This document shows, piece after piece, positions 1-40,288 of a DNA stretch of 40,288 nucleotides (position 1 is its first letter; the number at the start of each line of letters is the position of its first letter). Source of the DNA: a virus. The notes below the pieces were generated by a model that did no database searches, had not been told where the DNA came from, and saw only the letters and a list, made by a program, of their open reading frames with translations. Both the position numbers and the translations under genes were made by a program. The stretch covers positions 1-40,288 of the IMG/VR virus record IMGVR_UViG_3300045973_000239; one strand, 5' to 3'.

Positions 1-132
1 ACTGAAGGTGCTGCTGCTGGAAAGAAGACCACGGTGGTCACGGGTGACACCGCACCGGTCACAGCCCCTGCCACCCAACTCGACGAAGGCCTAGCACGCA
101 TGAAGCGTCTGGCTGGTGTCGGCGTCAAGTAA
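1..132 (+). CDS. C-terminal end of a probable prohead scaffold (gp22-like) gene, partial
   Basis: An open frame runs from the first base to a TAA at 130-132, giving 43 C-terminal residues. They are rich in Ala, Thr, Val and Gly and end in a short basic segment (ARMKRLAGVGVK). The gene is cut by the window edge, so no domain can be identified. It lies 17 bases upstream of the major capsid gene. In T4 the gene directly upstream of 23 is 22, the prohead core scaffold, so that role is inferred from position only. The reading frame is continuous, which supports a real gene end. Confidence 0.6.
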   Translation, partial: TEGAAAGKKTTVVTGDTAPVTAPATQLDEGLARMKRLAGVGVK

Positions 133-149
133 ACCTTCAAGGAGAAATC

Positions 150-1421
150 ATGCAACTCATGGAAAATTGGACAGCAACCAAGGAGGCTCTCCTCGAGGGT
201 CTCGAAGGTTCGAAGAAGAAGATCGTCAGCTCACTTCTGGAAAACCAGAAGGTTCACCTGATGGAAACCGCTGCAGCCACCGCCAACCAGGCGTCGGATG
301 TCAGCAACTTCCAGAAGATCGTGATCCCGATGATCCGTCGTATCATCCCTGGCACCATCGCTACTGACCTCGTTGGCGTTCAGCCAATGACCGGTCCAGT
401 TGGTCTGGTGTACTCGCTGCGCTTCGCTTTTGCTGAAGCTGCAGACGGCAACGGTGATGCTTCGAACGACATCGCCGCTGGTGATGAAGTCTTCGCGAAC
501 AACTCGAAGATGAAGCGCTTCTACTCGACGGCCAACGTCGGTACCGCAGGCTATCCGCCAGCTCTGACTGCCAACACGTCGCTCGGCGTTGCTGGTACGA
601 CTGGTGACTTCGAAGGCTACGGCGGTCGCGCAATGCGCCTCTCCGTGCTCAAGCAAACCATCACCGCTGGCTCACGCGCTCTGCAAGCTCGCTGGACGAT
701 GGAAGCTGCTCAGGATCTGACCGCTCAACACGGCCTGGACCTCGAGTCGGAACTGACTGCTGCTCTGTCGGCTCAGATCGCTCACGAAATCGACAACGAA
801 ATCCTGACCGACCTGCTCGCTCTGGCTGCCACCGTCGGTACGTACGACTTCGCTGCTCCGCCAGCTGGCTTCTCGCCGAACTTCATCGGTGACCGTTTCG
901 CTGAACTTGGTATCCTCGTGAACAAGCTCGCGAACGAAATCGGTTCCAAGACCCGTCGTGGCCCTGGCAACTGGCTCGTTGGCTCGCACCTGATCACCTC
1001 GATCCTCCAGTCCGCTTCGAAGTCGGTGTTCGCTCCGACCGTTCAGGGTTCGTTCTCTGACCCAACGGGCAACAAGATGGTCGGTACGCTGAATGGCCAG
1101 ATGAAGGTCTTCTCGTACAACTGGGGTCTGAATGACGCCTGGTCGCTCGGCGGTGGTGCAAACTCCGCAATGGGCGCAACTGGTGAAGACATCCTGATCG
1201 GTTACAAGGGCGGCGCAAGCGAGCTCGACACCGGCTACTTCTACTGCCCATACGTGCCGCTGATGAGCACTGGTGTGGTCATGGACGCCAACACGTTCAT
1301 GCCAGCCGTCTCGCTCCGTACTCGTTACGGCAAGGCCACCTTCACGAACTCTGGTTCGTCGCTCGGCAACTCCGCCGACTACTACGCACGCATCCGCGTG
1401 ACGAACGTCGCGTTCTCCTGA
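150..1421 (+). CDS. 23: Major capsid protein, gp23-like
   Basis: This 423-residue protein forms the hexameric shell of the head. It matches T4 gp23 in several places: IPMIRRIIPGTIATDLVGVQPM near residues 58-79 corresponds to the gp23 MVRRAIPNLIAFDICGVQPM region, AQDLTAQHGLD near 190 corresponds to AQDLRAVHGMD, and GYKGGASELDTGYFYCPYVP near 350 matches the gp23 C-terminal core. T4 gp23 is longer (521 residues), so the inserted regions are reduced. T4 gp23 is matured by the gp21 protease after an (L/I)xE motif. Here L37-M38-E39 followed by a Thr/Ala-rich stretch is the best candidate, with LLE at 14-16 and 29-31 as others. The ATG has a strong Shine-Dalgarno site (AAGGAG at 139-144). A terminator follows. 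The identification is secure. Confidence 0.97.
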   Translation: MQLMENWTATKEALLEGLEGSKKKIVSSLLENQKVHLMETAAATANQASDVSNFQKIVIPMIRRIIPGTIATDLVGVQPMTGPVGLVYSLRFAFAEAADGNGDASNDIAAGDEVFANNSKMKRFYSTANVGTAGYPPALTANTSLGVAGTTGDFEGYGGRAMRLSVLKQTITAGSRALQARWTMEAAQDLTAQHGLDLESELTAALSAQIAHEIDNEILTDLLALAATVGTYDFAAPPAGFSPNFIGDRFAELGILVNKLANEIGSKTRRGPGNWLVGSHLITSILQSASKSVFAPTVQGSFSDPTGNKMVGTLNGQMKVFSYNWGLNDAWSLGGGANSAMGATGEDILIGYKGGASELDTGYFYCPYVPLMSTGVVMDANTFMPAVSLRTRYGKATFTNSGSSLGNSADYYARIRVTNVAFS

Positions 1422-1426
1422 TTGAC

Positions 1427-1442
1427 GGCGGCTTCGGCCGCC
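1427..1442 (+). other. UUCG-tetraloop hairpin after the capsid gene
   Basis: GGCGGC at 1427-1432 pairs with GCCGCC at 1437-1442 around a TTCG loop. This is a very stable RNA hairpin six bases after the gp23 stop. No T-tract follows, so it may protect the 3' end or assist the terminator just downstream. Confidence 0.6.
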
Positions 1443-1456
1443 TCGCTGAGACAAGC

Positions 1457-1482
1457 AAGGGTCCTGGAAACAGGACCCTTTT
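1457..1482 (+). terminator. Rho-independent terminator after gp23
   Basis: GGGTCCTG at 1459-1466 pairs with CAGGACCC at 1471-1478 around a GAAA loop, followed by TTTT (1479-1482). Two A residues upstream extend the stem. It ends the capsid transcript before the accessory cassette. Confidence 0.85.
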
Positions 1483-1497
1483 CGCTGCCTGGAAGTT

Positions 1498-1509
1498 TAA
1501 GATGGTCTC
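1498..1509 (+). promoter_or_regulatory. Predicted leaderless promoter, TAAGAT box
   Basis: TAAGAT at 1498-1503 lies exactly 6 nt before the ATG at 1510 and there is no Shine-Dalgarno site. A transcript starting about 7 nt after the -10 box would begin at the start codon. Four other genes in the window show the same spacing. No convincing -35 element is visible. Confidence 0.5.
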
Positions 1510-1731
1510 ATGCCCATGCTCATAACCGCGCGCTCCTACAATTACCTGACGAAGAAGCAGGCAAAGCTGGCCCGTGAGATTGAGCAGGCTGCTCTGCTGT
1601 GTCAGACCCTCGATGAGAACCTCAAGCGGCACTATCTGGTCAAGTGGGAACGACTGACAAAGCGGCTCGAGGACAGCCTTCGTGATAACCCACCTAAGCA
1701 CATGGACGTGTACTTCCCGCAACTGAAATGA
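1510..1731 (+). CDS. Small hypothetical protein (73 aa)
   Basis: This short, charged, probably mostly helical protein has an alternating Lys/Glu/Arg pattern from residue 14 to 60 and ends in VYFPQLK. No known family is recognised. It is the first gene after the gp23 terminator and appears to have its own promoter, with a TAAGAT box 6 nt before the ATG. A second ATG two codons later (1516) is possible, but the promoter spacing favours the first. The short length leaves some doubt, although the gap fits one gene well. Confidence 0.65.
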   Translation: MPMLITARSYNYLTKKQAKLAREIEQAALLCQTLDENLKRHYLVKWERLTKRLEDSLRDNPPKHMDVYFPQLK

Positions 1732-1757
1732 AACCGTTACACTCTTGTGCAACTCTT

Positions 1758-1780
1758 TTCTCGGGATCGAGTTAAGATAG
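1758..1780 (+). promoter_or_regulatory. Promoter-like repeat, copy 1
   Basis: A 21-base sequence (1760-1780) made of CTCGGGATCGAG followed by TTAAGATAG is repeated exactly at 2245-2265. Each copy sits 25-31 bases before a start codon. TAAGAT (1773-1778) would be the -10 box. CTCG and CGAG form a small inverted repeat just upstream. No normal -35 is present, so this looks like a promoter read with an activator or a phage-specific factor. Confidence 0.6.
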
Positions 1781-1804
1781 CCACATCAACCCCAGGAGTG
1801 CAAC

Positions 1805-2218
1805 ATGCTCTGCGTCAAGTTCGTCAACGACCTCCCGACCGAAGTCTCCGCTGAATGCCAGCAAGGTGCCGAGTGGCAGTCGCGCTGGAACTGGAAGTCG
1901 CTGGAACGCGTCGAGACCATCGCCAAGTACCTGACCGCGATCACGGGCAAGCTCTACATCGGCACCGACAGCGGCGGCAACTCCTTCCCGCGCTACGACA
2001 TCGCGGAAGTGCCGGCCATCGGAGACCCGGTCAGCTACGCTTTCAACGGTGACTACTACCCCGACGGTGTCGTGACGAAGATCAGCCCGAAGCTGATGGT
2101 GACCACGAGCACCGGCAGCACCTACCGTCGCCGTGGCAACTCTGGTTCGTGGCGCAAGGCTGGTGGAACCTGGAGCCTCGTGGCCGGTCACATCAACCGC
2201 CTCAACCCGCTCATCTGA
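1805..2218 (+). CDS. Hypothetical phage protein (137 aa)
   Basis: This soluble protein of unknown function has no membrane segment. The second half (GDPVSYAFNGDYYPDGVVTK followed by alternating beta-type sequence) reads like a small SH3/KOW-style beta barrel, which is an inference from the pattern only. The C-terminus is Gly/Ser/Trp rich. The ATG has a good Shine-Dalgarno site (AGGAG at 1794-1798) and sits 26 bases after a TAAGAT promoter box. Confidence 0.75.
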   Translation: MLCVKFVNDLPTEVSAECQQGAEWQSRWNWKSLERVETIAKYLTAITGKLYIGTDSGGNSFPRYDIAEVPAIGDPVSYAFNGDYYPDGVVTKISPKLMVTTSTGSTYRRRGNSGSWRKAGGTWSLVAGHINRLNPLI

Positions 2219-2242
2219 CCGTTACAGATCGATGGTGTACTT

Positions 2243-2265
2243 TCCTCGGGATCGAGTTAAGATAG
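2243..2265 (+). promoter_or_regulatory. Promoter-like repeat, copy 2
   Basis: This is the second exact copy of the 21-base element at 1760-1780 (here 2245-2265), with TAAGAT at 2258-2263. It lies between the stop of the preceding gene and the next start. The shared TTCTCGGGAT-type block also occurs ahead of the TATAAT box at 32222-32231. Confidence 0.6.
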
Positions 2266-2295
2266 CACCATCGACTAACCAACCATGTGCAACTC

Positions 2296-2748
2296 ATGAC
2301 CACGACCCTGAACTTCTCTGCTGCCGCTGATTCCTTCGCCAATGCGCTCATCGACGCCGGCCTGCTGGATACCAAGTCCGACTCCAGACTGCTGGCCAGC
2401 GGGTCCTACATTGTCGCGGAAGACGAGCAGGGCGACTCCATGCTGGTGGCCACCAAGTCCTACACCATCGTGGAAGACGAGCACGGTGACTCGAACGTGA
2501 TCTTCGAGCACAACGGCTGCGAGATCAAGATCATCGTGTCGGACTACTGGATGTTCCCGAACGAGATCTGCTACTTCGTGAACGTCTCCCATCCGAACGG
2601 GAACTTCATGTGTCAGTCCGGCACGAATCGTGTGATGCGCGCCGCGATCGATGTCGGCGTCGCGTTCCACTTCGCGAACGTCAGTGGTGATCCCATCCAG
2701 TCGGAAGACGAAGACAACACCGACAACGACTACACTGGCCCGTGGTGA
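2296..2748 (+). CDS. Hypothetical acidic protein (150 aa)
   Basis: This soluble acidic protein has no recognised family. It holds two similar segments, SYIVAEDEQGDSMLVATK and SYTIVEDEHGDSNVIFEH (about residues 35-73), suggesting a short internal duplication of a beta-strand unit. The tail is Asp/Glu rich. I chose the ATG at 2296; a GTG three codons earlier (2287) is in frame. No clear Shine-Dalgarno site precedes either. The promoter repeat lies 32 bases upstream. Confidence 0.7.
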   Translation: MTTTLNFSAAADSFANALIDAGLLDTKSDSRLLASGSYIVAEDEQGDSMLVATKSYTIVEDEHGDSNVIFEHNGCEIKIIVSDYWMFPNEICYFVNVSHPNGNFMCQSGTNRVMRAAIDVGVAFHFANVSGDPIQSEDEDNTDNDYTGPW

Positions 2749-2752
2749 AATC

Positions 2753-2896
2753 ATGATCATCGACCCCAAGCTCCAAGCCGCTATCGAGGCGCAACGCGCG
2801 CGAATCGAGAAGCTGCGCAAGAAGCGCCACATGGATGCGCTGCTCCGCGTCGCCAAAGGGACCTCGCCCATCATCAACCTGAAGAAGACATCATGA
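2753..2896 (+). CDS. Small basic helical protein (47 aa)
   Basis: This short reading frame lies between two genes: the preceding stop is 4 bases upstream and its own TGA overlaps the next ATG (ATGA). The product is a single charged helix, with Arg/Lys-rich residues 14-27, and has no known family. The tight packing supports expression. A longer in-frame start at 2651 would overlap the previous gene by about 100 bases and is less likely. Confidence 0.6.
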   Translation: MIIDPKLQAAIEAQRARIEKLRKKRHMDALLRVAKGTSPIINLKKTS

Positions 2897-3315
2897 ACCT
2901 GAATCCCGAAGACTTCGCCGGCCCCGCCCCCAAGGCCAGGGTGAAGAAGCCGTCCAAGGCCGAAGTCCGCGCGTTGTACGAGGCGGACGAAGCCAAGCGC
3001 GTTGCGGAGTTCCGCAAGGAACTGCCGATGAAGCTGCTGCTCCTGATGGCCAAGGCCTCGGAAGTTGCCGAGACTGCGGTCCTCCCGAACGGCGACAGCG
3101 TCCGCGTCGAGTTCCGCTTCCATGACGACGACCGCGAGACCGTGTCGCTCGGCATGCTGTCCGATGAGTGGAGCCTCGACATGGTCGAGAATACCGTGCA
3201 ACGGATGATGGACGCCCGTGCTGCGGCCCGCGCCAAGCTCGAGCTGGCTCGTGAAACCTGGGACGCGCTGACGGTCGAACAGCGCGCAGCCCTGAACCTG
3301 GGGTACCGCCCGTGA
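2893..3315 (+). CDS. Hypothetical protein (140 aa)
   Basis: This soluble protein has no recognised family. The N-terminus is Pro/Lys rich, the middle (VLPNGDSVRVEFRFHDDDRE, about 64-83) is beta-like, and the C-terminal third is a long Ala-rich helix. It is translationally coupled on both sides: its ATG overlaps the previous stop, and its stop overlaps the GTG of the downstream cation transporter. Confidence 0.75.
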   Translation: MNLNPEDFAGPAPKARVKKPSKAEVRALYEADEAKRVAEFRKELPMKLLLLMAKASEVAETAVLPNGDSVRVEFRFHDDDRETVSLGMLSDEWSLDMVENTVQRMMDARAAARAKLELARETWDALTVEQRAALNLGYRP

Positions 3316-4211
3316 GTGAATCCATCAAGGCCGCTTTAACGGCAAATGCCTGCGTTGCCGGTGCCAAGACCGTCGGCGCGTACTTCACCGGGTCCGCGTC
3401 CATGGCGGCCGAGGCGATCCACAGCTTCGCTGACTGCGGCAACCAGCTGCTGCTCATGTGGGGTAAGCGAACGTCCGATCGCAAGGCCGACAAGGACCAC
3501 CCGTTCGGGTACGGCATGAACGTGTTCTTCTGGTCATTCATCGTCGCGCTGGTTCTGTTCAGCCTCGGCGGCACGTACTCGCTGTACGAAGGCGTTCACA
3601 AGCTCATGAACCCCGAGCCGCTGCAGCACACAGGCTGGGCCATCGCGGTGCTGACCCTCGGGTTCTTCCTGGAGCTGCGCTCATTCCGAACGTGTCTGGC
3701 TGAGATTCGCGAGACGTATCCCGGCAAGAACATGTTCTGGTTCTTCAAGGAGACCCGTGACCCAGCGCTGCTTGTGATCTTCGGCGAGGATCTTGCCGCG
3801 CTGCTCGGTCTTGGCATCGCTGCCGGGTTCCTTGGGCTGGCTCTGTACACCAACAATCCAGCGTTCGACGCTATGGGTTCAATCGCCGTCGGGGTGCTGC
3901 TCATCGTCGTTGCGATTGGGCTCTTCATCGAAACCAAGGAGCTGCTGACCGGTCAGAGCGTGGACCCATCGGTTCGCCGAGCGCTGCACCAGCTGCTGGC
4001 TGACTTCGAACCTGTGGAGCACACGTACGAGTGCCGAACCCTGCAGCTCGGTGAAGACGCGCTGTTGATGATCAGAGCCCGGTTCCGTGAGAAGGAGAAC
4101 GTGCCGCAGCTGCTCAAGGACATCAACGACCTCGAGCTGGCGATCAGCGAACAGTTCCCACAGTTCACCCAGATCTTCGTGGAACCTGACGACAAGTACC
4201 AGGACTATTGA
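3312..4211 (+). CDS. Cation diffusion facilitator (CDF) metal efflux transporter, SLC30A9-like
   Basis: This 299-residue membrane protein of the CDF family exports divalent cations such as Zn2+ in exchange for protons across the inner membrane. It has about six hydrophobic segments (near 5-25, 31-50, 71-92, 107-124, 152-178, 184-206) and a cytoplasmic C-terminal domain (210-299). Diagnostic features are AEAIHSFADCGNQ in TM2, with the H37-xxx-D41 metal pair, the HPFGYG loop (63-68), and NPAFDAMGS before TM6. TM5 has E159-D160-LAA in place of the usual HxxxD, as I recall for the SLC30A9/ZnT9 branch. GTG start, coupled to the upstream stop; a terminator follows. It is an unusual cargo for a phage. 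The family call is secure; the metal is not known. Confidence 0.9.
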   Translation: MSESIKAALTANACVAGAKTVGAYFTGSASMAAEAIHSFADCGNQLLLMWGKRTSDRKADKDHPFGYGMNVFFWSFIVALVLFSLGGTYSLYEGVHKLMNPEPLQHTGWAIAVLTLGFFLELRSFRTCLAEIRETYPGKNMFWFFKETRDPALLVIFGEDLAALLGLGIAAGFLGLALYTNNPAFDAMGSIAVGVLLIVVAIGLFIETKELLTGQSVDPSVRRALHQLLADFEPVEHTYECRTLQLGEDALLMIRARFREKENVPQLLKDINDLELAISEQFPQFTQIFVEPDDKYQDY

Positions 4212-4230
4212 CGGCGACACGACGTGATGA

Positions 4231-4252
4231 CCAGGGACCTTCGGGTCCCTGG
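4231..4252 (+). terminator. Terminator hairpin after the CDF gene
   Basis: CCAGGGACC (4231-4239) pairs perfectly with GGTCCCTGG (4244-4252) around a TTCG loop. The whole 22-base hairpin occurs again unchanged at 37360-37381. It lacks a long T-tract. Confidence 0.75.
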
Positions 4253-4281
4253 GGTGTGTGGTTCATCATCCCACTATCGGG

Positions 4282-4315
4282 GTGACCTCCGTGGTGGTCT
4301 GAGTACAATCAGACC
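4282..4315 (+). promoter_or_regulatory. Promoter with operator-like inverted repeat for the ACP gene
   Basis: A -10 box TACAAT (4304-4309) has a weak -35 candidate GTGACC (4282-4287) with a 16-base spacer. The -10 box lies inside a perfect inverted repeat, GGTCTGA (4296-4302) and TCAGACC (4309-4315), separated by 6 bases. That position suits a repressor or other regulator. CCGTTACA (4314-4321) follows directly. Confidence 0.6.
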
Positions 4316-4332
4316 GTTACAAAGGAGACACT

Positions 4333-4578
4333 GTGAAACCAACACTTGACCGCATCATTGCTCTTATCGTGGACTACGGCTGCGATGAAGATGTGCACAT
4401 CACCGCCGAAACCCGCCTCTTGGAAGACCTTCAGTTCGACAGCCTCGATTTGGTCGAGGTCGTCATGATGGTTGAAGACGAGTATGGTCTCGAATTCTCA
4501 GACGACGAGGCGTATGGTGTGGTCACCGTGCAGGACCTTTTTGACACCGCCATTCGACTCTCTGGAGAATCAACATGA
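4333..4578 (+). CDS. Acyl carrier protein
   Basis: This 81-residue acidic four-helix protein carries acyl chains on a phosphopantetheine arm attached by a host transferase. The signature FDSLDLVEVVMMVEDEYG (35-52) matches the ACP helix-II motif DSLDxVExVMxxEExF; Ser37 is the predicted attachment site. The length is typical for bacterial ACP. GTG start with a strong Shine-Dalgarno site (AAGGAG, 4322-4327). Its stop overlaps the next ATG. No fatty-acid synthesis gene is nearby, so it may alter host lipid metabolism or serve an acyl-transfer step; this is inference. Confidence 0.93.
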   Translation: MKPTLDRIIALIVDYGCDEDVHITAETRLLEDLQFDSLDLVEVVMMVEDEYGLEFSDDEAYGVVTVQDLFDTAIRLSGEST

Positions 4579-4970
4579 TGAACATCCGCCAACGTTCTGT
4601 GAACGTCAATCGCCTCGAGCTGCTTGCGAAGCTGCGCACCAATCTCGAAACCCACAAGGCCGAGTACGCTGAAGCTCTCGCCGAGTATCAGCAACGTCTG
4701 CTCGATGACCTGAAGCTCGCAGCCAAGCGGGTCTCGAAGGTCACGGACCCGACCGAGCTGAAGAACTTCCGCTTCTCCGTGCCGTTCCCGCAGAACCACG
4801 AGGCTGACTACGCCGAGGTCATCGAGATGCTCGAGATGTCAGTGGACGAGAACATCAACCTCGACTCCGAGTCGTTCAAGGCGTACATCAAGAACGAGTG
4901 GTCATGGCAAGGTCAGTTCACGGCGGCCAAGATGGCGTACGTGACCGCTGGCTCGTCGCTGACCCTCTAA
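4575..4970 (+). CDS. Hypothetical protein (131 aa), coupled to ACP
   Basis: This soluble protein has a helical, charged first half (about 12-60). Its second half contains VPFPQNHEADYAEVIEMLEM (about 69-88) and a Trp-containing segment, EWSWQGQF. I recall similar proteins as uncharacterised in other large phages, but no function is known to me. The ATG overlaps the ACP stop (ATGA), so the two are probably co-translated. ATG at 4578 is an alternative start. Confidence 0.75.
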   Translation: MMNIRQRSVNVNRLELLAKLRTNLETHKAEYAEALAEYQQRLLDDLKLAAKRVSKVTDPTELKNFRFSVPFPQNHEADYAEVIEMLEMSVDENINLDSESFKAYIKNEWSWQGQFTAAKMAYVTAGSSLTL

Positions 4971-4979
4971 GGACGCGCC

Positions 4980-5426
4980 ATGTACGTTCTTCGTGGGGCA
5001 GACGGCACTATCAAAACAGTCGAGGAAGCCATGGCCGACCAGGCGGCTGCGCGTGAGGCGATCAACACTGACGCGCAGACCATGTACGTTCTTCGTTGGC
5101 CAGACGGCACCTACAATCTCCGCAGCGGATTCGAGGCGAACCTCACGGAAGCGACTCGGTATCCGACTATCCAGGAAGCTATGGCCGCACGCGAGGAGAT
5201 CAACACCGACGCGCAGATCATGTCGTTGGAGGAAGCCCTGGCCGTCGAAGAATCCCGAGCAGTTTCACTGCAGGAGCTGGTGGAAGCGGTTGATGCAGCG
5301 ACACGAACCATCACGGTCTGCGTGCCCAGCACTGACTACTACCGCAGCTCCGATGCGTGGACCGAAGAGACGCTGACGTTCGTCGATGCTGGGCATCTGC
5401 TCGAGCTGTTGAAGGAGTTGCGATGA
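4980..5426 (+). CDS. Hypothetical protein with internal duplication (148 aa)
   Basis: No family is recognised. The first part is built from related units. MYVLRGADGT at residue 1 recurs as MYVLRWPDGT at 35. The segment AREAINTDAQTM before the second copy recurs as AREEINTDAQIM before a third, degenerate copy (MSLEEAL). At the DNA level the blocks at 4981-5008 and 5082-5110 are nearly identical, so the duplication is fairly recent. The C-terminal half (about 90-148) is unrelated to the repeats. It ends with an ATGA overlap with the next gene. Confidence 0.75.
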   Translation: MYVLRGADGTIKTVEEAMADQAAAREAINTDAQTMYVLRWPDGTYNLRSGFEANLTEATRYPTIQEAMAAREEINTDAQIMSLEEALAVEESRAVSLQELVEAVDAATRTITVCVPSTDYYRSSDAWTEETLTFVDAGHLLELLKELR

Positions 5427-5725
5427 GCTCGGAGTGCATGATCCCTGGCTCTGATGAGTTCCGCTTAGATGCGCTCGATGAGCTCATTGCAATGCACGAT
5501 CGTGAGAAAACGATTCTGCAACTACGCGAAAAAGCGCTGCGGGAAAAACTCGCGGCGCTAAATGCCGAGCGGCAAAATCTCTGCGCACATTCTTCGACGA
5601 TTGAAGAGTCATCGTACCACGAAGGAAACTACGACGACGTGGCTCGGTCCTTCTACACTGTGAAGTGCCGACGCTGCGGGAAGGTGGTGAAAGAATGGGA
5701 CAAGGCACACAGCTGGTACGGATGA
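5423..5725 (+). CDS. Putative zinc-binding protein (100 aa)
   Basis: The N-terminal half (15-52) is a predicted coiled-coil helix. The C-terminal half has C54-x-H56 and C82-xx-C85 (KCRRCGK), arranged like a small treble-clef or zinc-ribbon site. Function is unknown. A Shine-Dalgarno site (AAGGAG, 5412-5417) precedes the ATG, which overlaps the upstream stop. An earlier in-frame start at 5357 would overlap the previous gene and lacks such a site. Confidence 0.7.
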   Translation: MSSECMIPGSDEFRLDALDELIAMHDREKTILQLREKALREKLAALNAERQNLCAHSSTIEESSYHEGNYDDVARSFYTVKCRRCGKVVKEWDKAHSWYG

Positions 5726-6228
5726 TGAAGTACTCGATTCTTCAGTCTGGGGATATCATCCCCATTTCCGCTTCTGCAGCGGCACATGCTCGTGAAGTTG
5801 CAGGTGCCAAGGTTCAGCTGTTCCTTGGGTTGCAGTGTGAGTTCACCCACAACGAAATCCTGCTTGCATGCGGATATCCAGTTGACATTCCTGATCCAGC
5901 TAGAAAGTGCAGCTGGGACCGTTCGCTGCACGGGCAATTGCAGGACGACAAGGTGGCTACCTTCTTGAATTCGACCGGGGAAGTTGGATCTACGATTTCG
6001 AAGTCGCACACCATCTCTGGAACAGAGTTCGACCACTGGTCACGGCTGGCGAAGGCTGGGCAAGACACAGTCATCCACAGTTTCGAATACACTTCTCCTC
6101 AACATGATGCGGTTGTGTATCGTGGCGCCATCTCTTTCTTGCTCTGGTCGCCATTCCAAAGAACTGGTCAATCCTCATACTTTATGGTTCGACGTGAAGC
6201 CTACAATTACAACCTCCTTCAAGGTTGA
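5722..6228 (+). CDS. Hypothetical protein (168 aa)
   Basis: This soluble protein is of unknown function, with mixed alpha/beta sequence and several aromatic-rich strands in its last third. No motif is recognised. I place the start at 5722 because ATG overlaps the preceding TGA, as elsewhere in this cassette; an upstream ATG at 5695 with a partial Shine-Dalgarno site is possible. Base use is slightly richer in A and T than in neighbouring genes, which may indicate separate acquisition. Confidence 0.7.
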   Translation: MMKYSILQSGDIIPISASAAAHAREVAGAKVQLFLGLQCEFTHNEILLACGYPVDIPDPARKCSWDRSLHGQLQDDKVATFLNSTGEVGSTISKSHTISGTEFDHWSRLAKAGQDTVIHSFEYTSPQHDAVVYRGAISFLLWSPFQRTGQSSYFMVRREAYNYNLLQG

Positions 6229-6252
6229 GTTGTAACGGTCACTTGTTACAAT
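6225..6252 (+). promoter_or_regulatory. Sigma70-like promoter for the MazG-like gene
   Basis: TTGAGT (6225-6230), a 16-base spacer and TACAAT (6247-6252) resemble a host-type promoter. The inverted motif TGTAACGG (6231-6238) lies in the spacer. The 51-base leader contains a hairpin (CTACTC 6267-6272 with GAGTGG 6277-6282) and a GGGAG ribosome site at 6290-6294. Confidence 0.65.
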
Positions 6253-6303
6253 GAAGTTACTCCTTGCTACTCAGCCGAGTGGCTTCAACGGGAGACTAAC
6301 TTT

Positions 6304-6870
6304 ATGACGACTCTTGACCTCAACGCTCTGCCTGATGAATTCGACTTCGAGCAACTCATCAACGACATGCTCCTCGCCCCCAGTGGAAACTGGGTCGCTG
6401 ACAACTATGACATGCACGAGAAGTTCGGCGTCACCGACGCTGTCGACAAGCTCGATGCAACCAAGCTCCTGACCTTCCTCAAGTTCCGCCTGGACTTCCT
6501 GCAGGAAGAGCTCAACGAAGCTAGGCTCGGGTACGACAAGCTCGTTGGTCTGCAAGCGACTGAAATCGCCACTGATGCCGTGCTCGCAGAGGGCGATCTG
6601 GCCGCTGAAGACATCGTCGACGCGATGATCGATCTGTGCGTTGTCGCGATTGGCACGCTGAACGCCTTCCAAGTCGATGCCTATGAAGCCTGGGACCGCG
6701 TCCATGTCGCGAACATGACCAAGGAAGTCGGCATCAAGGCCAGTCGTCCGAATCCGCTCGGTCTGCCTGATCTGATCAAGCCAGCTGGCTGGGTTGGTCC
6801 TCGCCACGACGACAACCTTGGCATCCTGCCGCGCCTGTACGGTGGCATCGAACAGCCCTTCGACGAGTAA
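6304..6870 (+). CDS. MazG/PRA-PH-like NTP pyrophosphohydrolase
   Basis: This 188-residue protein appears to belong to the all-alpha NTP pyrophosphohydrolase superfamily (MazG, HisE, dUTPase-like), which hydrolyses nucleotides to monophosphates and pyrophosphate using Mg2+. The metal-binding motifs are visible: E68-E69-L-N-E72 (EExxE) and, after a spacer, E102-D103-I-V-D106 with D110. The later segment (W130-DRVHVANMTKE) is typical of the phage members. It could clean the nucleotide pool or act on (p)ppGpp-like signals; substrate is unknown. It has its own promoter, and its TAA stop forms part of the next gene's late promoter. Confidence 0.8.
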   Translation: MTTLDLNALPDEFDFEQLINDMLLAPSGNWVADNYDMHEKFGVTDAVDKLDATKLLTFLKFRLDFLQEELNEARLGYDKLVGLQATEIATDAVLAEGDLAAEDIVDAMIDLCVVAIGTLNAFQVDAYEAWDRVHVANMTKEVGIKASRPNPLGLPDLIKPAGWVGPRHDDNLGILPRLYGGIEQPFDE

Positions 6871-6873
6871 ATA
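6868..6873 (+). promoter_or_regulatory. Late promoter TAAATA overlapping a stop codon
   Basis: TAAATA includes the TAA stop of the preceding gene and lies 4 nt before the ATG at 6878. T4 late promoters (TATAAATA) initiate a few bases downstream, so the transcript would be leaderless or nearly so. Confidence 0.65.
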
Positions 6874-6877
6874 GGTC

Positions 6878-7189
6878 ATGCCTATCCTCTCATCGCGTCC
6901 AACTACACCAGCAGCACAGTTGTCGAACGACGACGTGGTGAGGGCGGCTCAGCCGACCATCAACATCTTGTACCTGCTGTCAGATCTGGTGAAGCTACCA
7001 GATGACTCAATGATGTCGTTGATGCGCTCACGATCGCTAATGCAGGATGCGCTTGACGCGATGGTGCTCGAGGACTATTCGATCGTGCCTCTTCCGGGCA
7101 CGGCACGCATTGTGTTGTTCGAGGTATCGATTCAGCCATTGAAAGATCCATCAATCGTGACCTTTCGCGTCGCGTTTGATGTGGTCTAA
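6878..7189 (+). CDS. Hypothetical late protein (103 aa)
   Basis: This small soluble protein has no recognised family. Residues 28-66 look helical and the rest beta-rich. A late promoter sits immediately upstream, and its own TAA stop (7187-7189) is part of the next late promoter (CTAAATA). It therefore belongs to the late, probably virion-related, set. No Shine-Dalgarno site is visible. Confidence 0.7.
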   Translation: MPILSSRPTTPAAQLSNDDVVRAAQPTINILYLLSDLVKLPDDSMMSLMRSRSLMQDALDAMVLEDYSIVPLPGTARIVLFEVSIQPLKDPSIVTFRVAFDVV

Positions 7190-7192
7190 ATA
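7186..7192 (+). promoter_or_regulatory. Late promoter CTAAATA
   Basis: CTAAATA overlaps the upstream stop codon and lies 23 bases before the next ATG. It matches the form shared by several late genes here. Confidence 0.75.
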
Positions 7193-7215
7193 GGGGACCT
7201 AGTCCAGGACCAACT

Positions 7216-8085
7216 ATGCGCCGTCTCCAGATCTCAACTATCAATCCAAGCACGAACGTTGGCTCACCGTCAACGTTCACCGTCTCCGGAGACGTGACGC
7301 AGCTCTTCCACGGCAAGGAGTGGACTGACTCGTTTGGATCTCGTGTTCCGTTCTACGTGTACACAACGCCGCCCGCAGGCACTACCCTGCTGGTGGCGAC
7401 GTCATTTGAGGTTGTGGAAAATTCGACGGGGAAGTACAACGGCAGGTACACCGTGTTTACGAAGCCGAGCGCGGTTGGCGCCGCCTCGAGTGAATTTTCT
7501 GGCGGTATCACGACCATTCGAGTGAATGAGACGATGCCGTCAGGCGCCGGTATTGAGCTCACTTCCGGCATCATCACGAACATCTCAACATACCTCTTCA
7601 CCATTCAAGGTGAAGGCAATCTGTTGGTTGTCGAGCAGCAGAACGTTGTTGGGCGGCCGATTGAGCTCACTGGTAATCAAACCTCTGGTTGGGGTGAAGT
7701 TCTGTACCAGAACATGCTCAAGCAGGCGCAGTCTTTCGCGAGCTCGACTGCGCCGTTCAGCCCATACATTGGGCAGCTGTGGTATGACACTTCGACCTCG
7801 CTGTTGAAGATCTGCAAGTCACTGGCGCCGGTCACATTTGTGGTGGTGAACCAGCCGATGTTCGGTCCGTTCCGGCACACCCAAAGCACTGCTGTTACGA
7901 CTTGGACGATCACTCACAATCTTGGATTGGTGACTCCATTCATCTGTACCTTCGACATTTTTGTGGACATCGGTGGCGGCGTGTACAAACCAATGCTCCC
8001 GAGCGATGTGACATTCACAAGTGCGAATGCAATGACGGTGTCCTTCTCAACTGCTCATACAGGGTTCGCACTAGTTCGCGCGTAA
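7216..8085 (+). CDS. Virion structural protein, fibre-like (289 aa)
   Basis: This beta-rich, Thr/Ser/Gly-rich protein resembles phage tail fibre or baseplate-associated proteins. SPYIGQLWYDTSTSLLKI (about 184-201) is a common phage structural motif (GxLWYD followed by a LK strand), and TTWTITHNLG (about 230-239) is typical of C-terminal fibre domains. It is late expressed (CTAAATA upstream). A start context of AGGACCAACTATG provides a weak ribosome site. Exact location in the particle cannot be told. Confidence 0.7.
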   Translation: MRRLQISTINPSTNVGSPSTFTVSGDVTQLFHGKEWTDSFGSRVPFYVYTTPPAGTTLLVATSFEVVENSTGKYNGRYTVFTKPSAVGAASSEFSGGITTIRVNETMPSGAGIELTSGIITNISTYLFTIQGEGNLLVVEQQNVVGRPIELTGNQTSGWGEVLYQNMLKQAQSFASSTAPFSPYIGQLWYDTSTSLLKICKSLAPVTFVVVNQPMFGPFRHTQSTAVTTWTITHNLGLVTPFICTFDIFVDIGGGVYKPMLPSDVTFTSANAMTVSFSTAHTGFALVRA

Positions 8086-8091
8086 CTGCCA

Positions 8092-8110
8092 GTCGTGGTA
8101 CAATCACGAC
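8092..8110 (+). promoter_or_regulatory. Leaderless promoter with flanking inverted repeat
   Basis: TACAAT (8099-8104) lies exactly 6 nt before the ATG at 8111. GTCGTG (8092-8097) and CACGAC (8105-8110) form an inverted repeat around the box, similar in layout to the ACP promoter. No Shine-Dalgarno site is present. Confidence 0.6.
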
Positions 8111-8740
8111 ATGAACATTTTCGCCTTGAATGACGACCCCGAGCTGGCAGCTCAACAGCACTGCGACAAGCATGTCGTGAAGATGATTGTTGAGTACACG
8201 CAGCTCTTGAGCACCGCACATCGAGTTCTCGATGGCGAACAAGCCACTGTTGGCAAGCGCAAATTCTACCTGTTGCTCGGCGAAGAGCTGCTGATACTCG
8301 ATCGTCCGGTGATTCACCGCGCCGTCTGCTACAACGCCACTCACGCCGCGCATCCATGCGCTATCTGGGTTCGTCGGTCCATTGGGAACTACCAGTGGTT
8401 GCTGTCACTGCTTGAGCATCTCTGCCTCGAGTACACTCGTCGCTACGGGCGAGTACATGCGAGCACCGCGTATCTGCCGTTTCTTCGGACTGAACCTCGG
8501 AACATCCCGTACCATGTTCGCAGCCCGTTCGTGCAGTGCATGCCAGACCAATACCAGGTGCCAAATGATCCAATCGCTGGTTACCAGGCTTTCTACTTGG
8601 GCGAGAAAATTCGGTTCGCCAAGTACTCCAATCGTTCACTCCCCACCTGGTTCGAAGCCGGGATCACCTCAAAGGGTCTCCATGCATCCGATTTCACAAG
8701 AACGCGTCCACTTCATCCGAGCACGGTTGAAGGTGATTGA
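8111..8740 (+). CDS. Conserved large-phage protein of unknown function (209 aa)
   Basis: The N-terminus (MNIFALNDDPELAAQQHCDK, then HVVKMIVEY and LLSTAHRVLDG) belongs to a family that I recall as widespread and uncharacterised in T4-like phages, including cyanophages. Conserved His and Cys residues (HCDKHV near 17-22, THAAHPCAIW near 78-86) suggest metal binding or catalysis, but no reaction is known to me. The protein is soluble. Its promoter predicts a leaderless mRNA. The last 59 bases overlap the next gene. Confidence 0.75.
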   Translation: MNIFALNDDPELAAQQHCDKHVVKMIVEYTQLLSTAHRVLDGEQATVGKRKFYLLLGEELLILDRPVIHRAVCYNATHAAHPCAIWVRRSIGNYQWLLSLLEHLCLEYTRRYGRVHASTAYLPFLRTEPRNIPYHVRSPFVQCMPDQYQVPNDPIAGYQAFYLGEKIRFAKYSNRSLPTWFEAGITSKGLHASDFTRTRPLHPSTVEGD

Positions 8741-8915
8741 CGCCTGCATCAAGGAACTGACTCAGCGCAAGGCGTACTACCAACAGTCGCTTGGCGCAAC
8801 GCACGAACAGGCGTTGCAGGGCATGTCAGCTCTGAAGGCCGAGCAGTTGAATCTGCATGTCGAGGCCACGGTGCTCGAGCAGCTGACTGCGCCGACAACT
8901 GCCATTCAAGGCTGA
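8682..8915 (+). CDS. Small helical protein (77 aa)
   Basis: This is a short, largely helical, probably coiled-coil protein (about residues 5-65) without known family. It starts inside the end of the previous gene, in another frame, at an ATG preceded by AAAGGG. Its stop lies 2 bases before the exonuclease start, which supports a real gene in this operon. Confidence 0.65.
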   Translation: MHPISQERVHFIRARLKVIDACIKELTQRKAYYQQSLGATHEQALQGMSALKAEQLNLHVEATVLEQLTAPTTAIQG

Positions 8916-8917
8916 CC

Positions 8918-9496
8918 ATGGGCGCGAATCTGAACACTGTCTTCGTGGTAGACGTCGAGTCGACCTGCTGGGCCACCAAGGAAGAACAAGGCAAGCAACC
9001 GAATGAGGTCATTGAAATCGGCATTTGCTCGATTGACATCAAGAGCGGCAAGGTCTCTGATCCGTCCTCGTACATCATCAATCCGCAGTTCACGAAGGTC
9101 AGCCAGTTCTGCACCGAGTTGACGGGTTGGCTGCAAGCTGACGTCGAAACCGGTGGAAGCATGCGCATGACACTGGCGGCCATTGCTGCCGACTACGGCA
9201 TCACGAAGGATCACATCTGGTTCTCGTGCGGCGAGTACGACCGCATCAAGCTCAGCTCATACGGGCGTGCTGGTGTTGGCGAGTTGTACGGTATCGAGCC
9301 AGAAGAAAACCCGTTCGACATCATGCGCAGCCATGTGAACATCAAGACGCTGTTTGCGCTCAAGCATGGCCTGAAGCGCGAAGCCGGCATGGCCGCGATG
9401 CTGAAGATGATGAACGTTGAACTTGAAGGGCGGCACCACAACGGTGCTGACGACGCATGGAACATTGCCAAAATCGTCAAGCACGTTTTGTCCTGA
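8918..9496 (+). CDS. DEDDh 3'-5' exonuclease
   Basis: This 192-residue exonuclease of the DnaQ/ERI-1/RNase T superfamily removes nucleotides from 3' ends of DNA or RNA with two metal ions. Exo I is VVDVES with D12 and E14, then NEVIEIGICSID; the middle motif is FTKVSQFCTELTG; Exo II is FSCGEYDRIKL; Exo III is HHNGADDAW (173-181), with the His-x4-Asp of the DEDDh type. The arrangement resembles ERI-1/KapD-like proteins. It could act in RNA turnover, DNA repair or nucleotide recycling. All catalytic positions are present. Confidence 0.87.
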   Translation: MGANLNTVFVVDVESTCWATKEEQGKQPNEVIEIGICSIDIKSGKVSDPSSYIINPQFTKVSQFCTELTGWLQADVETGGSMRMTLAAIAADYGITKDHIWFSCGEYDRIKLSSYGRAGVGELYGIEPEENPFDIMRSHVNIKTLFALKHGLKREAGMAAMLKMMNVELEGRHHNGADDAWNIAKIVKHVLS

Positions 9497-9735
9497 TCGG
9501 GCTGCTAGCTTGGGTGATGGGGTGTGCTCAGCTTGGGTCGCCCTTCCAGCAATACATGGAATGTGTCAGAGACGTGACCTCGGGAGAGATCACACCGACA
9601 CGACCGGGAATCCGGGCGATTATGCAACAGGCAAAGGTCCAATGCGACCGGCCTGATGTGCCGGAGACGAAGAAGGAACCTTTCCTTCGAATGGTCACTC
9701 GAGAGCTGCAGGACGCAGCTGAGCTAGTTCGTTAG
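9457..9735 (+). CDS. Putative small lipoprotein (92 aa)
   Basis: A short basic N-terminus (R7, R10) is followed by a hydrophobic stretch FVLIGLLAWVMGC (11-23), where VMGC (20-23) resembles a lipobox. That would lead to lipid attachment at Cys23 and anchoring in the envelope. The mature part is soluble and charged. It overlaps the exonuclease by 40 bases in another frame. A spanin-like or superinfection role is possible, but no partner is seen. The lipobox is imperfect, so the call is moderate. Confidence 0.6.
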   Translation: MEHCQNRQARFVLIGLLAWVMGCAQLGSPFQQYMECVRDVTSGEITPTRPGIRAIMQQAKVQCDRPDVPETKKEPFLRMVTRELQDAAELVR

Positions 9736-9839
9736 CGCCAGGTCCTCACGTCAAACGTGAGGGTCCACATCACCTCAAGGGTCTTGAAGTACATGGCCAT
9801 GAGGACATCGAACTGAGATGGTTTGGTAGTGTGTGTCAT
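9732..9839 (-). CDS. Possible tiny protein (35 aa)
   Basis: This minus-strand ATG frame sits directly behind the LysM gene, with TAAGGAAC (stop plus Shine-Dalgarno) 6 bases before the ATG. It encodes MTHTTKPSQFDVLMAMYFK and a Trp-containing tail. Its stop overlaps that of the convergent lipoprotein gene. It fills the 110-base gap almost exactly, but it also covers the hairpin at 9744-9762, so it may be non-coding. Confidence 0.4.
   Translation of the reverse strand: MTHTTKPSQFDVLMAMYFKTLEVMWTLTFDVRTWR
9744..9762. terminator. Convergent hairpin, possible bidirectional terminator
   Basis: CCTCACGT (9744-9751) pairs perfectly with ACGTGAGG (9755-9762) around a CAA loop. It sits where plus and minus transcription converge. 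There is no T-tract. Confidence 0.5.
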
Positions 9840-9848
9840 GTGTGTTCC

Positions 9849-10109
9849 TTAGAAACCGAAGGAATCACGCTCCCGCTCGTCGTCCGTTTCCACGAACACC
9901 TGACCATGCTGACCTCTGTCATCATCTGGCAGAGGAATCTTGAAGGTCATCCCTGGGCGGGGGAGTGCTCTGTCGTTCAGGAGATTGAACTGCTCACGCA
10001 GCGCCACTAGCTCCGATTGCGTCAAGTTGTGACGACCGAGAACGCGGAGAACAGCGTCGATGGTATCACCAGGGCGAAAGCAGTGCAGAGTGTAGCGCAT
10101 AACAGGCAT
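9849..10109 (-). CDS. LysM-domain protein (86 aa)
   Basis: This minus-strand gene encodes a small protein whose core (FRPGDTIDAVLRVLGRHN to RPGMTFKIPL, about residues 11-60) follows the LysM pattern: an N-terminal GDT strand, two helices, then a PGM-type turn and an IPL strand. LysM domains bind peptidoglycan; T4 gp53 has one in the baseplate wedge, so a baseplate or lysis-related role is possible. The tail is acidic. I chose the ATG at 10109; ATG at 10100 is equally good. There is no obvious ribosome site. Confidence 0.7.
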   Translation of the reverse strand: MPVMRYTLHCFRPGDTIDAVLRVLGRHNLTQSELVALREQFNLLNDRALPRPGMTFKIPLPDDDRGQHGQVFVETDDERERDSFGF

Positions 10110-10133
10110 TAGCCGACAGATAAGAGTATGTAG

Positions 10134-10152
10134 TACCCCGGTGGGGTAAATA
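10134..10152 (+). promoter_or_regulatory. Late promoter TAAATA with upstream inverted repeat
   Basis: TAAATA (10147-10152) precedes the gp13-like gene by 27 bases. TACCCC (10134-10139) and GGGGTA (10143-10148) form a perfect inverted repeat running into the box, between two divergent genes. Confidence 0.7.
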
Positions 10153-10179
10153 GGGCACTGCACCAAAGAGCACATCCCT

Positions 10180-12081
10180 ATGGCATCATCCAATCTGACC
10201 GAAATGACGACGCACGATCTGTGGGTCGCGGCCCGGCAGTTCGACATCGACATCAGCCGCCCAACGCCAACCACGATCCAGCTCGTGGTGTCTCGACCAC
10301 TGGCCATCTCCCCTGGGCACATTGCCTCGGCGATCGATGGTGCTGTGATCCTTGTTGGTACAAAGCCGCTGACAGCCGTCGGTTACCCGAACGATGGCAC
10401 ACAGTATCAAGGTGCGTCGCTGGTGTACGGTGCCCCAGCGGCTGACATGATCGATGGCTACCAGGTCGTTGGGTTCTACTCCCAGATCCTGAACCGTCCG
10501 TTCCCATCTGGCACCGTGTCAGATGATGGGACCACTGCAACCTTCACCGTCACCGTCACTGGTACCGATCCCAACACGCTGTACTACGCCTCGGTGCATG
10601 GTGCAACAAACGTCCTACAGTACTACCCGATCGGCATCCAGTCCTACCCGCTCGAAGCGTCCCGCGTTGAGAAGGACAGTTCATCCTACGCAGGTTCGCT
10701 CCCATCCCTGCCGTATGCACCAACTGACCCAACCCCGGGCATGGTGTACTACGACCAGCAGTTGAACCTGGTCCAGTACTGGGACGCGACCAGGAGCGTC
10801 TGGATCCCGACCCGGTCCGAGTCCATTCTCTCTGGGGATCAGGACCCTGGCATCGTTGGTCATGCCTACCTGCTCGGCGGCAATCGTGCTCGCGTCTTTG
10901 ATGGCAATGCATGGATCGACATGACACCAGCGAACACGCAGTTCCGTGTCGGCGCTGGTTGGGTACCACTCGGTCAAGTGTCATCGAACGTGAATCTTCC
11001 AGCGGCACCAGCTGTTGGCGATCTGTTCTATGACTTCACATCCCAGCGCGTGCAGTACTGGGACGGCACCGCTTGGCAGATCCCGACACCGAGCACTTCG
11101 CTGCTTCAGCGGGCAGTCGGCGTCTTCGTGCCAGCATTCACCGCGACCTTCACGTACGAAGGGACCGACATGGTCACCCCGTACGTTGGACTCCTGTTCT
11201 ACAACACCCGACTTCGGCAGTTGAACGTCTTCAACGGCACCGCATGGATGCACGCGAACACGGCACAGCAGGGTGCAACAACAACCGACAAAATCGGCAT
11301 TGGCAATGACGGCTCATACGACGAACGTATGCGACTCATCAACGTGCTCAAGGCGCAGCTCGGCTACCCAGCACTCTGTGTGGAGCTCTCTGAAGAGCAG
11401 TTCAACGTCGCGATCGACAATGCGCTCGACACGTATCGTCAGCTCAGCATTGGCGCATACGAGCGTCGGTTCTTCGTGTTCCAACTGAATCCAAACCAGA
11501 CCGTGTACCATCTGAACTCGCCAGTGGACCGCACTGACGCGATTGTGTCAGTGATGAAGGTCCATCGCATGAACTTGTACGGTGTCACTGGCTCTGGTCC
11601 TGACAACACGTGGGGTCAAGCATGGGCGCAGCAGTGGTACAACATGGGCGGTGGTGCTGGTGACCTGTTGTCGGTTCACCTCGTGCACTCATGGTCTGAA
11701 GAGTACCAGAAGATCTTTGCTGGCGACATTCCATTCACGTGGAACGAAGCACGACGCGAGCTGTTCCTTCAGCGGTTGATTCGCTCACCAGAGAAGGTCG
11801 TGCTCGAGGTTGAACTTGAGCGCTCGGAACAGGAGCTGCTGCTCGATCGTTGGTGCAAGCAGTTCCTGCAGAACTGGGCCCTTGCCGAGTGCAAGGAGTA
11901 CCTTGGCATGATCCGTTCGAAGTACACAAGCGGTACTCCTGGAGCGGCTGGTACCATTTCTCTGAATGGCGACACGATGTTGGCAGAGGCGCGGCAAGAC
12001 TTCACTGAACTGAAGCAAGCGCTGCTCGACTGGGAGTACCAGAACGCTGAGCACGGCAATGTTTCGTTCTTGATGGGTTGA
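10180..12081 (+). CDS. 13: Neck protein gp13-like, fused to an N-terminal fibre-like region
   Basis: This 633-residue protein has a C-terminal part (from about 386) that matches T4 gp13, which completes the head and joins it to the tail: LKAQLGYPALCVELSEEQF corresponds to gp13 LRRLGAPIINVELTPDQI, and the final ARQDFTELKQALLDWE corresponds to its last helix. T4 gp13 is 309 residues. The extra N-terminal ~380 residues are beta-rich and contain three copies of a GxxyYD...W-x-G-x-x-W unit (near 190-210, 275-295, 335-360), as in fibre or whisker proteins. The result looks like a neck decorated with an appendage. Late promoter upstream; gp14-like gene 3 bases downstream. Confidence 0.83.
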   Translation: MASSNLTEMTTHDLWVAARQFDIDISRPTPTTIQLVVSRPLAISPGHIASAIDGAVILVGTKPLTAVGYPNDGTQYQGASLVYGAPAADMIDGYQVVGFYSQILNRPFPSGTVSDDGTTATFTVTVTGTDPNTLYYASVHGATNVLQYYPIGIQSYPLEASRVEKDSSSYAGSLPSLPYAPTDPTPGMVYYDQQLNLVQYWDATRSVWIPTRSESILSGDQDPGIVGHAYLLGGNRARVFDGNAWIDMTPANTQFRVGAGWVPLGQVSSNVNLPAAPAVGDLFYDFTSQRVQYWDGTAWQIPTPSTSLLQRAVGVFVPAFTATFTYEGTDMVTPYVGLLFYNTRLRQLNVFNGTAWMHANTAQQGATTTDKIGIGNDGSYDERMRLINVLKAQLGYPALCVELSEEQFNVAIDNALDTYRQLSIGAYERRFFVFQLNPNQTVYHLNSPVDRTDAIVSVMKVHRMNLYGVTGSGPDNTWGQAWAQQWYNMGGGAGDLLSVHLVHSWSEEYQKIFAGDIPFTWNEARRELFLQRLIRSPEKVVLEVELERSEQELLLDRWCKQFLQNWALAECKEYLGMIRSKYTSGTPGAAGTISLNGDTMLAEARQDFTELKQALLDWEYQNAEHGNVSFLMG

Positions 12082-12084
12082 TCC

Positions 12085-13956
12085 ATGCTGCCAATCACCA
12101 ACTGCCCTGATGGTTCTGGTTCGCTGAACAATCCAGCGAACATGGATAATCTCGATCCCTCCGGGATCGGAGGAACACAACTGCCGAAGAAGTATGTGGC
12201 GCCTGATCTGTGCGTGGGCGAACTGACTCTGAACACGAACGGCGATGACAAGTACCAAGAGCAGATTGCCGCTGAGAACCTGAACATCAGTGGCGCGCCG
12301 TTGAATGTGTTCAAGCTCCTTGGTGTGCATGAGCAGGGTCGACTTGTGGACATTGTTGGTAATGGCTTTGCGTTGAACGGCTCTGATGACGCATTCGATG
12401 TCCTTGCAGCAAATTGGACATCAGTCCAGACCGGGCTGAACGTGCTCACGACACCTGCTTGGATGGGCTATGACTTTGGCACAACCAAGACATCTTACGG
12501 TCAGGACGTGAATGCGCCTGGTGCTCCAGCAGCTCAGCACATCACCTCCTTCCGCATTGTGCAACCAACCCAGAACCGTCGGGCACTGCAGGTACGGGTC
12601 GAACGTAGCACTGGCACCTGCAAGGCCGGTGCTGTGCAGCTGTCAGGCGCCGGAAATGGAACAATCACCGGCTTCACCCCAGGTGCTGGTGTCATTCCGG
12701 GCACCTTCATGGTCACGATGATTGGTCCTACAACCGGCACGGTCTGGTTCACCCGCGACGCACGTGGTGTCGCCGGCGGACCTACGACCTCAGTACTGGG
12801 CGTTGCAACGGTCGGCGTCAGATTCAACTCGATGATCGGCTCCTTCACTGTTACAGCTGGCACTGCACCGTTCTCAAACGGTGATCTGTTGTCACTGCCA
12901 ATTCTTCTAGATTGGTACCGCGTCGATGTGGTCAATCTCCCTGATTCACCAGCCCCAATGCTGGTTCGCATCAAGCAGTCATCAGCGTCGCGGTTCTGGC
13001 GGCTTGTGCCTGTGTCATTCAGCGGTGCAACGACCGGCGATCCTTGGGAAGTTCAGAAGCTCGAGCTGTTTGACTACCAAGCCACGACCCTGGATGATGT
13101 ACAAGATGCGCTCTTCCTTGAGAATCGCGACCGCGACTACTCGAACACCGCTGCGACCTTCAAGGTTGCATACCAACCGTTCGATGCCATCAGCGATCTG
13201 AGCAAGTTCGGCTTCCAAGTTTCCGACATCTACTCCTTCACCACTGTCTATGCTCTCATGATCAAGGCACTCGGTCGTCCTATCGTCATTGGCGATGTGA
13301 TCGAAGTTCCAAGTGAAATGCAGTACGATCACAATCTCCGACCTGTTCGCAAGTTTCTCGAAGTGTCAGACGTGTCATGGGCTTCCGATGGATACACCAC
13401 ACAGTGGCGCCCAATCACGTTCAAATTCCAAGCGTCACAGCTTATCCCAAGTCAAGAGCACCGAGATCTGCTTGGCACGATCGACACTCAGAAGTACACG
13501 ATTGACGATGGCTCGTTCTTCGATGGCATTGAGCAAATCCAAACAGGACCATTGACAGCGTCGGAGGCAGTTGCCGCCGAAGCGCTGGCCGCTGTCCCAG
13601 AGAAGGGCACGAACATCCGTGAAGTTGCCAGCGGTATGGACCGCTTCAACACTCCGGGTTCGTATGACGGCACAGGTCCGTACGTGTCTGATGGTCTGCC
13701 GCCAGACGGTCAGGACTACATGGAAGGGTTCAAGCTTCCTGATGTGGCAAGTGCCCATGATGGCGATTTCTTCCGATTGAACTACGACCCTGCCCTGAAG
13801 ATTGGGTCGCGGTTGTACAAGTTCTCTGCCATCAAGAATCAGTGGCTCTGGGTTGAGACCGATCGTCGTTCAGAGCGTTCATCACACAAGCCATCGCAGC
13901 GTGAGATCTTCGATCATACGACCGTGATGTCAATGACTACGAAGAAGATCACATGA
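12085..13956 (+). CDS. 14: Neck protein gp14-like with a large inserted region
   Basis: This 623-residue protein shares the gp14 framework in two pieces. PKKYVAPDLCVGE (34-46) corresponds to T4 PREYVSPDLIFGE, and LSKFGFQVSDI (from 372) with the following GDVIEVPSEM segment corresponds to T4 FSKFGMQVQDE and GDLIYFP. T4 gp14 is 256 residues, and these pieces are close together there. About 320 residues (47-370) are inserted here. They include a discoidin-like stretch and a beta domain (about 205-272) that also occurs twice in this phage's tail sheath. It acts with gp13 in the neck. The stop overlaps the next ATG. Confidence 0.78.
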   Translation: MLPITNCPDGSGSLNNPANMDNLDPSGIGGTQLPKKYVAPDLCVGELTLNTNGDDKYQEQIAAENLNISGAPLNVFKLLGVHEQGRLVDIVGNGFALNGSDDAFDVLAANWTSVQTGLNVLTTPAWMGYDFGTTKTSYGQDVNAPGAPAAQHITSFRIVQPTQNRRALQVRVERSTGTCKAGAVQLSGAGNGTITGFTPGAGVIPGTFMVTMIGPTTGTVWFTRDARGVAGGPTTSVLGVATVGVRFNSMIGSFTVTAGTAPFSNGDLLSLPILLDWYRVDVVNLPDSPAPMLVRIKQSSASRFWRLVPVSFSGATTGDPWEVQKLELFDYQATTLDDVQDALFLENRDRDYSNTAATFKVAYQPFDAISDLSKFGFQVSDIYSFTTVYALMIKALGRPIVIGDVIEVPSEMQYDHNLRPVRKFLEVSDVSWASDGYTTQWRPITFKFQASQLIPSQEHRDLLGTIDTQKYTIDDGSFFDGIEQIQTGPLTASEAVAAEALAAVPEKGTNIREVASGMDRFNTPGSYDGTGPYVSDGLPPDGQDYMEGFKLPDVASAHDGDFFRLNYDPALKIGSRLYKFSAIKNQWLWVETDRRSERSSHKPSQREIFDHTTVMSMTTKKIT

Positions 13957-14579
13957 AGCTAGCTGAACTCCTCACCGAGATCGATCACGACGATGCCGTG
14001 TACAGCAAGAAGGCGTCACATCACGTCGTGTCGAAGCAACAGGTGGACAGCACATGGGCGCCTCTCATGGACGTCGACGGGTACGAGTTCGTCTGGAAGG
14101 AAGTCGGTCCTGAGTACCGAGTGATCATGAAGGACCGCGACGGTTCCGCGCTGATGCGCCTCGAGCTGAGGGTCAAGAGTGTGCAAGTTTCGGGTGGCAA
14201 GCTCCTTGGGGTCGTCACGGATTCGTTGAGCTCGCATGAGAAGATCCGCGGCACCGGCATGGCGTTGAAGATGTACCAAGCAATGGTGCAGCACGGTCAG
14301 GTCCTGTTCTCCTCGAACTCACAGACCTCTGGGTCACGGAAGCTCTGGGAACGACTGGTCGCAAGCAAGGTTGGCGAAGTGTTTGTGCTTGCTGAAGATG
14401 CTGCCGCCCGGTTTTACTTGAGGAAAGCAGGGCGTGACGGTGACTACGCCTTCAACGTACTCCTAACAGGAGACCCTGACAAACTGAACGACGAAGCGTA
14501 CGCAAGCTCTGAAACCCGTTGGGTCATCGTGCCATTCAACATGGTCGGTAATCTCAAGAAACAAGCGATTGAACTATGA
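13953..14579 (+). CDS. GNAT-like acetyltransferase with a capsid-targeting N-terminus
   Basis: This 208-residue protein has KIRGTGMALKMYQ (97-109), which resembles the acetyl-CoA loop Q/RxxGxG/A of GNAT enzymes, followed by a strand and SSNSQTSGSRKLWERL. Similar GNAT-like proteins are known to me in T4-like phages, but their substrates are not. The first nine residues, MKLAELLTE, look like a T4 capsid-targeting sequence ending in an (L/I)xE protease site. It may therefore be packaged in the head and cleaved. It lies between genes 14 and 15 with overlaps on both sides. Confidence 0.7.
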   Translation: MKLAELLTEIDHDDAVYSKKASHHVVSKQQVDSTWAPLMDVDGYEFVWKEVGPEYRVIMKDRDGSALMRLELRVKSVQVSGGKLLGVVTDSLSSHEKIRGTGMALKMYQAMVQHGQVLFSSNSQTSGSRKLWERLVASKVGEVFVLAEDAAARFYLRKAGRDGDYAFNVLLTGDPDKLNDEAYASSETRWVIVPFNMVGNLKKQAIEL

Positions 14580-15520
14580 TCCGAAACTTCTTCTATGATG
14601 CACAACTGCGGGCGTACATGCTGCAGTTCGTGACGATCTTCCAGGGTCTCCAAGTCCAGACCGGCAAGGGTGAGTGCGACGAAGAGCAGTTCATCTCCGT
14701 GCCGTGCGTTGTCGGGACAAAGGACCGTGTCGTTGCTGCGATCTTCGCTGGGAACACGCAGAACCGAACCTTCAGCCTGCCAATGATGGCGGTGCATCTC
14801 CAAGGTATTGAGCCAGCACCTGAACGTCGCAAGGTCCAAGCGTATGTCGATCAACGGGTCACGCTGCCAGTTGGCGGTGTCTTCCCGAACGATCTGACAG
14901 TCGTGAAGCGAGCCATGCCAGTGCCGTACAACACCACAATGGAACTCAGCATTTACGCGTCGAACACGCAGCAGATGCATCAGATCCTCGAGCAGATCCT
15001 CGTGCTCTTCAATCCTGATCTGCAGATCCAGAAAAGCGATGCCCCGTTCGACTGGACGAAGATCACGAAGGTTGAGCTGACCGACATCTCGAACGAAGAG
15101 AACTACCCATCTGCCACCGAGAAGCGTATCATCACCTGGACACTGACGTTCGCGATGCCAATCTACCTGAGCATCCCGATGGGCGTCAAGGACGACTTGG
15201 TCCGCAAGATCATCATCCAGATCGGCACTGGCGACTACGAAACGGTGGTCGAGGTTGGTGAAGATGGCGAGGTCCAGCCATTCGGTCCGCCAGTGGCTCG
15301 GATGGAGGTAGACACACAGGACCAGCCGATCCTAACGCAGGCCGATTGTACATACCAAACGGATGACCTCCCAGCAGCACCGGCAATTGGCGACACTTGG
15401 TGGCGCTCAGCTCTTGGCCGAGCAACGCATTGGAATGGCGTTGAATGGGCCGATACCGCTCAATACAAGAAGCCACCAACAGGGCCTATTCCGCCTGAAC
15501 CTATCAATCGAGCGTACTGA
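14576..15520 (+). CDS. 15: Tail sheath stabiliser and completion protein gp15
   Basis: This 314-residue homologue of T4 gp15 (272 residues) forms a ring at the head-proximal end of the tail, which binds the neck and caps the sheath. Matching regions include the N-terminal FFYDAQLRAYMLQF, YNTTMELSIYASNTQQMHQI (about 121-140; T4 MIYELSIFTRYEDDMFQI) and KRIITWTLTFAMPIYL. The last ~60 residues add a TWWRSALGRATHWNGVEW unit like those in the gp13-like protein. Position next to 13 and 14 fits. The ATG overlaps the upstream stop. Confidence 0.88.
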   Translation: MIRNFFYDAQLRAYMLQFVTIFQGLQVQTGKGECDEEQFISVPCVVGTKDRVVAAIFAGNTQNRTFSLPMMAVHLQGIEPAPERRKVQAYVDQRVTLPVGGVFPNDLTVVKRAMPVPYNTTMELSIYASNTQQMHQILEQILVLFNPDLQIQKSDAPFDWTKITKVELTDISNEENYPSATEKRIITWTLTFAMPIYLSIPMGVKDDLVRKIIIQIGTGDYETVVEVGEDGEVQPFGPPVARMEVDTQDQPILTQADCTYQTDDLPAAPAIGDTWWRSALGRATHWNGVEWADTAQYKKPPTGPIPPEPINRAY

Positions 15521-17067
15521 TGATCACCTTCAAAGAATACCTCACGGAAGTTCGCATGAGTGCGAAGGCGTACGCGCACTCGTTCAAGCGCAACGAAGAC
15601 TCGGCGAAGATCGGTTTCGAACTCGAGGTGTTCGTACCGGAGGGTACATTCTACCATCAGGAACCGGATACCCAGGCGCCTGCAACACGGTTGGTGTCAG
15701 ACATGACCACCTACCGTGATATCGAGTCGCACTTCAAAATTTCGAATGCCCAGGAAGCGGTGATCGACAGAGATTTCGGAGACTGGAAGGCAGAAAAGGA
15801 AGACGCCTGGGTAGATGAAAACTGGCAATCGTATGAAGATGAAGATGACGGGAAGCAAGCTGAGACGAAGGCACGCTCGAGGGCATTGAAGCGCATCACG
15901 AACACGTTCACATGGGACATGTGGGTCAAGTCAGCTTACGCTGGGAAGATGATCGACTTCATTGAGAAGTACGAGCTGGAACCGGAATACGGCTGGGCTG
16001 ATGACACCTCAATCAACACGAGCGACGGTCTCAGCGCTGGGTACTATAACGGCTACAAGAAGACGGCGAAGGGTATGGCCGAGCATCTGCAACGGCAGCT
16101 CGGCGTTCCATTCCGTGTCGACGCTCAGGGATACGCCACTTGGAACCTCTATCACGATACCTCCATCAAGGACAAGGACGGCAAGTCGGACGAAGAAGGT
16201 CAGGCTGGGGTTGGGGTCGAACTCGTGTCGCCACCACTGCCACCGTCAGAGGCGATGAAGCAGCTCGAGGCGGTGCTGAAGGTGCTTGATCACTACGACA
16301 TCGAAACGAACGAGAGCACCGGCATTCACGTGAACATCTCACTCGAGAACATGGAGCACTTTGATCCGCTGAAGCTGGTGCTGTTCATGGGCGATCAGCA
16401 CGTCCTCAAGAAGTTCGATAGAGCTGCGAACTCATTCACGAACTCACAGATGCGTGTGGTGATGGACAGCATCTCGGCGAACGGAAAGCTACCACGTTCA
16501 GCCTCTGAGCTGATTGCACTCGGCAAGGAAGGTCTCGCCGAGACTGGCAAGTACTACTCCGTGAACCTGTCGCATCTTCCGAAGTACCTCGAGTTTCGTG
16601 CCGCTGGCGGCGCCGATTACCACAAGCGAGTTGGTGACATCCGCGAGGTAACTGGACGCTGGCTCCGGGCAATGGAAATCGCGTGCAATCCAGACATGCA
16701 CAAATCAGAGTACCTCAAGAAGGTCATGCAACTGTTGAACCCATCACACGAAGATGCTGAGCGCACGAAAGCAATGTCACTCGAACAGCTGGTCTTCAAG
16801 GCAGATGGCATGTTCGCCTGGCAGCACTTGCACGATGTCATCGAGAACCAGTCAGAGGACAAGAGCAAGAAGACCAAGGCGATGATGGCTATGATGCTGA
16901 CGATCGCCGACACCATTGACGAGTTCCCGCCGACCTTCCCTCAGAAGAAGGAAATGCGGCAGCTCATGCAGAAAGTCGGCGCCAGTGGCCGGGAGGTGGC
17001 GGACAAAGCGTCTGAAGCGCAGCGCGCCGAGGTCGAAAAATCGCTCCGGGCGTTCTCGCTCCTGTAA
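15520..17067 (+). CDS. Amidoligase-like ATP-grasp family enzyme with a capsid-targeting N-terminus
   Basis: This 515-residue protein has the signatures of the amidoligase family (glutamine synthetase/ATP-grasp-related enzymes that join a carboxylate to an amine): IGFELEVFV (31-39), GVELVSPPLPPSEAM (near 230), STGIHVNIS (266-274, with H270) and YLEFRAAGG (356-364, with E358 and R360). Family members are thought to modify peptides, proteins or cell-wall precursors. The first ten residues, MITFKEYLTE, resemble a T4 capsid-targeting sequence, so it may be packaged and injected. The ATG shares a base with the gp15 stop. Substrate unknown. Confidence 0.75.
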   Translation: MITFKEYLTEVRMSAKAYAHSFKRNEDSAKIGFELEVFVPEGTFYHQEPDTQAPATRLVSDMTTYRDIESHFKISNAQEAVIDRDFGDWKAEKEDAWVDENWQSYEDEDDGKQAETKARSRALKRITNTFTWDMWVKSAYAGKMIDFIEKYELEPEYGWADDTSINTSDGLSAGYYNGYKKTAKGMAEHLQRQLGVPFRVDAQGYATWNLYHDTSIKDKDGKSDEEGQAGVGVELVSPPLPPSEAMKQLEAVLKVLDHYDIETNESTGIHVNISLENMEHFDPLKLVLFMGDQHVLKKFDRAANSFTNSQMRVVMDSISANGKLPRSASELIALGKEGLAETGKYYSVNLSHLPKYLEFRAAGGADYHKRVGDIREVTGRWLRAMEIACNPDMHKSEYLKKVMQLLNPSHEDAERTKAMSLEQLVFKADGMFAWQHLHDVIENQSEDKSKKTKAMMAMMLTIADTIDEFPPTFPQKKEMRQLMQKVGASGREVADKASEAQRAEVEKSLRAFSLL

Positions 17068-17103
17068 AACACCCGCATTCTCGGCTTACCGCCCGGCACT
17101 GTT

Positions 17104-17110
17104 CTAAATA
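17104..17110 (+). promoter_or_regulatory. Late promoter CTAAATA for the sheath gene
   Basis: CTAAATA precedes the tail sheath ATG by 54 bases. The leader carries a strong ribosome site (AGGAG, 17154-17158). Confidence 0.8.
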
Positions 17111-17164
17111 CCCTGAGCAAACCCAAGCGGCCATCCTAGACGGCCCAAACAGTAGGAGTACAAC

Positions 17165-19033
17165 ATGGCAACCCTCGTCTCCCCAGGCGTATCGGTCTCA
17201 GTCATCAACGAGAGTTTCTTCTTCCCGGTAGTCGCACCAACGCTGCCGGTCTTCTTCATCGCCACCCGCGCCGGCAAGACTCAGGTTGATGGAGTCACCC
17301 CAGCAGCAGGCACTCTTGAGCACGACATCGTGCGCACCGTCACGAGCATCTCACAGTCGCTCGAGTTGTACGGTGTTCCATACTTCCGCAATGACGCTTC
17401 GGGCAATGAGTTCCACGGCGATGCACGGAATGAGTATGGTCTGCTTGCACTGAACCAGTTCCTCGGCACTGGCAACCGTGCGTACGTCATCCGCGCTGGC
17501 ATCGATCTCGACGACGAAGTTCCTGAGTCGTTCATCAGCCTTGGCACCCCATCGCTGGTCGGCGCCGTCACATACTCGGCATCGAACGTCGGCAACAGCA
17601 CCCTTGCGTCGATCACTTGCGCTGGCACCTATGTCAAGCCACAGATCTTCACCGTGACTTTCACTGGTCCAAGCACATTCTCCGTGCGCGGTTCCATCTC
17701 TGGTTACGAAGGCGCCGGCACTGTTGGTATCGCTTTCACGAGCAATCGCGTGAACTTCACGGTGACCGCTGGTTCAACGTCGAATGCGGCTGGTGACGTC
17801 ATCACCTTCTCAGTTGGCTACCACGCTACGTTCACTGGCACGACTCTGACTCACGTCACTGCAGGCGCTGGCCAACCGTCGAGCCTCGTTGCTGACACGC
17901 TGGCTGTTGCTGAAGTGTGGACCATCGCAATGACCTCGGCCACTGCCTTCTCGGTCACTGGTTCTGTTTCTGGTGTTCAGGCAACTGGCACCGTTGGCGC
18001 TCCGTACGACAACAACCGCATCAACTTCATTCTGAACGCTGGCACCATCCCATTCGTGGCAGGTGATACCTTCACGGTCACAGCAACGACTACCACCGTG
18101 GTTGATCCGCTTGGTGCCAATGATGCTGCTCGCCGTGTTGCAATCACGACCGCTCTTCAAGCGACTGTGAACAGCAATGTGGACGTTCGTTCTCCGCTGT
18201 ATGAGTTCAACCTGTGCGCTTGCCCAGGGTACTGGGAACTTGCCGATGAACTCACCGCTCTCTGCGTGGACGTCAAGGAAGAAGCCATCGTCATCGCTGA
18301 CACCCCATGCGATAAGACACCGGATCAGATCGCAACGTGGAGCCTGACTTCAGATCGCGTTCGCAACAACCTGACGGCGTACTACTACCCATGGTGCCTG
18401 ACCTCGAACCTCGACGGTCGCAACGTTCTCGGTGCTCCATCAGGCACAGTGCTCCGCACCATCGCGTACTCTGACCAACAGAGCTACGTGTGGATGGCAC
18501 CAGCTGGTGCAAACCGTGGTATCGTCACTGGCGCTTCGAAGGTTGGCTACGTCACTGGCACGCTCGGTGCAGCAACCACGTTCGTGGAAGCGAATCTGAA
18601 CGACGGTCAGCGCGACAATCTGTACGAGTACGACAAGAATCTGAACCCAATCGTGTTCTTCCCAGGTCGTGGCATCTTGATCTGGGGTCAGAAGACCTCG
18701 GCTCCAGTCGCATCGGCAATGGACCGTGTGAATGTGGTTCGTCTCGTAGCGTATCTCCGTCGCATGCTCCGCAAGGGCGCTGTTCCGTTCGTGTTTGAAC
18801 CGAACGACCAGATCACTCGTGACAATCTGAAGTCAGCTGCCGATGGCATGCTGGCCGATGTGCTGTCAAAGCGCGGGCTGTACGACTTCGCAACGCTTTG
18901 CGATGGCACGAACAACACGGCAACTCGCATTGACCGGAACGAGCTGTGGTTGGATGTCGCTATCAAGCCTGTCAAGGCAGCGGAATTCATCTACATCCCA
19001 ATCCGCGTTGTGTCCACTGGCGCTGACATCTAA
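17165..19033 (+). CDS. 18: Tail sheath protein gp18
   Basis: This 622-residue contractile sheath protein begins with VSPGVSVSVINES, like the SPGIEL start of T4 gp18. Its C-terminal half matches T4 closely: YVWMAPAGANRGIVTGASKV, DRVNVVRLVAYLRRML, and NNTATRIDRNELWLDVAI. Residues about 159-308 hold two copies of a surface beta domain (TVTFTGPSTFSVRGSISG... and TIAMTSATAFSVTGSVSG...), which are probably displayed outside. One related copy sits in the gp14-like protein. It is late expressed and followed by a terminator, then the tube gene. Confidence 0.96.
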   Translation: MATLVSPGVSVSVINESFFFPVVAPTLPVFFIATRAGKTQVDGVTPAAGTLEHDIVRTVTSISQSLELYGVPYFRNDASGNEFHGDARNEYGLLALNQFLGTGNRAYVIRAGIDLDDEVPESFISLGTPSLVGAVTYSASNVGNSTLASITCAGTYVKPQIFTVTFTGPSTFSVRGSISGYEGAGTVGIAFTSNRVNFTVTAGSTSNAAGDVITFSVGYHATFTGTTLTHVTAGAGQPSSLVADTLAVAEVWTIAMTSATAFSVTGSVSGVQATGTVGAPYDNNRINFILNAGTIPFVAGDTFTVTATTTTVVDPLGANDAARRVAITTALQATVNSNVDVRSPLYEFNLCACPGYWELADELTALCVDVKEEAIVIADTPCDKTPDQIATWSLTSDRVRNNLTAYYYPWCLTSNLDGRNVLGAPSGTVLRTIAYSDQQSYVWMAPAGANRGIVTGASKVGYVTGTLGAATTFVEANLNDGQRDNLYEYDKNLNPIVFFPGRGILIWGQKTSAPVASAMDRVNVVRLVAYLRRMLRKGAVPFVFEPNDQITRDNLKSAADGMLADVLSKRGLYDFATLCDGTNNTATRIDRNELWLDVAIKPVKAAEFIYIPIRVVSTGADI

Positions 19034-19050
19034 GGTTCAGCGCTCCAATG

Positions 19051-19076
19051 AGAGGGACTTCGGTCCCTCTTTGCGT
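19051..19076 (+). terminator. Terminator after the sheath gene
   Basis: AGAGGGAC (19051-19058) pairs with GTCCCTCT (19063-19070) around TTCG, followed by TTGCGTTT. Confidence 0.8.
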
Positions 19077-19114
19077 TTCCGGGCTCGCCGGCAACAAGTA
19101 AACCCTGCTGCAGT

Positions 19115-19121
19115 GTAAATA
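19115..19121 (+). promoter_or_regulatory. Late promoter GTAAATA for the tube gene
   Basis: GTAAATA lies 32 bases before the tube ATG, which has a strong AAGGAG site. Confidence 0.75.
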
Positions 19122-19153
19122 GGACGACGCCCATCGATCCATAAGGAGACCTC

Positions 19154-19747
19154 ATGGCAACCCTCGCAAATTTCGGCATCCCAGGCGCTGGCTCTGGCAT
19201 CATGCACCCAAAGCTCAAGAACAAGTGGCGTGTCACGTTCCAAGACGTTGCTCGCCTCGTGCCAGGTGGCAACAGCCGGAACTGGACTATGCAGGCAACG
19301 ACCGTCTCGCGCCCGCAGCTCGAGTTCCAGGAAATTGAACTGCACCGCTACAACTCAACAGCGTACATCGCTGGCAAGCATCAGTGGTCGGCAATGACCA
19401 TGACGGTGGAAGATGACCTGACTGGTCTCGCTTCCAAGGTCATCAAGGGTCAGCTCGAAACTCAGCAACGTTTGGTTGGTGTGGATCTTGACGGTCGCTG
19501 GCTGAACACTGCAGCTACTGGTTCGGACTACAAGTTCGGTGTGAAGCTCGAGCAGCTTGATGGCGATGAAGGCGTTGTTGAAACGTGGATCCTCGAAGGC
19601 GTGTTCATTCAAGCTGTCGACTTCGGTGACCTCGACTACAGCGCAAACGAAGCAGCCACGATCCAAGTGACTCTCCGCTTTGATCACGCTCGCTCCATCG
19701 ACTCGGGCGAAGGCTACGGCACGGCCCTCGGCGGTAACGTCGCGTAA
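19154..19747 (+). CDS. 19: Tail tube protein gp19
   Basis: This 197-residue protein forms the stacked hexameric rings of the inner tail tube, through which DNA passes. IMHPKLKNKWRVTF (16-29), the YNSTAYIAGKHQW segment (about 71-83) and EDDLTGLASKVIKGQLETQQ (about 91-110) follow the gp19 pattern of T4-like phages, especially the marine ones. T4 gp19 is 163 residues, so this version is slightly longer. It sits directly after gene 18, as in T4, with its own late promoter and a following terminator. Confidence 0.93.
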   Translation: MATLANFGIPGAGSGIMHPKLKNKWRVTFQDVARLVPGGNSRNWTMQATTVSRPQLEFQEIELHRYNSTAYIAGKHQWSAMTMTVEDDLTGLASKVIKGQLETQQRLVGVDLDGRWLNTAATGSDYKFGVKLEQLDGDEGVVETWILEGVFIQAVDFGDLDYSANEAATIQVTLRFDHARSIDSGEGYGTALGGNVA

Positions 19748-19768
19748 TTTTCCGCACTCTGATGCAAG

Positions 19769-19786
19769 AAGGACCTACGGGTCCTT
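19769..19786 (+). terminator. Terminator after the tube gene
   Basis: AAGGACC (19769-19775) pairs with GGTCCTT (19780-19786) around TACG. It overlaps a spurious upstream start for the next gene. Confidence 0.75.
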
Positions 19787-19795
19787 CACTCGCAT

Positions 19796-19802
19796 CTAAA
19801 TA
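19796..19802 (+). promoter_or_regulatory. Late promoter CTAAATA for the AAA+ gene
   Basis: CTAAATA lies 25 bases before the ATG at 19828, which confirms that start over one at 19762. Confidence 0.78.
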
Positions 19803-19827
19803 CAGCACAATCGTTCGCTGGACAACC

Positions 19828-21570
19828 ATGCTCACCTTCTCATCATTCCTCGCCGAAGCGGAATTCTCCGAAGACAACTTCGGCCGTCTCATCTCCGCTT
19901 TCGAAAAGCGGATGCCAAAGCTCCTTGGTTCGCAACTCTACCGTCTCGGCGGTTCCAGTGGCGTTGAGAAGCTCTCTGGTGCAACTGGCTACGTGTACTT
20001 CATCGGCAGCACGGGCAAGGCGTTCCGTGTTCGTGCCAAGGGCGGCCACGTCATTGGTCTCGACATCTGGAAGGAGTACCACCCGAACAAGGGTCCTGCT
20101 TTCGTTGCCGACATGGCGGACATCAGCGCTGGTTCCATCATCGCTGCCATGAGCAAGATTGCTGCGATCATCAAGAACCCGAGCGCCGGCGAAATTGAAG
20201 TGCCGTTGCGCGAAGATCTGCAGCTCGATGAGATGGCAAAGCGCACGACCCCAGCCGACTTCTACAAGCTCATGGTCGACAAGTACGGTGAAGAAGCCGC
20301 GCAAAGCGCCTCGAACGAACAGATCAAGTCGATCGCTGCTGAGCACGACATCCTGATTCCAAGTTTCATTTGGGGCACTGGCATCGGCAAGGGTCGTACT
20401 GCAAAGTTCAACACGAAGCCAGGTGGTTCCAAGGCAGCAGCTGATGAGCCAAAGGGCGATGCACCAGCTCCAAAGGACGAGCCAAAGGGCGACGCTCCAA
20501 AGGACGAACCGAAGGCCGACAAGCCTGTTGATTCTGTCAAGGTCCAGCCTACTGGCAAGAAGGATCCAATCCTGTACATCAAGGTCACGGCTCAGGATCC
20601 TGACAGCAAGCGGTTCATCTCTGCTGCTGACAACGCTGCAGCTCAGAAGCTGTATGCTCAGCTCTCGAAGTCGGTGAATGGTCCAGGCACTGAAGCCGAA
20701 ATGAAAGACCCCGACACGCTGTACGGTCACATGGCACAGCTTGTGTCGATGGCATGTAAGGGCACGCTCCGTTCGCTGCTCATCTACGGCGGCCCAGGCA
20801 CTGGCAAGACGTTCACCATCATGAAGACGGTGAACGACATGGGCATGGTCAAGGGCACCGACTACGTCAAGCTCTCGGGCAAGGCTTCGCCAATCGAAAT
20901 CTACAAGACTCTCTACATGTACCGCGAAAGCGGTCTGGTGATCTTCGACGACTTGGACAGCATGTGGCGCAATGAGGATGCGACGAACATCCTGAAGGCT
21001 GCACTCGACACGTCACCTGTTCGTGAAATCTCATGGGTGTCGAACCAGACGATCAACGTCTCGAAGATGGACGACGCTCGCAAGGCGACGCTGTTCCGCC
21101 AGATCGACGCTCAGTTGAACGGCGAGGTGGAAGCTCCACCACCGGAAGATGACGATGAAGAAGATCCAGATGCTGACGCAACCGTCAAGCGCAAGAAGAA
21201 GAAGAAGGACGAAGCCCCGACCATTGATCCGACGAAGATCAAGTACCCGTCTACGTTCGACTTCAAGGGCCGTGTTGTGTTCATCTCGAACCTGAAGAAG
21301 GAAGACTTCGACACAGCCATCATGTCACGCTCTGCCAAGATCAACATGGACCTGAGTCCATCGCAGATCCTTGAACGGATGCGCAAGATTCTTCCCACTC
21401 TTGGGGGAACCGATGTATCGGTAGAGCAGAAGGAAGAACTGCTCGATCACCTGCTCCATCTGCACCAGCAGAAGGAGATCACGGCGGTCACGATGCGTGA
21501 GTTTACCAAGGGTCTCGATATTGTTCGTTCCGGTGCTCCAAACTGGAAAGAACTCGTGATCTACGCTTGA
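19828..21570 (+). CDS. AAA+ ATPase with a predicted capsid-targeting N-terminus
   Basis: This 580-residue protein starts with MLTFSSFLAE, which fits a capsid-targeting sequence. Residues 135-200 (EMAKRTTPADFYKLMV...GKGRTAKF) form a module that also occurs in the large protein at 26067. A Lys/Asp/Pro-rich linker (about 205-240) follows. The ATPase domain has Walker A GGPGTGKT (321-328, K327), Walker B IFDDLDS (D374, D375) and a sensor strand VVFISN. An acidic-basic insert (EEDPDAD, then KRKKKKK) lies near 445-465. It would remodel a protein or nucleic acid using ATP; the target is unknown. An upstream start at 19762 precedes the late promoter and is rejected. Confidence 0.87.
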   Translation: MLTFSSFLAEAEFSEDNFGRLISAFEKRMPKLLGSQLYRLGGSSGVEKLSGATGYVYFIGSTGKAFRVRAKGGHVIGLDIWKEYHPNKGPAFVADMADISAGSIIAAMSKIAAIIKNPSAGEIEVPLREDLQLDEMAKRTTPADFYKLMVDKYGEEAAQSASNEQIKSIAAEHDILIPSFIWGTGIGKGRTAKFNTKPGGSKAAADEPKGDAPAPKDEPKGDAPKDEPKADKPVDSVKVQPTGKKDPILYIKVTAQDPDSKRFISAADNAAAQKLYAQLSKSVNGPGTEAEMKDPDTLYGHMAQLVSMACKGTLRSLLIYGGPGTGKTFTIMKTVNDMGMVKGTDYVKLSGKASPIEIYKTLYMYRESGLVIFDDLDSMWRNEDATNILKAALDTSPVREISWVSNQTINVSKMDDARKATLFRQIDAQLNGEVEAPPPEDDDEEDPDADATVKRKKKKKDEAPTIDPTKIKYPSTFDFKGRVVFISNLKKEDFDTAIMSRSAKINMDLSPSQILERMRKILPTLGGTDVSVEQKEELLDHLLHLHQQKEITAVTMREFTKGLDIVRSGAPNWKELVIYA

Positions 21571-21592
21571 TCGAAACTACCAAGGAACAACT

Positions 21593-21772
21593 ATGCTCAT
21601 CCAAGAACTCCTAGCACTTCGCGAAGCCACGATCGACCAGGCCCTCAGCGACAAACTTGACCAGAAGGCAGGCGGCGCCGATGAGGTTACGTTGAACGGG
21701 AAGAAGTACGTCCGTACCGGTCCAAAGAACGCAATTAGCCAGCCAGGCCCATGGCGTCTAGCACGCGGGTAA
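21593..21772 (+). CDS. Small predicted capsid-cargo protein (59 aa)
   Basis: This short gene follows the AAA+ gene by 22 bases with a good ribosome site (AAGGAAC). The first 11 residues, MLIQELLALRE, resemble the capsid-targeting and cleavage sequences of its neighbours. If cut after LRE it would leave a 48-residue peptide. Residues 33-45 (VTLNGKKYVRTGP) are beta-like and basic. No family is recognised. It is comparable in size to small internal proteins of T4, but that function is inferred. Confidence 0.6.
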   Translation: MLIQELLALREATIDQALSDKLDQKAGGADEVTLNGKKYVRTGPKNAISQPGPWRLARG

Positions 21773-21777
21773 TGTGA

Positions 21778-21802
21778 TACAATTCGGGTACGCCAACCCG
21801 AA
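21778..21802 (+). promoter_or_regulatory. Promoter with a downstream inverted repeat
   Basis: TACAAT (21778-21783) lies 27 bases before the next ATG. TTCGGGT (21783-21789) and ACCCGAA (21796-21802) form a perfect inverted repeat covering the expected start site, a likely operator or 5' hairpin. Confidence 0.6.
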
Positions 21803-21810
21803 GGACCACT

Positions 21811-22119
21811 ATGAAGCTCATCGACGTCACCACTCGGAATGCCAAGGAACTCGCAACCATGAAGCGCAAGGTCGCTGCCTGGTTGAAGGCGCACAAGAAC
21901 GGCTGCAACATTGGTGATACGACTTGGGAGGTGGCAGCCGACGGCAAGACCTATCTGCTCCAAGTCGACAATGATGGTCAGCTCGGCCAGGACCTCGATG
22001 ACATCATCAAGAACTCAGCGAGCACCAAGAACATCAGCGTCAAGGAGTACAAGGGCTCCTACGACTGGGCATCGGATACCTACGCTCGCCCGGCCTCCGT
22101 GGTGTCATTCACGTTCTGA
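21811..22119 (+). CDS. Hypothetical protein (102 aa)
   Basis: This small soluble protein has a basic N-terminal helix (8-30) and a beta-rich middle (TWEVAADGKTYLLQVDND, about 38-55). No family is recognised. It has its own non-late promoter inside the late block, and a terminator follows, so it forms a single-gene unit. The start context AAGGACCACTATG is shared with neighbouring genes. Confidence 0.7.
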   Translation: MKLIDVTTRNAKELATMKRKVAAWLKAHKNGCNIGDTTWEVAADGKTYLLQVDNDGQLGQDLDDIIKNSASTKNISVKEYKGSYDWASDTYARPASVVSFTF

Positions 22120-22137
22120 GTCAATAGAACCTATCAA

Positions 22138-22161
22138 CCTAGGGACCTGAGGGTCCCTAGG
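22138..22161 (+). terminator. Terminator hairpin, 10-bp stem
   Basis: CCTAGGGACC (22138-22147) pairs perfectly with GGTCCCTAGG (22152-22161) around TGAG. Confidence 0.78.
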
Positions 22162-22196
22162 GCGTTTCTGGTGCAAGCGGGATACGCACGGGGAGA

Positions 22197-22203
22197 CTAA
22201 ATA
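22197..22203 (+). promoter_or_regulatory. Late promoter CTAAATA
   Basis: CTAAATA lies 22 bases before the ATG at 22226. GAACC (22206-22210) and GGTTC (22218-22222) could form a small hairpin in the leader. Confidence 0.75.
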
Positions 22204-22225
22204 GAGAACCAACTAACGGTTCCTC

Positions 22226-23485
22226 ATGGCAGACATCAAGCAACTTCTCAACGTCGGTGGCATCAACACCGAGCGCGTCGCGACCGAACTGTTCGGGAAC
22301 GCGGTGGAGGACTTTGCGGCCGGACCCCTGAACAAGGTGCTGAAGGACGCATTCGGTCAGCCTGAAACGACAACTGTCAATCGTAACGACGGCTCGTGGT
22401 ATGCCACGTCGTACGCAGCCAGCATCGCTGATTCGCAGTTCCGTCCAAAGCTCAAGTTCCTATTCCGAGTTGAGTTCCTCTTCAAGCCTGAGGTGCTTGC
22501 CATGTTCGGCCAGGAAACAGCAACCTGGGCCAAGAACTTCGCGTTCCTCATTCGCTCAGTCGACCGTCCAAAGGTCGACTTCGACTACGATGAAGTGAAC
22601 ATGTACAACTTCAGGACCAAGGTGCTGAAGCAGATCAAACACCGTGCTCTGACGATGACCTTCATGGATGACGTTGGCAACAGCGTACATGAGTTCTTCA
22701 GGTTCATGATGATGGTGCACTCACCAATCACGCGCCGGTCCATTGGATCGAGCACCGACATCGCGTCAGCTGTTGCGCACTACAACACTGGCTCAGGGAT
22801 GTTGTTCTCAGATTCGCCAACCGCGATCACCGACTTTGCGCACCGTGGTGTCATCAACACTGACATTGGTACCGCCATCCAAGCGATCAAGATCACGCAG
22901 TTGTTCATGCAACCAGGTGGCAAGAATGATCTCGAAACCGGTGCCAAGGAAGTGTCATTCTTCTTTGTGAACCCTCGCATTGAGTCATTCGATTTGGATG
23001 ACGTGGCACATGATGTGAACGACATCAGCCTCCTAACGATGCAGTTCGACTACGACTTTCTGTTGATGTCCGACATGCAGACGCTGCAGCCACTGGATGC
23101 CAGCAAAGCAATGCCGCCAGTTGGCAGCGCCCCAGGTGAAGCGTCAGGCGTGAACCGCACAGCAAACGCGAAGAGCCCAGAGGGCGAGAACAATCCGTAC
23201 CTCAAGACCCTGTCGGCTCTTGGTGGTCGTGCCGCAACGAAGCTCACGAACGAAGTGCTCGGCAAGTACATTCGACAGGTACCAGGACTCGGCAGTGTTG
23301 CCGATACCATTGGTGGTCTCGTTGGAAAAGGCGTCAGCGGTAGCATTGGTTCAGCAGGTGCATCAGTCGGGACTGGCATCAATCAAGCTTTTGCGGCTCC
23401 GACACGCGATGTCGTCACGGACACCAGCACAGTTGGCAGTGATCAAGCGACGGCGATCGTTGGTCGTCCACGTGGAGGTGGCTAA
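22226..23485 (+). CDS. Baseplate/tail-tube junction protein, gp54/gp48-like
   Basis: This 419-residue protein has the layout of tail-tube-fold baseplate proteins. It contains a strand pair KFLFRVEFLF (about 74-83), FLIRSVDRPKVDFDYDEVNM (about 107-126), a central LTMTFMDDVGNSVHEFF helix region, and a later FDYDFLLM strand. T4 gp54 (320 residues), which starts tube polymerisation, shows the same order and a similar Gly/Leu-rich C-terminal tail. It is late expressed and followed by gp4. The similarity is at pattern level, so gp48 or another tube-like protein is possible. Confidence 0.6.
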   Translation: MADIKQLLNVGGINTERVATELFGNAVEDFAAGPLNKVLKDAFGQPETTTVNRNDGSWYATSYAASIADSQFRPKLKFLFRVEFLFKPEVLAMFGQETATWAKNFAFLIRSVDRPKVDFDYDEVNMYNFRTKVLKQIKHRALTMTFMDDVGNSVHEFFRFMMMVHSPITRRSIGSSTDIASAVAHYNTGSGMLFSDSPTAITDFAHRGVINTDIGTAIQAIKITQLFMQPGGKNDLETGAKEVSFFFVNPRIESFDLDDVAHDVNDISLLTMQFDYDFLLMSDMQTLQPLDASKAMPPVGSAPGEASGVNRTANAKSPEGENNPYLKTLSALGGRAATKLTNEVLGKYIRQVPGLGSVADTIGGLVGKGVSGSIGSAGASVGTGINQAFAAPTRDVVTDTSTVGSDQATAIVGRPRGGG

Positions 23486-23937
23486 TGGCAGCGCAACGCG
23501 GTTCTAACAAAGGGCGCTTCATTCCAAAGCACCCAGAGAAGTACCTTGGCGATCCATCGCGGATCATCTTCCGATCATCCTGGGAAATCCGACTGTTCCA
23601 GTGGCTCGACTCAACTCCAGCTGTGATGCAGTGGGCGAGTGAGGAGTTTTCGGTTCCGTATTTGTCACCAGTCGACAATCGTGTCCATCAGTACTATCCC
23701 GATGCCTTGGTGATCTACAAGGACAAGTACGGGAACGTGCAGAAGGAGATTGTTGAGGTCAAACCATACAAGGAGACCGTTTTGACACCCAAGTCAACGG
23801 ATCGCGATAAGTATGCTTTGATGATCAACGAAGCGAAGTGGAAAGCAGCAGCTGCTTTCGCAACGCAGCAAGGCATGAAGTTCCGCGTCATCACTGAGAA
23901 ATCGATGTTCGCGAACGGCCAAACCCGAAAGAAGTGA
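23485..23937 (+). CDS. 4: Head completion protein gp4
   Basis: This 150-residue protein is close in size to T4 gp4, which finishes packaged heads before tail joining. GRFIPKHPEKYLGDP (10-24), IIFRSSWEIRLFQWLD (27-42) and WASEEFSVPYLSP (50-62) are family signatures. A PD-(D/E)xK-like nuclease core is visible: P72-D73, then E91-V-K93. The ATG overlaps the upstream stop, and the next gene overlaps its own stop. Recognised with high confidence; nuclease activity is inferred. Confidence 0.9.
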   Translation: MAAQRGSNKGRFIPKHPEKYLGDPSRIIFRSSWEIRLFQWLDSTPAVMQWASEEFSVPYLSPVDNRVHQYYPDALVIYKDKYGNVQKEIVEVKPYKETVLTPKSTDRDKYALMINEAKWKAAAAFATQQGMKFRVITEKSMFANGQTRKK

Positions 23938-25100
23938 TGATTACCTTCAAAGAGTTCCTCTTCGAATCCAAGGAGATCGCCGTCGATGATGTTCGGCCGC
24001 TGTCGCCTGTGGAGGAGAAGCGCGCTGCTGATGCTGCTGTAATCTTCATGAAGGCACACGAGCTGTTGGAGCTCAACAAGCGGAGCTTCACACTGGAGCA
24101 CATCACTGAGTTCCGTGATGTCCTGCTTAAGCACGGCAAGGCCTTCAAGTTCTCTCAGGAGATCCTCGAGCGGCTCGATGATACGTTGGCCGTGCACCAG
24201 AAGATGGTAGCCTCGGCTGAGAAGCTCAAGCAGCATCGCCCTGCCATCTCCCATCACACTGCAAGCCTCAAGGACGCGTTCATGTCTGGCGACCGAGCAG
24301 CTATGCGCAAGCACAAGGCTGAGTTGGATGCCAAGCTCGCTGACATCGATCACAACATCGACGCTCCAGCAACTGGGCGTCGCACCATTGAGCGTGTCTT
24401 CTCAGAATCGCCATCGATCTTCGGTTCAAATCGGTTGCTGCGATACATCGGCGCCGATCAGTACAAGCACGTCAAGGCACTTGACTTCTCACAGACGCTG
24501 TACACCACGAACGACTTCCCGCACGGTAAGACTGACGACTTCGACTACGTGCTGCATTTCCTGCTGCAGCTGAGCTATTCGCCGAAGCCGCGTCGTGTCA
24601 CTGATGCCAGCGACTTCCGTACAGGAAGCAAGGTGCGGTACGCGAATGACGGCAAGTTCGACAAGCTCATGAAGCTCACTGATCAGTACCTGCACAACAA
24701 TGACAAGACCCTGATCCCAGAAATCAAGGCCCTGATCGACTCCATTCCCGAAATCAAGCGCGCGAACGACAAGGCAAAGCTTAAGATCAAGAAGGTCTAT
24801 CGTGGCATTGGGCTCGGTGAGAATATGTCATCATCGCATGCCGCCATTGAGCGTGAAGAGCGTCGTCAGCGGTACGTCGCAACCAGCGATTCACGGTATG
24901 CAGCCAAGAACTTTGCGCTGCAGAAGGGTCACTTGGAGAGCGAAGACAGCCGTCGCTCTGAAGTGGGTGTCATCATCACGTACTTGGTGACGCCAGCGGC
25001 CATTCTCTTCGACACCCGTGTCATCGATACGGCCTACAACGAATCTGAAATCTTGATTGACGCCACGAAGGCGTCGATTGAGGACATCGAGGAAATCTGA
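23937..25100 (+). CDS. Alt-like ADP-ribosyltransferase with a capsid-targeting N-terminus
   Basis: This 387-residue protein starts with MITFKEFLFE, which matches the T4 capsid-targeting pattern with an LFE cleavage site. Residues 20-270 are helical. The C-terminal ~110 residues carry the R-S-E signature of mono-ADP-ribosyltransferases: KVYRGIG (R289), RYVATSDSRYAAKNFA (S317) and YNESEILID (E369-x-E371). T4 Alt is packaged, injected and modifies host RNA polymerase, so an equivalent role is likely, but the target cannot be read here. I chose ATG at 23937; GTG at 23934 is in frame. The stop shares a base with the next start. Confidence 0.82.
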   Translation: MITFKEFLFESKEIAVDDVRPLSPVEEKRAADAAVIFMKAHELLELNKRSFTLEHITEFRDVLLKHGKAFKFSQEILERLDDTLAVHQKMVASAEKLKQHRPAISHHTASLKDAFMSGDRAAMRKHKAELDAKLADIDHNIDAPATGRRTIERVFSESPSIFGSNRLLRYIGADQYKHVKALDFSQTLYTTNDFPHGKTDDFDYVLHFLLQLSYSPKPRRVTDASDFRTGSKVRYANDGKFDKLMKLTDQYLHNNDKTLIPEIKALIDSIPEIKRANDKAKLKIKKVYRGIGLGENMSSSHAAIEREERRQRYVATSDSRYAAKNFALQKGHLESEDSRRSEVGVIITYLVTPAAILFDTRVIDTAYNESEILIDATKASIEDIEEI

Positions 25101-25603
25101 TGAGCAGCGAAAACAAGGCAATCAAGGTCAGCACTGATGGTTCAACCAGCAGCGGTCTCGTGACGCTCTATCCAAGCGACAGCCAATTCACGATGCGTCT
25201 TCCAGGTGTTCCAACCGAGATTCGGTACGAGCTGCCAGATGGCATGGAGTTTGGCTACGAGCTGTACTTCAAGTACTCACGGATGCTCGAGCCGCAGTTC
25301 GATCAGATTGAGAAGAAGTTCGGCAAGGAAGGCTTCGCGGTCTACAAGAAGTATCGGAGCTCTCTCGTCAAGCGCCTGTACAAGGACTCTGGCGACATCG
25401 GTGACGCTGAGTTCAAGGAAGATGTCTCTGAACTGATTGAGCACTTCACTACTCTCTTGAAGGCAAAGCTCATCGAATTCGTGGCTACGAAGCATGAAGC
25501 GACAGTGGCTGAGATGGAGAAGAACATGCTGGAAGTCAAGGCTGAACTCGAGCACATTATTGAGACTGGCGTGGAGAATGTACATGTTGAAGACGATGAA
25601 TAA
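25100..25603 (+). CDS. Hypothetical late protein (167 aa)
   Basis: Residues 20-55 are beta-like (RLPGVPTEIRYELPDGMEF) and the rest is helical, with a probable coiled coil at 125-155. No family is recognised. It lies between the ADP-ribosyltransferase and the probable small terminase, overlapping both, so they share one message. A baseplate-hub or packaging role would suit the position but is not shown. Confidence 0.7.
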   Translation: MSSENKAIKVSTDGSTSSGLVTLYPSDSQFTMRLPGVPTEIRYELPDGMEFGYELYFKYSRMLEPQFDQIEKKFGKEGFAVYKKYRSSLVKRLYKDSGDIGDAEFKEDVSELIEHFTTLLKAKLIEFVATKHEATVAEMEKNMLEVKAELEHIIETGVENVHVEDDE

Positions 25604-26033
25604 TCCACTCGACGAGCTGTTCGACGTTGAGGGCAGCGATCGGAACGAGATGGTCGAGTACGATCAGGTCTCGGAGCAGGAAGTGGCCGCGATGGCTGCT
25701 CCTGTCGACACGCCAAAAGATGCAGAGGACATTGAGGTCGATCGCAAGATCGACGCCGTGTACGACGCAGCTCTTGAAACCTTCCAGAATCAGATGGCGT
25801 ACACCGAGATCATTGAGCCTCGGTACGCAGCTCGGAACGCCGAAGTGGCGGCGAGTTATCTGAACATCGCACTCCAGGCTGCTGCAACTCGTGCCCGTGT
25901 CAAGGGCGATCGAAAGCGTGCTGGTCAGTTCATCCCAGGGATGGGCGGCAAGGTCACGAACAACACGATCGTCGCAACTCGAGAGGAAATCATGCGGATG
26001 ATCTCAGTTGACGCGGACACCAAGGAAGTCTGA
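25584..26033 (+). CDS. 16: Probable small terminase subunit, gp16-like
   Basis: This 149-residue, mostly helical acidic protein is close in size to T4 gp16 (164 residues). It follows the same plan: an acidic N-terminal region (LDELFDVEG), a central helical hairpin (about 58-110) ending in a PRYAARNAEV segment, and a C-terminal NNTIVATREEIMRMI that resembles gp16 NATVFMGSPTELMDEI. Small terminase recognises DNA and stimulates gp17. ATG at 25584 has GGAG at 25572-25575; ATG at 25596 is an alternative. Identity is based on pattern and length. Confidence 0.6.
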   Translation: MLKTMNNPLDELFDVEGSDRNEMVEYDQVSEQEVAAMAAPVDTPKDAEDIEVDRKIDAVYDAALETFQNQMAYTEIIEPRYAARNAEVAASYLNIALQAAATRARVKGDRKRAGQFIPGMGGKVTNNTIVATREEIMRMISVDADTKEV

Positions 26034-26038
26034 GCCGC

Positions 26039-26045
26039 CTAAATA
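26039..26045 (+). promoter_or_regulatory. Late promoter CTAAATA
   Basis: CTAAATA lies 21 bases before the ATG at 26067. Confidence 0.75.
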
Positions 26046-26066
26046 GCGAACAACATCGGAACCACT

Positions 26067-27947
26067 ATGAAGAAGTCACTCCTCCAACTCATCGCCGAAG
26101 CCGACGACACCGCGGTGAACGACAAGCCAAAGAAGAAGTTCACCGTCACCGTCACCGACGCGGATGGGAATGAAGTTCAGAAGACGGCAATGGCGTACAA
26201 CATCGGCGACATCAAGGCGTATTGGGCGTCTGGTGCCCGTCCTGATGAAACCTTCGTCAAGGCAGACCTGCATGACGAAGAGGTTGGTGAACCACCGGCT
26301 GACGATGCAGATGCACCAGTTGATGACACTGCAACGGATGACGCTGATGCAGCGCCAACTGACGACATGACAGCTGATGATCTGCCACCTGGTGATGAAC
26401 CAGATGCTGATGAAGCGCCAGTTGATGATGAAGCAGCTGCTGAACCAGATGCTGATGACGAAGAGCTCGACGACGAAGGCAAGCCAAAAAAGAAGGCTCC
26501 GAAGAAGGAACCGAAGGGCGATGCTGCAGCAGCCGATGCCATGGCGGCTGTCGATGAAGACAAGAAGAAGGACTTCGATCAGCAACGCGTTCTGTACGGC
26601 GCCATGAGCAAGAAGGAGTTCGACGCCAAGTGGAACAAGCCTGAGCCAATGAGCAAGCAAGCGAAGGCCATGGCCGGTCCAGGTGGGTTGTACAAGAACC
26701 TCATCACCGGTGTTCCGGGCGCTGATCGTAAGGCTCAGCCTGCAAAGAAGCTCCCGGCCGCAAAGGCAGTGCCAGCATCGACGAAGGATCCGAAGTACAA
26801 GCCAGCTGTGAAGCACTCTGGCGTTGAGAAGGTCGGACTCAGCAAGCTTGAGAGCTTTGCCGCAACAGGTCCAGCGCTCACCGAAGGTTATTCCGAAGAT
26901 GACATCGCCATTGGCGGTACTGTGATCTACAAGTCTGGCAAGGGCTACAAGTTCTCAAAGGCCAAGAGCAAGAGCTACGACAACGTGAAGCTTGTGAACG
27001 GTGATTCCATCGCGATGGGCGCAGTAGTGTCGACTGACTTCTCTGACTGGAAGCAGTTCAAGGACAAGCAGATCAAGGAGAGCATCGTCACTGAGATGGC
27101 GAAGCGCTCGACTCCAGCCGACTTCTACAAGATGGTCGTCGCGGTGCATGGTGCCAAGGGTGCCGAGAGCGTCTCATGGGCAGACATCAAGGCAGTCGCC
27201 GACAAGAATGATGTGCTAATCCCTGTGTACATTCGTGACCAGAAGGTCGCACGTGGCCGTTGGACTGCAAAGCCAAAGGACATGAATGCTCCAGCACATG
27301 AACCGTCGATCGAGAAGAAGGTCGCTCCGGGTGATGTGAACACTACCCTGTATGGTCCAAAGGACGCACCGAAGACTGTTGCTCCAGCTGCGAAGGCTGC
27401 TCATGCGGCCGTCAAGGACGAGCCGAAGGGCATGGAGTATAAGGAACACTACAAGAAGGAAGACTTCCCTGATGTCGAGTTCGCTTGGACGACCACGTAC
27501 CACAGCGGCAATGACCTGCTGGTGGCTATCGAGAAGCACCATGGCGTGAAGCCAGAGGACACGAAGCGCCTTGAGGTCGACAAGCGTGACAACTACTACA
27601 TCGTCAAGAAGGGCACCATGGACGTGCTTGGACGTGTAACCGTCACCGATGGCGGCATCCAACCAGGTCGTGGTCGCGTTGCATACGTCGAAGGCAACAT
27701 CGCCATCTCAGCCAAGGCCAAGAAGGACCGTGACGAGAACCTGTACGGATTCTGGGTGAAGCCACAGCATGGCAAGGCGCACGTTTCGGTTGGTACCCAG
27801 CACAGCCACGGCCCTTGGAGCAAGTTCTCTGCCGAGGCAAATGTTCGCGACAAGTACCAGCACTACGAGTACGACGATGAGTTTGGTCATGGCACTATCA
27901 GTGTTGTGAAGGTCAAGAAGGTCAACGGTCAGTGGGAGCGAGCATGA
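26067..27947 (+). CDS. Large acidic predicted capsid-cargo protein (626 aa)
   Basis: No catalytic family is recognised. MKKSLLQLIAE (1-11) fits a capsid-targeting sequence. Residues 75-135 are an Asp/Ala/Pro/Glu-rich repeat region, probably unstructured. A Lys/Ala-rich section follows (about 135-260). Residues 343-408 (EMAKRSTPADFYKMVV...GRWTAKP) repeat the module found in the AAA+ ATPase. The C-terminal part (about 450-626) is beta-rich with many His, Tyr and Lys. The mixture of strong acidic and basic segments could help package it with DNA. It overlaps the next gene (ATGA). Confidence 0.8.
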   Translation: MKKSLLQLIAEADDTAVNDKPKKKFTVTVTDADGNEVQKTAMAYNIGDIKAYWASGARPDETFVKADLHDEEVGEPPADDADAPVDDTATDDADAAPTDDMTADDLPPGDEPDADEAPVDDEAAAEPDADDEELDDEGKPKKKAPKKEPKGDAAAADAMAAVDEDKKKDFDQQRVLYGAMSKKEFDAKWNKPEPMSKQAKAMAGPGGLYKNLITGVPGADRKAQPAKKLPAAKAVPASTKDPKYKPAVKHSGVEKVGLSKLESFAATGPALTEGYSEDDIAIGGTVIYKSGKGYKFSKAKSKSYDNVKLVNGDSIAMGAVVSTDFSDWKQFKDKQIKESIVTEMAKRSTPADFYKMVVAVHGAKGAESVSWADIKAVADKNDVLIPVYIRDQKVARGRWTAKPKDMNAPAHEPSIEKKVAPGDVNTTLYGPKDAPKTVAPAAKAAHAAVKDEPKGMEYKEHYKKEDFPDVEFAWTTTYHSGNDLLVAIEKHHGVKPEDTKRLEVDKRDNYYIVKKGTMDVLGRVTVTDGGIQPGRGRVAYVEGNIAISAKAKKDRDENLYGFWVKPQHGKAHVSVGTQHSHGPWSKFSAEANVRDKYQHYEYDDEFGHGTISVVKVKKVNGQWERA

Positions 27948-28411
27948 AGCCATACAAGATGAGCATCCCATCGCTCAAGCCACGGGATCCTAATCAAGGG
28001 GTGCTTGCCTCCAAGAGGAATGCCGGCGGTCCAATGCGCGACAAGAAGCGTGATCAGGAGCGTGGCATCACGAAGCACAAGGGCAAGATGACGTTCAAGG
28101 AGTTCCTCGAGGACGACTTCGACGAAGAGCTGACCGAAGCCAAGAGCACGCACAAAGACGGTGACATCGTCAAGCCGCACAAGTACACAGCCAAGATCCT
28201 GAAGAAGGGTGCTGACAAGAAGTGGCCAACGCTGAAGGGTGAGATCTACGAAGGCGACGTGCTCATTGGCACGTTCTCTCGTGGTGCGGTGCAAGACCAC
28301 ATCATCCCACCGATCGAGTACAAGTTCCGTTCAAGCCAAGCCAAGGCCCGGTTTGACGACTTCGCTGACAGCCTGTCGATCGAGGAAGCCATTGAAGCTC
28401 TGCTTCCATGA
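27944..28411 (+). CDS. Hypothetical protein with an internal capsid-targeting-like segment (155 aa)
   Basis: The first 48 residues are very basic and Arg/Lys/Pro rich (KPRDPNQGV, RDKKRDQERGITKHKGK). They are followed by an internal Met49 starting MTFKEFLEDDFDEELTE, which resembles the N-termini of the cargo proteins and ends in an LTE site. The remainder is a small alpha/beta segment. Met49 (28088) is preceded by AAGGG, so a shorter second product is possible. The start overlaps the previous stop; its stop overlaps the next ATG. Function unknown. Confidence 0.7.
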   Translation: MKPYKMSIPSLKPRDPNQGVLASKRNAGGPMRDKKRDQERGITKHKGKMTFKEFLEDDFDEELTEAKSTHKDGDIVKPHKYTAKILKKGADKKWPTLKGEIYEGDVLIGTFSRGAVQDHIIPPIEYKFRSSQAKARFDDFADSLSIEEAIEALLP

Positions 28412-28608
28412 GACTCGGTGAACTGATTCCAATCCCCAAGCACTTCCTTTCGAAGAGTACAGTGCCGGCCGGTAGAGCTGCACGTGCTGAGCTTGGGACC
28501 GTTGGAATCTCGTTCGGCATTCAGCAATCCACCGGCGACACCTCAAAGCCGTCCAGTCCCATGCAAAACTATAAGCCTGTCCCGGGCAAGAAACAAGGAA
28601 TCGCATAA
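28408..28608 (+). CDS. Small hypothetical protein (66 aa)
   Basis: This short, Pro/Ser/Gly-rich, basic protein is probably unstructured. No family is recognised. It is coupled on both sides (ATGA at its start, TAATG at its end), which supports translation. It may be a minor virion component, judging only from its late operon. Confidence 0.6.
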   Translation: MRLGELIPIPKHFLSKSTVPAGRAARAELGTVGISFGIQQSTGDTSKPSSPMQNYKPVPGKKQGIA

Positions 28609-29195
28609 TGCCAAGCACTGCACTCAAGCATCTCGCCAAGAAGGCCAAGGTCTCAACCGAACGGGCTGAGCACCTTTGGCACAAGGCAAAGGGCATCGTC
28701 TCGGCTGAGTACCCAGAAGCCGCGAAGGATTACTACGCGCTGGTGATGGGTATCACGAAGAAGATGATGGGTCTCGGTGAAGCACTCACTGAAGACGAGC
28801 AGACCATGACGGCCGAGCACGGGCCACAGGGTGGCATGGAGAATCTGATTCGCAATCTGTTCATGGCACAGCGGTGCGCGCACGTGCATCACTGGAAGGT
28901 GAAGTCGCTGTCACTGCACCTGGCACTTGGTGACCTGTACGAGACGCTGATTGAGTTCGCTGATGAGCTCATGGAGATGTACATGGGTGCATACGGCGCC
29001 GATGAGGTGCACATCAGCCAGAGCGATCCGAACCACTTCAGTGAACAGGATCCGGTCGAGTTCATTCGACAGCTGCACGATGTTCTGAAGGCGCTTGAGA
29101 AGACGATTCCACAAGACGGCTTCCTCGTGAACAAGTTCCAGGAGCTGCAAGGCACGGTTGCTCGCACGAAATACAAGATGGAGAATTTGAAGTGA
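28608..29195 (+). CDS. Ferritin-like (Dps-like, DUF5856-type) protein
   Basis: This 195-residue protein has two parts. The N-terminal ~60 residues (TERAEHLWHKAKGIV, DYYALVMGITKKMMGL) form a helical phage domain of unknown role. The C-terminal part (about 80-195) is a four-helix bundle with MAQRCAHVHHWKVKSLSLHLALGDLYETL and ELMEMYMGAYG, which matches the ferritin/Dps-like family I recall as DUF5856 in large phages. The conserved His, Glu and Asp could bind iron. It might protect DNA or store metal; activity is unproven. It is part of a late operon. Confidence 0.7.
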   Translation: MPSTALKHLAKKAKVSTERAEHLWHKAKGIVSAEYPEAAKDYYALVMGITKKMMGLGEALTEDEQTMTAEHGPQGGMENLIRNLFMAQRCAHVHHWKVKSLSLHLALGDLYETLIEFADELMEMYMGAYGADEVHISQSDPNHFSEQDPVEFIRQLHDVLKALEKTIPQDGFLVNKFQELQGTVARTKYKMENLK

Positions 29196-29581
29196 GCTCA
29201 CCTTCGAACTGGACCAAGACCCCGGTGAAGTTTCACCGACTCAATGATCTGCCAAAGGGCAAGCCAAACACTGCGGCTGAGGTCATGGTCGCCATGCAGG
29301 CGTTGCACAAGATGGTGGCTGCTCAAGCCAAGGCGTATGGTGGCAAGGACTCCAAGCTCCTGAAGGTCGGTATTGCAGAGAATTCGCTGCTCCAGTCAGT
29401 GACACAACTTGATGAGATCGCAACTGCTGGTGTTGATGAGAATCTCGAAACGGCTTTCATGTGCTGCAATCGTCTGCAACGGCATCTGTCAGAGCAGCAA
29501 GATGAGCATGGCTTGGAACTACTGCTTGATGTCTTCAAGCACATCAACTCGGCGCTCGCCGCAACACACGGCCGTTCCTGA
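29192..29581 (+). CDS. Hypothetical helical protein (129 aa)
   Basis: A polar N-terminus of about 25 residues is followed by a bundle of helices (about 25-125) with no known motif. GTG start, overlapping the previous TGA (GTGA). It is the last gene before the esterase promoter. Possibly a partner of the ferritin-like protein, based only on coupling. Confidence 0.7.
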   Translation: MSSPSNWTKTPVKFHRLNDLPKGKPNTAAEVMVAMQALHKMVAAQAKAYGGKDSKLLKVGIAENSLLQSVTQLDEIATAGVDENLETAFMCCNRLQRHLSEQQDEHGLELLLDVFKHINSALAATHGRS

Positions 29582-29602
29582 TCCCGAAGGCTGGCGGGGT
29601 GT

Positions 29603-29610
29603 TATAAATA
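29603..29610 (+). promoter_or_regulatory. Exact T4 late promoter TATAAATA
   Basis: TATAAATA is the full T4 late consensus and the only full match I noticed here. It ends 4 nt before the ATG at 29615, which predicts a leaderless or near-leaderless message. No Shine-Dalgarno site is present. Confidence 0.82.
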
Positions 29611-29614
29611 CCTC

Positions 29615-30205
29615 ATGAGCACCATCTGTTACATCCATGGTCTGAATTCCTCGCACCGGTCCTTTGCGTTCCTGGTGCACCAACTGGACATGGGTAAGCC
29701 CGTGCTCATTGACTACGACTCTCGACAGCGGCTTGAAAAGTCGATTGCCGATGTTGTGAGGTACATCCCAAAGGCGGAACCAGTGACCCTCGTCGGTCAT
29801 TCACTTGGTGGGTTGATTGCGACGCTCATTGCAACACGGAACTTGGCAAACGTGCAGCGACTGATTACGGTCAGCGCTCCATTGGCCGGCTCCCGTGTCG
29901 CAGCATACGCTCGGTGGGTGACAAGCATTCCATGCTTGAGCGACATCGTGCCGAACTCACCTGTGATTCGCGAAGTGGCAAGCTCAAGGCTCACCATCCC
30001 GATGCTCTCAATCATCAGCACTGGCGGTTCACTTCCAGGTGAACCAAACGACAGCGTTGTCGCTGTCTCGAGTCAGCGAGGATTGCGGAATGCACGGCAG
30101 CTGGAGATCAAGGCAAACCACTTTGAGATCATGATGCACGAGCAGATGCACGATGCAGTACGCAGGTTTCTATACGAAGATGAAGATGAAGTGCCCTTCT
30201 GTTAA
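29615..30205 (+). CDS. Alpha/beta-hydrolase esterase or lipase
   Basis: This 196-residue hydrolase has a complete catalytic triad: nucleophile elbow GHSLGG (61-66, S63), an acid at D146 (GEPNDSVVAV) and H169 (KANHFEI). IHGLNSS (8-14) supplies the oxyanion-hole region. It would cleave an ester or thioester bond; related short hydrolases occur in other T4-like phages. There is no signal peptide, so it acts in the cytoplasm or virion. It is late expressed and sits just upstream of the terminase. Substrate unknown. Confidence 0.85.
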   Translation: MSTICYIHGLNSSHRSFAFLVHQLDMGKPVLIDYDSRQRLEKSIADVVRYIPKAEPVTLVGHSLGGLIATLIATRNLANVQRLITVSAPLAGSRVAAYARWVTSIPCLSDIVPNSPVIREVASSRLTIPMLSIISTGGSLPGEPNDSVVAVSSQRGLRNARQLEIKANHFEIMMHEQMHDAVRRFLYEDEDEVPFC

Positions 30206-30226
30206 GGGACTTCGGATGGGAGACAC

Positions 30227-31762
30227 TTGGCCAAGAATCCAAACCTAAAAAGAGCACATGCAACCAGCGAGTTCGATCCAGAAAAGATCCTCGAACTGAG
30301 GCGCTGTAAGAAGGACCCGATCTACTTCATGGAGAAGTACATCAAGGTCCAGCACCCTACTAAGGGTGCAGTTCCGTTTGTGCTGTACGAATACCAGAAG
30401 GAGATGGTACTCGCGATCCACGAGAACAAGGACACGATCCTGCTCTGTTCTCGTCAGATGGGTAAGACCACGGTCGCGGCAATGTACATCCTCTGGTTCG
30501 CGACGTTCCACAAGGCGAAGCGGTGCGTCATCGCATCCAAGGCCATGGCTCACGCAGTCGAAATCAACTCGCGTGTGAAGTTCGCGTACGAAGAGCTGCC
30601 TGAGTGGCTCAAGGCCGGTTGCACGTTCTACAACCGCACCTCCATTGAGTTCGACAACAAGTCGGTCATCATCTGCGAAGCTACGTCTGAAAAGACTGGT
30701 CGCGGTTCATCACCATCCATCATCTTCCTCGACGAAATCGCGTTCATCTCGCGGCGTATTCAGGATGAGATGTGGGGCTCATTGACGCCATCGTTGTCAA
30801 CGGGTGGTAAGTTCGTCATCACCTCAACGCCGAACGGCGATAGTGATCTGTTCGCGACGCTATGGCGGGGCGCGATGTCAGGGCAGAACTCCTTCAAGCC
30901 GTTGCAGTTCCTGTGGTGGCAACACCCGGACCGCGACGAGAAGTACTACAAGGAGATGGTTGGCAAGCTTGGCGAGGTTCGCGCTCGTCAGGAACTAGAC
31001 TGCGAGTTCCTGTCCAGTGACGCGCTGCTCATCAACTCCATTCGTCTGAACCAGCTTCGCTGGGAGGCGCCGCTCTGGGAGTCGATGGGGTTCAAGTTCT
31101 GGGTGCCCGAAGAAGAGCTCGGAGGACGTGGCAAGATCTACCTCCTCGGGCTTGACCCCGCAACCGGCACTGGGAACGACTTCTCCGCCATCGAAGTCTT
31201 CGACTTTCCTGGACTGCAGCAGGTCGCGGAGTACCGCACGAACACGGTGAACATTCCCCTGCTGTACAGCAAGCTCTCTTGGTTGCTCAGACGAATGACC
31301 GAGATCCGCGATGGTGGCAGAGCCGAGGTGCTTTGGACCTTTGAGCGGAACGGTGTCGGCGAAGCAATGAGTGCACTGTACTACAACGACGAGCATCAGG
31401 TTCAAGATGCCGAGCTGGTGAGCGATCACCCGATGAAGTTCGGTGTGTTCACCACTGGCCGCCAGAAGGTCTTGTCTGCGCTGCAGCTCAAGAACCTAAT
31501 CGAGAAGGTCAGCGCAGGTGGATTGGGCATCAAGTCGCAGGACCTGATCTTCGAACTCAAGCACTTCGTCTCGAAGGGCCAGGGGTACGAAGCGAAGAAG
31601 GGCGCCACCGACGACAGTGTCATGGCAACGGTCCTGATCATGCGCCTCTTGAAGCGGCTGTCCGAGTACAACGAGGACGCGTTCACAAAGGTGAACGAGT
31701 ACGTTGACCCAGACGCGTCACTCGACGAATCAGGCGACTACGTCCCGATTTTGATCATGTGA
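30227..31762 (+). CDS. 17: Large terminase subunit gp17
   Basis: This 511-residue packaging motor and nuclease cuts concatemeric DNA and pumps it into the head. The ATPase has Walker A SRQMGKTT (75-82, K80), Walker B IIFLDE (D169, E170) and coupling motif TSTPNG (199-204). The RNase H-like nuclease has GLDPATGTGND (D310) and a late acidic TDDS (D462, D463). T4 gp17 is 610 residues. The start is TTG at 30227 with GGGAG at 30218-30222; the next in-frame Met lies about 34 residues in and would remove family-conserved sequence (CKKDPIYFMEKY). Confidence 0.96.
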   Translation: MAKNPNLKRAHATSEFDPEKILELRRCKKDPIYFMEKYIKVQHPTKGAVPFVLYEYQKEMVLAIHENKDTILLCSRQMGKTTVAAMYILWFATFHKAKRCVIASKAMAHAVEINSRVKFAYEELPEWLKAGCTFYNRTSIEFDNKSVIICEATSEKTGRGSSPSIIFLDEIAFISRRIQDEMWGSLTPSLSTGGKFVITSTPNGDSDLFATLWRGAMSGQNSFKPLQFLWWQHPDRDEKYYKEMVGKLGEVRARQELDCEFLSSDALLINSIRLNQLRWEAPLWESMGFKFWVPEEELGGRGKIYLLGLDPATGTGNDFSAIEVFDFPGLQQVAEYRTNTVNIPLLYSKLSWLLRRMTEIRDGGRAEVLWTFERNGVGEAMSALYYNDEHQVQDAELVSDHPMKFGVFTTGRQKVLSALQLKNLIEKVSAGGLGIKSQDLIFELKHFVSKGQGYEAKKGATDDSVMATVLIMRLLKRLSEYNEDAFTKVNEYVDPDASLDESGDYVPILIM

Positions 31763-31778
31763 CGAGTTGGGTCGATGA

Positions 31779-31790
31779 TACGATGCAAGC
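31779..31790 (+). promoter_or_regulatory. Leaderless promoter, TACGAT box
   Basis: TACGAT (31779-31784) lies exactly 6 nt before the ATG at 31791. No Shine-Dalgarno site is visible. A -35 is unclear. Confidence 0.5.
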
Positions 31791-32042
31791 ATGAGCATCG
31801 TCCTTTACTACCACAAGCCCGACCCGGGCGGGGTGGATCTGTTTCCGACCGCCGAGTACTTCGGCGACACTGAACTCGTCCCGGCCCTGGCGCGCACTGA
31901 ACAAGTTCGCAAGCTCGGGTTCACGCACGTCTGCATCTCGACCGAAGACCCGAACAGCGTCGGCAAGCCTGGCGTCGCCTCGGTCGAAAATGGCAAGACC
32001 CCTGATGGAGAGATCTATGACTGGAGAAAGCGCCGTGTCTGA
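31791..32042 (+). CDS. Hypothetical protein (83 aa)
   Basis: This small soluble protein is of unknown function. It starts the second accessory cassette with its own predicted leaderless promoter. The last 26 bases overlap the next gene. The second half (LGFTHVCISTEDPNSVG, about 43-59) is beta-like. Confidence 0.65.
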   Translation: MSIVLYYHKPDPGGVDLFPTAEYFGDTELVPALARTEQVRKLGFTHVCISTEDPNSVGKPGVASVENGKTPDGEIYDWRKRRV

Positions 32043-32208
32043 GCAAACCCTCGACGAATTCATCAACGAGTCGCACACCGAACTGCGGCTGTTCTTCGAG
32101 TTCTGGTACCGTCGGCACGTCGAAGATCCGGCAACCTGGCCGCTCTCGATGGGACCCGGCGAGTGGTTCGAGCAGTTCATCGCTTGGACGCAGACGGCGA
32201 AGATGTAA
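32017..32208 (+). CDS. Small acidic protein (63 aa)
   Basis: This short, acidic, Trp/Phe-rich protein (FFEFWYRRHVEDPATW, about 26-41) has no known family. The ATG at 32017 has GGAG at 32007-32010; a GTG at 32035 with GGAG upstream is an alternative. It overlaps the previous gene in another frame. Confidence 0.6.
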   Translation: MTGESAVSEQTLDEFINESHTELRLFFEFWYRRHVEDPATWPLSMGPGEWFEQFIAWTQTAKM

Positions 32209-32212
32209 CAGT

Positions 32213-32247
32213 TTGCCAGTGTTCTCGGGATGGCGTATAATGCATCC
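32213..32247 (+). promoter_or_regulatory. Strong sigma70-like leaderless promoter
   Basis: TTGCCA (32213-32218), a 17-base spacer and TATAAT (32236-32241) form a near-consensus promoter. The ATG follows 6 nt later at 32248. GGATG (32228-32232) and CATCC (32243-32247) flank the -10 box. TTCTCGGGAT (32222-32231) is shared with the promoter repeats near 1.8 and 2.2 kb. Confidence 0.8.
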
Positions 32248-32541
32248 ATGAACACACTGACACTCATTGGTACCGTCCGCACTGCTGAAACCGACGGCAA
32301 GCCGTACTTGCTGGTTGGAACTACCTGCCCGCAGCGCCCGGACCTCAGCACGCGGTACGGCATCGGCCTGAAGATCACGCACAACGGTCTTGCGGATCGC
32401 CTGATTCGCGCAATCAACGCTGGCAAGGTCTTCAGCGATCTCGAAATCCTCGTCGACGTGCATGGTGCCGAGTACATCAGCAGTACGTGCATGATCAACA
32501 CCCGCGTGATGAACGCCTCGCTCAAGCGGATCGGATTCTGA
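32248..32541 (+). CDS. Hypothetical protein (97 aa)
   Basis: This is a small alpha/beta protein starting with an LTLIGTV strand; no family is recognised. An in-frame ATG at 32230 lies upstream of the -10 box and cannot be transcribed from this promoter, so the ATG at 32248 is chosen. Conserved-looking Cys residues occur at CPQRP and STCMI, with no clear metal site. Confidence 0.7.
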   Translation: MNTLTLIGTVRTAETDGKPYLLVGTTCPQRPDLSTRYGIGLKITHNGLADRLIRAINAGKVFSDLEILVDVHGAEYISSTCMINTRVMNASLKRIGF

Positions 32542-32543
32542 TC

Positions 32544-32825
32544 ATGAAGAACCTCATCATCAAGCGCGTCGTCAAGATCGACGTCTGGTTCACAGCTGAC
32601 GAATGGCAGCTTTACGTCGTGGAGTTCCCGGTGGAATGCCGCGTCGTCGCTCAGCAGCTGAACCAAACGCTCGCGCAGTACGTGAACCGCGGTGAAGATC
32701 GCGAAACGGTCACTCGCTTCGTGCATTCCCTGATGCGCGGCAACTCCATGTACGGTGCAGCCGACAGCGAGCCCATCGCCTTCCTCGAGCGCGCGCTCGA
32801 CGAGATCTTCGGAGAACAAGAATGA
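32544..32825 (+). CDS. Hypothetical protein (93 aa)
   Basis: This small soluble protein has beta-like residues 3-30 and is helical after. No family is recognised. It starts 2 bases after the previous stop, and its TGA overlaps the Nudix ATG, so the two are coupled. Confidence 0.7.
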   Translation: MKNLIIKRVVKIDVWFTADEWQLYVVEFPVECRVVAQQLNQTLAQYVNRGEDRETVTRFVHSLMRGNSMYGAADSEPIAFLERALDEIFGEQE

Positions 32826-33223
32826 AGCGTGCTGTCTGCATCCTCGCCTTCAACGGCAACGGCCTCGTGCTGGCCGTGAACCGCAAGAACGACGCTTCCA
32901 AGTGGGGCCTAATCGGCGGTAAGGTCGATCCCGGTGAATCGAGTGTCGATGCCGCGGCCCGCGAGTTCTACGAAGAAACTGGTGTGCTCATCAGCGCCGA
33001 TCGTCTCGAGCCGCTGTACTGCGCTGCTTGTCCTGGTGACGAGGACTTCTTCTGCACCACGTTCATGTACACCCTGCCGATCAATCCCAACATCAGGTTC
33101 AAGCCCGAGCCCGGATTGGACGTGACGTTCTTGGTGCACACAGCACTCACCGATCGTGCTCGCTCGCCCTTCGCGCTGTACAACATCGGCGTGTTCGCCG
33201 CGCTCAACCAACTGGAGTCCTGA
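32822..33223 (+). CDS. Nudix hydrolase
   Basis: This 133-residue enzyme hydrolyses a nucleoside diphosphate linked to another group, with Mg2+. The full Nudix box is present (33-55): G33-K-V-D-P-G-E39 and R47-E-F-Y-E51-E52-T-G54-V. Substrates in the family include oxidised nucleotides, dinucleotide polyphosphates and ADP-ribose. T4 also has a Nudix enzyme (NudE). It is placed in a cassette of small genes and coupled to the upstream gene. Substrate cannot be predicted. Confidence 0.92.
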   Translation: MKRAVCILAFNGNGLVLAVNRKNDASKWGLIGGKVDPGESSVDAAAREFYEETGVLISADRLEPLYCAACPGDEDFFCTTFMYTLPINPNIRFKPEPGLDVTFLVHTALTDRARSPFALYNIGVFAALNQLES

Positions 33224-33224
33224 C

Positions 33225-33518
33225 ATGTCGCAACTCATCACGACCCTCCCCGTCCCGCTGGTCGTCACGGCTAGCGGTTACCGTCGCGAATGCCTGAGCG
33301 CGAACCTCACGGCTCAAGATCTGGCACTCACCGGCCACGACGATGATGTGTCCGCTGCCTGCATTTCCATCAACACCGCCTTCCGTGTCGGCATCAACAG
33401 TGGTTCACGGTCCTCGTTGATCGAGGCGTTGCAAGACATCCTCGACTACCGTACCTCGGTCTGCACACCGCAGACCTGGCCCACCATCCTTTCCTACGTC
33501 CGCAAGGTGTACGAATGA
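33225..33518 (+). CDS. Hypothetical protein (97 aa)
   Basis: This is a small soluble protein, beta-like at the N-terminus and helical at 67-97. It starts one base after the Nudix stop and overlaps the next ATG. No family is recognised. Confidence 0.7.
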   Translation: MSQLITTLPVPLVVTASGYRRECLSANLTAQDLALTGHDDDVSAACISINTAFRVGINSGSRSSLIEALQDILDYRTSVCTPQTWPTILSYVRKVYE

Positions 33519-33775
33519 CCATCCGCGTTCTCATGCCGGCCGGCGAGATCCCCATCGGCTCGACGGTCACGAAGCGTACTGGCGAGAAGCCGTACATCCT
33601 CCGCGATCAGATCACGATCTACACGGAGCCCAAGCAAGTGATCAAGGCCGGTGACCAGGCCCGCTTCCTGGTTGGCGACACTGGCGACGTGAACGTCGTC
33701 GCCATGGTCACGGAGTTGTTGTGGACCGTCAGTGAAGATGAGCTCAGCGATTTCCTTGGAGGAACACCGCAATGA
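33515..33775 (+). CDS. Hypothetical beta-rich protein (86 aa)
   Basis: This small, mostly beta protein has PAGEIPIGSTVTKRTGEKPY (8-27) and a strand pair typical of small barrels, with an acidic C-terminal helix. No family is recognised. It is linked by ATGA overlaps on both sides. Confidence 0.7.
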   Translation: MTIRVLMPAGEIPIGSTVTKRTGEKPYILRDQITIYTEPKQVIKAGDQARFLVGDTGDVNVVAMVTELLWTVSEDELSDFLGGTPQ

Positions 33776-34128
33776 AGATCGGCGCCACCGTTCAAGAGGC
33801 CATCGGCGAAGCGCTGCAGGATGCGGCGGCGGCCACATCTCTGATGGTCTTCGACAACCCCAATGTCTGGTTCCCTTGTGGCTTTGCTTCGGTCCGCATC
33901 AAGCCGGCTCGGGGCAAGTTGGTGCAAGCCCTGAAGGACATGAACCTCGGCATGGTCTCCCAGAATGGCGGGTACCTGGTGATGAATCCGTCCGGGAACC
34001 ACACACAGTGGATGCACGCCAAGGAAGCCGGTGCCCGCGCTTTCAAGTACACCCTCGTTCTCTGGCTGCTCGCGAACCCCAAGGATGCGGGCACCACCAA
34101 GATCACCGTCGAAACTCAACTGGACTGA
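33772..34128 (+). CDS. Hypothetical protein (118 aa)
   Basis: This is a soluble alpha/beta protein with an N-terminal Ala-rich helix and NPNVWFPCGFASVRI (29-43). No family is recognised. It overlaps the previous stop and is followed 3 bases later by a secreted protein gene. Confidence 0.7.
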   Translation: MKIGATVQEAIGEALQDAAAATSLMVFDNPNVWFPCGFASVRIKPARGKLVQALKDMNLGMVSQNGGYLVMNPSGNHTQWMHAKEAGARAFKYTLVLWLLANPKDAGTTKITVETQLD

Positions 34129-34131
34129 ACC

Positions 34132-34593
34132 ATGAAACTGAAGTGCCTCGTCACCCTCGCGCTCCTCACTGCCTCGACCGCCTTCGCGCACGGGTCATCG
34201 CACCCGTCGCCACAGGCCGGCGGCCCGGACCCGGTCGGCTTCATCAAGATCGAAGACGCGCCACGTGTCGTGCCATTCGACCCGGCTCGGAATTGGTTCC
34301 GTGAAGATGGTGTGCTGCTCGTCTGTCCGTTCAACGCCGACGTCGGAAGCGAACGTCAATGCACTCGCGGTAAGTCCGACGCCTGGATTCCGGCCACGGA
34401 GTACAAGGTTTCCGGTCACACGCTGGTCGGCTACCAGATCATGTACACCGGCGCGTACAGCTCGAAGCAGCTGCACCTGTACTTCCGCCCCATTGGCGTG
34501 AAGACCAGCATCGTTCAAACCGACGTGCTGAACTTCACCGGCCCCATCACCATCAACGCCGACAAGGTCGTCGTGCAGCGTCGCCGCCGCTAA
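34132..34593 (+). CDS. Secreted protein with a Sec signal peptide (153 aa)
   Basis: The N-terminus has a clear signal peptide: MKLK, a hydrophobic core CLVTLALLTASTA, then AFA before HGSSH, which gives likely cleavage after residue 19. The mature 134 residues are soluble and beta-rich, with two Cys (in LLVCPF and RQCTRG) that may form a disulphide, and a basic tail. It would be exported to the periplasm. No family is recognised; roles such as blocking superinfection are possible but not shown. An early-type accessory gene. Confidence 0.75.
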   Translation: MKLKCLVTLALLTASTAFAHGSSHPSPQAGGPDPVGFIKIEDAPRVVPFDPARNWFREDGVLLVCPFNADVGSERQCTRGKSDAWIPATEYKVSGHTLVGYQIMYTGAYSSKQLHLYFRPIGVKTSIVQTDVLNFTGPITINADKVVVQRRRR

Positions 34594-34603
34594 GGAGCAC
34601 ACC

Positions 34604-34783
34604 ATGGATTTCGACACCGTCCGCATGAATGCCCAAAGCCAGCAGGCCGCGGCTCAACAACCGCAACTGGTGCGTGACACCAACAGCACCGTGCCGTTCT
34701 TCCCCGAGTACCGTGACCCACCGCCGTCGGGTGCCCCGAGCAACTGGGTCTACCCGGCAAGCTTCATCGACCGCTGGAACTGA
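34604..34783 (+). CDS. Small Gln/Pro-rich protein (59 aa)
   Basis: This short frame has a strong ribosome site (AAGGAG, 34592-34597) overlapping the previous stop and an ATG 6 bases later. The product is Gln/Ala-rich then Pro-rich (FFPEYRDPPPSGAP), likely unstructured. No family is recognised. The good start signal and tight spacing support it. Confidence 0.62.
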   Translation: MDFDTVRMNAQSQQAAAQQPQLVRDTNSTVPFFPEYRDPPPSGAPSNWVYPASFIDRWN

Positions 34784-34804
34784 TCCCGAAATCGGCTGCC
34801 AGCA

Positions 34805-34816
34805 TAGAATGCACAC
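34805..34816 (+). promoter_or_regulatory. Leaderless promoter, TAGAAT box
   Basis: TAGAAT (34805-34810) lies exactly 6 nt before the ATG at 34817. A small palindrome GCAT-AGA-ATGC (34802-34812) covers the box. There is no Shine-Dalgarno site. Confidence 0.55.
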
Positions 34817-35968
34817 ATGAGCCAAATCACCACCTTCATCGAATCATTCCAGGCCTCCGAGCACTGGGCTCGCATGACCGCGACCGTCGAGGCTTCGCCT
34901 TGGCACCGCGAAGAGAACACGGCTGTGCATACCCAGATGGTGATGCGGCACTACCTGACGCACTTCGCACCGCATCGTTCCGAGCAGGAGATCAAGATCG
35001 CCTTGATCGCCTTGTTGTTCCACGACACCGGCAAGCCGGAAGCCGAGGAGACCAAGGAGAAGAAGGACGGTAGCGGGTTGTACCGCAGCTATGCTGGTCA
35101 TGAACAAGCGTCGGCGGTGACGTTCACCGAGTGCTACTTGTCCATGCCGGACTTGCGCTCGTTGTTGTCGCCGCATGAAGCGCGTGCTGTGCGCTGGATC
35201 ATCGAGCACCACTTGCCGTACGGCATGAAGGACAAGGTCAAGCGCCAAGGGTTGCGGAACGCGACGCATCGTGCGTTCTCCGACATCATGCCGGAAGAGC
35301 GGATCTGGCGGTCGCGTACGTTCTTCGACTGCTTGAGGTCTGATGCCAATGGTCGGATCAGCGATGATCATGCTGAAAAGTTGCAGAAGGTCGAGGACTG
35401 GATCGCCGAGTTCGAGGCCATCGAGCCGATCGTGACGAAGGTTGATGTCGTGTCACCGCGTATGTTCTTGCTGATCGGCCCGTCTGGCTCCGGCAAGACG
35501 ACCTGGCGTGGTCGCCCGAATGTGCAAGGCGCTGCGGTGATCAATGCGGACGAGATGAAGATCGCGTTCTACCGGCACATGGGCTTCGATGACGCTGACC
35601 CGGTCGTTTTGTACGACAACGCCTGGCAGTACGCGACGATCGATCACGAGAAGGAGTTCAAGGTCTACTTCAACTGGCAGATCCGTGAGATCATGGTGCG
35701 TGCCAAGCAAAACGGCCAGGACGTGATCATCGACATCGTGAACGCCTCGAAGAAGCGGCGCCAGGTGTTCGTGGACTTGGCCAAGAAGTTGGGCTTCGTG
35801 TCCATGGCCGTCGAGTTCTGGAACACGTACGAAACCTTGGTGGCTCGTCAGTCGACACGTGGCGACAAGTGCGTGCCTGCTGTCGCGATCCGTCAGCAGA
35901 TCGGCGCCATGTCCTGCGCATGGTTGGACCACGAAGTGCAAGAAGTTCAGATGGAGATGGGAACATGA
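34817..35968 (+). CDS. HD-Pnk: HD phosphohydrolase fused to polynucleotide kinase
   Basis: This 383-residue fusion has an N-terminal HD domain with H38 (HTQMVMRH), the H69-D70 pair (LLFHDTGKP) and later His residues (IIEHHLPYG). The C-terminal P-loop kinase (about 213-383) has GPSGSGKTT (221-229, K227) and IIDIVNASKKRR (D306), as in Pnk-type 5' kinases. This combination is the HD-Pnk type known from Runella, which heals broken RNA or DNA ends by removing 3' phosphate and adding 5' phosphate. T4 does this with a differently built Pnkp. No ligase is seen nearby. Predicted leaderless mRNA. Confidence 0.83.
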   Translation: MSQITTFIESFQASEHWARMTATVEASPWHREENTAVHTQMVMRHYLTHFAPHRSEQEIKIALIALLFHDTGKPEAEETKEKKDGSGLYRSYAGHEQASAVTFTECYLSMPDLRSLLSPHEARAVRWIIEHHLPYGMKDKVKRQGLRNATHRAFSDIMPEERIWRSRTFFDCLRSDANGRISDDHAEKLQKVEDWIAEFEAIEPIVTKVDVVSPRMFLLIGPSGSGKTTWRGRPNVQGAAVINADEMKIAFYRHMGFDDADPVVLYDNAWQYATIDHEKEFKVYFNWQIREIMVRAKQNGQDVIIDIVNASKKRRQVFVDLAKKLGFVSMAVEFWNTYETLVARQSTRGDKCVPAVAIRQQIGAMSCAWLDHEVQEVQMEMGT

Positions 35969-36210
35969 ACGTCCTTGGTCATCGAGGCATTCAGTGCCTC
36001 CGCATCATGCTGCAAACCAACGACTGGAACGACGGCACCTGCGAGTACTTCGCGGTCGTTCCAAGCCGTGGTGATACGGTGATCGTCAACGATCGCTCTA
36101 TCACTCGTCGCCAGTCGCTGTACCGTGTCGTCGACGTGCGTCATGAGACGGGCACCACTAGCGGCGAGTTCACTCACACCATCACTCTCGTTCTGGAGAT
36201 CAAGCAATGA
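35965..36210 (+). CDS. Hypothetical protein (81 aa)
   Basis: This small beta-rich protein has VVPSRGDTVIVNDR (27-40), suggesting a barrel. No family is recognised. ATGA overlaps at both ends couple it to the HD-Pnk gene and the next gene. Confidence 0.7.
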   Translation: MNVLGHRGIQCLRIMLQTNDWNDGTCEYFAVVPSRGDTVIVNDRSITRRQSLYRVVDVRHETGTTSGEFTHTITLVLEIKQ

Positions 36211-37010
36211 AGATCCTCACCCCCGATCAGTATCCTGGTCTGCCTAAGTGGCCGATGGCGTACGTCACTGGCACGCCCGTCACGCCTGAACAGGCAAAGG
36301 AGATCAACTTCCGCACGGACTCGAACCTGCGCTACATCTCCGAGTACGGCTTCGGCAATGATCACGCGTTCCGTGAACGCTGCCAGGAGCTCTTCGGTTG
36401 GAACATCATCATCGCAGCGCAGAACGCCGTCATCAACCGCGTCGACAAGGAAAAGCCCTTCACCGGCCTGAGTGGCTGGGAGATGAGCGGTCGCTGGACC
36501 AAGGAGATGAACGTCATCTCGACCGAGTACGTGAGCAACGACTGGCTGGGCACGTGCTACATCGGCGGCCCGCACGGTTGGTGTCATCTGGACGGTACCA
36601 TTCTGTCCGAAGGCACGAACTACGGCAAGTGGCCGAGTGTCGAGGACGTGGTGAACGACTGGGGCAAGCTCTCGGAGGCCTTCCCGTACCTGGACCTGGT
36701 CTGCACGCTGTACTCGGGCGAGCAATGCGAGGACGACTCCGTGCCGGTGGTCTCCATCATCGTCCAAAACGGCCTCATTGTCGTGACGGAGCCGGACCTG
36801 TCGCTGCACAACCATCGGCAACCGAACGTCGGCAGCATCGACGACAGCCTGGCGCACATCCTGGCGCTCTCGTACGGCAACTACTCGGCTGAACGAGCCT
36901 GGCCCGAAGACTGGGTGGTCGAGTTCGGTGAACTCAGCCGGGCCGCCGTCGCGAAGGTGGTGGCTGACATGGAACGTGAAGCTGCCGAAGAAGGAGATCA
37001 GCAGTGCTGA
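36207..37010 (+). CDS. Hypothetical protein (267 aa)
   Basis: This soluble alpha/beta protein is Trp-, Gly- and Asp-rich in the middle (LSGWEMSGRW, WLGTCYIGGPHGWCHLDGT). I recall no function for it, though similar sequences may exist in other large phages. The N-terminus (LTPDQYPGLPKWPMAYVTG) hints at a strand-turn region. It is coupled upstream by ATGA, and a tiny zinc-ribbon gene starts within its last codons. Confidence 0.75.
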   Translation: MKILTPDQYPGLPKWPMAYVTGTPVTPEQAKEINFRTDSNLRYISEYGFGNDHAFRERCQELFGWNIIIAAQNAVINRVDKEKPFTGLSGWEMSGRWTKEMNVISTEYVSNDWLGTCYIGGPHGWCHLDGTILSEGTNYGKWPSVEDVVNDWGKLSEAFPYLDLVCTLYSGEQCEDDSVPVVSIIVQNGLIVVTEPDLSLHNHRQPNVGSIDDSLAHILALSYGNYSAERAWPEDWVVEFGELSRAAVAKVVADMEREAAEEGDQQC

Positions 37011-37126
37011 GTTACGTCTGCGCATGCGGTCGCAAGAACTGGTCGGACCAACGGCAATGCCCTGTCTGCGGCCGCGCCGTCAAGCCCGATCCTGTTCCCA
37101 CACCTCCACCCCAACCCAAGGAATGA
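37004..37126 (+). CDS. Tiny zinc-ribbon protein (40 aa)
   Basis: This short frame starts at GTG (37004) with AAGGAG at 36991-36995. It encodes C6-x-C8-GRK and C19-PV-C22-GR, a compact zinc ribbon, followed by a Pro-rich tail. It overlaps the previous stop and ends one base before the next ATG. Such mini-ribbons often bind nucleic acid or protein, but nothing more can be said. Confidence 0.65.
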   Translation: MLSYVCACGRKNWSDQRQCPVCGRAVKPDPVPTPPPQPKE

Positions 37127-37127
37127 A

Positions 37128-37328
37128 ATGCTCAATCTCGCCTATGCCCTCGTCATCGCGATCCTCGTCGTCATCGGGATCGAACTCCTGATGACCCTCG
37201 GGAAGCTCGTCTCGATCGTGATGTTCATCGCGCTGGCCGTCGCCGGCCTGGTGTATCTGCTCCGGCACAACACCGGCCCGAACAGCGAAATGCCGCCCCC
37301 AAGCAAGGGGCACCGTCTCGGAGAGTGA
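37128..37328 (+). CDS. Small membrane protein (66 aa)
   Basis: Two hydrophobic segments, about 3-22 (LAYALVIAILVVIGIELLM) and 27-45, are followed by a polar tail of about 20 residues with Pro and basic residues. It is expected in the inner membrane as a hairpin. It might be a holin-like or host-membrane-active protein, but it has no lysis neighbour, so this is a guess. Start one base after the zinc-ribbon stop; a terminator follows. Confidence 0.7.
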   Translation: MLNLAYALVIAILVVIGIELLMTLGKLVSIVMFIALAVAGLVYLLRHNTGPNSEMPPPSKGHRLGE

Positions 37329-37359
37329 CAGAGCACCTCTCCGTTGCACCAGGACAGCG

Positions 37360-37381
37360 CCAGGGACCTTCGGGTCCCTGG
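37360..37381 (+). terminator. Terminator hairpin identical to that at 4231-4252
   Basis: CCAGGGACC (37360-37368) pairs with GGTCCCTGG (37373-37381) around TTCG. It closes the accessory cassette before the gp32 region. No open frame is evident between here and gp32; the 212 bases hold promoters and leader structure. Confidence 0.75.
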
Positions 37382-37450
37382 CTTGTATGTCTCAACACAA
37401 ACACCTCTGACACCAACCGGTGAGCCCTGAATCCTGATCCTCGTTACAAG

Positions 37451-37478
37451 TTCACCAGCGTCTGTTACACGTTACAAT
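37451..37478 (+). promoter_or_regulatory. Promoter upstream of gp32
   Basis: TTCACC (37451-37456), a 16-base spacer and TACAAT (37473-37478) resemble a sigma70 promoter. Three GTTACA motifs and an inverted TGTAAC cluster at 37442-37497, suggesting regulator sites. The leader to gp32 would be about 108 nt. Confidence 0.6.
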
Positions 37479-37513
37479 TCACCTATGCGTTGTAACAAAG
37501 ACGCTAAGCGGAC

Positions 37514-37568
37514 AGCAGGAAACGCTAAATACGTTTGCCCAACATTCAGTTGGCACTTCCTGTTTCCT
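37514..37568 (+). promoter_or_regulatory. Late promoter and structured leader of gp32
   Basis: CTAAATA (37525-37531) is centred in a perfect inverted repeat, AAACG (37520-37524) and CGTTT (37532-37536). Further downstream, CCAAC and GTTGG (37539-37553) form a hairpin, and AGGAAAC (37517-37523) can pair with GTTTCCT (37562-37568). T4 gp32 represses its own translation through leader structure, so similar control is plausible here. Confidence 0.55.
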
Positions 37569-37593
37569 CAATTTGAACTTTAGGAGTTTCACC

Positions 37594-38511
37594 ATGGCAA
37601 CCAAGCGTTCACTGGCCGACCTGGCCGCAGCATTCACTTCCAAGACCAACGACGGTGGCGGAAATGCAACGTGGAAGCTGTTCTTCAATTTCTGGAAGGC
37701 TCCCGTCGACAGCGTGTCGACCGTGCGTTTCCTTCCCGACGCCGATGAAGAAAACCCGATGGGCTTTCTCACGGAAAACCTCACCCACGAACTGAACATC
37801 AATGGCAAGCGCGAAAAGGTCGCGTGCCTGAAGATGTACGGCGAAGCCTGCCCGATCTGCGAACTGTCGTCGCGCTTCTACGACAAGAACAGCGCCGATC
37901 ACAACGAAGAACTCGGCAAGACGTTCTACCGCAAGAAGAGCTACATCGGCCAAGTGCTGGTGCTCGAAACGCCGGTGGAACACGACGCCGAGCAGATGGT
38001 CAAGCTCATCGAGTTCGGCCCGCAGGTGTTCAAGCAGATCCAAGCTGCGTTCCAGTCGGGAGACATGGACGAGGCTCCGTACGAGCTGAAGGGCGGCTAC
38101 AACTTCCGCTTCCGCAAGACGGTCACTGGTTCCGGCCAGAACAGCTACACCACGTCGAACTTCGCGCCGAAGCAGACCGATGTCGCTGACGATCTGATCG
38201 AGTCGATCACGCTGTACAACCTCGGCGACTACCGCACTCCGAAGACCGATCGCGCGGCTCTCGAAGCCATGCTGGTCGCTGCGCAAAGCGGTGGTACGTA
38301 CGAGGAAGCCAAGCCGGCTGGTGCCAATGGTCTGACGCTGAACAAGCGTACTCCTGCCGCAGCTGCTCCTGCCGCCCAGTCCACCGCGACTGATGACACC
38401 ACGACGGAAACCGTCGCTGCCGCTCCTGCTGCTGGTGCCAAGCTCTCGGTCGTTGAACAGCTCCGCGCTCGCGCTGCAGCTGCCAAGGCCGCAGCTCAAG
38501 CCGCCGAGTAA
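37594..38511 (+). CDS. 32: Single-stranded DNA-binding protein gp32
   Basis: This 305-residue protein binds ssDNA in replication, recombination and repair, and is almost the size of T4 gp32 (301). The core matches: WKLFF, VSTVRFLPDADEENP (about 41-55) and a zinc site with H65, C78, C86 and C89 (CLKMYGEACPIC), close to the T4 positions 64, 77, 87 and 90. The basic N-terminus (ATKRSLADL) corresponds to the cooperativity region. The tail is Ala-rich rather than the usual acidic Ser/Asp tail, apart from DDTTTE. Start at ATG with TAGGAG; a TTG at 37573 is in frame. Confidence 0.95.
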   Translation: MATKRSLADLAAAFTSKTNDGGGNATWKLFFNFWKAPVDSVSTVRFLPDADEENPMGFLTENLTHELNINGKREKVACLKMYGEACPICELSSRFYDKNSADHNEELGKTFYRKKSYIGQVLVLETPVEHDAEQMVKLIEFGPQVFKQIQAAFQSGDMDEAPYELKGGYNFRFRKTVTGSGQNSYTTSNFAPKQTDVADDLIESITLYNLGDYRTPKTDRAALEAMLVAAQSGGTYEEAKPAGANGLTLNKRTPAAAAPAAQSTATDDTTTETVAAAPAAGAKLSVVEQLRARAAAAKAAAQAAE

Positions 38512-38522
38512 GGAGACGGGTG

Positions 38523-38810
38523 ATGGATTACCAAGTCACAGCAATCACAACAACGCCACACGGCAGCTTCAACAGTGAGCACATCACCAAGTTGTGGACA
38601 GGTTCCACCCCGTGGGACGTGTCAACCGTGATCTTCGCCATTAAGGAACAGCGCGCCGGTCGAGGTGATATCCGCTTCTACACGCTAGATCACCTTGGTG
38701 GCAAAGCATGGGTAACGGTAGTGTCGCCGACCCTGCTGCGCGAATACGTTCGCTCAGTTGCCGACAACCGTCTCACAGACAACTTGTTGTCCTTGCCGAG
38801 GCTTGCATAA
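38523..38810 (+). CDS. Hypothetical protein downstream of gp32 (95 aa)
   Basis: This small soluble alpha/beta protein has no recognised family. AAGGAG (38510-38515) overlaps the gp32 stop and serves the ATG at 38523. It is probably co-transcribed with gp32. Its last 38 bases overlap the end of the convergent homing endonuclease gene. Confidence 0.72.
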   Translation: MDYQVTAITTTPHGSFNSEHITKLWTGSTPWDVSTVIFAIKEQRAGRGDIRFYTLDHLGGKAWVTVVSPTLLREYVRSVADNRLTDNLLSLPRLA

Positions 38811-39417
38811 GCTGCCAACCTGCGCTGGAGCCTCTAGAGATAGGGGCTCCAGATGTGAGTGTCGAGCCCAGTGAGTTGTAGTTCAACCCATGCTCACGGC
38901 AGAAGGTTTTGAGGGAGACGACCGAGTGAACAATACCTTGCGGATCACGCAACAACCAGCTTTTGATGTGCCGACCAGGACCGCCTGTCATCGACGCACT
39001 GATGCCTGGTTGCGGCTTACCGCGCTTTGCCTCGCTCATTCGTCGCTTGGCTTCCTCAGACTTGGGCTTCCGCATCTTTTGCTTGGTTTCTTCAGTGTGT
39101 TGGTACCCCAACGGGCCTCTACCACCAAGGGTCAAGTTGCAGAGCGGACCTCCCTCGTAACGCTTCCTGCCGTAAAGTTTGATGAGCCGCTCTTCCTCAT
39201 CGTAGGCTTCGTTCTCGTCGTTGAACTCCTGAAGAACCTCAATGAGAGGGTCGCAACCGCCGCGTTGAACCTTCTTGATGGTGTTCTCCAGAAGTTTGTT
39301 CTCATGCACTCCAGTGTTCGCTGCATGTAGATGATATTGGGACCGATCGCCCTGACCCTTGCCAATGTAAAACGGCACACGGGTTTCAGGGTAGAGGTAT
39401 TGATAGACGTAGAACAT
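38773..39417 (-). CDS. GIY-YIG homing endonuclease
   Basis: This minus-strand gene encodes 214 residues. The GIY-YIG nuclease domain is at the N-terminus (MFYVYQYLYP, then PFYIGKGQGDR with R25), with a later catalytic-type Glu in the NDENEAYDEEERLI region. The middle has NUMOD3-like repeats (EETKQKMRKPKSEEAKRR). The end (GIVHSVVSLKTFCREHGLN...SAGWQL) is a NUMOD1-like DNA-binding helix-turn region. Such enzymes cut alleles lacking them and copy themselves in. It is a free-standing gene between gp32 and uvsX with its own late promoter. The ATG at 39417 has GAGGAG upstream; a longer frame from 39555 would run through uvsX. Confidence 0.88.
   Translation of the reverse strand: MFYVYQYLYPETRVPFYIGKGQGDRSQYHLHAANTGVHENKLLENTIKKVQRGGCDPLIEVLQEFNDENEAYDEEERLIKLYGRKRYEGGPLCNLTLGGRGPLGYQHTEETKQKMRKPKSEEAKRRMSEAKRGKPQPGISASMTGGPGRHIKSWLLRDPQGIVHSVVSLKTFCREHGLNYNSLGSTLTSGAPISRGSSAGWQLMQASARTTSCL
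38825..38852 (+). terminator. Hairpin after the gp32 operon
   Basis: CTGGAGCC (38825-38832) pairs with GGCTCCAG (38845-38852). It lies 15 bases after the plus-strand stop, inside the endonuclease frame. It could end the gp32 message. The loop is 12 bases and there is no T-tract. Confidence 0.45.
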
Positions 39418-39440
39418 GGCACTCCTCGTTTCATGAACAC

Positions 39441-39447
39441 TATTTAC
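39441..39447 (-). promoter_or_regulatory. Minus-strand late promoter GTAAATA
   Basis: Read on the minus strand, GTAAATA lies 23 bases before the endonuclease ATG. It is the only late-type promoter I noticed on this strand. Confidence 0.7.
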
Positions 39448-39460
39448 GAAAGTCTTTAAT

Positions 39461-40288
39461 ATGGCACTCGCATTCCTACGCGATTTCCGCAAGAAGTTGG
39501 AAAAGATGGACGACGTGATCACGTCATTCGACCCGCCAACTTTCTGGTACAGCACCGGGAACTATGCTGTGAACAAGGCAGTCTCGGGGTCCTACAACAA
39601 GGGCATTCCACAAGGTCGCATCACCTGTCTCGCTGGTCCTTCAGGGGCTGGTAAGTCGTTCGAGCTCTGCAACATCCTTGCAGCCGCGCAGAACGAAGCA
39701 GGCGCCTTCATCTTGGCTCTCGACTCGGAGAACGCACTCGATCGCGGGTACATGTCGAAGCTGAACATGAAGCTCGATGAAGACAACTTCCAGTACGCTG
39801 GTGTCACGACGTTCAGTCACGTGGTCACGATCGTCTCGGACTTCATCAAGGCCTACACAGCCGCATATGGGTATGACAAGCCCGATTCGCCGAAGGTCAT
39901 CATCGCATTGGACAGTCTGGACATGCTCCTGACCGACACCGAGGACGAGCACTTCAACTCTGGCGACCAGAAGGGTGATCAAGGTCAACGTGCCAAGCAA
40001 GCGAAGCACATGCTCCGCACCTTGGTTTCGCGGATCAAGCGTCTGCCGTTTGCGTTCATCGTGACGCACCAGGTGTACCCGACTGTCGACATCAAGAACG
40101 GCAACGGTGCGTGGATCGTGAACAACGCGATCAAGTACTCGGCATCGCAGATCTTCCTGATCACGAACGGTCGTCTCAAGGAAGAAGGCGAGACCACAGG
40201 TATCCGCATGAAGGTCGAAGCGTACAAGAGCCGCTTTGCCCGCCTCGGCACCAAGGTCGAAGTCGAAGTTCCGTACACCGAAGGCATG
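39461..40288 (+). CDS. uvsX: UvsX RecA-like recombinase, partial
   Basis: The first 276 residues are present; the gene runs off the window. The core is RecA/UvsX-like: GPSGAGKSF with Walker A (59-66, K65), ILALDSENA (D88, E90), Walker B VIIALDSLDML and a later IVTHQVYPT strand. UvsX coats ssDNA with gp32 help and performs strand exchange in phage recombination-dependent replication. It starts 43 bases from the divergent endonuclease gene, with no obvious Shine-Dalgarno site. A promoter may have been displaced by the endonuclease insertion. Confidence 0.9.
   Translation, partial: MALAFLRDFRKKLEKMDDVITSFDPPTFWYSTGNYAVNKAVSGSYNKGIPQGRITCLAGPSGAGKSFELCNILAAAQNEAGAFILALDSENALDRGYMSKLNMKLDEDNFQYAGVTTFSHVVTIVSDFIKAYTAAYGYDKPDSPKVIIALDSLDMLLTDTEDEHFNSGDQKGDQGQRAKQAKHMLRTLVSRIKRLPFAFIVTHQVYPTVDIKNGNGAWIVNNAIKYSASQIFLITNGRLKEEGETTGIRMKVEAYKSRFARLGTKVEVEVPYTEGM

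Follow-up and report, generated by a model that had tools for sequence, protein, structure and literature searches.

The locus and its phage setting

The window, by which we mean the whole stretch of 40,288 bases that was analysed, is a virus record and a piece of a T4-like phage genome. Its main features are listed below by position in the window; L103 is a related phage contig that is compared further on.

150-1421: gp23 capsid gene (profile match)
2893-3315, plus strand: upstream phage gene of unknown function, with its stop TGA at 3313-3315; its homologue lies at L103 8614-9021
3312-4211, plus strand: ZnT9-like cation diffusion facilitator (CDF) gene, 299 aa, GTG start (open reading frame, profiles and model)
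3420-3434, plus strand: TM2 metal-site motif H37-x3-D41, with E34 three residues before it; invariant in 35 homologues
3777-3791, plus strand: TM5 motif I156-x-x-E159-D160, in place of the canonical HxxxD (column counts in phage and bacterial sequences)
4231-4252, plus strand: UUCG-loop hairpin of 9 bp, terminator-like, without a T-tract (fold -19.9 kcal/mol)
4282-4309, plus strand: promoter-like site GTGACC-16-TACAAT, a weak consensus match; TACAAT is kept at the equivalent place in L103
4333-4578, plus strand: acyl carrier protein (ACP) gene with a DSL motif, beyond the hairpin from the CDF gene (profile match); absent from L103
30227-31762: T4-type terminase gene (profile match)

The phage origin of the window is secure because it holds both the gp23 capsid gene and the T4-type terminase gene, and further phage genes are found across it. 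By capsid the nearest named phages are Xanthomonas phage XacN1 (48.5%) and the Stenotrophomonas phages CM1 and RAS14 (46%), and for the terminase, too, XacN1 matches best. Closer relatives exist in IMG/VR on contigs of up to 350 kb; taken with the capsid and terminase matches, they indicate that the window is most probably one part of a jumbo phage genome. A tRNA-Glu (CTC) is located at 37262-37351 on the minus strand, against the direction of most genes.

The initial annotation described the CDF gene as coupled to the phage gene that precedes it and as closed by a phage-type terminator. The coupling agrees with the sequence, as the GTG start overlaps the upstream stop in GTGA (3312-3315), which makes stop-start coupled translation likely, and an SD-like GGGG lies 8 nt 5' of the GTG. 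The UUCG hairpin is real, but it has no T-tract and, as discussed below, it is not an adaptation for the CDF gene. Strong hairpins with loops of 3-5 bases directly follow genes of the window, mostly without a T-run (1457-1480, 4231-4252, 9741-9765, 19050-19071, 22138-22161, 37359-37382 and 38825-38852), and this family probably represents the usual transcript ends of the phage.

Several other observations were made in this region. A promoter-like element, CTCGGGATCGAGTTAAGATAG, is repeated at 1755-1790 and 2240-2275, before successive small genes that follow the capsid gene, and the gene at 2287-2748 contains an in-frame 54-nt tandem duplication (2379-2486, 80% identical). ACP-like genes are found downstream of the capsid gene in the relatives L116, L123, L124, L126, L133, L134 and L154 and not in L103, and a query of viral contigs with the ACP gave no match. 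In the contig L011 a rIIB-like protein (5188-6477) has an ACP domain seemingly fused at its C-terminus (GADSLDLVELVM) whose sequence, compared over 67 aa, is 43% identical to the ACP of the window. A rIIA-like gene (L011 2879-5173) precedes it, both names having been given by eye.

The CDF protein and its metal site

Judged by its profiles and predicted structure, the open reading frame at 3312-4211 is a complete and intact gene of the CDF family, which upholds the initial reading of a complete transporter. The protein scores 134.8 bits against Pfam Cation_efflux PF01545 (cut-off 26.6) and 116 bits against the NCBIfam CDF profile TIGR01297 (cut-off 82.35), and a sequence search of the PDB returned YiiP/FieF. 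An AlphaFold model built from 35 aligned homologues, phage and bacterial, has a mean pLDDT of 91.5 and contains six long membrane helices followed by a cytoplasmic C-terminal domain, the architecture that characterizes the family. This domain, also claimed at the outset to be full, is confidently folded as alpha-beta-beta-alpha-beta (helix 219-231, strands 235-246 and 249-258, helix 264-281, strand 285-292). In a Foldseek search YiiP was the first match (5vrf, E 4.5e-13; 8f6e, TM-score 0.74), and ZnT7, ZnT1, ZnT3 and ZnT8 were also among the matches. At E < 0.001, a library of predicted structures of viral proteins gave only two CDFs, which belong to a giant virus and to a plant virus, and no phage CDF.

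The TM2 metal pair H37/D41, to which the initial annotation had drawn attention, is intact. H37, D41, E34, E159 and D186 are conserved in 35/35 homologues and D160 in 34/35, and site residues are invariant down to 31% identity. The site is half canonical, however. The TM2 pair is kept, but the TM5 HxxxD of canonical Zn- or Fe/Zn-CDFs such as YiiP, ZitB and FieF is absent, with I156 replacing the histidine, a change that was missing from the first reading. Residue 156 is I, V or L in 35/35 homologues and His in none of them.

The fold (TM-score up to 0.74), the position of the TM2 site and the order of domains are shared with YiiP/FieF, the Zn2+/H+ antiporter of E. coli and Shewanella. In contrast to the antiporter, the window CDF has I156 aligned with H153 in TM5 and Y67 aligned with H75, while D68 and H71 of YiiP align with D60 and H63. 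None of the YiiP site C histidines is kept in this sequence alignment. In YiiP, D68, H71 and H75 belong to site B.

The DxxxD in TM5 by which Mn-CDFs are defined (PMC1868760) is not found in the window CDF. Its combination of TM2 HxxxD and TM5 V/IxxxD is found, and V/IxxxD in TM5 is the pattern of ZnT9-like proteins (PMC1868760, Montanini 2007; PMC11335279, Ge et al. 2024), a mixed prokaryotic-eukaryotic cluster according to Montanini et al. (PMC1868760). The window CDF fits this cluster (SLC30A9/ZnT9) as assigned by the TM2/TM5 motif pattern, and six helices plus a C-terminal domain are common to both. Compared with ZnT9 by this pattern it is a short form (299 aa) that is carried by a phage and has no mitochondrial presequence. 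Bacterial homologues that show the ZnT9-like pattern reach about 50% identity with it.

Either Zn2+ or Mn2+ had been proposed as the metal. Since I156/D160 in TM5 is the ZnT9-like signature, Zn2+ is the better guess, and Mn2+ is less likely because the metal demonstrated in the cluster is Zn2+, which C. elegans ZnT9 (SLC-30A9) binds and exports (PMC8901913). In the literature searched there was no bacterial ZnT9-like CDF of known function, and the choice of substrate thus extrapolates from animals. With the TM5 histidine absent, site B partial and site C gone, we infer the substrate and place Zn2+ first.

Insertion site, origin and distribution

L103 (10.2 kb) is the closest relative of the window phage by capsid, at 88% identity. 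It has the order capsid gene, homologue of the 2287-2748 gene, homologue of the 2893-3315 gene, UUCG hairpin (L103 9040-9063), TACAAT promoter-like site and homologue of the 4575-4970 gene. Both the CDF gene and the ACP gene are missing from L103, and the homologue of the upstream gene directly precedes the hairpin. When the flanks of the window were joined without the CDF gene, they aligned to L103 with a score of 97 (shuffled maximum 52). The part 3' of the CDF stop gave a local score of 48 (shuffled 27), with the match to L103 starting within a few bases of the stop codon. By this comparison the CDF gene is a precise start-to-stop cassette, placed between the stop of the upstream gene and a hairpin that is also present in L103. 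Because L103 has the same hairpin at the equivalent place and no CDF gene, the hairpin was not acquired together with the CDF gene and is not evidence of adaptation for it.

No CDF was found in 33 contigs of capsid relatives (0/33), nine of which are 234-350 kb long, the smaller and partly partial contigs weighing less for absence, and this points to gain rather than loss at the window site. Short major-capsid-like pieces that lie apart from the capsid gene were seen by eye at about 13050-13150 of L131, just upstream of the 4575-4970 homologue, and were found upstream of the CDF in L013 (6525-6896) and L014 (6894-7466).

Orthologues of the CDF (57-71% identity) are found in the phage contigs L002 (30 kb, about 70%), L011 (174 kb, 65%) and L003 (350 kb, 57%). 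More than 100 kb separate the CDF from the capsid gene in L011 and L003, where it therefore occupies a different genome site. These two contigs also share a gene (78% identical) that lies no more than about 8 kb away from the CDF, on opposite sides of it. Phylogeny against bacterial and phage CDFs had been named beforehand as a check. A tree of bacterial and phage relatives was built by maximum likelihood with a quick search and SH-aLRT as its only support measure. In it the four phage copies form one clade (SH-aLRT 100) separate from bacteria and adjoining Betaproteobacteria (Sphaerotilaceae; SH-aLRT 86). Identity to the nearest known bacterial relatives is about 50%, and no closer copy was found in 399 sampled genomes of the order Burkholderiales. 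Among the four phage copies pN is 0.22-0.31 and pS is 0.73-0.89, the latter being saturated, which indicates that the protein has long been under constraint. The GC content of the gene is 0.60, and that of neighbouring genes is 0.52-0.65. As far as the sequences can tell, the gene is bacterial-derived and selectively maintained in the phage. Like an auxiliary metabolic gene, it is host-derived, lies on a viral contig with viral genes on both sides and is under constraint.

Other phage CDFs fall in separate groups of the tree, and the phage label needs at least 3 changes on it, a count to which the outgroup contributes in part, as L157, a canonical CDF of a 735-kb phage, has a very long branch. 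Since this branch inflates the count, a careful reading is that ZnT9-like genes appear to have entered phages more than once, the number being uncertain.

A complete CDF had been called rare in phages. Only 15 of 50,697 phage records have CDF matches (three of them huge-phage metagenome assemblies), so rarity holds, but there are other cases: ZnT9-like CDFs, which fall in several tree groups, are carried by a further 15 or more IMG/VR phage contigs. The more distant ones (31-40%) are on phage contigs as long as 735 kb. All these counts are lower bounds because the scans depend on a conserved peptide pattern. Phage CDFs were also already known as PHROG 7308 (PMC12713726), a moron/AMG family named 'cation efflux protein', which has in common with the window CDF that it is phage-carried. 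The window CDF matches it with E 3.9e-16 in two stretches, the best covering only residues 4-120, and appears at best to be a divergent member. The ZnT9-like CDFs of LR756500 (462 kb), LR756501 (735 kb) and the IMG/VR contigs L004 and L012-L022 share the subfamily pattern and the site residues; the window CDF differs from them in being only 31-40% identical and in a separate tree group. CDFs in phages are sporadic but recurrent, and no conserved neighbour was found across the phage groups except in a few near relatives (L013, L014).

LR756501.1 (W02, 735 kb) has two CDFs, at 351556-352146 and 655021-655623, one ZnT9-like and the other (L157) with the canonical TM5 HxxxD. Two sets of candidates were discarded. 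OR846591 (L010, INPHARED, 'Enterococcus phage Efs 1-1-1') looks like host DNA, with fabI-, fabF- and fabZ-like genes adjoining the CDF; it is the one record examined among those from Listeria, Staphylococcus and Enterococcus. The first viral scan also gave L005-L007, which are spurious because they share nothing but the peptide KNMFWFFK.

Proposed role and alternatives

The reading we favour, with a probability of roughly 0.6, is that a bacterial ZnT9-like CDF gene was taken up by a T4-like jumbo phage, where it is an accessory (auxiliary) gene and has stayed functional, probably for the export of Zn2+. In terms of the arrangement seen in the sequence, translation would be coupled to the upstream stop through GTGA and the transcript would end at the pre-existing hairpin. 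Going by the family and the model, the protein would be located in the inner membrane of the host as a six-helix YiiP-like dimer and, working as a proton antiporter, would move a divalent metal (most probably Zn2+) out of the cell. H37 and D41 of TM2 and D160 of TM5 would be the transport residues, and E159 possibly substitutes for the absent histidine. During infection the CDF might protect against free Zn2+ in the cytoplasm or tune its level, for instance where metal comes from degraded host components, although this is speculative. Against this reading are the missing TM5 histidine, the reduction of YiiP site B to D60 and H63, and the lack of a CDF in the majority of close relatives.

A different main substrate for the same fold, Mn2+, Fe2+ or even a monovalent cation, is unlikely, with the loss of the TM5 HxxxD in its favour. 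The ZnT9-like cluster lies near the Mn-CDFs in one tree, with a weak bootstrap of 23 (PMC1868760), and the Na+/H+ antiporter MceT, a CDF with a changed site and its TM5 histidine replaced, carries Na+. However, MceT has lost the TM2 pair too (YS), whereas the window CDF keeps H37/D41, Mn-CDFs carry the TM5 DxxxD, and Zn2+ is the cation bound and exported by C. elegans ZnT9 (PMC8901913). Roles other than transport, as a membrane scaffold or metal sensor only, are very unlikely. Montanini et al. (PMC1868760) proposed that ZnT9-like proteins have further or other roles because their active-site residues are incompletely conserved, but C. elegans SLC-30A9 also lacks the TM5 histidine and is nonetheless a Zn2+ exporter that depends on its site residues (PMC8901913).

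It is improbable that the gene is a selectively neutral passenger, taken recently from a host, in frame by chance and bound to decay. Its sporadic occurrence among relatives and its presence as a single cassette where L103 has none would suit such a history, but constraint already disfavours it: there are orthologues in three other phages, synonymous change is saturated and non-synonymous change low, the four copies form a clade apart from bacteria, and the frame is full-length with the TM2 site intact. An assembly chimera, or host DNA in a virus bin, is hardly credible. The contig does come from an IMG/VR metagenome and the comparable Enterococcus 'phage' record looks like host DNA, but here phage genes lie on both sides, homology to L103 continues on either side of the CDF gene, and the closest homologues come from other phages, while the nearest bacterial gene is only about 50% identical. 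The acquired and maintained Zn2+ exporter is accordingly the account that we prefer among these.

As annotation, the gene is an unexceptional accessory gene, a case of a jumbo phage borrowing a transporter from its host. A broader idea, which we regard as doubtful, is that jumbo phages have repeatedly and separately acquired ZnT9-like Zn2+ exporters as a tool for resetting free Zn2+ in the infected cell. If true, the reset might shield phage enzymes or inactivate host functions that depend on zinc; the literature searched contained no description of such a metal-homeostasis arm of phage takeover. If expressed, the window CDF would provide a testable case of a lytic phage altering the transition-metal balance of its host. 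The small bacterial-type relatives of ZnT9 also offer material for how a CDF transports metal without the TM5 histidine.

Follow-up and report, generated by a model that had tools for sequence, protein, structure and literature searches.

Head-loaded proteins in described phages

The closest described systems are the internal proteins of phage T4. IPII and IPIII start with MKTYQEFIAE, as the preliminary description of the present DNA had stated, and IPI starts with MKTFKEF. The ten-residue start of IPII and IPIII has aromatic residues at positions 4 and 7, I8 and E10, and PMC9026906 reports that the first ten residues of IPIII are enough for targeting, which depends chiefly on residues 4 and 7, while processing depends on residues 8 and 10. 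The same source describes T4 Alt, an ADP-ribosyltransferase (ART) packaged in the head, whose short N-terminal propeptide (MELITE...) is cleaved off; this start does not contain the aromatic pair.

A related arrangement is found in Agrobacterium phage Atu_ph07, where 10 consecutive genes (39484-49507) encode YRG-type bodies behind M(R/K)W..L(T/N/I)E starts, followed by a GNAT-like gene with the start MRLFQLLE. This array, gp53-gp63 by our own count, lies inside CDS 31-76, a block that as a whole contributes 29 proteins found in virions, as reported in PMC6102473. Among polyvalent effectors and ARTs of myovirus heads, virion delivery of ARTs has been proposed for many phages (PMC9503650); where that source sets out its grounds, these are the surrounding genes and fusions with head proteins such as MuF and portal.

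The genome fragment

The stretch analysed here, referred to as the window, is positions 1 to 40,288 of the record IMGVR_UViG_3300045973_000239, and its sequence supports assignment to a large, uncultured T4-like phage. Two structural genes are informative:

150..1421, + strand: gp23 major capsid protein (phrog_138, E 2.1e-86), candidate propeptide site LME39
30227..31762, + strand: gp17 large terminase, lineage marker, best matches XacN1 (40% identity) and Atu_ph07 (38%)

Read by eye, gp23 has LLE and LME sites ahead of the shell domain. A megablast of window positions 10-30 kb against phages gave no match. The window starts at gp23; gp21, scaffold and portal lie beyond the fragment, and no S77 (gp21-type) protease was matched within its 40 kb. 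Of 28 related records, 19 contain such a protease, 18 of these with a match above the cut-off. The element TATAAATA occurs once in the window and not at all in L025, counts too few to assign the tagged genes to late operons.

N-terminal tags in the window

Six proteins had been singled out as sharing a short N-terminus of T4 type, and translation of the window recovers all six, each ending in an (L/I)xE processing site. They are given below with a seventh gene carrying an internal segment.

13953..14579, + strand: GNAT-like protein, 208 aa; candidate tag MKLAELLTE (13953-13979)
15520..17067, + strand: Amidoligase_2 protein (PF12224), 515 aa; strict tag MITFKEYLTE (15520-15549)
19828..21570, + strand: AAA+ protein (PF00004, phrog_1250), 580 aa; strict tag MLTFSSFLAE (19828-19857)
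21593..21772, + strand: 59-aa ORF starting MLIQELLALRE; weak candidate
23937..25100, + strand: ART-like protein, 387 aa; strict tag MITFKEFLFE (23937-23966)
26067..27947, + strand: 626-aa protein, MKKSLLQLIAE (26067-26099); weak candidate, LxE site only
27944..28411, + strand: 155-aa protein; internal tag-like MTFKEFLEDDFDEELTE (28088-28138)

Two of the tags require a start within a longer ORF (19828 over ATG 19762, and 23937 over GTG 23934); AAA+ and ART-like relatives have the tag at the position matching these chosen starts.

Chance was assessed on 53 window genes with analyst-chosen starts, with 10,163 internal positions as background. The loose motif M.{4,8}[LI].E is only mildly enriched near gene starts, matching 7 of 53 genes where 2.54 were expected (488/10,163 internal positions, P 0.013), and it also matches a neck protein at 10180 (MASSNLTE) that was absent from the original list. 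The strict T4-register motif M..[FYW]..[FYW][LI].E, which represents the four genetically defined T4 positions (aromatic 4 and 7, L/I 8, E10), occurs at three gene starts (15520, 19828 and 23937) and never among the 10,163 internal positions; a more permissive version that allows 9-11 residues likewise finds three window starts against 0.047 expected (P 1.6e-5). By these counts, three of the six tags stand far above chance on their own merit.

The proposal of a T4-type cargo tag holds in part. It stands for three unrelated proteins in the IPII/IPIII register, whose tag is conserved on orthologues and reused on further unrelated proteins, whereas MKLAELLTE (13953), MLIQELLALRE (21593) and MKKSLLQLIAE (26067) lack the aromatic pair, fit the loose rule only and are not classed here as proteins with a T4-type capsid-targeting sequence. 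These three depend on comparison or stay doubtful.

The strictly tagged proteins and their relatives

The amidoligase assignment of 15520 is borne out by PF12224 (E 1.5e-12, 48.4 bits against a cut-off of 22). Its 18 matched loci include 16 relatives with a visible N-terminus, and all 16 carry a tag; in the alignment, 11 of 15 sequences are in strict register, L8 and E10 are invariant in 15, and position 9 is variable. A profile search of the genome contigs gave no relative of the amidoligase. Similarly, the AAA+ label of 19828 agrees with PF00004 (E 4.3e-5), and a tag is present in 11 of 11 loci, 7 of 10 aligned sequences being strict, with F4, E10 and A11 invariant. The tag of this protein is no better conserved than the remainder (mean conservation 0.66 against 0.68).

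The description of 23937 as an ADP-ribosyltransferase is based on sequence motifs, and we call the protein ART-like: VYRG, YVATS and NESEI are invariant in four aligned sequences, two of which are identical. Pfam and PDB searches gave no match for this protein, and its structure model is poor (pLDDT 53). Relatives carry the modified tags KQTFKQFNE and KQTFKLFLE. Comparison of the 23937 alignment with T4 Alt showed no sequence relationship (hhalign probability 0.3%).

Spread of the tag in related contigs

In related contigs the tag is retained on orthologues while position 9 varies, and its 9-11-residue form is found on 161 unique proteins, which group into 50 sequence clusters when compared without their first 14 residues. 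The long contigs of three relatives contain 3, 18 and 4 such starts, against 0.29, 0.44 and 0.62 expected. When the tag was searched as a DNA pattern in 118 new loci, 132 of 133 matches had the locus edge or an in-frame stop no more than 65 codons upstream.

Among the tagged proteins are arrays with as many as nine ART-like paralogues. All 13 array proteins of group A2 have the RG strand, as do 15 of the 18 in A1, where one of the three exceptions is truncated; the E is invariant in both groups. In VIA-align, a model of an array paralogue (pLDDT 85.8) scored best with 2aua (Z 6.4) and with 7dn9, an ART with bound NAD (Z 3.1); Foldseek with this model returned nothing at E <= 0.001, PDB sequence searches with A1, A2 and A3 gave no meaningful match, and Pfam searches of ten tagged proteins from related loci found no ART family, one of the ten (L017:18894) matching Zeta_toxin and AAA_33. 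Another tagged protein, L008:13968, matches PF18760 (ART-PolyVal, E 2.3e-8), and a 75-aa tagged protein start of marine type gave no match against phages.

Compared with T4, where one leader also stands ahead of unrelated cargo, the window and its relatives differ in the cargo itself. T4 internal proteins are small, and IPI-III inhibit type IV restriction enzymes according to PMC12373910, whereas here the proteins reach 580 aa, several are predicted enzymes and some form arrays of paralogues. The Atu_ph07 array is alike in its tagged YRG-type bodies but has a shorter tag (W3, E8), and the window proteins differ from the ARTs proposed in PMC9503650 in carrying a short tag, which is not among the grounds given where that source sets them out.

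Weaker candidates and an internal segment

Among the three weak tags, only that of 13953 has good comparative support from related sequences. Five related loci were found, and the matching ORF is tagged in four. In L004 it starts MITFKQFLAE, with aromatic residues at positions 4 and 7, followed by the same IDHDD as in 13953; in L018 a short tagged ORF lies directly upstream of the matching ORF. The predicted GNAT label derives solely from HEKIRGTGMA, which we take to resemble an acetyl-CoA loop; no Pfam family exceeded its cut-off, no GNAT family appeared at E 0.1, and a viral scan with the protein gave no relative.

The 59-aa ORF has no homologue in 80 loci and no family match, and it resembles the starts of two G003 genes located between gp21 and gp22 (MKHLQELLFLSE and MKLLQEMLALVE). 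For the 626-aa protein, homology was found only between residues 330 and 546, approximately, and in part involves a module of the AAA+ proteins; the L002 relative of the 626-aa protein starts with a different LxE form, MKFLKSITE. The tag-like segment noticed inside the 27944 gene is real. At the same place, the L006 homologue has LTFKEYLMVE without Met; L011 has SFKQFMEA, and the segment is missing from L002, L005 and L239.

Cultured phages with virion data

Cyanophage S-SM1 offers one case: its cytidylyltransferase SSM1_190 starts MKKFSAFLNE, and PMC3037559 reports its family, T4-GC190, in S-SM1 virions. The S-SM1 scan covered 164 of 174 kb, omitting 50001-59999, where the virion protein T4-GC969 starts; within the scanned part, no other ORF of at least 60 aa is in exact register. 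With 41 virion proteins among 234 genes, this single coincidence has a chance of about 1 in 6. Another S-SM1 virion protein, T4-GC15, lacks the tag, and the tag residues are missing from the cytidylyltransferase homologue of HTVC008M (MKTLKELLRKK). A 9-11-residue match at 101675 of S-SM1 falls within the gnd gene. In phage CBB, sampled as 189 of 554 predicted genes in three stretches, none of the 189 has the strict tag, and the excess of LxE starts on virion proteins (6 of 31, against 15 of 158 others) is not significant (P 0.10).

Proposed explanation and alternatives

Our findings suggest that the short N-termini are likely to be capsid-targeting and cleavage signals of T4 type, which many cargo enzymes have in common. 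Binding of residues 4 and 7 to the scaffold core of the immature head would lead to incorporation of the protein into the prohead; a gp21-type S77 protease would then cleave after E10 and free the enzyme, which would remain amid the packaged DNA and enter the host along with it. The amidoligase, the AAA+ protein and the ART-like protein of the window, and probably the GNAT-like protein 13953 as well, would follow this route and act early on host targets. Loading and cleavage of this kind have been shown by others for the T4 internal proteins; what the present sequences would add is their use on diverse enzymes, and on arrays in jumbo T4-like phages.

The tag might instead direct proteins to the neck, tail tube or baseplate, for a structural or tail-delivered role. 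The window annotation places the tagged genes among neck, sheath, tube, head-closure and terminase genes, a neighbourhood that keeps another part of the particle in consideration as the target. We nevertheless regard such a destination as unlikely, since the tag follows the register of the head signal in T4, sheath and tube genes are themselves untagged, and in G014 some tagged genes, at roughly 30, 63 and 252 kb (surrounding genes unannotated), are remote from the sheath gene.

Less probable still is a role of the shared start in translation or N-terminal stability, common to this phage group and unconnected with packaging. The tag is very short and sits at the start codon, and some tagged genes show by eye no clear ribosome-binding site, so that coupling is conceivable; however, residues are constant while codons vary (the fixed L8 is written by four codons among the 11 strict amidoligase tags), adjoining structural genes lack the strict form, and a fixed E10 beside a free position 9 suits a protease site. 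That weak LxE matches have been taken for a pattern seems the least credible account. It fits the loose motif, for which 2.5 window matches are expected and which a neck protein shares, as well as the 59-aa and 626-aa tags, themselves unsupported by comparison, but it fails for the three strict tags, given their absence from internal positions, their conservation on orthologues and the 50 clusters.

Implications for T4-like phages

Beyond this window, we lean towards the view that the T4-type ten-residue head-loading signal is a general delivery code across the T4 superfamily, one that predicts much of the virion-delivered effector set. If so, many environmental and jumbo phages would possess an extensive, interchangeable repertoire of injected enzymes, including ART-like arrays, amidoligases, AAA+ proteins, cytidylyltransferases, P-loop kinases and phosphatases. 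Jumbo T4-like phages have many genes of no known function, and a short N-terminal code for head loading would make a good share of them testable candidates for injected enzymes of host takeover or counter-defence. The few internal proteins of T4 would then represent the small end of a far larger system.

The candidate targeting tag in the window

All six N-termini listed in the preliminary description are encoded in the window. Starts that follow its loose rule, (L/I)xE near the N-terminus, are enriched: 7 genes out of 53 have one, where 2.54 would be expected (P 0.013). This is weak evidence taken alone, and one of the seven belongs to a neck protein. In exact register, the resemblance it proposed to T4 internal proteins held for three of the six. 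The amidoligase (15520, MITFKEYLTE), the AAA+ protein (19828, MLTFSSFLAE) and the ADP-ribosyltransferase (ART)-like protein (23937, MITFKEFLFE) match all four positions of the strict motif M..[FYW]..[FYW][LI].E, the exact 10-residue T4 register, whereas the GNAT-like (13953, MKLAELLTE), 59-aa (21593, MLIQELLALRE) and 626-aa (26067, MKKSLLQLIAE) proteins have no match at residues 4 and 7. At internal positions of the window's proteins, the strict motif was found at 0 of 10,163.

T4 genetics places targeting in IPIII mainly at residues 4 and 7, and processing at 8 and 10; a stretch of ten N-terminal residues is enough for packaging (PMC9026906). IPII and IPIII, which both start MKTYQEFIAE in the T4 record, are the sole ORFs of at least 60 aa in the exact register within about 51 kb of T4, scanned in stretches chosen for holding head genes; IPI starts MKTFKEF. 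Within the annotated uvsW frame of the same record, an ATG at L102:18211 opens a 76-aa reading with a near-tag, MLLEFKQFLYE-A.

Conservation on orthologues

Orthologues were compared across 80 related viral loci around the sheath gene, the best 80 of 383. Amidoligase relatives occur in 18 of these, with a tag on 16 of the 16 with a visible N-terminus, and all 11 AAA+ loci (11 of 11) carry a tag on that protein; both counts include three near-identical phages (L011, L012, L040). The strict register is present in 11 of 15 amidoligases, the window's included, while the other four carry shorter forms (MKLDVLFE, MKIQYLFE, MKLVKLQE, MKFKDYLNE). In the amidoligase alignment, L8 and E10 are invariant, position 9 of the 11 strict tags holds seven different residues, synonymous codons differ among the tags, and the tag averages 0.74 in conservation versus 0.44 overall. 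Among the AAA+ proteins, 7 of 10 have the strict register, with F4, E10 and A11 invariant, and the tag (0.66) is no more conserved than the whole protein (0.68). The GNAT-like proteins of the window and of locus L004, 54% identical overall, have the same IDHDD residues after MKLAELLTE and MITFKQFLAE, respectively, which indicates that the two tag forms interchange.

Reuse of the tag on unrelated proteins

The idea that one N-terminus is placed on otherwise unrelated proteins was borne out on a larger scale. A first set, from the best 80 of 383 loci plus the window, contained 113 tagged proteins, which grouped into 34 clusters once the first 14 residues were removed. Its regular expression accepted L in place of an aromatic residue, and a few of the proteins resemble spurious ORFs. 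Of the 113, 103 have the aromatic form and represent 28 of the 34 clusters. A nucleotide pattern encoding MITFK(E/Q)F(L/F)xE matched at least 119 stretches in viral contigs, with 133 matches in 118 new loci among the matches listed; an upstream in-frame stop lies within 65 codons of 132 of these (one of which runs to the locus edge) and at 77 codons from the remaining one.

The second set combined first-set matches with those from 79 of the 118 new loci, keeping proteins of at least 60 aa with a somewhat looser, 9-11-residue tag. It comprises at least 161 unique proteins, at least 126 in the exact register, which group into 50 clusters at E 1e-3 after removal of the first 14 residues. This count is an upper limit for the number of families, because short or fast-evolving relatives may miss each other. 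The way the set was selected fixes residues 4, 7, 8 and 10, and partly also 2 to 6; of the unselected positions, 9 is variable and 11 is usually A, G, E or S. Tagged cargo with a family match includes amidoligase, AAA+ and Zeta_toxin/AAA_33 proteins; CTP_transf_like and ART-PolyVal score over the family cut-off, and HAD and GNAT matches below it. A recurrent family of tagged proteins of about 400 aa, starting MITFKQFLLEGG(V/A)AGHM(A/D)HPFD(L/I)P, is found in pattern-scan contigs (L170, L218, L219, L232 and others); the L218 member gave no informative Pfam match, and the first 75 residues of one member had no match in the phage collection. Counts of the 9-11-residue tag in three long relatives are 3, 18 and 4, compared with expectations of 0.29, 0.44 and 0.62, respectively; only in record G014 is the excess large.

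The biggest first-set cluster (42 members, 10 loci) is ART-like, with nine members in L025, seven in L009, six in L013 and five each in L017 and L035, many in consecutive genes. One half of these paralogues (A2, 13 sequences) keeps an RG strand and a late E without exception. In the other half (A1, 18 sequences), the E is invariant too; 15 members have RG, two lack it and one is truncated. This is the pattern that ADP-ribosyltransferases would show, some members possibly being inactive. One paralogue was modelled well (pLDDT 85.8); Foldseek returned no significant match for it, and a second structural comparison reached only Z 6.4 with a protein whose function is unknown and Z 3.1 with an NAD-bound ART. 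The array paralogues are therefore likely, rather than proven, ARTs. An alignment of the 23937 protein, four sequences of which two are identical, shows VYRG, YVATS and NESE unchanged throughout; the protein had no family match and its structure model was poor.

Virion proteins of cultured phages

In S-SM1, 41 proteins were detected in purified virions, including a cytidylyltransferase of cluster T4-GC190 (PMC3037559). The gene annotated GC 190, SSM1_190, starts MKKFSAFLNE-A and is the sole ORF of at least 60 aa in the exact register in S-SM1 (scanned except 50001-59999), although this is one case, with a chance of virion presence of about 41 in 234. A further virion protein mentioned in that study, T4-GC15, is untagged; this would be expected if the tag were confined to head cargo, yet it lends no support either.

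Atu_ph07 has ten consecutive genes with M(R/K)W..L(T/N/I)E starts and YRG bodies, followed by a GNAT-like gene, and the N-terminus of its amidoligase homologue reads MRWQDISSKKLTE. A backward count from gp70 places the array at gp53-gp63, inside CDS 31-76, a range from which 29 proteins were detected in virions (PMC6102473). In phage CBB, the strict tag was found in 0 of 189 genes examined; LxE starts occur on 6 of 31 virion proteins versus 15 of 158 others (P 0.10), so the loose rule is a poor predictor of virion presence.

Lineage and processing machinery

The 40,288-base window is part of the genome of an uncultured virus. It carries a T4-like gene set (PHROGs: gp23 capsid protein, neck, sheath stabiliser, sheath, tube and head closure), and its large terminase is closest to those of the jumbo phages XacN1 and Atu_ph07 (38-40% identity). 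It also contains one tRNA gene:

37262-37351, minus strand, tRNA-Glu gene (ctc)

An exact TATAAATA, which we take to be a T4-type late promoter core, occurs once (29603-29610), directly before the gene at 29615, against a chance expectation of 0.02. Judging by motifs, the genes at 3312-4211 and 4333-4578 presumably encode a cation-efflux-like protein and an acyl carrier-like protein.

In three relatives, gp23 is adjoined by an S77 (gp21) protease, a scaffold-like gene and, judging by its features, a presumed portal gene; since gp23 is the first gene of the window, these genes lie outside the fragment. The protease family PF03420 was found in 19 of 28 related records (18 over cut-off), all hand-chosen relatives, and 8 of the 9 without a match are under 80 kb. 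Reading by eye, we found LxE sites ahead of the shell domain of the capsid protein in G003, G007 and G014, and several more in the scaffold-like protein preceding it. Besides its gp21, one relative has a second, weaker S77-like match at L100 (G010:C1:104156-104566; 24.5 bits, below cut-off).

Proposed mechanism and weaker candidates

Tag residues 4 and 7 would dock the cargo onto the prohead core, gp21 would cleave after E10, and the freed enzyme would exit the head together with the DNA. Others have shown these steps for T4 internal proteins (PMC9026906, PMC12373910), and the best reading is that the window's tagged proteins would follow them. Capsid targeting is likely for the GNAT-like protein and possible for the 626-aa and 59-aa proteins. 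The tag-like segment inside the 27944 protein permits several readings, since its Met is missing in L006 and the whole segment in L002, L005 and L239; it may be a site of internal cleavage, act as a second start found in no other phage, or be left over by chance.

The 626-aa (26067-27947) and AAA+ (19828-21570) proteins have a common MAKR(S/T)TPADFYK module, which at L005:20668 directly follows the start MKTLQALLE. The gene at 28608-29195 links an N-terminal part to DUF5856 (PF19174), which in several relatives is encoded by a shorter ORF of about 126 aa. The linker between the two parts contains an LTE site (GEALTEDEQ) where internal cleavage may occur.

In T-even phages, a leader common to unrelated injected proteins is established and has served to find ip genes (PMC12373910), and head-packaged ARTs have been proposed widely (PMC9503650). 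Among the literature titles and abstract openings examined, none described the tag on large enzymes or ART-like arrays. What is new here is that the tag, in exact register, extends to large enzymes and to arrays of ART-like proteins in T4-like phages of the jumbo and environmental kinds.
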